From positions 49,578,290-49,642,289 of the forward strand of contig NC_065541.1 in NCBI RefSeq assembly GCF_932294415.1: a stretch of 64,000 nucleotides of DNA. Reading direction: 5' to 3'. Positions 1-64,000 of the stretch are shown one piece after another. This DNA is from Quercus robur. Lineage: Eukaryota; Streptophyta; Magnoliopsida; Fagales; Fagaceae. A program made the position numbers and the translations under genes. Under the pieces are notes generated by a model that saw only the letters and a program-made list of their open reading frames with translations, was not told where the DNA came from and ran no database searches. The stretch's first letter is position 1. Each line of letters opens with the position of its first letter.

Positions 1-816
1 CTAAGATGGCATGGCTTAGTTGGGACAAAGTTTGTACTCCAAATGAGGAGGATGACTTAGGCTTTCGAGATCTTAAAGCTTTTAATCTGGCACTTTTAGC
101 CAAACAAGGGTGGAGGCTTCAAACAAATACATCATCTCTAGTCTATAGAGTTTTAAAGGCGAGGTATTTTCTAGATAGTGACTTTCTTGGGGCTGAATTG
201 GGCTTTTGACCATCTTTTGCATGGCGAAGCATTATTGTGACACAGAATATTGTCAGAAAAGGGAGTAAATGGCAGGCGGGTGATGAAAAATTAATTGGTA
301 TTTGGATTGATAAATGGCTTAATGATCCGTCTTATTTACAAGTGTTGTCCCAGCCAAGCACCATCCTCGCTCAATCTACGATGAGTGTACTCATTGATCC
401 CCAAACAAGTGCTTGGTGTGAAGAACTAGTGCGTTGAGTTTTTATTCCAGCAAATGTCCATTCAATCCTCAGCATTCCTTTGAATAGTTGTCTTCCACAT
501 GACAAGCTAGTGTGGGCTTATACTCCAAAGGGATGGTTTATAGTTTGAAGTGCTTACAAGCTTGTAGTGATTGAATTTCTAGCGGAGAGTACAGCGGGAT
601 CCTCAAATGCTGATACACACAAAACATTTTGGAGAAGACTGTGGGGCTTAAGTCTACCAAATGAAATTAAGTCTTTTGCCTAGAGAGTTTGTCGTAATAT
701 CCTCCCCACAAAAATGAATCTGCGTCAGCGACAGGTGTGAAGCTTGAGGTCTGGGGGAAGAATCTAGTGGCCATGCGTTTTGGGAGTGTGGGAAAGCACA
801 GGAAGTGTGGAGTTTA
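1..816 (+). mobile_element. LINE (L1-type) 3' half, left piece, decayed
   Basis: Frames in this stretch read like the C-terminal part of a plant L1-type reverse transcriptase, for example [23 protein letters not shown] and FWRRLWGLSLPNEIKSFA (start of the zinc-binding zf-RVT region). Stops interrupt the frame near 208, 437, 547 and 681, so it is non-functional. The 5' part lies outside the window. The element resumes at 6229, after a Copia insertion that duplicated five bases (GTTTA at 812-816 and 6224-6228). Confidence 0.8.
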
Positions 817-1153
817 TATTAGAAAACAGAGAAAGAAGAATCTGAAATTGATAAATTTCTGTATATATTGAATTGAATGAAATAATTGTTACAGTGATCT
901 ATTTATATACACGGGTAAAGAGAACTAACTAACTAATTACTCTCCTCCAAAACTAACTAATAGAACTAACAGCTAACAGCCCTATCACGTGCTGATTACA
1001 TGCCAAGTATTAAAACTATATACAACAATACAAAGCTACATGTCGTATAGAACAAAACAAACCTACAAACTCTGCTCATTGTCGTTTATCCTTTCTATTC
1101 TTCTTTGTAGCAACTTGACACTTTGCAACTGATCTTGATTTGCTTTCTTTACA
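817..1153 (-). repeat. Copia 3' LTR (left copy)
   Basis: This 337-bp repeat is nearly identical to 5887-6223. On the plus strand it starts TATTAG and ends TTTACA, and it abuts the GTTTA target duplication at 812-816. It is the downstream LTR because the element runs on the minus strand. Confidence 0.93.
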
Positions 1154-4100
1154 CTCCCCCTCAAGAGGAAGTGGGGAATGCACATTCAACACATTCATCT
1201 TGGATAACAGATTGTGAAACTGATGTGCACTAAGTGCCTTTGTTAGCATATCAGCAAGCTGTGATTGAGTCCTAATGTGCAGCAACCTTATTACACCTTG
1301 AACCATTTTGTCCCTCACAACATGGCAGTCAATCTCTATGTGTTTTGTGTGCTCGTGGAACACTGGATTGGCTGCAATGTGGAGAGCAGATTGACTATCA
1401 CTGAATAGTAAAGCAGCCTTAGAGTGATCAACTTGTATATCTCTTAGTAAACTAAGAATCCACACAATCTCACACACTGCTACTGCCATAGAATGATACT
1501 CAGCCTCTGCAGATGACCTGCTTACTGTGTTCTGTTTCTTAGACTTCCAAGAAACTAATGAATCTCCCAAGAACATGCAGTAACCAGTCACTGACCTTCT
1601 CGTATCAGGACAAGCAGCCCAATCTGAATCAGCAAAGCCTTTAAGATGCAATTCAGATGCACTTGAGAGGAATAACCCTTGTCCTGGACTACTTTTGAGG
1701 TATTGCAACACCCTATTTGCTGCAGCCTGATGTGGTTTCCTAGGCTTTGACATAAATTGACTCAATTTATTGACAGCAAAGGTTATATCAGGTCTTGTGA
1801 TTGTAAGATACAAGAGCCTGCCCACCAATCTTCTATAAGAGCTTGGATTTGTCAACAATTCACCTTGGTACTTACTTAACTTCAAATTGTGTTCCATGGG
1901 GGTTTTGGCTGGTTTACAACCCAGCAAACCTGCATCATTTATCAATTCCAAAGTATATTTTCTTTGACACAAATGGATGCCTTTCTGTGATCTAGCTATC
2001 TCAAGCCCAAGGAAAAACTTCAAATCTCCAAGGTCTTTTAGTTTAAACTGCTGATCTAGAAGAATCTTCAGTTCTGCCACAGACTTAGGATTATCACTTG
2101 CAATCAAAATGTCATCTACATACACCAATAAAGCAATGAAAGACCCTGGTGTTTTCTTGGTGAACAAAGAATAATCTGCCTTAGATTGTCTGAACCCCAA
2201 CCTTAACAAAGCAGCAGAAAACTTTGCAAACCATTGTCGTGAAGCTTGCTTAAGGCCATAGAGAGACTTTTGTAATTTGCAAACTACCTCCCCCTTGCTG
2301 TGGAAGCCAGGTGGTAAAGTCATAAACACTTCCTCATGCAAGTCACCATGCAAGAAAGCATTATTGACATCAAGTTGGGAAAGAGACCACCCTTTCACAG
2401 CAGCAACAGCCAACAAACATTTCACAGAAACAAGCTTTGCAACAGGAGAAAAAGTTTCTATATAATCAAGTCCCTCCTTTTGAGTATAACCCTTGGCAAC
2501 CAACCTAGCCTTGAACCTCTCCACAGTACCATCAGCTTTATACTTCACCTTATACACCCATTTACAGCCTATGGCCCTTTTACCAGGGGGCAAAGGCTGA
2601 AGGGACCAAGTATTATTAGCCTCTAAGGCCTTAATCTCACTAGCCATAGCCTCCCTCCATTGAGGATCAAGAACAGCCTGATCATAATGATTTGGTTCAA
2701 CTATAGAAGAAATGGCATTGCAAAAATGTCTATGGTTGGAAGAAAGGTTATCATAGGACAAAAAGGAAGAAAGAGGATAGGGGGTACCTGAGGAAGAAGA
2801 TGAAGTAGGTGGAGCTACAGCAGATACCTGATTGCAGTGATAAGCCTGTAAATAAGATGGTTTAGAAGAAGTCCTAGTGGATTTCCTAATAGGAATGGAC
2901 TCAACAACTGGCTCAGCATTAGATATAGCAGCAGGCATAGGTGCTGGCTCAACAATAGGCTCAGGAATAGACTCAATAGGGGGCTCAACAGACACAGGAG
3001 CTGAAGGAACATCAGAAGCTGAAGCTGATGTAGGCATGACAGGAGAAGAAGGATGACCAGAACCAAGAAAAGAACAAGGCTCAAAAAGGAAAGGGTTAGT
3101 GGTAGGAAGAGACTGAAATGGAACAGAAGGAGAAGAAGATTTAGAAAAGAAAGGAAAAGTAAACTCATGAAAAATGACATCTCTAGAGATGAAAATGCTT
3201 CTAGACTTTAAATCTAGAAGTTTATACCCTTTGATGTTATAAGGGTAACCAAGAAAAACACATTCTCTAGCTCTAGGATCAAATTTGGGTCTATGGGCAG
3301 CAATGGTTGAAGCAAAACACAGACAACCAAAAGACCTAAGAGAAGAGTAAGATGGAGGTTTGTGATAGAGAAGCTCAAAAGGGGTTTTATTATGTAAAAC
3401 AGAAGATGGAAGCCTATTGATTAAGAAAACTGCAGTTAAAATGCATTCGCCCCAATATGATATAGGCAAATTAGACTGAATCTTTAAGGCTCTAGCAATT
3501 GAAAGTATATGTTGATGCTTTCTCTCCACAACAGAATTTTGTTGTGGAGTATAAGCACAACTCTTTTGATGCAAAATGCCATGAGCAGAAAAGAAATCAT
3601 GCATATTAAATTCAGGGGCATTGTCTGATCTTATGATCTTGATACAAGCATTAAACTGAGTCTTAACCATTGCATGAAAAGAAATAAGGATTGGTCTGAC
3701 ATCGGATTTAGATTTCAGAAGAAATACCCAAGTAGAACGAGTGGCATCATCAACAATGGTTAAAAAATATCTATAACCATCATGAGTAGCAACAGAATAG
3801 GGACCCCATACATCAATATGAATAAGATCAAAAGGAAACTTGGAAATTTCATTATGAGTAGGAAATGGCAATCTTTTCTGTTTAGCCAAGGGACAAACAG
3901 TACAAATGTCATCACAAGAGTGTGAAAAAGAATGTAAAGCATCTTTAATGGGTAACAGTTTATTAAAAGAGGGATGGCCTAACCTAAAATGCCACAACTT
4001 TGACATATCAACAACAGAATTAACAATAGGAATAGATTTGATATAAGACAAAGACTGAGACAATGAAGGGTGCTTTGACGAAGAAGAACTCAGCTTTCTC

Positions 4101-5886
4101 TGCAACAAGTACAGGCCATGATGCATCTCACCCACTCCAATCGTCTTCCAGCAGGTAAGGTCCTGAATGAAACAGAAATGAGGTAGAAAAACAAGACAAA
4201 AGGGAAGTTGCTTTGTGAGTTGACTGACAGACAAAAGGTTAAAAGTAAAACTAGGAACACAAAGAACATTGTGAAGAGTAAAATGGGCAGAAAGTTGTAC
4301 TGTACCAACATGTGTGACAATAGCAGACTCATTATTTGGCAAGTTAACAACACATTGAGAGATAGAAGTAAATGTGGTCAACATGGAAACTGAACAAACT
4401 ATATGATCAGAGGCCCCAGTGTCAATGACCCAAACATGATTCTCAAAAGCTGTCCTATTTATAACTTTTGCAGAAAAAATTGAATGTCTAGAATCAAACA
4501 CATCATGAGGCAAAATGTCAATACCTGACAGAGGTGTGGTGGCATGAGAAGCAAAGGAAACACTATTAGCCATAGCAAGAGAATTCGGAGAATCTTGAGA
4601 TGAAGCTCCAATCATAGCAAGGATTTTCTGATATTGATCTCAAGTGAAAGGAAATTGAGTCTGTGGTTGTGCATGAAGAAAAGAATCTTGAGAATCAATG
4701 TGAGCAGACACTTGATTAACCAAGGAAGCTTTGCCTTTGGTTTTGTAACCAGGAGGATAGCCGTGGAGTTTGTAACATTTCTCCACAGTATGACCTTGCA
4801 AACCACAATGACTACAGGTAGGCCTTTCCTTACCTTTACCCTTGTAGTTCTTGGGACCAAAACTAGTACCCTTAGCTGCAAGAGCAGTAGACTCAACAAA
4901 AGGACCACCATTGTTGCCCTGCCCAACTGATCTTTGCTTCTCATCTTGAATCAATAAAGAGAACACTTTCTCAACAGATGGAATAGGGTCCATCAACAAA
5001 ATTTGCCCTCGAACGTGAGAGAAAGAATCATTGAGACCCATCAAAAATTGCATAACAGCTTCTCTGTGATGAATCTTAGAAATCTTTTCATTCACATTAC
5101 ACACACATTTCTCACAAGAACAGGTAGGAATTGGTTCATAATTCTGTAATTCATCCCACAAAATTGAAAGATTGGTGAAATACTCAGTCACAGAGAGCTC
5201 ACCTTGAGAAAAACTTGCTAAATCCTTCTGCAATTGATAGACCCTAGGTCCATTACCCTGGGAAAACAAGTTCTGAAGCTTATTCCAAACTTCCTTAGCA
5301 GTTTTACGATACACCATGCTTGTGGCAATCCTGGGAGAAACACAATTGATGATCCAAGAAACCACAATATCATTGCATCGTGCCCAGCTTTGAACCAAGA
5401 TGGGGACTTTCTCCATAGCTGAAGTCAAAGAAACTGATCCATCAATCAACCAGAATTTGCTCTTGATCCTGAGAGCTCTCTCCATAGATCGTGCCCATGT
5501 AGGATAGTTCTCACCCCCAATCAATGGTTGTGAAACCAATACCAAACCAGGATTCTCGGCATGGTGAAGAAAGAAAGGATGCGATTCATCAATGGAGATG
5601 CTTGTAGAACCAGAGGAAGCCATTGATAAAGCTTCAAGACTCTGATGAAGAAACCCTAACTTTTGAAGAAAAAAAAATTGAGACGAAGAAATTAGGCGGA
5701 AGCAAGAAAAGGCTCAGAATTGAAGAAAACACGAAAACGTCTCAAAAACAAAACAATCTCTCAAGAAAATTTCTTTGAATCAAAGAGAAAAGGGGAAATT
5801 TTTCTCTAGAAAATTTTCTGATTTTGAGAGAAAAGAAAAGAGGAAGCTAGGAAATCAGTGAAACTGTGCTAGCTGCTCTGATACCA

Positions 5887-6223
5887 TATTAGATAACAGA
5901 GAAAGAAGAATCTGAAATTGATAAATTTCTGTATATATTGAATTGAATGAAATAATTGTTACAGTGATCTATTTATATACACGGGTAAAGAGAACTAACT
6001 AACTAATTACTCTCCTCCAAAACTAACTAATAGAACTAACAGCTAACAGCCCTATCACGTGCTGATTACATGCCAAGTATTAAAACTATATACAACAATA
6101 CAAAGCTACATGTCGTATAGAACAAAACAAACCTACAAACTCTGCTCATTGTCATTTATCCTTTCTATTCTTCTTTGTAGCAACTTGACACTTTGCAACT
6201 GATCTTGATTTGCTTTCTTTACA
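5887..6223 (-). repeat. Copia 5' LTR (right copy)
   Basis: This is the upstream LTR of the minus-strand Copia element. The primer-binding site lies immediately inside it at about 5875-5886. The GTTTA target duplication follows at 6224-6228, where the interrupted LINE resumes. Confidence 0.93.
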
Positions 6224-6228
6224 GTTTA

Positions 6229-7037
6229 TTCGGTATTATGTTTGATACACAAGGAATCCATTGTCAAGAATTTGTGGACTTGGTATGGTATTTGATTTTC
6301 ATCCAACACACTGGAGATGACACTTTGGAGATGATTTTTATGGTAGCTTGGTGCATGTGGTTTAATAGGAATGCGGTTTGACATGGGAGTGTTTGTCAAT
6401 CGACAATAGTGGTGGTGCCAAAAGCTCGGACTTTGCTTGCTAAATTTCAGGGAGCAAACCATGTTATTGCTTCACCAAGGATGGAGATGAATGATTTATG
6501 GACATTACCAATGGCCCCAAATTACAAGGTGAACGTGGATGTTGCAGTTTTTAGTCATATTCGAGGGTTTGGGGTCGGGGTGGTGATCTGTGATCATGAA
6601 GGAAGAGTTGCAGTAGCAATGAGTAAGAAACTTCTTCAACCTTTGGGTCTGCTGGAGATTGAGGTGAAAGCTATGGAAATTGGAGTGTTTTTTGCGTGGA
6701 ATGCTAGTATAAGGGATGTGGTAGTTGAAAGTGATTCCAAGATTGTAGCTGACACTCTACTGGGATTATGTACTCCTCTTATGGTTGTCTCAAATGTTTT
6801 GAATGGTATTGCATACAAACTTTAGGATTTTAGATCAATTCAAGTGTCTTATGTGAAGCATCATGGCAATAAACCTACACATCTTCTGGCAAAGTTTGCC
6901 AAAGAAATAGATAATATTGATAATTATGTAACATGGATAGAGGAAAATCCATCGCTGATTGAGTCAGTTATTGTTCATAATGTATTGAATTTATTTTCTT
7001 CTTAATAAAGTTACAAGTTTCTCATTAAAAAAAAAAA
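6229..7037 (+). mobile_element. LINE (L1-type) 3' end, right piece with RNase H-like domain
   Basis: This continues the LINE of 1-816 beyond the Copia insertion. The stretch 6409-7005 reads as an RNase H-like domain of the RVT_3 type found at the C-terminus of plant L1 elements: VNVDVAVF, the acidic helix LEIEVKAMEIG, VVESDSKIVADTL and the late motif VKHHGNKPTHLLAKFAKE. A stop near 6823 interrupts the frame. The element ends with ATTAAAAAAAAAAAA at about 7024-7038, its poly(A) tail. Confidence 0.82.
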
Positions 7038-7073
7038 AGCATAGTAAAAAATTATAATACATGCCATCAACAT

Positions 7074-7121
7074 GTCAATTGACCCATAAAAAAAAAAAAA
7101 AAAAAAAAAAGAGTCAATTGA
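7074..7121. mobile_element. Poly(A) micro-insertion with target duplication
   Basis: The 9-bp direct repeat GTCAATTGA (7074-7082 and 7113-7121) flanks CCCAT, about 23 A and GA. This fits an insertion made of almost nothing but a retroelement's poly(A) tail. It lies just downstream of the LINE end but has its own target duplication. Confidence 0.6.
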
Positions 7122-8570
7122 AAAAAGAAATTTGAAATACTCTTCCAGAGACTCTTAGCAGGAAAATGATGCCACGATGGCAATCCAATTGATGCCATCA
7201 TTAATTTTGCCAATTAAACGCACACAGATTAATAATATGTGATGGTTGAGATCCACTGCACAGGGTCTAGCCTCCAACCGCCACAGAAATGTTGTGTGGT
7301 TGTAAAGAGTTAAGATGCTAGTGTAATGCCTGACTTGGCTTGTTAATGTTCAAACACTCAGAAGAAAGGTCTTTGGCTCTTACGTATGAATTTGTTTTGA
7401 GGCTAGACAACATATAGATTATCAACTTTTTGTTCTAGATTTACAATTAATATTCTGATTTGGATTTATAGCTAAAGGTTGGCTCCCTAAAATTCGTCCA
7501 AGAACTGAGTCGATTTGGTTTGGTCAAATCAATTATCTTCCAACAATTTTCAGAAAAAGAAAAAGAAAAAGAAAAGAAAACCCAACAATTAGCTGTTTCT
7601 TAACAATAAGTCGTAAACATGGTTGGTCTAATTTTTATAGCATTTTATTTCCTCTTTGAATATAGGTGTCCTTTTCGACAGGTTGAGTGTTATAAACGCA
7701 GGCTTAATTACTTCGCAGCTCAATTGGAGAAACAGGTTTTGTGTGAGTTTTACTTGATGTCCTCAACCAAAAGTTCGATTTTAAAGATGAATCAAGCAGT
7801 AGGAAAATACTTGTTGCACCACACATTTATGCATGGAAATTGTCCTGAAATCAGGACTTGAAGTTATGATTTTACTTGGAAATCGTGACTTGATGTTATG
7901 TTTTTAGTGCAATTTTTATGTGTGTAATAAACAATGTTTTTTTTTTTAATCTAAAAAAAAAAAATTACTTTAATTGTTACCGTGAAACATCCGAAGAGAC
8001 CCACTGAAAGAAATCTGCACTTTTTTACTTTTTTTTTTTTTTTTTGGGGGGAACTTTTTGGACCAATTAGGTTAGATATAGTTGTCTTGTCTATGCTTTC
8101 CAGTACAAATGGTCTTCGTAACTTTATTATTATTATTACAAGAAACTCTATTACTCTACAACTCACCATTGGTTGAACCCTTAAAAAATAGTTTTTAATG
8201 ATCAGAATAAAAATATAAGATGTAGTACAAACTTTATAGATGCCAGAATATAATAACGAAATTTAAAATTTAAATTGATAAAAGGTACTAACTTTCTAAC
8301 GATCACATCTTATATGGGTAGAACGTTAACGTTGAATAGTCGTTTACTTTCATATTCATAGTTCTTCACTTCCTTGATAATTCGGTAGTTAAGAGGGAAA
8401 GAATTTGAACCATCAATATTAACCACCTGAACTACAAGACTCTTAATATTCATTATTTATTTCTTCTTCATGTTGTACTCACTATCTTTGTTAGAGGAAA
8501 TTTAACACACACAACTAAATATTGATTAGATCATTTTCAAGGTTCAGTGTAGTACCCATTTTTATTCAGT
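7122..8570. other. Intergenic, no feature recognised
   Basis: No credible gene is seen. There are A- and T-runs (7936-7964, 8032-8046) and purine-rich low complexity at 7550-7580. The longest open frames are short, AT-biased and resemble no family I recognise. Confidence 0.5.
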
Positions 8571-8872
8571 GAGCGTTTGGATTCAGCGTTTCCGATGAAT
8601 CCCACGTCTCACGTTTTCCTTTCTTTTTTTATTTTTTGCTTTCACGTGTTTAAGGGAGCAAAATTTACTGTTCATGAGACAAATTTTACTGTTCACATAC
8701 TGTTCCGTCATTGTTCACACACTGTTCATCATTGTAGCAGCACTGTTTATACATTAAAAAATATTAAAAATGGGTCCCACGGTACTATTTACATATTTAA
8801 AAATTATTTTGCTACAATGTTTTCAGTTTTCAGTTTTCAGTTTCAGTAACAATAAGTTCAATCCAAACAGAT
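8571..8872. mobile_element. MITE, TTTGGAT-ended family, copy 1
   Basis: This ~300-bp element has inverted ends (GCGTTTGGATT at left, AATCC AAACAG at right). It shares internal blocks with 48407-48680 and 62868-63063: a 'gggtcccac' block, TGTTCACA repeats, ATTTAAAAATTATTTTG and a CAGTTTTCAGTTTTCAG stretch before the right end. It has no coding capacity. Copy 2 has a 3-bp duplication (ATA), which points to PIF/Harbinger-type (Tourist-like) mobility. Confidence 0.65.
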
Positions 8873-10090
8873 CCTCATATTACTTTTTATGGTATTACGG
8901 TTAGGTTGATCAATGGTTGGTTTACTAATCTTCATTCATATCCCACAAACTTGCATTATGGTTTTTTCTTAACTACAAGGTTCTCTTTGTCTCATGTGTA
9001 TCTTGATTTCAATTGGGGTAGATTAAACACCCAAATTGGCTATAATGTTCCATACTCTTACTAAGAGTTTAATTGGTGGAAAGGGAATGAATACATGGTT
9101 ATATGGAAGGATATTTTGTGATCTATAGACCAACAATCATTAAGATTTTAAGGTGTGATTAGTCATTTATTTATGGTTAATTCTATTACCAAACATAACT
9201 TAAAGGGAGGTCTTGAGCACTCCTAACCTAAGAACAAATCATAATCATGTCTCAAACTAGAAGTACAAGTTTAGAATTTTAGTTACATGTGGGGAAGGCA
9301 ATAAGCACACCCACAAAACTAGTCTTACGACATTACAACATTTTAACTGACTCTTGGGGTTTTATCTAGTGTAAATTAAAATGTTGGCTTTTAGCTTTTA
9401 GGGTGAAATGATTGATTGTGAAATATTAGAAACAAGAATGATGCAAATGGCGGCATCAATGGTTTTAGTGTGATGTGTGTTTGAAACCTTGGGAGGACGA
9501 ATTTGGGAAATCATTTTAGAAAAAGGGAATATCATTGTGTTATCATTAGGGAAAATTTTGTTTTATCATTTTTATTTTGGGTTAGTTTCTCAAAAAAAAA
9601 AAAAAAAAAATTTTTTTTGGGTTAATTTCGTCACATTTAAATATTTAACCTTAATCTATGGCCCATTAACTAATATCTAAATTAATGGTCACGGTAATAA
9701 TTCAATATAATTTTTGAATAGTTAAATAGAATTATATAAATTCAACTGTTGTTATAGTTTTAGTCTTTATGATACTCAGATGAGCAGGATATTTTACTCC
9801 TTTTCTCTTTGATAAAAGATTTCATTCTTTTAATTGAGTTCAAGAAATCTCCTCTAACTCATTAGATGTAGAATCTCTTCTAACTCACGAGATAATGATC
9901 ATATGATCATCGACGTGTTAAATCACCTACATCATTTAAACAAGTTACCTATGATTATTAAATATATATTGTGCGAACAGAGTACATATAATACTCATTT
10001 CAGCTACCACTAAAAAGATTTGATGAGAAATGTGCAGAAGAGAACCCAAAGAATAAGGTCCAAACTAATTGATAAAACCTGAAAAACCCC
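8873..10090. other. Intergenic, mostly featureless
   Basis: Apart from the tail insertion at 9575-9629, nothing coding is recognised. The last ~150 bases, including an AT-rich TATATATT near 9962, are the probable promoter side of the gene starting at 10127. Confidence 0.4.
9575..9629. mobile_element. Poly(A) micro-insertion with target duplication
   Basis: The 15-bp direct repeat TTTTGGGTTAGTTTC / TTTTGGGTTAATTTC (9575-9589 and 9615-9629, one mismatch) flanks TC, 19 A and a few T. It is interpreted as an ultra-short retroelement tail insertion. Confidence 0.55.
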
Positions 10091-10092
10091 GA

Positions 10093-10124
10093 AGTCCAAG
10101 TCCAAGTCCAAGTCCAAGTCCAAG
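10093..10124 (+). repeat. AGTCCA hexanucleotide tandem repeat in gene leader
   Basis: About five copies of AGTCCA lie immediately before the ATG at 10127. In an overlapping frame they would encode Ser-Pro repeats. They most likely sit in the 5' untranslated leader of the small gene and could vary in length between individuals. Confidence 0.75.
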
Positions 10125-10126
10125 CC

Positions 10127-10621
10127 ATGTGGGCTCTCTCCCAAACCATACCGCCTCTTTCCCACCACACCATCTCACCCAAGCTTCTTCCTCTCCCTCT
10201 CACCATCTCAGCCAACTCTCACCCACGGCGCCACCAATCAAAACCACCAAGAAACGACGCCGTCCCCACCAAAGACATCAAAGGCCTAGGCCACACCATC
10301 CTCGAAGTCACAGCAGTTAATTCCACTACCCCCAATCGCATCCCCAAACAACAAAAACAAGAAGACGAGGGAAGGCAGATTAGTGGGTCAGATGTGCTTC
10401 GGGCTCTTCAGAGAGCCGCTGCTCAGAAAAACGAGTTCAGTAAAAGTAAGAAAATGAAGAGTAAGAAGATGAAGAAGAATGCTATGGGGTTATCATCCTC
10501 TGTGGAAGAGGATAGTCTGGATTATAGTAAAGTGAGGCCCTTGTGCATTAAGAGTGAGTGGGGTGTGAGGTTGATTGAGTTGGAGAAGCGCCTTCAGGAG
10601 CTTTCTGATACCCATTCATAA
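10127..10621 (+). CDS. Uncharacterised plant protein, 164 residues, single exon
   Basis: An uninterrupted reading frame of 164 codons ends in TAA at 10619-10621. I do not recognise a named family. The N-terminal ~45 residues are rich in Ser, Pro, His and Thr and poor in acidic residues (MWALSQTIPPLSHHTISPK), like an organelle transit peptide. A segment DVLRALQRAAAQKN follows, then a Lys/Met-rich basic patch (SKSKKMKSKKMKKN, about residues 105-118) that could serve nuclear or nucleic-acid contact. A Ser/Glu stretch and a C-terminal amphipathic helix (GVRLIELEKRLQELSD) complete it. Base composition is markedly more GC-rich than the flanks, as for real exons. The ATG at 10127 is chosen because it directly follows the hexamer leader and opens the only long frame. 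Targeting is inference; function is unknown. Confidence 0.72.
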   Translation: MWALSQTIPPLSHHTISPKLLPLPLTISANSHPRRHQSKPPRNDAVPTKDIKGLGHTILEVTAVNSTTPNRIPKQQKQEDEGRQISGSDVLRALQRAAAQKNEFSKSKKMKSKKMKKNAMGLSSSVEEDSLDYSKVRPLCIKSEWGVRLIELEKRLQELSDTHS

Positions 10622-11494
10622 TTCTAAGGCTTCCTTCTTTCTATGGTGTAATCAATTATTTTATGAATTTTGTTTTATAATTTGATAGTAACAACTCTGA
10701 GTATGGGGTATTTGAATTCTGGTTTTCTTTGTAAAGTAGAGCAAGTTATGTTATCGTATGAATATAAGAGACCCTGTTATCAAAGGTTTGGTATTTTCTT
10801 TTTTAATTTGGTTAGTTTGAACCTAAGAGACTTTATTTAGGGTACTGTACCTCTGTGTGGTAATGGTGTTTTATCTGTTTTGTCATGTTATAATTTTCAA
10901 ATATTACTGGCTGTATCGTATCTATACGGATACCGTGTCCGTGCACCTTTGAACCCATGTCGAAATGGCAGTTATTATGTATATGGCATTACTGTTTTCT
11001 TCTGTTTAATAATTTGGTTGTTTCATGTTTGCTAAGATCCTTGCAGCTTAATGTACCATGAAAGCTGTCTAATAATTATGAAACAGAGCAGAATGGAAAA
11101 GTAAGACTCTCAAAATAATAAATGGCAGCAGAATGTTGGCAAAGGAAAATGTATTATTGATATTTTAGAGAGTAACTACTACAGTGTTGCTAAATAATTG
11201 AAATGGAGAATGCATTTGTGGCAAGAGTGATGAAATGGGAGAACCAACAAGTGTCTTATTAAATAGTGCAGGTGGTTAGTGCAGTCCTTGTAAAAGGAGC
11301 TGCTAGCATGCTAGTCATAAAAGACAATATGCAGACTTGACAATAAAGGCGTAGAGGAACCTAATAAATCACCAGACCTTAATCCACTCACTATGAACAC
11401 ATTGGTTCAATTGAAAGTCCTGCAAAAGGAAATTGTTAGTTTTGGCAAATTCCGTGTCAAATATTTCGAAAAATGTGATGGCATATGTTTATAT
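10622..11494. other. 3' flank of the small gene and intergenic DNA
   Basis: The first ~200 bases are T-rich and include AATTATTTTATG, a likely 3' untranslated and polyadenylation region for the gene ending at 10621. Beyond that no gene or repeat is recognised. Confidence 0.4.
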
Positions 11495-11528
11495 GACATT
11501 TTTTTTTTTTTTTTGATAAGGACATTTT
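11495..11528. mobile_element. Poly(T) micro-insertion (reverse LINE tail) with target duplication
   Basis: The direct repeat GACATTTT (start 11495; second copy 11521-11528) encloses about 12-14 T followed by GATAAG. Reverse-complemented this is CTTATC plus poly(A), close to the 3' terminus of the LINE that ends at 18970 (CCTATC plus poly(A)). Confidence 0.65.
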
Positions 11529-11968
11529 GTTATTTGAATCGTATTCAATTAGGTCATCAAGGAAAAGAGGATTGAAAGTTGAAGTTGTTGGTCGACTCAA
11601 GTCTGGTAGGTAGCTGACTCGTACAGTAGCTAGCTGAGGCCCTAAGAGTGTTTGTCCCTTGAGGACATTGTTTTGTGCTAAACTATGAAGGGCTCTTTGT
11701 GAAAAATCTAACTTAATCATAACTCTGGTTTTTATTTTTTTATTTTTTTTTGTTTTATTTTTATTTTTTTATTTTATAATAATTGTTTATAAAACCCAGA
11801 TTTATCTAGTACATATTTGAAATAAGACTAAATACACGCCCACACAACACACACTCAACTAATTTATTTTAATATCCAATCAATATAGGGTATCACTTGA
11901 GTACTATGAGTTATGCTAACAAAAGCATGAAAAACATATGATTACAGTCTTACAGATACTTTTTTTTT

Positions 11969-12257
11969 CAACCTTTAATCTTTCTGTTTTGAATTCGGCA
12001 AAGAAGTGTGAATACAATTGTGGGATGCAGAATTTGATGTGAAATTGAGTATACAATTCTTTTAAAAGTTCTACCACCATAATAAAATCTTACAATAAAT
12101 AAGCTAAGATACCTTGTTTCAACCTTTGATCTTTCTGTTTTGAATTCAGCAAAGAAGCGTGAATACAAATGTGGGGGTGTAGAATTTGAAGTGAAATTGA
12201 GTATACAATTCTTATAAGTTCTACCGCCATAATAAAATCTTACAATAAACAAGCTAA
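11969..12257. repeat. Tandem duplication, ~151-bp period
   Basis: Two adjacent direct copies (11969-12119 and 12120-12257) both start CAACCTTT and share blocks such as TTGAGTATACAATTCTT and CATAATAAAATCTTACAATAAA. They differ by scattered substitutions and small gaps. No coding sense is seen. Confidence 0.85.
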
Positions 12258-12718
12258 AGTGTCAGCCCACTATAAGTCAAAATAAAATAAGATAAGATTA
12301 TATCTAACCAAAGTATTGTGAAATTTTATGTTTTAAAACTTAATAGTGTTTTGGTATACGTTTCTTCAAGGCTGGGGAGTGGCGTGTGCGATTTAGATTC
12401 TCAATGTTCCGTCAATGATAGTATAATTTATAAATTTGGTCTTGTTTAACTTGCAAAAGATTAAGACTTTGTACCTTATCCTCATTGTTCTTGTTTTGCG
12501 GTTGGTGTTTTTTTGGATCCTTTCTCGCTACAGTCTTATTGGGTTTTGTCCAAATGCACTTTGGCAAATTGCATATTTTGCGTGTGGAGAATTTCATTTA
12601 CTTAGGCCTATAGATGTTTGTTGAAGTGCATAATTGACAAGAAATTGTTTTACATGGGTGTAAAGTCAATTCAGTTGTTTGTTGTTCTTAAGAATGTGCT
12701 TCGTATTTGAGAAGCTTA

Positions 12719-13447
12719 GGCCCTGTTTAGATTTTTTTTTTTTTTTTATCACTCGTTACTCGTTACTCAATTTTCATCACTCATCACTCATTACTCATCA
12801 CTTAAAATACCCAAATTTTCTAATACCCACCCGTTTGGTTTTTGTTTTCACTTCACATCACTCAAATATTTCCACCTTTTTGTGAGTCCCATACTTGAGC
12901 ACTTGGTCAGAGACCCATACATGATTTTTGTTAGCCTACCCGCCTCACTCTGCCTTGATCCAATCTTCAACTCTCACTCCGCCTCTCATAAAATACCATA
13001 CTAGCTTTGGCAAAGAAAAAAAAAAAAGAATTGTAGTAAAGACCAAATGGGTTCTGTGATTAAGGAAAAAAAAAAAAAAAAAAAAGCGCCTGAGACCATC
13101 AAAAGAAAGAAAAAAGAATTGAAGGCAGCGAACACCAGAGAAAGGAGAGAAAATAGAAAGAAAAGTGAAGAAGAAAGCAGCACTTGAGACCATCAAAAGC
13201 AGCGCCTCACGTGTGTTGCTCTGACAGTGGGTCCCTCCGTGTGTGTTTAATTATAAAAATGCCATTGGAAACTGAAAACAAGTAAAATGTGTTTTCAGTT
13301 TCCATAACTCATCACTCAAAAATCAGAGAATTGAGTGATGGAAACAAAACCCAAACAGACTTCTCATCATTGGGTCCCACAATTTTTGAGTTATGAGTGA
13401 TGGAAACAGAGTTATAAGTGATGGAGACAACAAATCCAAATAGCCCC
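12719..13447. mobile_element. Tourist-like (PIF/Harbinger) non-autonomous element
   Basis: Terminal inverted repeats GGCCCTGTTTAGAT (left) and GGGGCTATTTGGAT (right end reverse-complemented) are flanked by the 3-bp duplication TTA (12716-12718 and 13448-13450), the hallmark of PIF/Harbinger elements. Subterminal arrays of ATCACTCAT-type motifs at left reappear inverted as GAGTGATGG motifs at right. The 729 bp encode no transposase. Confidence 0.8.
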
Positions 13448-14640
13448 TTAGTTCCTTCAGTGTAATTTGACATATCTGATTTACTAGGGTTTGGTCACAA
13501 ATTCAAATGTTCTGTCATGATTTGCATTAAGAAAGTAGCAGTTTGTCCCACCAAGTTATATCCATGAGTTGTCTAAGCTCTTACTGTTATTCACACTTAT
13601 GCAATTACTAATTACGTTGCTTTAAGGTGGTCCAATTTTTGAAACTTTGGGTGATAGCTGCATCATTTTGTAACTATTTTGACTGCATGTTCAAGATATA
13701 CTTGGCTATTGAGTTTTTGTTTCACTTTAATGACTCATCTACAGCCTTACCACATAATAAATCAATAGGAAAAATTGGAAAGCCATACACCTGCACGTCA
13801 ATGAAGGTCACTCCCAACTAAGCTGCAGAACTACCTGATTTACTTCTTCACAAATATATGACTTACTCCCACCATTATGCATGCATTGGAGGTGGGTGGA
13901 ACGCATAGAATCTGCATGTATGTTTCGGTTTTCTTAAGCCCCACTATCAGAATCTAGCACAGAATTTCTGATTTGATCAACAGCCTGTAACTTTTGAAAC
14001 ATCTTACAATGGCATCTCTATAAGTTTCATGTCCATGCTAGCCTGATTATCAGAATGATGAGAAAGTTTTCATTCAGTAAATATATTCAATGATCCCAAT
14101 TAGTGGTTTATTTATTCAGACTTTTCTCTGGTAATTCCCTGTTAGCGGATTTAACAAAGAGCAGGTTTAACCTGTACCTGTCCCACATCTTCTCAGCAAC
14201 CAAATAGTATATAACTAAATCATATTTTCAGAAAGTGAAACAGCAACATCATTCACGTCCCACTTCTTATTTCCTACTATTGAAATTGTAATATCATTGT
14301 GTAACCCATGCACTAAAAAGATTGCCTCAAGTAATATTTGAAGTTGTTCATCAACTTGTGGCGGCCATGAAATACAAAAACCACATGAAGAAATTAAGTT
14401 GCACTTGGATGCATGATCAGAAGCGTAAATTCTATTGATCTAGCAACAGCAACATTTTTCAGCAATGTGTCAAAAAAATGCCAAGAGAATGCATTTCACA
14501 CATGAAAGTTAATATATAAGAAACAAATACTGTTAATCAAAACCTAACAGCACTGGGGCACCAACATTTAAGTTAAAGGGATACCTCACTTCCTAATTCT
14601 AATTTTTTTTTTTTTTTTCTTTCCCTCTTTTTAAGTCCAG
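13448..14640. other. Intergenic, downstream of the hnRNP Q gene
   Basis: No gene or repeat is recognised. The stretch near 14600-14640 may contain the 3' end of the transcript from the minus-strand hnRNP Q gene; no polyadenylation site could be fixed. Confidence 0.4.
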
Positions 14641-14647
14641 AGAAAGT

Positions 14648-14690
14648 GGGGGGGGGGGGGGGGGGGGTGGGGGGGGGGGGGGGGGGGAGG
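14648..14690. repeat. Poly(G) run interrupted once or twice (poly(C) in the transcript)
   Basis: About 20 G, one T and about 19 G form a run just beyond the stop codon of the hnRNP Q gene, about 110-150 bases downstream on its minus strand. It would be poly(C) in the 3' untranslated region if the transcript extends that far. Such a run often mis-assembles, so the exact length is uncertain. Confidence 0.8.
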
Positions 14691-14798
14691 AAGGGGTTAT
14701 TTCAATTGATGTAACTAGTCATTCAACTACAATATGTTGCTTTCCCAAAAAGAAAAAAGAAAAACAGAAAAACTAGATGTCTTCCCAGTCCTCTACCA

Positions 14799-17700
14799 CT
14801 AATAGGGTCGGTACCTCCTGCCACGATTGCCTTCATCACCACCTCCTCCTCGACCTGGTTGTCCACTTGGACCATTGCTCCGATCTATTCTGCGAGGCCG
14901 AGGGGATGGAGATGGGGATGGAGATGGTACCTGCATGCCTGGCTGCTGGCTGAAAAGAACCCAAAGTCAAAATAAATTATTTAAAATGGTGGAATAATTA
15001 AAAAGTAAAAACCACTTTTGAATTTAATGGCAACTTACAGAACATAACCAATTCGACCATCTGGTAGAACCATTGGGACCATATGCATTCCTGCTGGCAT
15101 TGGACCCCTACCGTATATCACTGGCTGTTAATGTGAGCAAATCCATGAGATGGTATTCAACCAGTAAGGAAACTATGTCAAGATACAAAAATCCATGCAA
15201 GTACCTGCTGAAAACTAGTGGCAACGCCATATCCAGCCCCTAGAGAACCATATGGATTACCAGCAAAACCGCCATATCCAGGATGTGGAAGATGGTTTGG
15301 ATGAGGCCCAGCATTATGGGGATAAGAACCTTCAAACTTTTTATCAGTCTGAGGTTTAGCAAGTACAACCTCCAACACTTGGCCTGCAGTTCAAATCCCT
15401 TTGAATGAATTGCTGTTGGAACCATAACAAATCCAATAATAATGATAGAAAGTTTGAAACCAGTTCATTTGACAACTCAGATTTTTTTCTAAGTTCCAAT
15501 CACATCTAATTAAATCAAAAAATAAATTATGGACTAGAAGAAACCGGCCTATATTAGTAATTAGAAACCAACAGAAATAGCCCTGTCAAAACTATTATTA
15601 TCATATCATCATTCCTTTTATATTTAAACTAACATCAATATGCTCCTAAGGTAACAATCTCTCTTGACAGTAATAACCATTGTAGTGAAATTTTCTAATT
15701 TTTCTTATGCTGAAGAAAGTTTTATTCCCCCCCACCCCTTCCTCCCTCTATTGTTCTTTAGAAAAAGAACAAAGGCTAACAGCCATCACTTAGACCATAA
15801 GATAGCATTGAGGAAACCGGCATTAGATCTAATCATTCCACTTACGAGCCAAAATCATGATAGCATCACAATCTTCATTCTTGAATTCTATGATGACCTT
15901 TATCTCCTAATATAGCCTAAAGTCTACATTTGTCAATTATTTATTTTTAAATAATTGGTGTATTGGGAGGTCTCAAAATAGGTTCAGACAAAATTGACTC
16001 TGATCATTATGTCTTCAAGTAGGCATCAGCTGTATGTATGTGCATTATAAGACAAAATTCCCATTGTGTGCTAAACCAGCAATTAATAGGTTTAACGTGT
16101 AATGAACAAGGTTGTTGGCACATCTTTGAGGTTCCCTAAACAGCATTAGAGGATTTGTTGGAAAAATACCATCAATTTCATATTTCTCTGTATCTTTAAC
16201 AGCCTTCAATGCACTTGATCTTTCAGCATAATGGATAAATCCAAAATCTCGTTTGCCACTAGCTTTGCCAGGTGGCATAACCACTTTCGTTACTTCTCCA
16301 TGGCGCTGAAATAGTTCCTTCAGTTTTTCAGTACTAGTGTTCTCCGGAATGTTTTTCACATAAAGAGCCTTAACCTGGGAATGGCAAAACAAGTAAAACC
16401 ATTTATTAGACCAGAAAATCAATTTTTTAGGTAGCAGTGAAAGGCAGAATAGGGTCTTCACAACTTTTCAGAAAAGACAATGTAGCATTTATATTTTTAA
16501 CTCCACAAAAATAGAAGCAACTATAGATTTCCCCTGTAAAGTTTGCCAGCGTTTTCAAGAAGTGCAAGTTATCAAATAAACAATACCCGAATTCAGCCAA
16601 AAATAAAAATAAAATAAAAAATAAAGAGAATATAACTGAAACATAATGCTTGACAGAAGCCCTTACATGATATTTAGAATTGAGATATCTAGGTACAGTG
16701 CAACTTAAGAGATCAGGGTTAACTAGGTCAAACAATGTTTTACATGGAGCCTTTCAAGTCAGGGTAAAACCGTTGGCATGGTGTTAATTTCAGACAAAAA
16801 TATTCTCATGGGCACTCATAAAAGATCCATTAGGTTATTTGCATACTGTCAAGCATCCATTACCACCATACCTATATAGAACTCTATGAGATAAACATTG
16901 AATACCATTAAGTGAGAAATTTTTTAGATATAATGGTTTACTTCATCAGATGCTATACTACATATTTTAGATTTTTTTTGATCAGTAAGTAAAGAGATTT
17001 ATAATTGATGTAAAGAAAAAGGCCACGAGCATACTAAGGACACTCAATAAAAGAGAAAGAAAAATAAAGATAGAAGACTGCACAACAATTAAGCCATTGA
17101 TAATCTGCCCAGAAAATCCAGGAGATCCATCTCTGACCCATCAACAGAAGCTTGCTTCCATTCAAACAAAGAACGTAACAGCTGAGATTTGATTTGAATA
17201 ATTGACTTTATTCAGAGTCGGCAATAAATGTGTGTGTGGCTAATGTCCTACCAACATGAAATAAAAATAAAGCAAGTGAAGAGTCATAATAACAGGTTAT
17301 CAACTAAGCAACACAACAAGACAATGAGCGGCTCCATATTATTAGGTCACTATTAGGGCCATTAGTTAAAAAAGTTTAGATGAGCTCTCTTCTCTGTCTG
17401 CCTTCTATCCCCCACCCCAAAAAAGGGGGATCTAACCACCAAAATTTCCTTCTCATATTCAACTTCGGCAGTACTTTTTCATGTTGATCAAACAATGATC
17501 ATATTTCATTTCAATTGTCTTGCTATGGAGCCATGATAACATTCCCTAATACTTCATACATCTTCAAGTGGAACTTATACAAGAAAAATCCACTTCTTCA
17601 TGTCAATGAATCATGAAACTTTTTCTCCATATGGTTTTTGTTGGAAAAGTTGGCTTGAATTGTCAAAGCCAACATTAAATGAATGTTCTTTCTTGCATGC

Positions 17701-20700
17701 ATTTTCAAAGAAAGTGGAAAGCCAACAACAACCAAGTTTGTCTAGCGTGATTTGCTAAGTTGCATGCCCATGCTTGAGTCCTCACATGCGAGCCAAATTC
17801 TATGACTGAGCAAGTTTCATGTGCTGAAACTGTTACAACTTTGGCTGAATAGGATGGTTATAGAGGCGAGATATGGGAATGTTTGGTGCACGAAAAAGGA
17901 GACAAGTGCTTATGGTGTTAGCCTGTGGAGATTCATTAGAAGTGGCTGGTTAAATTTTTAACTCCTTCTGTATGATATGGGGGATGATACTAGAGTGAAG
18001 TTTTGGAAGCATGTGGGGTGTGGGGATTGTATCCTCCAAGAGGCTTTTCCGGAACTTTATTGTATTAGTAGGGCAAAGGATTCTTCAGTGGCGGAGGTTA
18101 TGTGTTGGTCTGCTGGGAGGATTCATTGGGATGTTCAATTTTGTCGACCACCACAAGATTGGGAACAAGAATCTTTTGATCTGTTCATGGATATGGTCTA
18201 CTCTCGACTGTTCGACTGTGCGGGGGTTTGGTCCTGATAAGGTTTGTTGGAAGCCAGCAAGGAGTAGATGTTTTGAGGTTAGGGGATTCTATCTTTTTTT
18301 TTTTTTTTTTTTGATAGGTAAAAAATTGCATACAGGGGATTCTATCTTTCTTTCTACCCTCCTCTCTTATCCTTCCCTTGGAGAATAATATGGCAATTGA
18401 AAGTCCCTCCAAGGGTAGCTTTCTTTTCATGGTTTGCTTCCTTAGGTAAGATTTTAACAACAGACAACCTTCGCAAAAAACGTGCTAATTCTTGATTGGT
18501 GTTATATGTGTAAGATTTGTGGGGAGTTAGTGGATCATCTTCTGCTTCATTGTCCCATAGCTTGTGAGTTGTGGTTGTTGGTGTTTTGTTTGTTTGGAAT
18601 CAACTGGGTTATGCCTCATAAGGTTATTGAGTTGTTTGAGTCTTGATAGGGTAAGTTTGGGCGACATCGCAATATAGATTTTTGGAGACTTGTGCCTCAT
18701 TGCTTGATATGGTGTATTTGGTGTGAAAGGAATGCTAGAAGCTTTGAGGGATGTGAACATTCTACGCTAGAGATTAAGTCTTTTATCTTGCACACTCTCC
18801 TTAAATGGAGTGTGACTTTGTCTCATTCTTCTTGTTTTTCCCTTCCTGTTTTACTTGATTGTTGTAATTTTGATTCTTGATTTGCGCCCCCATAGTACAT
18901 TCCCAATGTACTTGTGTTGGCTTTTTATTAATAATATTTTATGTTACCTATCAAAAAAAAAAAAAAAACTACTTTGGCTGAAAACTTTTGCTATAAATAA
19001 AGGGTGAGCAAGAGAGGTAGAGGTGGGGGGAAGATGTAGGCAATAGAGTGAGAAGCTTAGGTGTTGAAAAGCAAAGGTGCTTCCTCTTTGTGTGAGTAAC
19101 AAAAGAAAGAGAGTAAGAGTTTGTTGAAACTCTTGGCTAAATACAAAAGGGTGTTCTCTATTGATTTGAGAGAGAACCAAGGGTGTATTTGGGTTGGGCT
19201 TGTGAGAGTGCCTTCAAGCTATTGTTGCAATCTCCAAATTATAATGACACTTTTTTGTCGCCTTCCGTGGACAAAGGCATATTGCCGAACCACAAAATTT
19301 CTTGTGTCATGTTTTCTCTTCTCTCTTCTTTAACCTTACATAAACAGATTATTTCACAATTTTTCAACAATAGTTTTTATAGATTTATATCAATGGATGT
19401 AAAAGTCAAATATCGGTGAAGGACCAGGTAACCTATTAAAAAACTGGATTTATACACAAATTTTTTCAAGTAAAACATCTTAATTATACACAATTTATTT
19501 TTGATAGATAGATTTATACACACAAGTTATTTTTGATAGATAGATTTATACACATAAATTATAACCCTAAAGCACATAAATAAGAGCTTGTCTAGGGTCT
19601 TGACCTACATAAGGGGGTTCCTTTCTATCATATTTGCTGAGCTCACCTGCTAGAGGTGTAGATTGGGTGTTTGGTTCAAGTCATCCCTCAAGATTTATGA
19701 TGTCTGAAAGAATTCCTAGATATTCCCTTGTTTGGTTAAAAATAGTTCAAGAGAATCCAAATCCAAATGCCGATACCCACCAAACCTCACTTTAGTGTGA
19801 ATATGGATTTCTCTTCATCTTTTTATTTTTATTTATTTTTATATTATTAAGTTACATAGCAATCGCAAGGGGTAGCACAATTGACTAGGAATCACATCTT
19901 AAGAATCAAAAATCACAAGTTTGAATCTTTCCTTGAAGCCAAAACTCAAAAGAAAAGAAAAAGTTACACAAGCACCTGATGGATTTTAAACCCATGAGCC
20001 CACCCCACACCTTGCTCTTAAAAGGGGAAGGGGTGCCATTTGAGCAAGAGCTCAATGGGGTGAATATAGATTTCCTTTGAAAAAGATCTATCTCTATCTC
20101 CTCTATCTCTTTGCACTCTACCCGATTGGTGTCATTTTACTACATGCTGTTGGAACGCTTTTGCTTCATTTGTGTACACCATAGTGACATTGATCTTCAA
20201 TTGGACATAAGCTGGTCTTAATCTACAGAATTCTTTGTGTTTCAGATTTATTTTGATATCTTAAATTTTTTTTTTAAGCTCAATTTTGAATACCTTGCCT
20301 TCATTAAAATCTAGCATATCTAAATTGGGCTTATAAGATAGTAATGATACTAGTTGCCACAAACCATTTAAAAAAAGGATAGATAGTCATGATATCTAGT
20401 TATCTTTTACTTGAATCCAATTTGATTTAATATTTTGATATATTATTGATGTTTTAAAACAGAATTAAAAGATATTATGTATTTTAAGTTTACTTTGAAC
20501 AAGAATATTTTGGGATGCATAAATAATTCCTATAAATAAACCAAACATAGGGATCTCATATTTTGAAGAATCTTATAAAATTCTTTATCAAACTAATGGT
20601 GGGCATGATTATATTCCAAGGAAACTAAATACCGACAGGCATCCCCAAACCAATCACTTCATCAAAGAATTCAAGTATTCAACTAATACCACAACTCTAC

Positions 20701-21844
20701 ATTAACATTCACCTGAGAAGCAGCAGCATGATCAGGCGTACTCTTTGGATCAGCCCAGGTGACAGTCGGGGTATTGCCATCCAACTTGAAATTCACACTT
20801 GACATTTTCTGCCTTGAATAATCGGCACAAGCATTATTGTAATACAAAACAAAAGCAAAGCCACGATTTCTGCTTGGATTTTGAGGATCCTGAAAATAAC
20901 GGAAGCAATGTTGCTCACAAGGAAAGCATTTACAACCATCCAATCTTATAATAAGGTCAGAGAAAATTCAATTTGAAACCCCACCTTTATAAGCTCAATG
21001 CTGTCAAGTCCTGGACCAACCTCCTCAATGACTTTTCTAAACTCATCCTCTGTCCAGCTCTTTGGAACATTACCGACAAATAATCTGTGCTTAGTTTCGG
21101 ACAGTGAACACCTTAAGGTTTTACCCTGTGGTCATGAAGCATAGAGAGGAATACTGTTATCAGAACATTCTTAACAAAAGGACATTAGGTTTTTAAATGA
21201 GCACCATGATTACCTTGAATTCTTTGCTATGTATCTCTTCAATGGCCTTTTGTGCAACCTCTTTTGTTTTAAATGCTATGAAAGCATAACCCTTGGCATC
21301 ACCAGTATCCTTATCTTTCATCAATCTTACCTGAAAAACAATTGTAAATCAAACCCTTTTTGAAAATACGAATGGAAAGAGGAAGAGTTAAAAAAAAAAA
21401 AAAAAAAAAGAGGTGTCGCAAGCAAGAGGGTACAACTCCAACCTCGAGAACTTCGCCTATTGGCTCACAGAGATCCCTCAAGTCTTCTTCCCGGGCATCT
21501 CGAGGAAGTCCACCAATGAAAACTTCAGACCCATGCGGAGGAAGGGCAAGAAGTTCAGCCCACTTCTCCTTTTTCTCCTCATCAATAGGAGCAGTAGGCC
21601 TTTCTTCATCTTCAATGGATTCAGAGGCAACGTGTCCTCTATCTGTATCTGGTGACTGGTCTTTACCACTAGCCTCAGCTATAGAGTCCTCATGTACTTC
21701 TTCCACATTCTCTTCATCATTATCATACCCAGCTCCATCTGCACCATCCTCATCATCATCTATCTGTTCTTCAACATCATCGTCTTCCATGTAATTGTCC
21801 TCATCAAGATCCACCCGCTCTTCAACTTCCGTACCTTCTGCCAT
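14799..21844 (-). CDS. LIF2-like: hnRNP Q / LIF2-like RNA-binding protein, three RRMs, 8 coding exons
   Basis: Coding exons (high to low): 21443-21844, 21214-21330, 20985-21125, 20713-20889, 16170-16374, 15205-15383, 15039-15124, 14799-14949. All junctions are GT-AG, and the lengths sum to 1458 nt: 485 residues plus stop, with frame kept throughout. Residues 1-95 are strongly acidic. RRM1 (~107-182) has VFIGGL and [11 protein letters not shown]2 (~187-265) has LFVGNV and [11 protein letters not shown]3 (~281-352) has LYVKNI and RDFGFIHY. The tail is Gly/Pro/Arg-rich and ends RRYRPY. Size and layout match plant hnRNP Q proteins such as Arabidopsis LIF2, a nuclear partner of the Polycomb protein LHP1 that affects flowering and stress genes; that role is family knowledge. 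The start is the ATG at 21844. No ATG lies upstream in frame within the leader exon. Intron 4 (16375-20712) is swollen by nested retroelements. Confidence 0.93.
17850..18970 (+). mobile_element. 5'-truncated L1-type LINE with 12-bp target duplication
   Basis: The direct repeat ACTTTGGCTGAA (17838-17849 and 18971-18982) flanks a 1.12-kb sequence ending in CCTATC plus ~16 A. It encodes the C-terminal end of a plant LINE reverse transcriptase ([20 protein letters not shown]) and zf-RVT remnants ([26 protein letters not shown]). Several stops and frame changes are present, and a 41-bp micro-insertion (18294-18334) interrupts it. Abrupt 5' truncation with a target duplication is the usual product of target-primed reverse transcription. 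Confidence 0.88.
18282..18346 (-). mobile_element. 41-bp LINE-tail insertion inside the LINE, 12-bp target duplication
   Basis: GGGGATTCTATC is duplicated (18282-18293 and 18335-18346) around 19 T followed by GATAGGTAAAAAATTGCATA and CA. On the minus strand this ends ACCTATC plus poly(A), the same terminal motif as the host LINE. It is therefore a copy of just the last ~22 bases of a related LINE plus its tail, inserted antisense. Confidence 0.82.
19860..19945 (+). mobile_element. tRNA-derived SINE-like head
   Basis: GGGGTAGCACAATTGACTAGG (first bases) resembles a pol III box A and AAGTTTGAATCTT resembles a degenerate box B, spaced about 45 bases apart as in tRNA-derived SINEs. An A-rich tail follows. 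No tRNA cloverleaf is convincing. It lies in intron 4 of the hnRNP Q gene. Confidence 0.4.
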
Positions 21845-22850
21845 AACTACTTCAAAACCTAAACTTTGGCCTCCAATCACTAATCAGCACCAATTTCCTG
21901 AAGGCGCTCATGGTATTCACGAAAAATACAATGCTCCCATAAGATGCATAATTTTCAGTACAATCATAATGGCAGGCAGCAACAAATAAAAAAGGAGTTT
22001 TGTGGTTGTATTTTGGGATGAAGGTAATAGAACTTTAAGGGATGTTTTAAGCAAGGGTACAAAAGTGAATTTAACCAAGTGCCCCAAATACTACATGAGT
22101 CAAATTCCCCACTTGGTTGCTACAAATGCAACTTATCAAACAATTTATTAAATCCAAGCATGGTAACCAACTTCGAGCACAAAAGCCTGTATGTAACCAA
22201 AGATAAAGGGCTATTTTCTTCAGACTCAAGCAAAGTTCGACCAAAAGATAGTGTTTTTAAGATACCCAAGTTCTAGAAAAGAAAAAAAGGTTGACTTAGA
22301 ATCTGCCCTAAATGTTTGCATTAGCTCTTTTAGTGACTAGCCCATCTCAGTTTAAAGTTTGTTGGAGGGAAAGAACTAATTCAACGAATATGATAAAACC
22401 CCAGTATTCTAATTCTTCGAATTTGACAATTTGTTTCCAATAAAAATCAAATTTTTACAATCTAACTGCAAAAAACCAAAACACAGATTTTTTATTTATT
22501 TTTAAGCATGAAAAAAAAAACCCCATAAACCCTATTGAGGAAAACCCACATAGAAAAAGATATCAAATCCAGAAACCAGTCATAGAAATGAAGGGTTTAT
22601 GGAGGTAGAAGCTGCCGCCAATGAAACCCAAGAAAAAAACGAAAGGAATAAGAGAGAGAGAGAGTGAGAGAGAGTTGTGCATACCAATACTACCAAAGCA
22701 GTTGGGGTTTTGAGATTTGGGTTTTAGGAAGGGTTGCCCTTTGTGGTTATGTTTGCTGCTTTGGTTTCTCCGAGAGAGTAGGTGGGTTTTAATCAGACGA
22801 CTCTACGAGCAGCTGCAGCGAGCAAAGCAAAGCAAACCCCAAGTCGGGTG
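21845..22850 (-). other. 5' untranslated exons and leader intron of the hnRNP Q gene
   Basis: A non-coding leader exon can be read from roughly 22850 down to 22685, ending in TATTG before the donor GTATGC. An acceptor CAG at 21898-21900 opens the second exon, whose leader part is 21845-21897. A leader intron is common in plant hnRNP and RRM genes. The intron carries a GA microsatellite at about 22650-22676. The transcription start is estimated, not measured. Confidence 0.6.
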
Positions 22851-22961
22851 GGATTTCTTTCTTCTGTTCCAGAAAAACCCCCCTTTATTTGAGAATGAGA
22901 GCCAGGATACGGAGCGACCGGGTGTACCTCCTCTGGTACCTATCAACTAATCAGACTCTGC

Positions 22962-22967
22962 CACGTG
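22962..22967. promoter_or_regulatory. G-box (CACGTG) upstream of the hnRNP Q gene
   Basis: The palindrome CACGTG lies about 110 bases upstream of the inferred leader exon. It is the core site for plant bZIP and bHLH factors. Position suits a promoter element; occupancy is inference. Confidence 0.4.
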
Positions 22968-22984
22968 TTTTTTCTTTTCCAGGT

Positions 22985-23419
22985 TAGATTTTGTCTCCTT
23001 CTTTTCCTTGTATTTTTTTCTTTCAAAAATTGCACCCATTAAAATTTTTAGTAAATTAAAATACTATATTTCAATAGTGTAATTAAAATTGAATTGTAGA
23101 ATTTTTTTTTATTAGAATAAAAAAATAAAATTATTTTAAATTGTATGATGGATGTACTTATCAAGCTTTTAAACCAACTAAAAAATAAAACTCATATTTC
23201 TTGGATGTGGAAAAACATCATAAAAAAAAAAAAGCCAACCCAAAACTCTACCAAAGGTCATGGAGAAATGGAAATGGTCATAGCATCCCCTTACAACACC
23301 TTACATGGTTTCTTGTCAAACCCCAATCCTTAACATTCTTCTGTCACTATTGTTTATGACTTTATTGACTATACAACCAACCGCTGGAACATCTCCCTAA
23401 TTAAAAAAAAAAAAATTGT
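22985..23419. other. AT-rich intergenic gap
   Basis: AT-rich sequence with short A- and T-runs lies upstream of the hnRNP Q promoter. No gene or element boundary is recognised. Confidence 0.4.
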
Positions 23420-24208
23420 ATGAATAATGAAGAAAGCAAAAAAATCCTTAACATTTCCTTGTCCAAAGCCAACCTTCTTGAACAAAAAGATAGATTAGTT
23501 TGGCCCTTCTCCCCTGATGGTCAAAATCAAACAAGAATAGCCTACCAGATTAGTTTGGCCCTGACTTTTACTTGGAAGATTCTTCGTGAAGCCATCCCAT
23601 CCCTCTCAATCTGTCCTCCTCCTCAAGAAGGCATTTTGGCAGAGGACTCATATGTGTGTGCTGGGGCGACACAGAGACATTTGACCACTTATTTATGCAT
23701 TGCCCTTTCACTAAAGTAGTATGGTCCCGATTACAATTAGGAGTCAATACCTTTTTGGCTCCATAAGAGAAAAAATCACCAAGTGGCTGCTAGAGAGTTA
23801 AGTATGATTCACTGCTCATGGAAAGCATTCTGGATCTACTCATAGCTCTCTGGTACATGCTTTTAATATTGTCAATGCAGGTGCAACACAAAATGGAGAA
23901 TGCATCATTCCACCAACCACAACAATTAGGAGGCATAAAAAAGATTAGCAGATCTTGATCTAAGTAAAAGTTGATAGGCATATCATATGTTTAGAGGAAG
24001 GAGTGGCATTGCTCTCATAGGCAAAGACAGAGAAGACAACCAACTCTTTAACGGAGGACAGAGTGTGGTAATTGAGGATCATCGGCTTGCAAGATTAATA
24101 GCACTCAAGGAAGCTCTCATTAAAGCTACAACAATGGACTTCTGCAGAATGGTTGTTTTGACAAATAGTAGAGAATCAAATGTTGTGTTAGCGGATTGCA
24201 AGAAATTA
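23420..24208 (+). mobile_element. LINE 3' remnant (zf-RVT and RNase H-like)
   Basis: One frame at 23650-23730 gives the zf-RVT pattern CVCWGD...DHLFMHCPF. A later frame at 23987-24208 gives an RNase H-like fragment: HRLARLIALKEALIKA and VVLTNSRESNVVLADCKKL. The pieces are out of frame with each other and interrupted by stops. A Tourist-like MITE (24209-24348) sits inside the RNase H part. Confidence 0.7.
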
Positions 24209-24348
24209 GGGGTCCGTTTGGTATATATGTTTAAATACATGTTTTTAGTTTTTAAACAACATTACACGTATTTTCACACACTTTTTCACCCACACGTATA
24301 TTCAAAAATACAAACAATGTTACTAGAACAACGTTACCAAACGGACTC
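24209..24348. mobile_element. Short MITE inserted into LINE RNase H remnant
   Basis: The ends GGGGTCCGTTTGGTA and, reverse-complemented, GAGTCCGTTTGGTAA form an inverted repeat about 13 bp long around ~110 bp of AT-rich DNA. The flanking trinucleotide (TTA at left) is not cleanly repeated at right. The TCCGTTTGG end suits Tourist-like or hAT MITEs. Confidence 0.68.
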
Positions 24349-24547
24349 TAGCTAGTTATTCAGTACAACATTATTCCAATTTGGTATTGTATTAACTATG
24401 TAGATTTCCTTGATGAGGATATATATAAATTAAACCTTTTATACAAAACCAAATATTACAATATATTATAAAATAAGTAATAAAACATCTTTTAAATTTC
24501 TTGAAATTTTTTACAATTGAGCTTTAATTGGACTAATAACTTCAAGG

Positions 24548-24868
24548 TTTAATTATAAATTGCACCCTCTAACCTAAAATTCAATTCAATCTTGTAACTT
24601 CGCTTTTGTTCAATTCAGTTCTTTAACTTTTAACTTTGATCAATTTAATCTTTTTGTGCACTTCTTTTAGAAAATTTTCATAAAATATCATAAAATGAGA
24701 CCCAAAAACAACATTGTTTTAGGGATTAATAATGGCACAATTCTAAAGGAGATTAATGGGAGGATTGAAAAGTTGAAACCTAAAAAACTGTATTGAACAA
24801 AAGTGAAGTTACATGATTAATTGAATTGAATTTTTGGTAAAGTTAGATGGTAGAATTTGTAATTTAGC
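24548..24868. mobile_element. Fold-back MITE with ~75-bp arms
   Basis: The left arm (AATTATAAATTGCACCCTCT, AAAATTCAATTCAAT, GTAACTTCGCTTTTGTTCAAT) matches the reverse complement of the right arm at ~80 percent by eye. The ~170-bp centre has no coding capacity. Long arms fit a Mutator-like or fold-back MITE; no target duplication could be fixed. Confidence 0.7.
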
Positions 24869-26624
24869 CTAGCTTTAATTTTACAACATATTGCTTTCAT
24901 CCATAAATTTTGCTAGAATTTCATTTTTTTTTCCTCAAAAACTTAAAAAAGTTTTTCTTTGTCCCTAGACATTGAAAGTGTTACACTCTTTGTCCTTTTG
25001 TCCACTCTTGTAAACTTATCCTTTTTGACTAACTAGGTGACACTATTCTAAAGATTAAAAAATTTGACATGTTTGGCATGAATCATTACATTTTAAAAAA
25101 TAATGACACACATGAGATTAACATGTAGAACAAAAATATTGGTCACGTGTACAATATGAAAGATGTTTTAAAGTTTAATGAAAAAGAATTTTTTTTAATA
25201 GTTTAGGGACAATTTAAAAAAAAATTAGAGACAAAAAGCAAACTTCATGCAAGCTTTATGAATGAAAACAATATTTTTGCCTTTCAATTTTAGTAAATCT
25301 TGGGTAATAGAGTTTCACTTAAAGTAAATCATGCTAATAACTTCAATATATTTATAATTTTAATCATAAATGGTGAATGTGTGACAATAACTAATTGATT
25401 GGTAATTATTTAATTTTACAATTATATTTTACATATACCAGAGATCTTATAATTTCACAAGAATAAATCTTTTGCATTTGAGTATATGTTACTCACAACT
25501 TATGCGAATTTTAGTTAATAGTGACTTATTGAGGGAAAAAAAAAAAATTCATGGTTTTAATTATTATTTTTTGTGAAATTTAGGGGTTTAATTTGAAACC
25601 ACCCAAAGTTATAGGTGATTATGTGATTACCAATTTTTTTTTAATAAATGATATCCATTTGGCACAATGAGATATGTAGCCACTTTTTTTTTTTTTTTGG
25701 AGAAATAAACATATACACAAAAGGGAGAGTGAATGAGTTTTAACATAAAACACACCACAAACTCCATTCAAAAGCCATGGTAAATTTTAAAGGAGTGTAA
25801 GACAAGTTATTTTACACACAATATACTCTTTTAAGCAATGTGGGACTATTATCCAACTACGACTTACAAAATTCAACTTTTATTATATAGTATATGATAT
25901 AATATGATCTAAACATGAAATATATATATATATATATTTATATATATAAATTATAATTTCATAATTCTTATATAGCATATTAGAAGTATTATTATTATTA
26001 TTATTATTTGAGAAAAGTATATTAGAGGTATTATAATTTCACATGATGTTTTTTTCTTGTTCGTGTCTAGATAGGTTTTAATCGCAAAATTTTAAAATTT
26101 TTGTAACTTTTAATTAATATGGACTCTATGAGGGCATTAAATGAAACGGCTTAAAAATTTTATGGCTTTAATGAAACCTTATTGAAATTCAAGATTTAGT
26201 TTAATTAAATCCTAAATTTAAGTAAACTAAATCCTAAACTACGTCTCTCATGACATAAATTTTCATTTCAATGGAATATTTATTTTTGTTACTAAATTTG
26301 TTAATTTATTTGTTCATAAACTACCCTAATGGGCCGTGCTATCCCAAATGAGGGAGTGGATTGGGCTTATTGGGAAGATTTTGCTAATCCTTGATCCATC
26401 AAAAGTTATTTACCAAAAAAGAAAAAAAAAAAAGAACGGTAAATACTATAACAAACATTTTGTTACGCAAACATTGCCCAAAATGGAAATTGATCTCTAT
26501 TTAGGTTAGAGGAACAATGACATGAGAAGGGAAGTGAAATTTACATTTATTTAATATGCCAAGAAATTAAAATTTGGGCCTCCTAAGGTGAAATCTTGAT
26601 TTCAGCTAACAGATTTCACCACTG
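24869..26624. other. AT-rich intergenic DNA downstream of GULLO copy A
   Basis: This is AT-rich with a TA microsatellite at 25921-25941, an ATT microsatellite near 25990-26007 and several A/T runs. No gene is recognised. The last ~110 bases are shared with the flanks of the GULLO ghost near 39.3-39.45 kb. Confidence 0.5.
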
Positions 26625-28889
26625 TTAGCTGACATCACATATATTTATCTTAGAAGTTATACGAGTACAAACCTTTGCATCCTTGTATACTTTGCCTAGT
26701 CTACAATAATAGCCCTTCTTGGGCGCACAATGAATATCTTCTGAACATATACACAACCCCTCCAATGCACACCCCTCCTTAGCTATGGTTACACCATTTT
26801 TCAATCCAAGAATTTGGTCTGTCCATGCACTAGAGAAGAGGCCAAAGGGATCATACACCTCCTTAACCTTCAAAAATTCTCTAGCATTTTTGTACTTGTT
26901 GATTGTTCCATCAAATGCTAGGTTTCGATTCTTTCCCCAATGTGGCAGTGCTCCATACTTGAAAAGAGCGAGTTGCTCAACTTCTTCGAGTATGTCTTCA
27001 TAAAGCCTAGGAGTCATGGGGTTTTTGCTTCGATAATAAGTGATATCAAAGTCAACTGCATCTTCTTGTTTGCCCAAATAAGCACTCGAAGCCTTAACAT
27101 AGCGCATGAGAATTCCGTTATACAATTCTACACCGCACATTGCTTTAGGCTCCATTTCAATTAACTTCTGCACATCTTGGATAAAGCTCTTAGCCAGGAA
27201 CAAGCTAATACTAAATGTCGTTTGGTGAAAAAAAGCACCATTGACTCTGCGATCCCATGCACAAGCTGAATTGTGATGGCTATCTAGGCATGTTCCTGAT
27301 GCTTGAAGGCGGTTGTGAAATCCAACAACGGGATAGCCCGTAAAGTGGTCATCTGTAAGTCCAAAATCAAGAATTGTTTTTAGAATTGGGGACAAATAAC
27401 AATCAACAACTAATGCAAATAACTTAATTTGGTAGTTTTTTAAGCACATGAAAATAGCAATACCATTGTTACTTAAACCATAAGCAGTATTCAGGAGTTT
27501 TGAAGTAATTTTTTTTGCACTGGCGCACTTCCCATTGGCATAACTCAGGTGCTCTAGAAGTTCCTCTATTTTAAAAAGCACAAAACAAACACTGTCAAAA
27601 CAATTACACTTTTATTACAATACCAAAAATCAAATGGTAGTTCTAAAGTAGGTAAATGCTTTTTGGTTAACCTAAGGTTCTGATAGAGCCCAGTTCGAGT
27701 GAAGGTATGGGGCGGAATGAGATTGAATTGTATAGACCATTGCCAGATGTGTTTGTGGAGACACGATCGTCGATACGATAGACTGCCTTGCGTTGACTAG
27801 GATACCAAATTATATCCGCAAACTCATGTTGATGACCAAAACTAGCCACTTGATCTCCCAAGTTTGAATCATTTTTTGTCAAGTAGATGATGGATCTCTT
27901 GAAGAGGGGTTGTAGTTTTAGAGTGACCTGCAAAGTGAGTGTTTTCCACTTTGAGCTTTCACTTCGACAGTTTGACAGATGATAAGATGAAGAGTCGACT
28001 GAATTTGTCACCCAAATCTTTATTAATGCTTTAGATGCAAATATGAACTAGACTTATAATTGGTTAATTATAAAAGCATTCTCTCAAGAATCCCAAAAAG
28101 AAAGTTTGGCTTGATTAACAAATTCCAGCAAGCATTTTTCAAGCATTTTACTAAGATCAAACTTCCTGGATGACCCAGAAATTCCCTTTTGTCATATATA
28201 TATCAAGCTACAAATCATACCTGTGAAATGACTCCAAGAACTCCAAGTGAAACTTTAGCTGCATTGAAATCTTTGTCACCATCTTTGAGCCTCCGAACCT
28301 TTACATAACCATCTTCAGCGCCACCAGGACTAACAATTTGAAGTTCCAGAAGGTAATCATGGACCGAGCTTCCGTTAGCCCACAATGTGCTACCGTGTGC
28401 ACCAGTACTCAATAGGCCCCCAATTGTCAAACCCCACCAATATGGTGTATAAGGCAAGGCTAGACCGGCCTTGGCAGCCTCATTGATTAGCTGCCTCAAT
28501 GTCACACCGCTCTCTATGGTCATGGTCATAGCTTCAACATCAATCTTTAACATATGATTAAGATACTTGGTGCTTATTAACAGCCCTTCTTGGCCGTCTG
28601 GACAAACTAGCTTGGGAATGCTGTGTGAAAAACATGTTGCCACTTTCATTTTCCTTCTGTTCTTGGTTGCTTCTGCCATTATTGAAATGAGCTCTTGCTC
28701 AGTGGTGGGGTACGCCACCTCAGCTGCTCGACAAGTGCTTCGATCCGGGAAGGCACCATAGGAGTTTGTGATGGTACAGTTTGTATTCTCTGATGAGCAT
28801 TTGATGGGTTCCTCTGGGGGGCTACAACTATAACACGCAACAAAGATTAACAGGAAGACACTAGTTGTTTTTGAGCGTAACAATACCAT
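26625..28889 (-). CDS. GULLO-like: L-gulono-1,4-lactone oxidase-like flavoprotein, copy A (4 exons)
   Basis: Exons 28221-28889, 27672-27927, 27464-27565 and 26625-27352 splice with GT-AG junctions into 1755 nt: 584 residues plus stop, typical for plant GULLOs. The family oxidises L-gulono-1,4-lactone to ascorbate; physiological activity of plant members is limited, so substrate is inferred. Residues 1-22 form a signal peptide (SVFLLIFVACYSC), implying secretion. The FAD-binding (VAO/PCMH) domain spans ~50-220, with SGVTLRQL (~127-134) and [12 protein letters not shown] (157-168). The C-terminal ALO domain carries the conserved HWGKN at ~480-484. A Cys-rich tail ([20 protein letters not shown]) follows. 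The start is the first Met before the signal peptide. Intron 1 is only 293 bp, against 3965 bp in copy C. All reading frames are intact. Confidence 0.93.
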
Positions 28890-28945
28890 GTTTTGGAGTT
28901 TGGTGGTGCTTAATTTTGTGTTGGTAATTTAGCAATATAGGTGCT

Positions 28946-28959
28946 TTTATTTATTTATG
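28946..28959 (-). promoter_or_regulatory. TATA-like element of GULLO copy A
   Basis: On the minus strand CATAAATAAATAAA lies about 60-70 bases before the ATG at 28889. Copy C and the ghost have TATA-like sequences at a similar distance, which supports it as a promoter. Confidence 0.45.
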
Positions 28960-29677
28960 GGGTTCCAGGTTCGAATCCGTAAACTTTGAGATAAGCTTTT
29001 AGAGAAATGAGCAAGAAAATGTTAACTAATTTTCACTAAAGGTATCTTAATGATTACAAGAGAGTTCTGGCCGGCTCTGTTCATAATAGACTTAGAGCAG
29101 AGCCTGAAGCTGCCGTGTCTTGTGCTGTCTAGTGGCTTTTAGCCTGTGTTCTATTTGGTTGAATATGCAAATTTGTATCTTTGGTGAAAGACAAAATTTC
29201 AAAAAAAATAAATGCAGGAAAGAAGCCAAAAACAGGTTCAGAATAACAACACAAAAACTGCGGGGGAGGCCTGCTGGCAGGACTCGAATCTGCTTTCAGC
29301 GGGTATAATAACATGTCTAACATGCAAACCATTGGATCACACACATCTTTTTGGTTAAGAATGAAAAATGAATAAATATAAACCAATTTAAGTATCAAAT
29401 ATATTAACAAATTAAATGACACATCATGGTTTGACCACAGTTGAACCTCGGTCTGACTTCAAAAATCTCGAACCTTTCCCTTTTCTGGTTTATTAAACAA
29501 TTTGGGTTCCAAAACCATGCTCAATGGTATAAGCCATTGATGCAATCGCTTGAGGCCTCAAGTAAAAAAAAAGATCCCTAAATTTTAACTTAATTTGGCT
29601 GAAATATTAACCAATAAATAAAGTAATATATTTTTTTTTATCAGATGAAAACAAACAAAAAAAAGAGGAAAAAATAA
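28960..29677. other. Upstream region of GULLO copy A
   Basis: Apart from the promoter side of the gene and the tRNA-like repeat at 29259-29343, nothing coding is recognised. Confidence 0.4.
29259..29343 (-). mobile_element. tRNA-like / SINE-head remnant
   Basis: On the minus strand TGATCCAATGG resembles box A and AGATTCGAGTCCT matches box B well, 50-odd bases apart. The stems do not form a clean cloverleaf, so this is taken as a tRNA-derived repeat rather than a working tRNA gene. Confidence 0.38.
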
Positions 29678-29843
29678 TACGTCCACAACATTTTTGACAA
29701 TACTTATACAATAATCCTAAATAGCAGGTTGTTATAGGCTGTTATTGATAGCAAAAAAATAATTTTAGTAGTGGGTTCAAATAGAAATCAAGAAACAACT
29801 TACACCTAAAATTTATTGTAAAAAATATTGCGAATGTAGCACT
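29678..29843. mobile_element. MITE with CCACAACATTTT-type inverted ends, copy A
   Basis: Left end TACGTCCACAACATTTTTGAC and the reverse complement of the right end (GCTACATTCGCAATATTTTTT) form an imperfect inverted repeat. The central block AGTAGTGGGTTCAAAT(T)AGAA is shared with a second copy at 42697-42872. No coding capacity. Confidence 0.6.
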
Positions 29844-29871
29844 TCTCAAAAAAAAGAAGAAGTGCTACATT
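29833..29871. repeat. Perfect 14-bp hairpin
   Basis: AATGTAGCACTTCT (29833-29846) is followed by an 11-base A-rich loop and then its exact reverse complement AGAAGTGCTACATT (29858-29871). It overlaps the right end of the MITE at 29678-29843, so an inverted partial duplication of that end is the likely origin. Confidence 0.85.
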
Positions 29872-30159
29872 AGTTGAGAAAGTCACATTAGTTGAGTTAA
29901 CAAACTTTTGTTAATTCTTATCTAGGTCCACCACTAACATCACTCTTTTACTTACCATTATCAATTTGTCACATCAACAAATGTAAAAAGTTTAGTCAAG
30001 TTTTTTGTGTTTATAAACTTTCTTCCAAAAAAAAAAAAAAAAATTCTATGTGATTCATGTTAATTAATAGTAATTTTGCATATAAAATAAGATAATAAAT
30101 TTTTGCCTTAGGCCCCAAATACATCAAGCTGCCCTTGCCTAAGCTAAGCATATATATGG

Positions 30160-30732
30160 GGGGAGCTTTATTATCCTAGGAGACTATGAAAACAAACAAA
30201 AATTCAAACCCAATGCTAAATCAAATTTATCTACACATTATGCAAATTACATCTCAGATAATCCAGCAGTTGAATCCAGCTTTTGCAAGAGAGCATCAAC
30301 ATAAACAAGGCAATCTCGGAATCTCCTTCAATCTGCACCTTTGAGGCTTCCATGGAATTTGCCACTTGTCACGCCCATTTAAAAGCATGTAACTCTGCTA
30401 CTGATGCTGGGATAGAAGAATTAGTCCTGGATATTGCAGCGGCTAATACAATCCCTTCATTGTTCCTAGCAACAACAGTAATCACAGCCCCAAAAGAATC
30501 AATGCCTAGCATCATAATTCAATTTTGTAGCCTTACCTGAATGCTTGGACCATCTGGTGATTCGGGTTGCTTGAGCAAGGGAGGACACGAGCTAGTGAAT
30601 TCAAGTGGTCTTGCATATCCAGGCCGATTTGGAGATTTATTCGCTGCAAGTTTGGGATCAATCTCTGGGAAAAGTAATAAATTTCTTGGCTTCCAGATTT
30701 TATCAAGCATCAAGGCTGTGAACATAACAAAA
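30160..30732 (-). mobile_element. LINE RNase H-like remnant, interrupted by an LTR element
   Basis: On the minus strand 30300-30540 reads GAVITVVARNNEGIVLAAA and ASVAELHAFKWA, an RVT_3 RNase H-like domain. The stretch 30640-30730 reads LMLDKIWKPRNLLLF, the usual segment between zf-RVT and RNase H. Stops are present. The coding sense continues across the LTR element into 32601-32690. Confidence 0.7.
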
Positions 30733-32600
30733 TGATGTAGGACAGAATTTACTATTTAGTTTTTGTAATTTATTAATTTTGGTATTTTTATGTAAAAAAC
30801 GTTATTTTAGGTTTAGGGCATTTATTTCCTTGTTTTTAGTTGCTTTTAATGTTTTTTATGTCAAATTTGGTTCGTGTTATAGTTAGATATCAATTAGGAA
30901 TTATTTTACATTATATTTTCTTGTTTGTCAAGTTTTACAAAACCCTTAAATAGACCCCTAAGTCTGTACACGTTTTTTGAATAATTATTCAATCAATTAA
31001 ATTCAGACTTTTGTCTTTCTATTTTCTAGTGTTTTGTTTCTTATTTTCTAGAGGTAGATGTGTTCTACTTCTTTTGGCTTCCGCATCCCGCATCAGTTGG
31101 TATAAGAGCCTTAACTTATCTTGGTTTGGTGGCTGACGTATGAGACGGTAGCAATTTTGGTAACAGAAAACTTAGCAAGTATTACATGACGTACAACTAG
31201 TACTCACAAAAACTTTATTTGCTAAGATGTTGTCGTTGGAGCATGGAAACAATAGGGATAACTGTTGCGGAGACATAACTCACGGACAACTTATTGGTAA
31301 GCAAATTTCATATAGGCCTTATAAAAGAATTGCAAGTTTTAATGGTTTTTTTTTTTAAAAGAAGATTTTCTTGATTGGTTACTTGATCTAGATGATTTAT
31401 TTGAATATGGGAATATTTGTTATGAGAAAAAAGTTGGACTTGCTTTGTATAAATTTAGTAAGTATGCCTTACGTTGGTGGGAATGAGTACAATCTGATAG
31501 AATTTGATAAGGTAAAGGCAAAATTCGTTCATGGCTAAGGATGAAAAAGATGCTTGCTATCAAATTTTATCGTTTTGATTGTGAAGAAATCTTGTCATAT
31601 ATAATGCAAGAGTATTATTGGCCAAGAAGTTCATACTTGAATTATTTTAAAGAGCCAAATATACCACCATTAAAGGAAGAATTGCATGTTGAAGAAAATA
31701 TTATTCTTGAAGAATATGTAGAAGTAAAAGAAGAAAATATAGAGTTTTTGAGGAAATTGATGAAGGCCTTGTTATAGAAGAGGAACTTGAAATCAAGATT
31801 GTGAAGGAGATTAATGAAGACCCTATTATAGAGAAAGATCTTGAGGTCGAGATAGTAGAAACCGTTAAAGAAGAAATTATAGAGGAAGTTGTCAACGATA
31901 TCGATGAGGTCAAGTTAGATGATTGCAATGTTCAAGCTCCTACTATTTGGTGGGAGACACCGAAACAAATTTTATTGATTTTATTGGGGTGGAAAGATTT
32001 GATGTGATTATTGACTCTTATTTGATGAATATTGTTAATTGCATGAAGATCAAGGGACAAGCAGTTCAAGTTGCTCAATTGACGACTTTCAAGTTTGGCA
32101 AGAAGATAAGGAAGATTAAGTATCCAAAGTATTTGTTCTCTTGGCATGGAAGATTTCAGATTTCAAAGATGAACTCGAGGACGAGTTTGTTTCAAGTAGA
32201 GGGGTTTGATGTAGGACATAATTTACTATTTAATTTATGAATTTTGGTATTTTTATGTAAAAAATGTTATTTTAGGTTTAGGGCATTTATTTCCTTGTTT
32301 TTAGGTGCTTTTGATACTTTTTAGGTCAAATTTGGTTCCTATTATAGTTAGGTTATTTTACATTATATTTTCTTGTCTATCAAGTTTTACAGAGTCCTTA
32401 AATAGGCCCCTAAGTCTGTACATGTTTTTTAAACAATTATTCAATTAATAAAATTCAGAGTTTTGTCTTTCTATTTTCTGGTGGATTCCAGACTCTTTCT
32501 CCTTGTGGATTCAAGGTTATTTTTAGAAGCAAACATGTTTTGCTCTTGTTTTCTAGAAGTAGACGTGTTCTACTGTTTCAAGCTTCCGCATCCCACATCA
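30733..32600 (+). mobile_element. Non-autonomous LTR retrotransposon with CAAAA target duplication
   Basis: The LTRs are 30733-31095 (363 bp) and 32207-32600 (394 bp). Both begin TGATGTAGGACA and end (C)CATCA, with CAAAA on each side (30728-30732 and 32601-32605). A primer-binding-like TTGGTATAAGAGCC follows the first LTR and a purine tract (GTAGAGGGG) precedes the second. The ~1.1-kb interior holds only gag-like remnants reminiscent of Ty3/gypsy gag and an acidic Glu-rich stretch; no protease, integrase or reverse transcriptase is seen. The LTRs differ by roughly 10 percent plus gaps, so it is clearly older than the Copia element at 817-6223. It is broken at several points. Confidence 0.85.
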
Positions 32601-32690
32601 CAAAATTATAGCAATCCCCACTTGGACCTCCCTAAAATTTAGATGGCTGTACTAGGCAGCGATGTGACAAGCAACTCAAATATGGTACAA
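32601..32690 (-). mobile_element. LINE remnant continued beyond the LTR element
   Basis: A short piece of the minus-strand LINE interrupted by the LTR element at 30733-32600. The break is marked by the CAAAA duplication. Too short for domain evidence on its own. Confidence 0.45.
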
Positions 32691-32740
32691 ACTACTTTAT
32701 TCCATATCATGTACACATTTCTATATATAAAAAAATGAGT

Positions 32741-32914
32741 AAGACTTAAGTACAATACTTAGGCGTTATTACTTAGATTCTCCTTTTAATATTCTGTCAT
32801 GTGGATTTTTTCTAATAAGATAGAATTATATTTTTTAATTAAGCAGTCATATGACTAAATCTTAAGAGGGGAACTTAAGAAATAGCACCTAAGGTACTGT
32901 ACCTAAGTTTTGTC
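32741..32914. mobile_element. Small MITE, AAGTACA/TTAGG-type inverted ends
   Basis: The left end (GACTTAAGTACAATACTTAGG) and right end (CCTAAGGTACTGTACCTAAG) are imperfect inverted repeats about 40 bp long around ~90 bp of AT-rich DNA. TGTACACATT occurs just outside both ends, but too far away to be a clean target duplication. Confidence 0.6.
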
Positions 32915-33189
32915 ATAAAAAAATAATGTACACATTATGTGCACATTTTGTTTGTTTGCTTGATTTGATGAATATTACACCCATTTCTAAAGATATTTCC
33001 AAGTCATTACCTGTAAACCCCAATACAAAGAAAAGGAAATTAAAAAAAATTGAGTATAAAAAGGCGGTTTGGTAATTGTTGTGCAAATGTCACTTTAAGG
33101 ATTCAAATCAATAACAATAAAAATAAAAATAAATAACAAGGGCTCAGAGGCTCTTTTATTTTTTGAGTAAGGATTAATTTAGAGCATTT

Positions 33190-33640
33190 ATTAGCACAAA
33201 CACAAAAAGCACAGTTATTTATGTCATTCGATAGTATGCTTGATTCTTTTGCTAAGTGAATTGCACACTAGCCAGCACCTTACTATCTTGCTTGAAACAT
33301 GCTGGTTAAACAATCCTTTAAGCCAAATTGCTTCTTTTTTTGCCTTTGTATCCGCCATATATTCTGCCTCTGTAATGGATGGTGAAACTATATCATGTAG
33401 AGTAGACTTCTAGTAGATTGGAACTTTAACAAACATAAATATTTGTCATCCCATGGACATTGTAGAATCAAGATCTTTTGCATAATCACAATCCACACAA
33501 CCCATAGCTTCAGAAGAAGGTCTTCCCATAGGTTCTAAAGAAGGTCTTTAATTTGATCGAAAAGAATACCATGGTCTAGTGCTTGCAAGATATCCACTTT
33601 TCTGAATTCCAATACTCTTTTCTTGGATCTATCATAGACC
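33190..33640 (-). mobile_element. Ty1/copia pol (RNase H) fragment, fossil
   Basis: On the minus strand part of this stretch reads like the end of a Copia RNase H domain (SITEAEYMADTKAKKEAIWL). It is a decayed fragment with several breaks and no LTR identified with confidence. It belongs to a different and older element than the one at 817-6223. Confidence 0.7.
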
Positions 33641-33689
33641 TATTGGCCACATTAACTGCATGATAAAGATTAGTATAAAAATTTAGACC

Positions 33690-35165
33690 TTGGAAAACAC
33701 CATATGTTTAACCTAATTTATTAACCAAATTGTTACTTAGGTTAATTATTCAGATTTAGGTTAAACATTCATCACACATAACATACACAATAGAAAACTA
33801 AATAACACAATATGTGATGCACAGGGAAACCAATGAAACAACTCGTTTCAAGGTAAAAAACCTATGGGGAACTATCCCAAGAGAACAATCTACTATATCA
33901 AATTGAGATTTACAATCAAGAATACCAATTCATAGTAAATCTAACACAGTTACCAAACTGGACTCTGAACTCCTTAGACTTCTTTAAGCTTGGACTTACT
34001 ATCACTTGAATCTCTAATTCACGTCTTGATCTTTAGTACACTTGATAGCTAAAGTTTAACTGCAACTTTTACTCTAACGGTACTAGCAATATCAGTTTGA
34101 TCTCTGGTAGGTGCTTGATAGAGTTAGAAGGTACAAAATCTCACCGATCTCACAAGAGTAACTCTCAAAACTTGAAAAAAGTGTATTAGAGTTTTCCTTT
34201 TATACCTAGTAGTGTTAGATTCAAACCCTAAACAATTTGCGGGTTGTTAGGCTTTCTGTAAAATTCTATAGATTTGCATGCAATTCAATCGGTTGAGCCT
34301 AGGGATGGCAATTTTTCCCCGCCCCGCTTAACCCGCCCCTCCCCGCTTCGCCCCAAGCGGGTTTTCCCCGCCCCGCAAAGGTAGTGGGGTGGGGATGGGG
34401 CAAGATTTTAGCCCCGTACCACGGGGCGGGGCGGGGATGGGTTTAGCTTTTTAGACCCACCCCGCCCCACCCCTCCCCGTCCCCGCCCCGCCCCGCGTTA
34501 CTAAAGGTTATAATTGTAAATTTTTCATACCCTAAAACCCTACTATTTAAACAAACATATTAATATTAGCATATTTTATTCTACCCAATGTGATTCTCTA
34601 CCTTTATTTTGTTATGTGTTATACTATGAGATTTTTATTTATTTATTTATTTTTAATGATTGTCTTGTTAAACACTTGAATATATTATTCAATTTTTTCT
34701 AAAAATTGATTTGATATGATGGGATAAATTTAGTTGTAATTCTAAGTATATTTTTATTAATGAAATAGGTTTCATTAAAAAAATTGTACTAGTTGTAGGG
34801 CAAATTAACAAAAAGTAGAGTTTTACGGGGTAGGGCGGGGCTTCGTGGGGCCCCAAGGGGCGGGGATGGGGTGAGAAAGTATTCCCCGTCATGCGGGGCG
34901 GGGCGGGGATGGGACAAGACAAAACCATGCGGGGCGGGGACGAAGACCCCATTCTTCGGTCCCGCCCCGCCCCATTGCCATCCCTAGTTGAGCCTTCTCT
35001 TTGATCAATAAAGCTTGACAGATTTTGAATTCTTTTTTTTTGTAGCTTGTACGTTCTTGAATCTTGACTTATATCAGCTTAAGCAATGTTTGAAACACTT
35101 CAAAGACACCAAGATCTAATTCTGGGCAAGTTTTTGTTCTCAATTTACCAACATACAACATATTT
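33690..35165 (-). mobile_element. Possible LTR remnant interrupted by a hAT MITE
   Basis: Outside the hAT element (34300-34986), the sequence has LTR-like character on the minus strand: it starts TGTTGTATGTTGG and runs ~780 bp without coding sense. A relation to the Copia fragment at 33190-33640 is possible but unproven. No partner LTR or target duplication was found. Confidence 0.3.
34300..34986. mobile_element. Non-autonomous hAT element with GC-rich subterminal arrays
   Basis: Inverted ends TAGGGATGGCAAT / ATTGCCATCCCTA are flanked by the 8-bp duplication GTTGAGCC (34292-34299 and 34987-34994), diagnostic of the hAT superfamily. Inside each end are arrays of GGGGCGGGG-type repeats (about 34315-34500 and 34825-34970), extreme for this AT-rich region. 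hAT transposases bind subterminal repeats, so these may be binding sites. The AT-rich middle (~300 bp) has no transposase. Confidence 0.92.
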
Positions 35166-35931
35166 AGAACCTAAACATTTATAACTAAATATTTAGAAAC
35201 TAACAATTAGACCAAGTGAACACTATCAAGTACATGAGGTACCCAATTGCACTAGCAAATGCCACTTAAACATATATTCTGACTTCTCATCTGAACTCAA
35301 ACGTAATTGTGAGGACAATTTGAAATGGGCAGTAAGCAGTGTACTAACAAGTTTGGTATTGAGGCACCGTGAGCCTCAAACTTCACGCCCTACTTTCTTC
35401 CACAAACCAAAAACCAAAAAATGGGACCTGCAGTTATTGGTGCACTCTAATAGAGCTAATACACACAATGCCTATAGCCTAAAAACTTCGCACTCGCACT
35501 TAAAAGAACATTTTTGATCGAAATAAGTTTTATGAATTCTCATATTTTTAAATGCTTCCATGGGCTCCAATGGGTGGCCTGTATGGACACTTTGTATGGC
35601 CATGTAACTTCATTTGAGAAATGCCCTTGCCCTTGGCATTGCTCCCATTTTTGCGGATTAACGCTTAGGCGTTACTCTTCTACTGAATGCCCACTCTAGT
35701 CGTTCACTTACATCTCCCACTTGTACATAGTGGACATGATTTGGTTGTGCATCTCTCCATATGTTATCTAAATATTGTGTTTCATACATATAGATAGACT
35801 ATGAGACCATTAAGTACACCTGCAAGAAAATTTTGGAAGCACCGCACCAAATCCTTTTTGAGAACCAACATAGCAACATCCATAAAATGTCTTGTTATAC
35901 GCTATTCCATAATAATTAAATGTACTTTAGA
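35166..35931. other. Intergenic, unassigned
   Basis: Ordinary-composition sequence without a convincing gene. It may belong to the decayed LTR material on its left, but no domain is seen. Confidence 0.35.
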
Positions 35932-36560
35932 GTATTCACAACAAATGTGGTATAATTGCTATGATGCAATTTTAGTAACTAAAATACAGGCTACAACAAA
36001 AGTGCTATACTTAAATATATTAAAAAAAAAAAAAAAAAAAACAATGAAGCTATAGGAGGTTGGTTGTCATCATTGACAACTTATTGTAACTACAAACTTA
36101 TAATTAAAACTAATATTTTATTACTTCTCTCTTCTTTTCCTTAAATTTTTTTTTCTTTTTCTCTCTTTTTCTTCTTTGTTCTGTGTCATTTCTCTCTCTC
36201 TCTCTTCTAGGCTATTTCTCTCTTCTTTTTTTTTTTTTTTTTTTTTTCACCGGTGGGTTGTGGTGGTGGTGGATCGTGGCTGAGATTTGGTCTAATTTGG
36301 TGGATGCTGTTGGTTTGATTTGGTGGATCATGGTTGAGATTTTGATCCAATTTCTTCTTACTAGTGGTAAATGCTGTTGTTTTTCCTAGGGTTTGTGGTG
36401 TTGTCTTCGAATCCTGTGATAGATGCTGTTGTTTTTCTGGGTTTTGTGGTGTTGTTTTCGAATCTCCATGTGTCACCAATTTGGTCTTGTGCTTGTGATT
36501 TGGGTGGTGGCTAGTGTTTTTTTTAATTATTTTTTTTTCCAGTGGTGGTGGCTGGGGTGG
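35932..36560. mobile_element. Truncated GAGCATTCACAA-type MITE with GGT-rich interior
   Basis: The left end GAGTATTCACAACAAATGTGGT matches the family at 54038-54760, and like that copy it has a CT-rich stretch followed by GTGGTGGTGG low complexity. A ~56-bp imperfect tandem repeat (GATGCTGTTGTTTTTC) lies at 36368-36470. The right inverted end is absent. Confidence 0.5.
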
Positions 36561-36561
36561 T

Positions 36562-38071
36562 GTAACATCCTAGCCTATTTGCATGATTAATTTTATGGAT
36601 TTACATACTTATTATTATCTTTATTAATTTAAGTGCATAAGAGTTTTATTTTGATGTTATAGAAAGAAGTTTATAAAGGTAAGTGTATATATGCAGAATT
36701 ATTTAATTAGTTGGGTCTTTGTAGAAAATAAAGCTTTTGGGGGTGGTAAGTATAAATTTTAACAGTGTGTTTGGTAAAGTTAAAGGAGAGAGGAAGACAA
36801 GAGATGATTTGAAAAGTGGTCATTTCTTCCGTTTGGTTAGCATGGAAGAGAGTAAAATGGCAAAAGCCATTTTCCTGAGCCCACAAATTTACAATCTACC
36901 TAATTTGGCTAAATTTGAAGGGAGACAATAGTTTTAAAAAACTAGGGGCCCACATAAATAATATAATATGCCTTGAAGTTACATATTTGCCCATAATTTT
37001 TATTCATCTTTCACGTATATATGGGCATAAAAGTTAATATATATATATATATTTATATAAATTTTCATTTCATTTCCTTTCTTATTACAAGCCAAACAAA
37101 GGAAAGAAAATTTCATTATTCTCCTTTCTTTTCCCCTTCTCTCTTTATTTCCAAACATACACAAGAGATTTAATTTCTTTTCTTTTCTTTCTCATTTCCT
37201 TTCTATTATTCATTTCTCTTCTCTTCTCTTCCTTCATTTGTAACCAAACAAAGTATTAGTTGAAAGGATGAGTCATCAATCCTTTTCCTTATAGTGAGAC
37301 ATGTGCCCCACCACCTGCACCGAATTCAATTTTCTTTGTTTCTCTGTTCTTCTTTCATTGTTCTTGCACAACCATACTCCTCTGTCACACCAACAACCCC
37401 TTCTCTCTTTCGCCTTTTCTCTCACCGAAACTATATAGATATATATATTTCTCTCCAAAGAAGAAATCAAACACCTAACACTAAAGTTTGAGCTTCAAAG
37501 TTTGTGGTAAGTAAATAAAACTACTTCTTGTTATGAATAATTTTAATGGTGTAGTTGTTTGTTTTATTTTCTCTTCTATATTCTCTAGTTTGATTATAGA
37601 GGATCGAAATTGTAGTTTTATGTTAGCAATTTGAAAAGATTAAAGATATTATGGTTAATTTAGTATGAACAGGAAAACTGTGAGTTGAGATAACTGATTA
37701 GGGATTGTAAAGGCTGTTTAGTTTGTGAGTTTATTATGTAAAGGTGCTGTTTCACTATGAAATTTAATTATTAGTTGATTAAGTTTTCTTGTTGGCTTAT
37801 AATTATAACTTGAATAACATGTTGCTATGATAATTTTTTGTTTTGTTGCTTGGTGAGGCAAAAGCTTCATAAATTCAAAATTTAGTCTATGAATTTTACT
37901 GCTTTATCAAAATAATGAGTTACAGTGTAATTTTACAAAGGGAAAACTGCTATTAATTAGGGAGTTAGCTAAGTGTGTCAAAGAAAGGAACTCAACTTTT
38001 GGACTTATCTTTTAATACAATATGGTCTGATATGAATAATGGATTTTTTTGATCATGTGATTTGTGTGTGC

Positions 38072-38119
<48 letters not shown>

Positions 38120-38870
38120 ATGTGTTGCTGTAGGAAACTTCTTTGAGATGGGAATTAAGATTTTCTTCAGTTTGAGAGTTAGGTTGTGATTCATGTGCAA
38201 GTTTATATACTTAGGAAGAATGGTTAGTAATAAGTTTTGGTCTTTCATTTAGGTGACGAGAATGTGGACACTTGAACTCCTCTTATTCAAATCTCTCACA
38301 TCTTCTGCTTTCATGTAAGGGATATGTAATATGTGCGTTTGATAAGCATAAGGTTTATTTAGAAAAATTAATATTTGCATATAATCATGATTTAGGTAAA
38401 GATATATGTTCGTGAATTTTGAACCTTATATATATGATAATTTTTAACATATTGATGCTATTACTTATACCGCGAACATAATATCTAAGAATGAAGTGGA
38501 TATGCTACTATTATGAAATATTTATGTAAAAGCATAATTGTCAGAAAAATATAGTTTTCTGGTTATTCCATTGTTATGATCTGAACTTAGCCTGTAGGGG
38601 TTAAAGTACTTGTATTTCCATGGAAATATTGATTGATTGACCATCAAAAGTGGTGAGGACTCTGCTGTACCCACCTTTGTTGGAAAATACCAACTTGTGG
38701 AGGATGCCAACCAACTCCCATGGTTGATGATCTGATCACACCGAAAGGGATGTGATATTTTTTGAAATGCCCATTTGTCTTTTGCGGGTCTTTTGAAATG
38801 CTCGGATACATATGAGGGAAGATGTTTGACACCCAACAATAACTTTCGATGATACATTGCTCTGATTCAT
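36562..38870 (+). other. Unassigned block, possibly decayed LTR, with a nested MITE
   Basis: It begins TGTAACATCCTAGCC, like many plant Ty3/gypsy LTRs, and contains leader-like CT-rich sequence at 37300-37500, but no right end or partner was found. A ~490-bp MITE-like segment with TGTTTGGTAA / TAACCAAACA ends lies at 36764-37254. A GT/TA microsatellite lies at 38062-38130. No protein gene is supported. Confidence 0.3.
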
Positions 38871-39299
38871 TCCTATGTTTATCATTTGAAAAATAACTTC
38901 ATACTTGGTGATTGTGTTTTAAAAAGTTTGTTTGCAAATCACATTTTGATAATAAACTATACATTCATTAAATACTTAGTCAATTGCATTCAAAGTAAAT
39001 ATGACTAATGTTTTTCCTTAAGAAAATATTGGTAAGCTAAAATTGCAATTTAATCTTCAAGATGTTTTTCTCATACAAAAGACAACAAGAAATACAATGG
39101 TTAAATTTGGTGAGGGGAACTTATTGGCTTGATTTCGGTGTTCTTTTTTGTGTGTGTGTGTGTGTTGTTGTTGTTGTTGTTGAGTTTTTGAAATTAACTT
39201 TTTTTTGAAAAGGAAATTTTAATTGAAAATAAAAAAAATAAAAAATAAAAGGAACTTTCAAGAAGCATTTTATTCATGTTTTCTTGGATTTTTTGAAAC

Positions 39300-39830
39300 T
39301 CATTATTTTGTTTACGGAACAATGACATAACAAGGGGAATGAAATATACATTTAGTTAATATAAAAAATAATTAAATTTTATTAATTATTAAAATTCTTT
39401 ATTAATTAATATTGAATTTTGATCCCTCCTATGGTGAAATCTCGACTCCTTCCCTGTTCACATGAATATTAGAAGTTATACGAGAGCAAACCTTTGCATC
39501 CTTATATACTTTTCTTGGTCTACAATAATCCTTGGTGATGCTTTTAACAAAAATAACATGCATCTTGATTTTTTTTTTTGTTTTGATGGGAACATGCATC
39601 TTGGCTCATCAACATTGTTGTTGCAAATATTTATAGTTGAGTGTATATAGCATGGAAGCTACCGGATTTGTTCATAAATAAAGGAATTAAGATTTTTTAT
39701 TATTTTATTTATTTATAGGATAAGTGAAGAAAGGTCTTTATTTCTTCATAAAAGCATCCGCAGTTGGCATCGACGTGATAGGCAAAATAAATATGGTACA
39801 AAGACAACGTACAAACTATTCCATTTCATA
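39300..39830 (-). pseudogene. GULLO copy B: gene ghost retaining only its two ends
   Basis: The part 39461-39529 matches the last ~25 codons of copies A and C (minus strand; compare 26645-26712 and 45874-45934), and 39300-39460 matches their 3' flanks. Next to it, from ~39530, CCTTGGTGATGCTTTT matches copy C from ~10 nt upstream of its ATG. Homology then continues through the leader, a TATA box (CTATAAATA at 39628-39636) and the block GTTGGCATCGACGTG, matching copy C around 51819-52015. Nearly the whole transcribed body has been deleted. A 23-bp poly(T) insertion (39568-39590) lies in the remaining leader. Orientation is the same as the two intact genes, so three GULLO loci once stood in tandem. 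Confidence 0.8.
39555..39603 (-). mobile_element. Poly(T) micro-insertion with 13-bp target duplication
   Basis: AACATGCATCTTG (39555-39567 and 39591-39603) flanks a 23-bp insert of A, 11-12 T, G, TTTTGATGGG. Reverse-complemented it is CCCATC plus an A-rich tail. It sits in the leader of the GULLO ghost. Confidence 0.8.
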
Positions 39831-39977
39831 TCGGGGTCTAGGGTTGCTTCTGTAGAAGGAAGACTTAGATCCTAGCTAATCCTTTGTTGCTCTCTTGGGT
39901 ACTAACAAATAGTTTTTTTGAGTGTACGAATAAGGTGTTGCTATGTCTTTGGAGTATGAACTACAGAGTATCATTAT

Positions 39978-40917
39978 TGTACGGTATGGAGTCCCCAAGC
40001 CCTTTGGGCCTTGGACCCTGGCCTTATGGTACGGTCCATAACCCCAAACCCTTGTACGAGGCAGGGCCCCAGGCCCACCAGGCCATGGGCCCAGGCCTCG
40101 TGCCACGATGCATGACCCAATGCCCATTGAGCCTGTAACCTTGACCTGGACACACCTTGAGGCACAATTCGGGTCTCTCCCGATCAACTGTATCTTGGAC
40201 GAGAATGTGATTGCTCGGGGGTACCATGTCTTGGCTGCCCAGTATTGCCTTAGGGAATATCGCTACCGAATAGTCTTTTGGAGGTGGGAACCAATTCCAA
40301 TGTTATTACTACCACTCCCAATGGAACATCCACTTAGAAATGATGGAATTGGACCCCTATTCCTTCTAATAATAAGGAATAATCTTAACACCTCCACTTA
40401 TCTCAAGCTATAAATAAGAGAATAGAAGGAGAAGTGGGGGTTGAAAAACAAGGAGGTGAACGCAAGGAAAAAGAGTGACAACTTCAAGAGTGGGGAGGGG
40501 GGATTCTAGGGAGAAAAAGAGAGAGAAAAAGGGAGCCACATCAAGAGTGAAGGGAGCAACCTTGTGAGGGGAAGATAGGAATTCGTAAAGATAAGAGTGA
40601 GTGTAATTGAGTTTCTGGGCAAAGGACTACCCATAGTAGGAAACCCAAAACCTACAATACAAATAGGTTGTAAGCCCAAGTACAAGCCAAGCCCATTGGC
40701 CATATTTTGGGTGCGCATAGTTATGTTTCCGTTTTTTCTCTCGTTTTTGATGGTTTGTCAATCGATTTTTACTCTCTTTGTGAAGGGGGTTTTCTGTATA
40801 GTGGGTATTAATTGTGGAAGTAGCCAGGCTTGTATATAGGAGTTGAGGACTGTGTTGTACCTGTCTATAGCAGCTAAAGCTACCATTTTTTGTGCGGACT
40901 TGGATCTGCGCACGGTG
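39978..40917 (+). mobile_element. GC-rich solo LTR candidate, ~940 bp
   Basis: The direct repeat CATTATT (39972-39978 and 40918-40924) flanks sequence that starts TGTACGGTATGG and ends GCGCACGGTG. The first 300 bases are unusually GC-rich (GGGCCCAGGCC-type), then a TATA-like CTATAAATAAGAG near 40411 is followed by a purine-rich transcribed-looking part. No coding or internal region is present. The layout suits a solo LTR; the family is not recognised. Treated as a fossil. Confidence 0.5.
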
Positions 40918-41022
40918 CATTATTAATACCTCTAAAAATCATTCACAAAAATTCGCAAACCTGCTCAATGATTGACATGCATTATAGCAGAAGTCTTCTC
41001 TATTTGTTTCTATGCTCATAGG

Positions 41023-41100
41023 ATGGAAAGGTGAAAAATGTTAGAATGATGGAAAGGTGAAAAATGTTAGAATGATGGAAAGGTGAAAAATGTTAGAATG
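41023..41100. repeat. 26-bp tandem repeat, three copies
   Basis: Three near-identical copies of a 26-bp unit beginning GATGGAAAGGTGAAAAATGT run directly into a TA microsatellite at 41101-41123. Confidence 0.9.
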
Positions 41101-41229
41101 ATATATATATATATATATATATACGTTTTTTTTTGGGATAAATATCATTTTCGTCTTTAAACATTTACGTTTTTTATTTTTAAATTTTCAAAAGTTTGCC
41201 TTTTGTTTTTAAACTTTGTAAAATATATA

Positions 41230-41268
<39 letters not shown>

Positions 41269-41479
41269 TGTAATTCTACTATTAGTTTAGGTTCTACGTG
41301 ATCTAAAAGAGTGGTGATGTGTTATTTGACGTGGGCCAAATTAATTTCTTTTTAAAATTATAAACATGTGGCGCACATTGATTGGCTCCCTTGGATTAAA
41401 AAGTTTTAGTGAGAGAAATTTACCCTCACAAGCTCAAACCTCAACTGGTCAGCCTAGTCTAAAAAATTCGCATATCTAA

Positions 41480-41863
41480 GAGCATCTCCAATGGTCTATG
41501 CAAAAACAAAATATTCTCTATAATAGAGAATGAGACCAAAAAAAGCCACTCCAATGGATTCTCTATACCCAAAATTTTTTTTTGGCTCATGAACAGTAGC
41601 TCATCAAGTCTGATAGGTTACTGTTCATTCTTCAAAATTTTTTTCTATTATAATAATCAAGTGTTGAATAAAAAAATGTTGGAAGATGTGTAGTTGTTAA
41701 AAAAAGAATAAATAATGAATGAAGAAATAATATTTAAATGAGATAGAGAATGGGATAGAGAATCTATTAGAAAGTGTATTTGAAAAAATGGGTAGATATA
41801 GGTAAAAGTCATTGTTCATTCTCCAAACAATACAAAAATTTGATGAATTTGTTGGAGATGCTC
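41480..41863. mobile_element. Tourist-like MITE 1 (GAGCATCTCCAA ends)
   Basis: Inverted ends GAGCATCTCCAA / TTGGAGATGCTC with TAA duplication (41477-41479 and 41864-41866). The 384-bp interior is symmetrical (TCTCTATAATAGAGAATGAG, GATAGAGAATGGGATAGAG) and non-coding. The TWA duplication places it with PIF/Harbinger. Confidence 0.88.
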
Positions 41864-41866
41864 TAA

Positions 41867-43052
41867 GAGCATCACTAGTAGACTTAGCATCTCCAAATTT
41901 TGGAGAGAAAAGCCACTGTTCACCCAAAAAAATCCCTCCAAAAGACTCGACATCTTCAAATTTTTTTTTAGATTTGCTACAGTAGCTCTCTAGGTATGGA
42001 GAGCACTGTAGCAATCACTGTAGCATATCTAAAGAATATTTCTCTTTAAAATAATACCAGTTGAATTAAAAAAAGACTTTTTTCTCTTTCCTCCCTTTCT
42101 CTGTCTTCTTCACTCTCTCGTGCTTCTCTATCTCAATGGTTACAATCTAAAACATACCACAATCAAAACAAAAACCCAATTGAAAGATTTGAAACACAAA
42201 AACAATCTTTCTCATAAGCCTAATGAAATCTGAACAATAAAATAAAACTAATCAAACCAAAACAACAACAACAACAACAACAACAACCAAAAAAAAAAAA
42301 AAAAAACCATGTAGAACGCCGATCTAACCAATATGGTGATTAAGCTGCATGTTCTTAGAAGTGGGGAGGACTCTAATCTTTGTTCTCTGTCGGTGATCTA
42401 TGCATGTATGAAAGAGAATTTGTTTGTGTGAGATTGAGGGAGAGAAATTTTTGTGTGTGTGAAAGAGAAAGACAACGAAAGAGAGAGGGAGAAGGGGAGA
42501 GAAATGTTTTGGAGATAACTAGAAAAACAAAAAGTCAAACAAAGAGTGAAGATAGATATATTGGGGGTAGGTGTATGTGTATGGAGGAGAAAAAACAAGA
42601 AAAAAGAAAAGAAAAGAAAAAACGTATGGATGAAAAAAAAATAAATAAAGAAAGAAAGGAAAATAATATAAGGAATAAGAAATCAAAATTGAGTAACATT
42701 ACTATGATATTTTCACAATAAATTTTAAGTGACAGATTATTATTAGTTGATATTGGTGAGTAAAAAAATAATTTAAATAGTGGGTTCAAATTAGAACTAG
42801 TAATAACTTTCCACATAAATTTTGTTGTGAAAGTATTGCGTAAAATGTTGTGAACATAATATTTCTCATTGAAAAATATAGTTGTTAAAAAGAATAAACA
42901 ATGAATGAAGAAATAATATTTAAATAAGATAGAGAATGAGATATTGAATCTGTTGGAAAGTGTATTTGAAAAAGTGGATGGGTAAAAGCTAAATATCACT
43001 GTTCACTCTCCAAACAGGCAAAAATTTGGAGAGGCGGCTGGTGATGTTCTAA
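41867..43052. mobile_element. Tourist-like element 2 abutting MITE 1, with a nested MITE
   Basis: The left end GAGCATCACTAGTAG and the right end (reverse complement GAACATCACCAGCCG) are flanked by TAA (41864-41866 and 43053-43055). The left TAA is shared with MITE 1, so one element landed at the other's edge. The 1.19-kb interior is CT/GA-rich low complexity with a GTT/CAA microsatellite (42263-42288). The MITE at 42697-42872 is nested within it. Confidence 0.75.
42697..42872. mobile_element. MITE with CCACAACATTTT-type ends, copy B
   Basis: Shares the central block TAGTGGGTTCAAATTAGAAC and inverted TTTTCACAATAAATTTTA / AAATTTTGTTGTGAAA ends with the copy at 29678-29843. Nested within Tourist-like element 2. 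Confidence 0.6.
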
Positions 43053-43740
43053 AAAGCTTGAAACCCCAAACCCAATCTCATGGGGCATCCCCAGCTAGCA
43101 ATGGAGTGTTCAACAGAAGCCTTCCTCCATCATTGAAGCTTAGTGTTACTGAAGCAACACAAAGACTTTGAACTTTCTTGTTATACACAAAGAAAAGACA
43201 CTTTTTTTGCTTTGAAAGTTTCTGAAGGAACCTCTCTTGTGTTGTTGAAAGTTTCTGAGGTTTGAGCTTGTGAGGGTAAATTTGTCTCACTAGAATTGTT
43301 TAATCCATGCAGGCCAATCATTGTGTGCCACATGTTTATAATTTTAAAAAAATAAATTAGTTTGGTCAATGTCAAATATCACATCACCACTCCATTAAGC
43401 CACGTAGAACCTAAACTAACAGACATAAATGTAAGGACGAAAAAACCGACATAGATGGAAGGAAAAAAAATAGAATATTTTATAAAGTTTAGAGACAAAA
43501 AATGAACATTTGAAAGTTTAGGGATCAATTTTTTTTTTTTTTTTTTTGTTGTAAAAGTTTAAGAATGAAAATGATATTTTACCTTTTTTTTCATCAAGTA
43601 TTTAGTTGGGATGAAAAAGTGAAATGATATAAATTTAATTTGTTTGGTGGAAAAAAAATGAGATAATAAAAAATATAATTTATATATAATATAAAATTTT
43701 CTCATATCCTTATTACATAAAATGTTATAATTTTTTTGGG

Positions 43741-44193
43741 GGATAATTATACTTTATCCACTTGTGGTTTACCTCTAATTTGACTTACCTACCCATGGTT
43801 TCATTTTTGACATTTTACCCACCTATGATTCTCTCCGTTACTTCTCTGTTACCCACCTCCAGTGCAAACGTTACTCTAACACATAAACTCATCAAAAATA
43901 GAACCTAAAGCAGATCAAACACTACTCACTAAGGAAGAACGAAGAATAGAGTACTCAAATATTTTCTTTTCCAACATTTCTCATACACACAAATTCAACT
44001 AAATACAAAAAATTTCATCCCAAACATCTCCAAACCTAGTAAATCAAAACCCAACCAAATCAATAATAAAACATCTAAATCATCCAAAATAACCAACAAA
44101 GCTATAAACTTCACAATCAAACCAAATCAATAATAAAACATCTAATTTTTTCAAACAAGTTTTATCTCTCTCAAATCTGCTGGAGCCCCTGGA

Positions 44194-44231
<38 letters not shown>

Positions 44232-44948
44232 AAGCTTTATCTCTTGGTTCAAGCCATTGCCACCGCATTCGATGGCTGAAAACCCAAATCACAGGTTGAA
44301 CACTGATTACACCACCTTTATTGCCACCATCGATCGAAAACCTTGATCTTTAAGGTTCTCTCGGTTCAAGCTCTTGATGTCTGGTCCTCTCTCCTCTCTC
44401 TCTCTCTAACTCATCATCTTTATCTCTCTCTTTAAACCCATGGTTGAAAACCCAGATCGGTAGTGATTGGGTGGTCTGATTGGTCCAAATCTGAAAGAGA
44501 GAGAAGCACAAATGGTCACTTGGATTGGGTTTTCTTCAGGGTTTGTTGAGGATCTGTAGTTTGATGATTTTGGCTGGAATTTATAGAAGCACAGAGGTTG
44601 GGTTTTGTTGGTCTGATCGGTTAGTAACATTTTGCATTTTTAGTTGTGATTCGACGCACAAGGTGGCTTTGATTGTGAAGTTTATAGCTTTGTTGGTTAT
44701 TTTGGATGATTTAGATGTTTTATTATTGATTTGAGTACTTTGTTCTTCATTCTTCCATAGTGAGGAGTGTGTGATCTACTTTAGGTTCTGTTTTTGATGA
44801 GTTAATGTGTTAGAGTAACGTCTGTACTAGAGGTGGGTAACAGAGAAGTAACGGAAGAAATCACAGGTGGGTAAAATGTCAAATATGAAACCACGGGTAG
44901 GTAAGTCAAATTAGAGACAAACTACAGGTGGGTAAAGTGTAATTATCC
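43741..44948. mobile_element. Fold-back element with ~300-385-bp inverted arms
   Basis: GGATAATTATACTTTATCCACTT begins the left arm, and its inverted partner ends at 44948. Blocks recognisable in both arms include GTTACTCTAACACA, ACATCTAAATCATCCAAAAT and AACCAACAAAGCTATAAACTT. The ~500-bp centre has a CT microsatellite (about 44193-44234). No transposase is seen. Arm length suits a Mutator-like or fold-back element; no clear target duplication was found. Confidence 0.85.
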
Positions 44949-45392
44949 ACTTTTTTTTATCATATTAAATTAGTTAAAGACATATTACACACAAATAATT
45001 GTAAAAATACTCTCATCTTGTTCCCCACCAAAAATAAGCCTCACTAACCATTTAAAATCCACACCTTCTTCTATAAATGGTACAAGTTTTTTTTTTTTGG
45101 TTATTTTTAAATGGAATAGTACAAGCTTTTCTCCTCTATATATAATATTTGTAAAAATTTTATATAATATAAGCCTTTAAAATTGGGTTGGGCCGGCACT
45201 GTGCTCCATACGAACTTAAATAAAACACGTAGATTTTTGATTTCTTGTGTCTTGATCGAGCCTATGTCAAGAGTCAATCAAAGGCTGGTATTGATCGATC
45301 AAGAAGTGATCAAGGGTTGGTCGAAATTCCAAAAAATGCCTTTCTTCAGTTAAACTTTGCACTTTATTTTGTACTTTATTTTTGACACTTAC
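44949..45392. other. Intergenic, nothing recognised
   Basis: AT-rich with T-runs. A short inverted motif around TTGATCGATCAA (near 45291) is the only local structure noticed. Confidence 0.4.
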
Positions 45393-45456
45393 AACTAAGA
45401 ACATGATGATGATTATCCAAAAAAAAAAAAAAAAAAAAAAAAACTAAGAACATGAT
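45393..45456 (+). mobile_element. Poly(A) micro-insertion with 15-bp target duplication
   Basis: AACTAAGAACATGAT (45393-45407 and 45442-45456, exact) flanks GATGATTATCC plus about 23 A. The bases before the tail (TTATCC) resemble the LINE terminal motif CCTATC. Confidence 0.9.
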
Positions 45457-45515
45457 ACATTGTCATAGGTTTTCTGAAAAAAAAGAAAAAAGAAAAAAAA
45501 AATACATTGTCATAG
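45457..45515 (+). mobile_element. Second poly(A) micro-insertion abutting the first
   Basis: ACATTGTCATAG (45457-45468 and 45504-45515, exact) flanks GTTTTCTG plus an A-rich tail with two interspersed G. Its left duplication starts at the base after the previous insertion's right duplication ends. Confidence 0.88.
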
Positions 45516-45812
45516 ATTTGCCAACACTAACCTAATTGTTCCCACTACCACAAACATTCACAAAACACACGCCCACAAGCATAAGTGCCCATAAAAACTG
45601 AACTAAAGGAGCCCCAAATAGGAACGCTTGAAACTTGTAAACTTCTACACGGATCACACGATCAGGTTTCTTCCCATGTATCTCTCACAGCATCAACAAC
45701 CCAAAAAAATAAAAAATTCTTCCCATGTAGAGTACTAGAGAACATAATAACTTTCAACAAATCACAAGAACATTGTTATAAATTGAAAAAGCAACTCAAA
45801 AGAAAATTAATA

Positions 45813-48800
45813 TTAGATTTTGATCCCTCCGAAGGTGAAATCTTGACTCCCCCATTGTTCTTCCTCACATATATTCATCTTAGAAGTCACACGAGCACAC
45901 ACCCTTGCATCCTTATATACCTTTCCTGGGCTACAATAATAGCCCTTTTTGGGAGCACAATGAATGTCTTGTGAGCATATACACAACCCTTCTAATGCAC
46001 ACCCCTCCTTATCTATAATGACACTATTTTTCAATCCAAGAACTTGGTCAGTCCACTCACTAGAGAAGAGGCCAAATGGATCATACACTCTCTTAACCTT
46101 CAAGAATTCATTAGCATTTTTGTACTTGTTGATTACTCCATCAAATGCTACATTTCGATTCTTCCCCCAATGGGGCAGCGCCCCATACTTAAACAGTGCA
46201 AGTTGCTCAACTTCTTCTAGTATGTCTTCAAATAGCCTAGGAGTCAAGGAGTCTTTGCTTCGATAATAACTGATATCAAAGTCTATTGCATCTTCTTGCT
46301 TGCCTAAGTAAGCACTTGAAGCCTTAACGTAGCGCATGAGTATTCCATTATAAAGTTCTACACCACACATTGCTTTAGGCTCTAATTCAATTAGCTTTTG
46401 AACATCTTGAATGAAGCTCTTAGCCACGGACAAGCCAACACTGAATGTAGTTTGGTGAAAGAACTCACCCTTAACTCTAGGGTCCCATGCACAAGCTGTG
46501 ATCAATGCATCATTAAGACTATCTAGGCAGGTTCCTGATGCTTGAAGGTGGTTGTGATATCCAATTACAGGATAACCCGTAAAAAGAATACCTATTAGTA
46601 AAAAAATATCATAAATTTTGTTATTTTGAGTTGGAAATATCATTATCAGCCACTAACGCAAATAATAATTGTAATTTCTTAGCACTGTTTAGAAGAAGAG
46701 GAAAATAACAATACCATTGTTACTTAAACCATAGGCAGTAGTCTCGAGTGCTAGAATAACCGTCTCTGCACCTAAGCACTTCCCATCCGCGTCACTTAAG
46801 GATTCTTGAACTTCCTCTAATTTAAACAAGCATAGAACATACTATTTCAAAACCATTACACTTTTGTTATAATAATAGCTAGCAAAAATCAAACGGTAGT
46901 GCTAACCTGTGGTTCTGACAATGCCCAGTTCAACTGAAGCTGTTGCGCGGAATGGGGTGAAATCATATAGACCATGACCATGTCCATGTCCAGGTGAGTT
47001 TGTGTTGACTCGGTCGTCAATACGATAAACTGCCTTGCGTTGACTAGGATACCAAGTTATATCACCAAACTCATGTTCATTGCCAAAACTAGTCACCATA
47101 TCTCCTAAGTCCGAATCATTTTTTTTCAAGTAGGTGATGGATCGTTTGAACATGGGTTGTAGTTTTAGAGTGACCTGCAAAGTGAGATTTTCTCAATTTG
47201 AGCTTTCATTTTGACCATGTTGTGACATTGTCTCATATATCAATTAATAACAGCTCAACAATTTATGTCTTTGAAGCCTATTACATGTGTCTTAACCGAG
47301 AGTGATGAAACATAAGCAACATATTTTCAACGACGCAATCCTATAGATGATGCCTAGCATGCACGGTACCATGGTAGATAACTTCCGAAGTTTTTGCCAA
47401 TTCGTAGCTTGCGCTCTCTTTCCCTTGATTTTCTCTTTTCAAAGTTTTTGCTCATCTCATACAACACACGTAAGACTGACATGTGAATTGAGTGCATATG
47501 AAAATTTTGGTTCACCCCTTTAGAAATATGTAATTATGTTTATATTAAATAATAGAAAAAAAATTATTGATGTGTATACATAGTAAAAATGATGCATATA
47601 ACATAGCCTATATAAGAAAATTACAATCTGTTTCTAAAAAATAATCAGAAATATTAATATGTGGTGTTATACTTTCATATAATTCAGCAAAAAAAGAGAG
47701 AAAGAACTCTCATATAATTAAAAAATTAAAAATATAGCATGCATATAATAAATATACAAGACATACAGGGGGGAAGAAGTGATCTATCTTTAATCGGTCC
47801 AAAACAAAAGGAACTATAATTTTCTAATTTATTATTATTTTAAGTGGAAGAGACCTATCTTTCCTCTCGCTTCCCTTCTTTGGTTATTCCCTTTCTTTTG
47901 GGGAATCCCTGTATAATGTAAGACATGATTGATCTTTAGACTTAAGGCTTAGGACACTTACGATTTGGTTTAAGGCTCCCCATTAGGAAAAGGCTAGAAA
48001 TTGTGGGTAAATAACTTGTTTCACACATGCACCAAGAAAATTGTAATTGTATATTCAATAAGATTTAGGCTAGCTCATGTGAAAGTTGCATAAGTGAAAC
48101 CAAGACAATTTTGTAACTGTAGATTCAATAAGATTTAGGCTTATGGGAAAGTTCCATAAGAGATACCAATAAAATTCTAGTTGGAATGCAAGGCCAACCC
48201 CTAAAGGAAGAAAGTAGAGTGGCTATAATAGCGGATTCTAGGTTTTGTAGGGTTATACCAGCACATAATAATAAGTATCAAGACTAATGCTTTGATTGGT
48301 ATTTCCAAATAAGTTTTTTTGAGAGCCACAACATTTGTTACAACTTGATAAAGTGGTTGACTGTGAGTTGTGGATAATTATCACTTTCATATACCACTCA
48401 CTCATAGGGTCTATTTGGATACAACTTATTTTTGCTGAAACTGAAAACACTGTAGCGAAATAATTTTTAAATGTGTAAATAGTGCTGTGGGACCCATTTT
48501 TGATGAAAAAATTGCTGAAAAGTGTAATTTATGGGACCTGTGAACAGTGCACGGGTGCATTGTTCACAGTTGACTTGTCAACAATTGCAGGCTGAACAAA
48601 AAAAAAAAAAAAAAAAAAGAAGAAGAGAAAAACGCTGATTACAAAACGCAAACGCCAAATTAATTTGAATTCAAACGGGTATATAGTCAACCATTTCATA
48701 ATTATGGTAAAAGTTGTATCTTTAAAATTTCTCTTTCACAAATATATTTATTTTCTTTTTACTACTTTCATGAATTCTCTCACTAATTAAACATAAACTT

Positions 48801-51800
48801 TAATTTTTATTTGTTTACAATAAGAGTGCCAAATTACTGTTAATGACTAATTTCTCCCTAATAGCTTGAGACTTTTAAGTGGGTAAGAGTCAACATCCCA
48901 CTTGCAGGATAAATTGTCAACATTATCCGCTCAATTTTCTACATAACTACACATGTAAACAATCTCTCTCTCTCTCTCTCTCTCTCTACAAAAATTAAAA
49001 TTGGAAATTAGATTTAATTTTTTTCCTTCATCATGCATCACATTGTCAAAGCTAAAGTACAACTCATTTTTAACTTCATCCGCTCATATATATATATATA
49101 TATATCATGGAATTTTATTGGAATACTTGTAGTAGGATAGTTATTTTTTTAGATGAATTTTTGCAAAATTAAAAATAATAAAATCATTAATTAGATCAAT
49201 TGGATTAACAATGTTTTGAATTAAAAAGATGTTATCAAAACTTAAACAAGAAGATTCTCAAAAAACTTTGCATCTTAAGAAACAAGAAGCGTTGACCTGT
49301 AAAATATAAAAAAGAATAATTTAATTGATATTTTTTTTAAATTCTCATTAAAAATTATAAATTGAAATCTTGTTTCTCAAAAAATAGAAAAAAAAAAAAA
49401 ATTCTCAAAGTATATTAGATGGACCTAATGCAACTCAATTCCTATCATTTATATTTGGCAATTGATGCTGAATGTTTTGTACCTCAACTAATTGACATTT
49501 TTTGATGTTTTCAATTGAAACATTAGGGTTTAAACATTAGCCATTCGCACCTATCATGAGTGTTATTGATTTTCAATGTTGGGTTGAGACTTGGGATGTG
49601 TAACACATTCATGAGAAAATCTATCATGCAACAAATACATGTATTCACCCCCTCACATGGGGTGTGTATATATATATATATATATATATCCTATATGTAA
49701 TACTAGCTCCACGTTCACTGGTTAGGCTAGAACACACCTACCATGTTAAGTGGAATAATATATCCTTCCATTATGGTTCCAGATTTATTCTTTAATTTAT
49801 TTCTAATATTTCTATTCTACATTTTGTTTTATTTTGATTTTAGTCCCTTAAGAAATATATCTAGAGGCCCACTTTGAATTGGGGAAAGCAGAAGAAGTTG
49901 AAGAAGGATGGCAAGTCAATCAAGATTTCATTAGTCCGCTACCTTATGTAAAAGTAGATAAGTGCATTGTACCTGAGTCTGTGAGATGGTGGTTGCTTCT
50001 TTTTTTTGTTAATTACTTAAAGCAACGCTACAATACAATTATTTTTACTACTTTTTTCATAAAAGGCGAACTGACTAATATAACATTTTTAATTACCTAT
50101 TAGTTCATCATCTTGACAATTTTGAAATTTTTTTTACTCTAAACTGATTGATGATTACTAAAGTTTTTTTATTTATTTAGTACATATATACAAACGATAA
50201 CTACTACATATGCTAATTACCTCTTTAGACATGCTTTTGTCCTATCTTTCTCTTATGATCAGTTTGAATGAAGAGGAGGAAGTAAAGTAGAGTTAGTCAT
50301 TAGAGTCTATTTAGTTCTTGGAAAATTTAAAGCTTGAAAAAAAAAAAAAAAAAAACTCCGCAGAGAGTTTTAATTTATAAGAATTAGAGTTTCAAAAAAA
50401 AAATTTATAAGAATTAGAATTTAAATTTATACTGACCATTAATGTTGATTGGGCTGAAAAATGTCCTCGACCCTTGATATTAAGCATAATCATTTTCTTT
50501 TATAAAATTAGCTCTAGATAGTCATTTTTTAAAAGACAAAAGAAAATTTTAAAACATATGTAACAGTAGTAATTGTTGATTAAAAATACAAGAGATGTGA
50601 TAATTTTTCTAAAAAAATTACTGTGAAATTTGTCATTTTCAAATAAAACATGAGACTCTAACATTTTCGTGTCTAATGATAAAGAGAATTTTGTCCCAAA
50701 GAAAAGAAATTTTAATTTTTACGAACTTTAAAAAATTAGCAATTCTCATCGTGCATTCGTGTATATGGAACAAGTTTTTTTTAACAAATAATTATTACTA
50801 TTATTTATTTATGGAGGTAGAAGAAGAAGAAAAAAAAAAAAAAACATTAACCAGTTGTTTCCTTGTAGTTGGATCTCTCCAAAGAAGTATTCTTATCACA
50901 TCTCAAAAAATTAAGACGGAATCTATTACAAAATTTCTCAAACATTACACTGCGATCAAACTTCGACGAACAGAAACACCTTTTAGCAAAAGTTCGTGTA
51001 TATGGGATGAAATATGATGTGCAATTAATTGAGACTTACCACTTCAAGAAAGTATACCAAGTTAAGTGTTAAATATCAATATGTAAAAAAGAAAAGAAAA
51101 GAAAAAGAAAGAGTAAGTATTCCAGGTTATAATACAGACCTGTGAAATGACTCCAAGAACTCCAAGCGAAACTTTAGCTGCATTAAAATCTTGGTCACCA
51201 TCTTTGAGCTCCCGAACCTTAGCATAACCATCTTCAGCACCACCTGGACTAATAATTCGAAGTTCCGTAAGGTAATCATGGACTGCGCTCCCCTTGTCAC
51301 GCAATGTGCTACCATGTGCACCCGTGCTCAATAGTCCCCCAATTGTCAAACCCCACCAATATGGTGTATAAGGCAAGACCAGCTCAGCCTTGGCAGCTTC
51401 GTCGATTAGCTGCCTCAATGTCACACCGCTCTCCACGGTTATCGTCATAGCTTCAACATCAATTTTTAACACATGGTTAAGATACTTGGTGCTTATCAAA
51501 AGCCCATCTTCCCCGTCTGGACAAACTAGCTTGGGAATGCTATGTGAATAACGCGTTGCAACTTTCATTTTCCTCTTGTTCTCGGTTGCTTTTGCCACTA
51601 TCGAAATGAGCTCCTCCTCCGTGGAGGGGTAAGCCACCTCGGCAGCTCGACAAGTGCTTCGATCAGGAAAGATACCGTAGGAGTTTGTGATTGTGCAATC
51701 TGTGTTCTTTGACGAACATTTGATGTGGTCCTCAGGGGGACTACAACACACAACAAAGATTAAAAGGAAGAAACAGCTAAATTGGAAAACTCCGCGTATG

Positions 51801-51808
51801 AATACCAT
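45813..51808 (-). CDS. GULLO-like: L-gulono-1,4-lactone oxidase-like flavoprotein, copy C (4 exons)
   Basis: Exons 51140-51808, 46904-47174, 46715-46816 and 45813-46591 join with GT-AG junctions into 1821 nt: 606 residues plus stop. Exon phases are identical to copy A (26625-28889), its tandem paralog. Residues 1-23 form a signal peptide ([13 protein letters not shown]). The FAD-binding part has SGVTLRQL and [12 protein letters not shown]; the ALO domain has HWGKN at ~488-492 and the Cys-rich tail [15 protein letters not shown]. Differences from copy A are a GHGHGHG insertion in exon 2 (from a short tandem repeat), three extra residues near the exon 4 start, and a C-terminus ~17 residues longer ([10 protein letters not shown] onward). 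Intron 1 is 3965 bp, against 293 bp in copy A. The role is inferred as for copy A: secreted aldonolactone oxidation toward ascorbate. Confidence 0.93.
47675..47719. mobile_element. Possible micro-insertion with 10-bp direct repeat
   Basis: TCATATAATT (47675-47684 and 47710-47719) flanks 25 bases with an A7 run that is not terminal. Less clean than the other tail insertions; could be replication slippage. Confidence 0.4.
48407..48680. mobile_element. MITE, TTTGGAT-ended family, copy 2
   Basis: Ends GGGTCTATTTGGAT and (reverse) ACCCGTTTGAATT, with ATA on both sides (404-406 and 681-683 of 48 kb). Shares the GTGGGACCCATTTTTGATG and GTTCACAG blocks with copies at 8571 and 62868. A poly(A) run lies inside at 48599-48618. 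Confidence 0.72.
50372..50418 (+). mobile_element. 13-bp poly(A) insertion with 17-bp target duplication
   Basis: AATTTATAAGAATTAGA (50372-50388 and 50402-50418, exact) flanks GTTTC plus about eight A. It is the smallest of the tail-like insertions. Confidence 0.7.
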
Positions 51809-51885
51809 GTTTTAGAGTTTTGGTGATGCTTTAAATTCTTCTTGGTAATTTAAGTTGCATCTTAGTTCATTTACATTGTTGTTGC

Positions 51886-51903
51886 ACATATATATATATA
51901 TAG
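51886..51903 (-). promoter_or_regulatory. TATA-like element of GULLO copy C
   Basis: A TA alternation (ACTATATATATATATATG on the minus strand) lies about 80-95 bases before the ATG at 51808. The ghost has CTATAAATA at the matching place. It overlaps a small TA microsatellite, so length may vary. Confidence 0.5.
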
Positions 51904-52589
51904 TTGTGTGGTTTAGACAGGTATATATTAAAATAAAGAAACAATGATCCATTTTAAGACGCTTTGAAGAAAGGTTATTTTCTTTGCAAGTGTTGGCAGT
52001 TGGCATCAACGTGGCAAACAATTCCTATCCTTAAAACGTTTGTTCAAATGTGGAACAAAAAGAAATTAATATGCAGATGGAGTGATAAAATATCAATGAC
52101 AAAGTCATCAATGGATTTAGAGACACAATTTTGTACAACTATTAAGGCGGCCTATGGTGTTGCCTTGTGCTAAATGAGTAGTCGAAATTCAATGCAAACT
52201 TGCAGAAATAAGTTCAAATATGAGGATGCAGTTGGTAAGACTTTATCGCTTATTAATTGTGCTGATACACGGCAAGCAATCCACGCGAAGAAGTCTAAAA
52301 GTTAATTTATTTTCTTTGATGAATAGTGAACATTTGAAAACTGTGGTAGACAAGTATATCATTTTCTTTCACAATCACACCTTCATGATGGTCATCTGTC
52401 TTTACCACTTCACAAAGCCAAGCCCTATCCACCCGACACCTCATTGAAACTCACGTACGTCTCCAGACAGAATGGAGTATAACTGTATGTTAGGTGTGGC
52501 ACACAGGATACTCTCCTGCTATAGTCGGCTAAGCTACCATCAAAACACGATATAATTATAATTTCAATTAACTCAATTGGTAAATTATC
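51904..52589. other. Upstream region of GULLO copy C
   Basis: The first ~120 bases are shared with the ghost (GTTGGCATCAACGTGGCA) and are likely promoter. The remainder shows no gene or repeat. Confidence 0.45.
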
Positions 52590-53062
52590 TTGTCAAATTA
52601 ACTTTTCAATTTTGATTATATTTAAAACTAAGCATTTGAGTGGTCTTAGTAATACCATCAAATCACAGTTGAATCATAATTCTAATTAACTCAATTCATA
52701 AATTCTTTTATGGTATTAAGTTCCAATTTTGATTATGTCAACAATAAATTGATATCTTAATCAATTTTGATTATATCTAAAACTAAGCATTTGAGTGGTC
52801 TTAGTAATACCATCAAATCACAGTTGAATCATAATTCTAATTAACTCAATTGATAAATTCTTTTATAGTATTAAGTTCTAATTTTGATTATGTCAACAAT
52901 AAATTGATATCTTAATCAATTTTGATTATATCTAAAACTAAGCATTTGAGTGGTCTTAGTAATACCATCAAATCACAGTTGAATCATAATTCTAATTAAC
53001 TCAATTGATAAATTCTTTATAGTATTAAGTTCTAATTTTGATTATGTCTAAATAAATTGATA
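52590..53062. repeat. Minisatellite, 155-bp period, about three copies
   Basis: The marker AACTAAGCATTTGAGTGG recurs at 52626, 52781 and 52936, exactly 155 bp apart. Units are nearly identical over TAATACCATCAAATCACAG and TTGATTATGTCAACAATAAA. A more divergent partial unit precedes them. It abuts the TRIM at 53088. Confidence 0.93.
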
Positions 53063-53087
53063 TCTTAATGTGATAATAAATTAAAGA

Positions 53088-53797
53088 ACAATCTCTAATT
53101 GAGAGGTTAATATAAAATATAAGGACACCACTTAACCTAAAAACTTAAATATTTATGTTTGAGCTCAACTATGTTATATTAATAACTCACTCTTGTTATT
53201 TTTTTTAATGTGTGACTTTATTCACACACATATACCCAACAATTTTCCTCTCATGTGTAAGTCTTTACCTCTCTATGGGCTATGACTAAGTCCTATTAGC
53301 TTCTCCTTGCTTTATGATTTTTTTTTTCTTCATCAACACATCATCCATGGTCTTCTCATATGCCATCCATGATACCACAAGTCAACCCCACATGCTCATG
53401 AATGGGAACTCAAACTGCACTTCCATATCCATGGAAATCCGACGCCATACCATGATCTAGAACCATTGACAATACTATTTTGTTAGGTCTTTCTTCAGGA
53501 TTGTTTGTGTGAGCCCTTTAGGCTTACCTTGTCCCTGCTCCAACTATGAAAGGGATCTTGAACACCTTGCCACATTTGTTGCACACAGCAATGGGCTCTG
53601 ATACCATTGTGGAGACTTTAATTGAGAGGTTAATATAACATATAAGGATATTGTTGAGAGGTTAATATAACACATAAAGACATCACTTAACCTAAAAGTT
53701 TAAGCCTTAGAGTTTGGGCCTAATTATGTTATATTAAACACTCTCTCCTATTATTTTTATTCAATATAAGACTTCACTCGCACCTATATACCCAACA
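53088..53797 (-). mobile_element. TRIM (miniature LTR retrotransposon)
   Basis: Two short LTRs, about 53088-53242 (155 bp) and 53607-53797 (191 bp), share GAGAGGTTAATATAA, CACTTAACCTAAAA and the end TATACCCAACAA. Just inside the right LTR is GCTCTGATACCA (53595-53606), the reverse complement of the tRNA-Met-type primer site, so the element runs on the minus strand. A purine tract (GAGAGGAAAA on the minus strand) abuts the left LTR. The ~360-bp interior has no coding domain. LTR sizes differ by a short internal duplication in the right copy. Treated as a fossil. Confidence 0.82.
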
Positions 53798-54037
53798 AAA
53801 AAAATTACAGCAAAATCTCAATTTGTCTCTACCACAAATTTTAAAACTGAATTAACTTGTTGGTCTGGCTATGTGTTTTTTGTGGGTATAAGCATAGAGG
53901 TGGCTTCCATGGTTCCATATCTAAACAAAAGATTGCCTATTTTCTTCCCCATAAGTGAATGTCTAAAGACAATTTCTAATTGTAAAGTTGTAGTTAGCTA
54001 GTCCTAACTCATAAAAGCTTTGTTTCTTATGATATTA

Positions 54038-54760
54038 GAGCATTCACAATGGTGGTTGTAATACCACTCAAAAGTTATTTTCCTAACTCAAATCATTAAA
54101 ATCATGCAATTGGTATTTTATTTTTTAATGGGTTTTATTGTCTCTCTCTCTCTCTCTCTTGTGGTCTGATCATGATGGTGATGGTGGTGGCTCAGTTGCA
54201 ATCCGTGGGTCACGATGGTAGTGGTTCGATTGTGGTTCGTGGGTTACAGCAATGGTGGTTCGTGGGTTCGATTTGGATCATTAGGTTGTGGGTCATGATT
54301 TGGATCATTGGTTCTGGGACATAATTTTTTTTTTCTCTATTGGTGGTGGTGATGTGGATGTAGGTTTGGTGGTAAATGGCATTGGCAATTGTTGGCTAGT
54401 TAGGTTGTAGTGGTCTCTGAGTTGCAGTGGTGGGTGTGGTTATTGTTGGCTAGTGGAGTTGTGGAGGCCTTTGGGTTGCAGTGGTGGCTGTGGTTGTTGC
54501 TAGCTGGTTGGATTGTGGTGGTATTTAGGTTGTGGTGGTGTTTGTGGCTGTTTCTTGTGGTGGCTGGTTGGGCAATGGGTGGTTGCTATGGGTGTGTGTT
54601 TTATATTATTTTAATAGTTGCTTAAATTATTTTAATGAATTGTGTGCTAAAATAGAATCTTTGATGTTGATTGTATTGTAAAGTGAAGTGGTAAAACAAA
54701 TAAAATAGTTTTTTGAGTTGCTAAAAGCTAAATTTTTTAATTCCATCACTATGAATGCTT
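54038..54760. mobile_element. Tourist-like element with GGT-rich interior
   Basis: Left end GAGCATTCACAATGG and right end CCATCACTATGAATGCTT are inverted, flanked by TTA (54035-54037 and 54761-54763). The interior contains a CT microsatellite and a degenerate tandem array of GTTGCAGTGGTGG-like units (about 54170-54600), strongly strand-asymmetric. No transposase is seen. Confidence 0.8.
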
Positions 54761-55064
54761 TTATAAACTTATTAATAGTGGCTAGGAAGGTTTACTTGTT
54801 TAGCTAGTTTGTTCTTCTTTTATTATTATTATTATTAGCATTACTATTTTTTGGATAAGTGTTTACTATGTAGCCAGATTTGATAAAAATGAAAATGCAT
54901 TTTGTTATTTAATGGTTTGGGAAAAAGGTAGGTGGGTTAATCCAGGAAAATGACCATTCCAACCCACATTGCTGGGTCCTTGTGTCAAGTGGGTTAGGGT
55001 GTTTTAGAACAAAGTTTGTTTGGAGAGTGTCAAGGGGAAAATTGATGTCCTTGAATGAAATATT

Positions 55065-55081
55065 GGGGGGGGGGGGGGGGG
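55065..55081. repeat. Poly(G) run, 17 bases
   Basis: A pure G homopolymer in otherwise AT-rich DNA. Assembly may not report its length reliably. Confidence 0.9.
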
Positions 55082-56934
55082 TCAAGCTGAAACTCAACGT
55101 TGGGCTCTGAGATGATACCCAAAGGCTTTCGGTGTAGTGATAAGCCTATCCAAGCAAGAAATAAAGACTGCACCTTGGTAAGAACAATATCAAGGCCCAA
55201 TAAAACTCTTCATGATAGTTAATTAATAGATTAGAAGTCCTGTTACAACACTGCAAGAAAATAAAATTCTCTAGCAGTAGGGTAAAATTAAATTAATGGT
55301 CCAGCAGTCAATTATTGAACAAATTTAAGGTGTTCACTTTAGGAAGTCCTTGTGTGTCTTGGTCAAAAAAGGTCTTGGGTACTTTTTGCTACTAGTACAT
55401 CAATTTGAGGGAAAAATTCCATTGTTACAAACACATTATATCTTTCAATGGAAAAACCAAAAGTAAAGACCAATGGCTCCATGGTGAGAAGAAATGGGTT
55501 ATTTGGCATGGTATGTAAGGAGAGAGAGATTCCAACTCAGCGCAGTAGATATTGAACCAAGATTCATGTGGAATATGTATGCAGGGTATGAATGGAGTAG
55601 TAAAGGCTATTTTGAGTGAGTAGGTGTGTAAGCTGGTAATGAGATGGTGGAAATAATGCTAAAACTAAGTCTTTAATGGGGAAAAGGGTTGTTCATGGAT
55701 GATTAGAGAGCATTTATGAACTTTGGATATACGGAAAAGGAGAAAGGAATGTTTGAGGCTAGGTGGATGTTGATTTGTATGGACTGAAATGATTCATTTG
55801 TGGGTTAGTGGAGCTAAACTACAAGCTAAAATATGGCAAAATGACAAGAATAGCATAAATTTTTAGAGGGTTTTTGTGTGTCTTTTGTGGGCTGATGTGA
55901 TTATCCTTTTATAGTAGAGCTTAGGGGGGTGATTAGCAAGAATAAAAAAACATGGGGCTAATTAGCAAGAAGAGGGGCAGATTGTAGATCATAGGATTTG
56001 ACTACAAATGGTAGATTTTCTTTTGGGCTGCCTTGCTTCTTTGGGTAATATCAAACATGGGTGAATATTTGGGTAATCTTGTATTAAATGCTGAGATTTT
56101 TGAGGTTGTGTTCAGCCAATGGGATTAAGGTAGGTATTAAGGTAGAATCTTGATGTTGCAATTGAGATTTGGACCCTAAAGAGTAAGATTCAGCACCCTA
56201 AGCCATGTGTTAAATTTTGGGCCTACTTTAGAGGGTTCTGTTGGAGATCCCTTTATACCCTCCAAACCACATTTTCCCAAATTTTCCCCTTTAGGATTCA
56301 TGGGCTTGGCACATGAACCAACTCTTGAACATTTTTGGTATTTATAGAATTGATTTCTTGAGATTTGCGTAACTTTGTTATGACTTCCTTCTGCTAGAGA
56401 TAGAGCTTTGAGGAAGATGATGAAATCCCATTACCTATTAGACTTTAGCTGCTAGTACATCCTCTGGGAACTGTTCACGTCAGGGAGACAGTGGCAAAAA
56501 GTTGATGGGATAGCCCTCAGTTCATTTTTAGAGATTTGCTTGTCCCATAAGGAAATCTCCAACTGAACCTTGGTCAAGGATGAACAAGAAGGAAGCTGGC
56601 TGGCTAGTTTAGTCCTCTGCCTTGTTTAGAACTTTGGATTGGGCTTGTTAACATGGGCTAGACCCTTTGGCTGGGCTGTGCTTATGCCCCTTTTTAACTT
56701 GGGCTTGTTCTCCTTTTATCACACATTTGGACCTACAAAATGGACATCAATGAATAGTGACCATAGAATCAAATAATCATAATTTCCCATGAATTTGGAA
56801 ACATAATGAGCATTCAAGTTTTTTTATTTTATTTTATTATAAACAATTGTGGTTATGGGCATTGGTAATTTAATCATATGGTATTTCCCAAGTATTAACA
56901 ATATTGGATTTTTGACTAAATAGTACCAATATGA
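55082..56934. other. Unassigned block, TGGGCT-rich at its end
   Basis: No reading frame of note. The moderately GC text with many TTGGGCTT words resembles non-coding parts of plant LTR elements, but no LTR ends, primer site or domain could be found. Confidence 0.35.
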
Positions 56935-57150
56935 ATCGGGCCTTTTGATATTGCTAGCGAGAATTGGGCTTTTAGTGTTGCCAATAAAAATTGGGCTTTT
57001 GATATTGCCACTAAGAACTGGGTTTTTTGACATTGCTAGTGAGAATTGGGCTTTTAATGTTTCCAATGAGAATTGAGTTTTTTGATATTGCCAGTGAGAA
57101 CTAGGCTTTTAATGTTGCCAACGAAAACTGGGCTTTTCAAATATTGCCAA
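56935..57150. repeat. ~32-bp minisatellite, about seven copies
   Basis: Degenerate units built on GAATTGGGCTTTTGATATTG, alternating GATATTGCCA and AATGTTGCCA forms, suggesting a 64-bp dimer. On the minus strand one frame reads repeated SGNIKSPI / IGNTKSPI, but upstream and downstream context is non-genic. Confidence 0.85.
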
Positions 57151-57564
57151 GCATAATTATTATTGGGCTTTAAAAAGAATGAGATTTGAACTCATATAAT
57201 AAAGTAATTGGGGGATGAGTTTGAATTATAGGCTTCACAAAAATATTGGGCCTTATATTGTTTTATATTTGTAGCCTAATTTTGTGGTTGCAAGAAAAAT
57301 AGTTGTGGGCTAGCATAATAATGGGGCAAAAATATTTGGAGAAGCCCAATAATTTGTTGGTGATGTTTGAAAATAAATGGGTGGTATTTAAGTAAAAATA
57401 GGTGTAAAAAAAAAAGTATCCTAACAGAGATAAACCCTTCAAATTCCCCATATATTTTTATATGGAATGTGAATTTTGAAAATCTAATTGTTGGATTGCA
57501 TGTTCTTATTATATCTTTCATGCTTGCAAAATTTTAAAAAGATCAAAAATCAATTGCTATGTTC

Positions 57565-59200
57565 TTCATAGTTACTAACAATCAAAAGAAAAGAGTAATG
57601 TAAAAGATAATCAACTATATCCTTCATGTTTGCTTTTAAAAGATAATCTCAAATCCATAAGGTTCCTTGAATCCACAAGGAAATAGAGGTCTGGAATCCA
57701 CCAGAAAATAGAAAGATAATAGTCTCAATTTAATTTATTGATTAAATAATGTTAAAAAAACGTTTATAGACTTAGATGCCTATTTAAAGGCTTTGTAAAA
57801 CTTGACATATAAGAAAATATATTCTAAAACATATCCTAATTAATATCTAACCATTATGGAAACCAAATTTGACTTTAAAAAAAAATAAAAATTAAAAAGC
57901 ACCTAAAAACAAGCAAATAAAAATCTTGAACCTAAAATTCTAAAAATTGCCATTAAAAATCAAAATTAACAAATTATAAAAATTAAATAGTACATTATGT
58001 CCTAAAGCGTTTATCTGTTTGTGCTTTTGTAATGACCTAAAGTTGTTGTGGAAGCAAGAAATTAGCCCTAGCTTAATGACTTGCCTATAATCACAATTAA
58101 TTTTTATTATGGGCTTAATACAATCCGCAACGAGAGATTTGAAGAAGAAACAGATAATTCTTTGCTTTATAAAATTGTGTCAAAGACTTTATTCATACGA
58201 TTATTTTTGTTACATTCCTTACTCAATGTTTCGCTCCTCTCTTTTTCTTTCTTCTATCTTTCTACTTTAATTAACTATCCAAAAACTGCTTCATTTATCT
58301 GTCTTCTTTCTTTTTATACTCTTCCTCTTTCTTCTTCTTTATCCTTATTCTTTGCTTAATTCTCTTCATTTTCTTCTCCAGCCTATGCCATAGTAGGTGT
58401 TGTCCTAGTATAGTTGGGCAGCCTTTTGTCCCATCAGACTCTTCTTTTCTTGAGGTTATGATGAACAAATATTTTTGAGACCTTTTGTTTTATTCTGATA
58501 TGTTATCTATTGCATTAAATGCAACTGTGTCAAGTGGGTTGCTGTGAATTCATTAGGAAGATCTTGAAGGACATCCTTAGATATTTTGCGCACACCCTAG
58601 CGGGATGTCTTTGATAGCTTGAAACATGGATTGGTGTGGGCAATGTGATAAATTGGCTTTTATATATCTTGGGCGACTCCAATGGTTTACTCATGCTCAG
58701 ACCTAGGGTGATGGGTCCTATTAGGTCAGATTCTGAGGTTTTAGATCTTGAGGGTGTTTATGATGACTTCTTGTTTACCTTTGAGCTCCAGGGTAAGCGT
58801 CTTCATAATGGGGCCCCATATCTTGGAGCGATATGTTCTAGGCCCGTTCTAATCTAAGGCCCAGTGCTTACTTGGGTTTTATGTACCACTTCCCTATAGT
58901 TGTCATTTGATCCCAGCTACATACATGTGGACATAGACAATTATCCACCGTTTAGAACCACAGAAGAATATAAGAAAGTTGCTGAGGAGCAATTGGTCCA
59001 TTTTGCTAATTCAAAGATGACAGTCATATATTCTTTCTAGTCAATACCATCTTTAAGAGTCTTGACCAATGGCAAAGTTCAATTTAGGGGGTAAGATTAA
59101 AAGTAAAAATAATCTAAATCTGCTAATCAACAACAAATTGACAATAAAAATGAAAGAAACAGCTGTAAACAAATGTAATTACAAGTATAGGTTTCGTATC

Positions 59201-59240
<40 letters not shown>

Positions 59241-59282
59241 AATTCATAGTTACTAACAATCAAAAGAAAAGAGTAATGTAAA
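57565..59282 (+). mobile_element. 1.64-kb block between exact 40-bp direct repeats, poly(A) at one end
   Basis: The 40-bp sequence 57565-57604 (begins TTCATAGTTACTAACAATC) recurs exactly at 59243-59282. The inserted-looking block between ends with about 35 A (59204-59238) plus CCAA. It contains a fragment of the LTR family of 30733-32600 (57640-58001, antisense) and ~1.2 kb of unrecognised sequence. A retroposed insertion with an unusually long target duplication is one reading; recent duplication is another. Confidence 0.55.
57640..58001 (-). mobile_element. LTR fragment of the TGATGTAGGACA family
   Basis: Reverse complement of the LTRs at 30733-31095 and 32207-32600: it shares CTTGAATCCACAAGGA, CTGGAATCCACCAGAAAATAG and TAGTACATTATGTCCTA. 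Both extreme ends are missing, so it is a fossil LTR piece. Confidence 0.78.
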
Positions 59283-59356
59283 TACACAAAATTTAGACAT
59301 CTAATTGATTCATTAAAATAAACTGAGAAAATAGATTAATCTAAAAGTATTAAGAG

Positions 59357-59418
59357 TATAGCAAATACTGTTTATAAATTATTTAAAAAAAAAAAAAAAG
59401 AGAGACTATAGCAAATAC
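59357..59418 (+). mobile_element. Probable tail-type micro-insertion, 12-bp direct repeat
   Basis: TATAGCAAATAC (59357-59368 and 59407-59418) flanks TGTTTATAAATTATTT, ~15 A and GAGAGAC. The run is not quite terminal, so confidence is lower. Confidence 0.5.
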
Positions 59419-59807
59419 CTGTAAAGTTTTATACATATTTCACTAACTTGATTGCTTCTTAAATTATGTAGAATTCAACATTTATTTTGCTATCATTTTA
59501 AGTATTTAAAATTCAAGTTTATAGCAAAAATTCAAACTTGAAACAGTTAAAAAGTCAAGAGGCGGAGGAGAAGAAAATACAATGAAGGGTTGGAGGCTCT
59601 ATGGTTTTGGTACCGTATAAAAAGATTAAGTATTTTTTTTTAATACATATGGGACCCACTAATTGAATTGTATGATAAAAAAAATGATTATCTTGAATTG
59701 TTCACGGCAGTCTATTAGCTAATTTAGCTAATTAAAATAAAATTTTTATCTTATACAAAAAATAAAAAAAATGGCATTTCACTATTCATTTAACTATTAT
59801 TATCATA

Positions 59808-59844
<37 letters not shown>

Positions 59845-60638
59845 TTTATGAGATAAGCAAGAAATTCAAATGCTTGAATAGTGAAATGGATAAAAAAAGT
59901 TAAATGTGGAACAAGATTAAAAATTCAGAAAAAAATGATCAGGTTGGTTTGGTGCGCTAGGAAAGTTCTCAACTCTCAACCATCCAATTAAACGTTCGTG
60001 CGAATGTACCCAACCAAAAAAAAAAAAAAAAAAAAATTGCAGCTAACAAATTTGGAAAATGACTTGTTCACAGGTTTTTCACCTTCTTAAAGTAAGCAAC
60101 TTATCATTTAGGCAATAGAACTCACTTTAATAGGTTGTGTAGTCACGGTGGAGAGTGACTTACTTACAGAATTTCACCTTCTTTTTTTATGTTTTTTATT
60201 TTTATAATTATTCTAACACGGAAAAAAAAAGTTATAAATCCCATTGAAGAAAAGAGGCTTATAGAAGTTGAATTCATTGCTTCCATGACACCAACTTCTA
60301 ATAGTTAAAGTTTTATATAACTAGTGCTTTTATTTATTTATTTATTTATTTATTTTTATAGAAAGACTAAAACTTCCATGGAATATAAACAAAGACATTA
60401 CATTATGGTGAAGAGCTTGTTTTAATAAACAATGATTCTTTTCTATTTAAATAGAAAAATCAACAATAGCAAGAGAATGTATAGCTAAAAGATGGACCGG
60501 TTTAGCTAGTGGTATTTGAATACCAATTTAATCATCTTTGATTTTGCCAATTTGTATTCAACTCAAACTCCTTCTCTGAAAAGGATACGTTGGCAACTTC
60601 TAATAGTTGAAGTTTAAATCAACTAGTGGTATTTGAAT
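59419..60638. other. AT-rich intergenic DNA
   Basis: Contains a TA microsatellite (about 59814-59840), a TTTA repeat (60331-60355) and a poly(A) run (60018-60038). A pair of similar ~60-bp blocks around 60280-60320 and 60590-60640 (CTTCTAATAGTT...ACTAGTG) suggests a local duplication. No gene is seen. Confidence 0.45.
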
Positions 60639-61780
60639 GGCGAAACTACATTATTGGTTCCTAAAGTTTGCCTATTGAGCGTTTTTAGTCCCTAAAGTTT
60701 CAATGGAACGCTATTAGTCCCTAAAGTTTTAAAACTAAACACAATTGCTCACTTCACTAACTTCCGTTAGTTTCTTCACTTGTCTAATGGAAGAATGAGT
60801 AGGCATATTTTTAATGATGTGGCAACCCTGTCATATCAGCTGCAATGTCTAAAAGTAAAATCGTTGCAATGAAACTTAAGTGGCTGAATCAAAATTTGAC
60901 ACTTCATTTAAAAATACAACCCAGAACCAAGTCACCAAAATTCTAACGAAACCATAAAATCTCTTTTCCTCTCTGGTACTCCTTTCTCTCTCTGTAAATT
61001 TTAGCCAAACATGAAACATCAGATAGATACAGCGAGACAAGGAGGACTCAAGACAGTAGCCACTTGATTTGGATCAAAGTCTCCGAAGACCTTCAGATCT
61101 TCAAAGAGAGGCAGCACACCTGAAGCCTTATAAGATCCTAAACTAAAACATTCACGAAGCCCAATTTTTAGCGTATAAATCTTAGGAAAGCAACGCTCAA
61201 AGAATTTACCTAGATTGTCATAGTTTTCTTGTTCAACTCAAGCTGACTTTTTGTGCAAAAATTAGGCCAATGATCAAGTCAAATACCAAGACAAATTATA
61301 TAATATTAAAAAAAAAGAGAAATAGATGGAGAAAATGAAAGGGTCCTATTGGGTTATTAAGAAATTTAATTTTAAATGTTCACAGCAAGAGATCTGCTCC
61401 AGATATTGCATACATGTAGGACTATGTAGGCTGTGCACTGATGTATGGAACTCTCGCTTGTGGATCTCCTTGTCTTGCTGTCTTTAGAGATTTTTGACAT
61501 GGATTTCATCGAAGTTACACACAGAGAGAATGAGAGCTAACGGAGAGAGAGGGGGGGATAGATTTTTGGGATTTTTTAAAATAAAAAATGTTGCCATGTC
61601 ATTAAAAGTATTCCTACTCATTTTTCATTTAGATACATAAGCACAAAACTAACAGTAGTTAATAGAGAGACCAATTATGTTTAGTTTTGAAATTTTAGGG
61701 ACTAATAGCGCTCAGTTGAAACTTTAGAGACTAAATGCACTCAGTACGTAAACTTCAAGGACTAATAATGTAATTTTACT
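60639..61780. mobile_element. Mutator-like non-autonomous element, 9-bp target duplication
   Basis: The 9-bp duplication TATTTGAAT (60630-60638 and 61781-61789) and ~150-bp inverted arms are diagnostic of the Mutator superfamily. The left arm includes AAACTACATTATTGG, CTATTAGTCCCTAAAG and CTAACTTCCGTTAGTTT; the right arm is their inverted match. The ~840-bp interior lacks a transposase and contains a 71-codon open stretch on the minus strand (61019-61234). Confidence 0.9.
61019..61234 (-). pseudogene. Possible captured host-gene fragment inside the MULE
   Basis: A 71-codon open stretch runs to a TGA at 61019-61021 and reads like globular protein: KFFERCFPKIYTLKIGLREC, GSYKASGVLPLFEDLKVFGD and FDPNQVATVLSPP. 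Composition is balanced, unlike the AT-biased random frames around it. I do not recognise the family. There is no start codon and an in-frame stop lies just upstream, so it is not a gene by itself. A piece of a host exon carried by a Pack-MULE is the best guess. Confidence 0.4.
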
Positions 61781-61789
61781 TATTTGAAT

Positions 61790-62867
61790 ACCAATTTAAT
61801 TGGCTTTGACTTACCAATTTTTATTCCACTCCAGTTACTTATCTGCAAAGGACACGTTACTGAACTGACTTTGGCTTTTATACTAATCTTAAACGCATGT
61901 ATAGATATGAATGTAAATTTTTAATATGATTCTTTATGGGATATGATCAAAAAGTATAATGTAGAGTTTGTAGATTAATATATTTCTTATTTGAAATAAT
62001 TAACTTTTCATCTACGTAAGTTTTCTTTAGTCTAACACATTTTTGGTTGTGTAGAACTTCATCCTTCCCTCCAATTAGTCATTTTGCTTTGATTGGAACA
62101 CACAAAGATATTTTTTTTGTCCAAATGGGCAGATGAAAGTTCCATTCAATTTATTATATAGCGAATATGATTTAGTTTAGTATAATTATGCTAAAGAACT
62201 ATTATTATGTATTCTTACAGATAAGCATGTGTTTGACAGTTCCTTATTGTTGTGTGAACGAGTAATTTTTAGGTTATCTAATAAATAAATTAAAAATTTA
62301 TCACGAGTAGTTAGATCTTCTATCTTCTTAAAAAAAGGATCTTCTGCCTTGAGCAGAATTGTGTACCAACTACCTATACATATAATGAAATACTATTGTG
62401 TATGTTGAGTATATTTATTAATTATTATTTATATTTTGAGTGTTCAGTTAGATAATATGTCAACCTCGAAACCTAGTATTTTACGTAGAAAGGAATTTAA
62501 AAATGGGACTTGCAGGTTCATCAATTCTTTACTTCTTCTTACAATTTGTAAATGCTGGGTTATCTTTTGTTGCTTAGGATTTTAGCTTTGATCTCTGGTT
62601 TGTAATATTTTAAGGTCTTCCAATGACTGGACTAACGAGGCAAGTGACTGAATCAAATATAGATAACATGGCCTTTGCATTAAAATTTTGAATGAGTTAG
62701 CAATTCACGAGTAACTCAATGCAATATCCTATATATGTAATTATGTATCTTAGTTTCCAAGAGTCCATGTTCTCGTATTTTATATGTTTCATTCTTCACC
62801 TATTAGGATTTTATCTGCAACAACAGTGCAACATTTAGATTGTACGTTATTCCATAACACATTTAGT
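61790..62867. other. Intergenic, nothing recognised
   Basis: AT-rich sequence without a gene, repeat boundary or coding signal that I can support. Confidence 0.45.
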
Positions 62868-63063
62868 GACCGTTAGGGAAGCGCGTTTCCCAGGTGTTAC
62901 GTTTTTAGTTTGTGGGTCCTGTGCATTGTTTGTGAGACTTAGAAATATTTTTTCAGCAAAAACAACTTTAAAACTGTGTCTTACGACACTATTCACACAT
63001 TTAAAAATTATTTTGTTACAGTGTTTTCAGTTTTCAGTAATAAGTAGTATCCAAACAAACCCT
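62868..63063. mobile_element. MITE, TTTGGAT-ended family, copy 3
   Basis: The right part (CACATTTAAAAATTATTTTG, ACAGTGTTTTCAGTTTTCAG, ATCCAAACAAACCC) matches copy 1 closely. The left end (GACCGTTAGGGAAGCGCGTTT) is diverged, and the copy is ~100 bp shorter. Confidence 0.65.
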
Positions 63064-64000
63064 TTGTCAGTGTAAAAACTCTTTTGGAAATTAATAGTAA
63101 AAGTTTTGTCATGTTGGTAGTTTATCCTTCTTGAATTTGCCTACTTTGGTAATTTAAGCTCTAAGGTCTGATATACTTGCTTCAGCAATGGCTTTAGGAA
63201 TTTTTTGTAGGGTGATTATTTTAAAACTTAAATTATACAAAATCTAATAAAAAGAGAGTTTCTTAGATTGACAAACACACACACACACACACAAATACAT
63301 AAAGGGTAAGTTTGCTATTAGCTTTAACTTTTAGTTTTTAACTTTTATGTACAATTTTATAAAACCTCATTTTTTCTAGCCTTTTCTGACTTTTTAAAAT
63401 TTTTTCAAGATACAAGTATATTTTAGCACATTTTCAGTAAAATGTTTTCAACAAAAAACTAGATAAGCTATTTCCAAATGGACACAAAATCTTACAATTT
63501 TCTTTTACGAGTTTTTGTATTTTGAAGTCGTTGCATGATATTATTAATGCTGTAAGTTACATCGCTTTCAAAAATTTAGTTCGATAGAAATTTTCTAATG
63601 CTTTTCCTTTTTGTTTGTAATGGCCTAATATATTATTATTAAAAGGACCAAAGATTAAGGACAAAGTTTGAGTACAGACTTAGTTGTAACCTAAAACTAT
63701 AACTCTCGTTGAACAAATTAATATGACTACATATTTTGAAAATCTAATTATTGAATTGCACGTTCTTTATGTTTTTAAAACACATGCCAAATTTCAAGCC
63801 AATCGAATGTTTTTTATTTATAATTTTAAACTACAAAAACTCGAAATTTAAATATTTGATGGATGACATAGCTATTAATTTTTGATCTTATTGAAATTTT
63901 ACAAGTATAAAAGATATAAAAAGAAAATGTAATATAATGGTGGATTTGTCAAAATTCACACCAAATAAAAAAAAAAAAAAATAGCGTTTTAGCCTTAGTC
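63064..64000. other. Intergenic end of window
   Basis: AT-rich with a CA microsatellite at 63274-63292. The stretch at about 63735-63770 (GAAAATCTAATTATTGAATTGCA) resembles 57477-57500, hinting at a shared old repeat. No gene is seen. Confidence 0.4.

Follow-up and report, generated by a model that had tools for sequence, protein, structure and literature searches.

Short poly(A)-tailed insertions between direct repeats in the Quercus robur genome: probable scars of target-primed reverse transcription

The 64,000-nucleotide stretch of Quercus robur DNA analysed here (the window) contains nine short insertions in which an A run and a few further bases lie between direct repeats. We regard these sites, with a probability of about 0.87, as retrotransposition scars left by target-primed reverse transcription that copied little past the tail of its RNA. 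Direct repeats, tails confined to one side, an excess over mirror and shuffled controls, and empty sites were all observed directly. The mechanism is already known; how frequent its scars are in this plant genome is the point worth measuring.

Anatomy of the insertions

A preliminary description of this DNA had proposed eight main sites, all of which were found where it placed them, and a ninth, absent from that list, was found at 45668-45729. On the plus strand, the insertion at 7074..7121 starts 36 bp past the 3' end of a LINE (LINE B) and has a 9-bp target-site duplication (TSD), GTCAATTGA, around a 30-bp insert of CCCAT, A23 and GA. The plus-strand site at 9575..9629 can be read with a 15-bp TSD (one mismatch) and an insert of TC and A19 (followed by TTTT), or alternatively with an exact 10-bp TSD and an insert of GTTTCTC and A19. 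Three insertions lie on the minus strand: 11495..11528, with an 8-bp TSD (AAAATGTC) and an 18-bp insert of CTTATC and A12; 18281..18349, located in the zf-RVT region of a second LINE (LINE A), with a TSD of 12-16 bp and a 37-bp insert ending in TTACCTATC and an A run; and 39555..39603, within the relic of an L-gulonolactone oxidase-like gene, with a 13-bp TSD and a 23-bp insert reading CCCATC AAAAC A11 T. The remaining four are again on the plus strand. Two of them sit back to back, 45393..45456 (15-bp TSD; 34-bp insert of GATGATTATCC and A23) and 45455..45515 (14-bp TSD; 33-bp insert of GTTTTCTG and A8GA6GA9), and are followed by 45668..45729 (exact 13-bp TSD; 36-bp insert ending in A7TA6) and 50372..50418 (17-bp TSD; 13-bp insert of GTTTC and A8).

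Inserts at the eight main sites measure 13-37 bp. The direct repeats, described earlier as about 8-17 bp long, are exact in seven of the eight, 9575-9629 having one mismatch in 15. Read in the tail sense, the A run ends at most two bases from the second repeat copy in 8/8 main sites, a count that takes 9575-9629 with a 19-bp repeat containing two mismatches. Compared with a TSD range of about 7-20 bp, all nine window events fall at 8-17 bp, one with a mismatch, and such lengths are compatible with LINE products. The sites speak against an endonuclease of the mammalian L1 type: one of the nine matches TT/AAAA, and that loosely (tt/AATT at 50372). Two looser plus-strand cases proposed earlier remained unproven, as in neither does the tail adjoin the second copy: at 59357..59418 a 12-bp direct repeat encloses A15, which is followed by GAGAGAC before the second copy, and at 47675..47719 a 10-bp direct repeat encloses CAGC-A7, with the A7 14 bases off the second copy. 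A TTCAGC stub like that at 47675-47719 recurs in two events of the random genome sample described below.

One-sided tails within the window and across a random genome sample

The window contains 64 A/T runs of at least 9. Six of them have an exact repeat of at least 9 bp abutting the 3' side with an insert of 8-40 bp, versus 0/64 for the mirror geometry under the same criteria. With repeats of at least 8 bp and inserts of 8-60 bp the count was 10/64 against 1.7 expected and 1/64 in the mirror, and with repeats of at least 13 bp it was 5 against 0.22 expected and 0 in the mirror, the expectations being drawn from 15,179 anchors lying away from A/T runs. Lowering the run length to at least 8 (repeats of at least 9) gave 8 forward and 2 mirror matches, one of the latter being the 9575 locus itself; 100 dinucleotide shuffles with the runs held fixed gave a mean of 0.42 and a maximum of 3 under these settings. 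Chance was rejected as the origin of the sites, since the forward counts exceed the mirror, the shuffles and the anchor expectation alike. The window also has close direct repeats that enclose no A run, for example at 23492-23562, 48053-48141 and 53622-53672.

We then counted the same geometry in 25 stretches of 10 kb taken at random from the 786-Mb genome to which the window belongs; they hold 212 A/T runs of at least 9. With repeats of at least 9 bp and inserts of 8-40 bp, a bin chosen after the results of 20 stretches were known, 9/212 runs scored forward and none in the mirror; 40 shuffles gave a mean of 0.65 and a maximum of 3. The shuffle comparison proposed in the preliminary description thus showed an excess in the window and in the 25 stretches, and its suggestion that such insertions are common in this genome is supported by the random counts. 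One of the nine random-sample events (CCATGGTTTT, stretch L015) belongs to a local array of six copies and is doubtful; the repeats of the other eight have just two copies each per stretch. Widening the inserts to 8-60 bp gave 12 forward and 4 mirror matches over the 25 stretches. Against the anchor expectation, inserts of up to 60 bp in 20 stretches numbered 12 versus 7.4 for repeats of at least 8 (P 0.07), 12 versus 5.2 for at least 9 (P 0.007) and 4 versus 3.0 for at least 12 (P 0.35). Because anchors off A runs also have many close repeats, the mirror control carries the argument for the random sample.

Pooling the window with the 25 stretches gave 15/276 runs forward (one doubtful) and 0/276 reversed, which, with the three empty sites described below, supports the proposed insertion by target-primed reverse transcription with target duplication. 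This asymmetry also bears on the repair of staggered double-strand breaks, in which fill-in of the overhangs would create the direct repeats, with A-rich filler between them coming from polymerase slippage or a captured cDNA. The A-free close repeats of the window are in keeping with such repair, so there may be some background of duplications carrying filler; but filler gives no reason for the A run to lie solely at the 3' copy (15 versus 0), nor for an insert to finish with the 3' terminus of a LINE, as at 18281, and we consider break repair an unlikely origin.

The earlier view that the insertions form a separate class, aborted at the tail, was not supported. With repeats of at least 12 bp, the 25 stretches gave four inserts of 8-40 bp and five of 41-300 bp, with no mirror matches in either bin; two of the five longer cases are stacked at one locus (L016) and one (L015) is in a repeat array, leaving three to four sound. 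Inserts above 300 bp gave 9 forward and 11 mirror matches. As inserts of 41-300 bp are about equally common in the random sample, the micro-insertions look like 5'-truncated products at their shortest.

Empty sites and the origin of the inserts

Empty sites were found in paralogous copies for three events. For the 18281 insertion, two related LINE copies (L003 and L007) lack both the insert and one repeat, and when the flanks of the insertion are joined a single reading frame runs across. The target of 50372-50418 is single-copy in a paralogue near C37:49668 kb, where the AT-rich alignment scored higher as is (135.5) than joined (128), both showing one target copy. That of 39555-39603 is single-copy in a paralogue at 51.82-51.89 kb, with a score of 71 joined and 63 as is. 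These comparisons support insertion strongly at 18281 and more weakly at 50372 and 39555. Paralogue alignment found no alignable counterpart for 45393, 45455 or 45668; for the 7074 flank past the end of LINE B, a genome search gave no further strong match among the 40 of 338 candidates scored, and a search with 9575 returned short stub-and-tail matches only. Slippage, the expansion of a short A run between repeats that pre-existed or arose by tandem duplication, draws on the abundance of A/T runs in AT-rich DNA, such as the 64 in the window, and the arrayed L015 event may be of this type. It is ruled out at 18281 by the single, uninterrupted target in L003 and L007, the single-copy paralogues of 50372 and 39555 also speak against it, and as a general account it is very improbable.

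The 5'-truncated LINE A (17838..18982, plus strand), which hosts the 18281 insertion, shares the anatomy of the micro-insertions at a length of 1121 bp: a 12-bp TSD (ACTTTGGCTGAA) surrounds an insert whose 3' end is TTACCTATC and A16. Related copies end in GGTACCTATC (L002) and ATTACCTATC (L003). The 18281 insert has TTACCTATC before its tail, as does LINE A, and its RNA source would be a LINE of this family. LINE B (6230..7038, plus strand) is a 3' part with an RVT_3 domain, ending in TTTCTCATT and A12, and is cut off on its 5' side by a copia element. Comparison of LINE peptide with viral contigs gave no useful match.

The stubs had been attributed to the LINE ending at 18970, an origin that is clear for one of the nine window events, and three further events bear a partial likeness (YYATC) to the LINE A 3' end. 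The proposed CTATC/TTATC/CCATC signature before the tail appears in 4/9 window events and 0/9 random-sample events. In the window the motif was associated with TSDs (Fisher P 0.0037; 3/4 versus 7/87, hand-entered counts), having been chosen post hoc. Ahead of 246 runs of at least 9 (window and 20 stretches), 4-mer enrichment was highest for AAAG, TCTT and ATTT, not YATC, and YYATC was rejected as a general signature. Over all 18 events (nine window, nine random) the stubs are diverse, one having a clear LINE 3' end, and TTCAGC and (A)GTTTC recur. The TAGTTTCTC-A19 of the 9575 site matches six other genome places at 100%, the matched letters being mostly the A run. A genome pattern count with an arbitrary 9-mer placed ahead of A12 returned 5 matches, against 1 when the pattern was reversed as a control.

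The eight other window stubs probably derive from several LINE, SINE or mRNA 3' ends. A variant in which the same target-primed process used mostly SINE or mRNA 3' ends in trans overlaps our preferred reading and differs in the source alone. The diversity of the 18 stubs agrees with it, as do the relaxed 3'-end recognition proposed for some plant L1 lineages in PMC3747384 and the L1-like retrocopies reported from dicots in PMC4838847; recurrent TTCAGC, (A)GTTTC and TAGTTTCTC-A19 hint instead at a few repeated source families. We hold it to be a serious possibility, at somewhat less than even odds.

Mechanism, precedents and consequences

For target-primed reverse transcription we infer which enzyme acts, that it stops early and where the RNA comes from. 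A LINE-encoded endonuclease would nick one strand, and the tail of a polyadenylated RNA would be reverse-transcribed from the nick. Synthesis would halt after the tail and roughly 2-28 more bases; cutting of the second strand 8-17 bp away and filling of the gap would then leave tail and stub flanked by TSDs.

Simple poly(A)/poly(T) insertions attributed to LINE-1 are described from human disease genes in PMC3219598, with a poly(T) in exon 25 of NF1 and three earlier poly(A) cases; as the source its authors suggest an Alu, an L1 or a processed pseudogene that was severely truncated and inserted via the L1 endonuclease. Those inserts are likewise almost pure tail, but the tails described there are 60-178 bp at L1 endonuclease consensus sites, whereas here they are about 8-25 bp at mostly non-consensus sites in a plant assembly. 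Like 5'-truncated LINEs (LINE A, and the short mouse L1 3' fragments of PMC11084082), the micro-insertions comprise a 3' end and tail between TSDs, in line with a premature stop of the reverse transcriptase, but their stubs of about 2-28 bp are below a length nameable by similarity. Dicot processed retrocopies, as described in PMC4838847, share the poly(A), the TSD, an L1-like mechanism and a target often departing from TTAAAA; unlike the micro-insertions, they contain recognisable gene sequence. Judged by titles and the starts of abstracts, the open-licence literature yielded no paper that surveys plants for poly(A)-only insertions, and the excerpts of PMC4859970 and PMC12016303 contained no count of tail-only insertions.

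Tail-only retrotransposition may, at just short of even odds, make up a major mutation class of this genome that has gone unannotated, with tens of thousands of copies too short for repeat annotation. These would seed a measurable part of all long A/T runs (6/64 in the window; 8-9/212 in the random stretches) and hence give rise to poly(A) microsatellites and to small indels that break genes. Since the one-sided-tail test works on a single assembly and has the mirror control built in, it can be applied to any genome. Should the rate hold across the genome, repeat annotation would be undercounting retrotransposition in this plant, the origin of some mononucleotide microsatellites could be traced, and one class of indels, of 30-70 bp, would become assignable to a mechanism.

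Tail-only insertions in the window

The window, plant DNA judging by the elements and genes in it, is part of contig C37, in an assembly of 785.7 Mb and 42 contigs. All eight main sites of the preliminary description, each a poly(A) or poly(T) tail with a few bases of stub between target-site duplications (TSDs), are real in its sequence (7074, 9575, 11495, 18281, 39555, 45393, 45455 and 50372, named by start), and a ninth micro-insertion is present at 45668-45729. Scanning A/T runs of at least 9 (n = 64) with inserts of 8-60 bp, we found 10 that had an exact repeat of at least 8 bp starting where the A run stops on its 3' side, and a copy of that repeat upstream; the expectation, taken from 15,179 anchors distant from A/T runs, was 1.7. 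The mirror control, a scan of the reversed, uncomplemented sequence, leaves composition, A runs and repeats unchanged and alters only the side of the tail; it gave 1. For repeats of at least 13 bp, the counts were 5 forward, 0.22 expected and 0 mirror. Runs of at least 8 with a 9-bp repeat yielded 8 forward and 2 mirror matches and a looser scan 14 and 6; several weak forward matches, among the 14 and among the 11 of the scan with runs of at least 8, were excluded as events. Four of the six looser mirror matches (50374, 45456, 9575 and 9577) are three loci already listed as forward, the insert being almost wholly A. The tail of a fifth, 49374, is also that of a weak forward match.

Two micro-insertions stand back to back at 45393-45515, the second target beginning at most 2 bp from the end of the first 3' repeat; the pair may mark a hot spot or a coupled event. 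Direct repeats of 16-19 bp also flank 13-51 bp lacking an A run at 23492-23562, 48053-48141 and 53622-53672, possibly repair filler or tailless insertions.

Empty sites and stub sequences

LINE A (17838-18982; 5'-truncated, 12-bp TSD) carries the 18281 insertion within its zf-RVT region. Pfam zf-RVT is found just downstream (6.5e-8), and the upstream piece returned no Pfam family. The reading frame shifts between the two sides, and joining the flanks restores a single open frame. Among seven related LINE loci, L003 and L007 cross the site without the insert, L002 has a deletion adjoining it, and the alignments of L004, L005, L006 and L008 fail to extend through the site. The target of 50372 is present once in a paralogue about 40 kb away; the raw alignment score is higher for the sequence as it stands (135.5) than for the joined flanks (128), and the former alignment too shows the single copy. 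For 39555, a paralogue at 51.8 kb aligns better to the joined flanks (71 versus 63). Empty sites were thus seen for these three loci, strongly for 18281 and more weakly for 50372 and 39555; none was found for five others. No alignment to paralogues was obtained for 45393, 45455 or 45668, the 7074 flank had no strong match past LINE B among the 40 of 338 candidates scored, and genome matches to 9575 were limited to short stub-and-tail stretches. LINE B also hosts a nested copia element (816-6223; LTR identity 99.4%). L-gulonolactone oxidase-like genes are duplicated and form a cluster (26498-28931, 39304-39635 and 45805-51852 in the window, and C37:49661500-49668260); one copy is a relic retaining a 3' part and the 5' flank.

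Directly before its tail, the 18281 insert carries TTACCTATC, the 3' end of LINE A; this type of end recurs with small differences in L002 and L003. The LINE-like end reported earlier holds for this insert, but the stubs are otherwise diverse. The pre-tail motif YYATC stands in 4/9 window events but fails as a general mark, being present in 0/9 events of a random genome sample. The stub TTCAGC is shared by sample events L020 and L022 and recurs in the unproven window case 47675; A12 follows it in L026, a run for which the scan gave no repeat, and A7 in L016 and L023. AGTTTC is common to L016, 50372 and 9575, and TAGTTTCTC-A19 has six further genome matches at 100%, the matched letters being mostly A. 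The 4-mers before 246 runs supported no single motif. As the stubs are diverse and some recur, several source families are likely.

Frequency and size range in a random genome sample

Because the initial choice of sites had to be avoided, 160 random 10-kb stretches were chosen before inspection and the first 25 analysed; they came from known spans of 11 of the 42 contigs, so sampling was not uniform. With inserts of 8-40 bp and repeats of at least 9 bp, 9/212 runs matched forward and 0/212 in the mirror, and 40 shuffles under the same rule gave a mean of 0.65 and a maximum of 3, both below the forward count. The 40-bp cut was chosen after a first look at these results; inserts of 41-60 bp numbered 3 forward versus 4 mirror. 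One of the nine events (L015, CCATGGTTTT) lies inside a six-copy local array, and the remaining eight repeats each occur exactly twice within their own stretch, leaving 8 secure events. A comparison with 47,702 anchors distant from A runs, over 20 stretches and with inserts to 60 bp, showed repeats of at least 9 bp in excess (12 versus 5.2 expected, P 0.007); for those of at least 12 bp the difference was not significant (4 versus 3.0), since close repeats are abundant in the sample.

The one-sided tails, TSDs of 8-17 bp and empty sites are hallmarks of the target-primed reverse transcription (TPRT) first proposed, in which reverse transcription would have stopped early. TSD starts fit TT/AAAA loosely in 1/9 window events; this poor fit suggests that the endonuclease preference either differs from that of mammalian L1 or has since been blurred.

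The initial view of a separate tail-only class was not supported. Requiring an exact repeat of at least 12 bp and an abutting tail, the 25 stretches contained 4 inserts of 8-40 bp, 2 of 41-100 bp and 3 of 101-300 bp, with 0 in the mirror; matches above 300 bp were noise. Two of the five longer inserts are sound (L020, 82 bp; L018, 166 bp); a single L016 locus accounts for two more, with stacked tails, and the last (L015) falls within the array noted above. With inserts of 8-300 bp found at equal stringency, micro-insertions form the short end of a range. The L016 locus (minus strand, about 4093-4320) has two A-tailed inserts, reaching 83 and 195 bp, with one shared target repeat, a second instance of tails stacked at one site. 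In the window micro-insertions prevail, 5 versus LINE A alone, or versus LINE A and, with a tolerance of a 4-base offset, a 1638-bp insert (57.6-59.2 kb). This insert (57565-59282) ends in A35 plus CCAA, is flanked by perfect direct repeats of 40 bp, which is long for a duplication left by TPRT, and holds a relic of an LTR-like family also present at 30730 and 32207.

Such events have human precedents: a poly(T) insertion in NF1 and, before it, three simple poly(A) insertions, attributed to severely truncated Alu, L1 or pseudogene sequences (PMC3219598). Relaxed 3'-end recognition has been proposed for some plant L1 lineages (PMC3747384) and L1-like retrocopies are reported in dicots (PMC4838847); in the open-licence literature, titles and opening lines of abstracts revealed no plant survey of tail-only insertions. 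The secure sample events amount to 8 per 250 kb, or 32 per Mb with chance matches still included, and the window is denser (6 in 64 kb, same rule). The whole assembly would hold about 25,000 micro-insertions, chance matches included (Poisson 95% about 11,000-50,000), and it is in this density that their interest lies.
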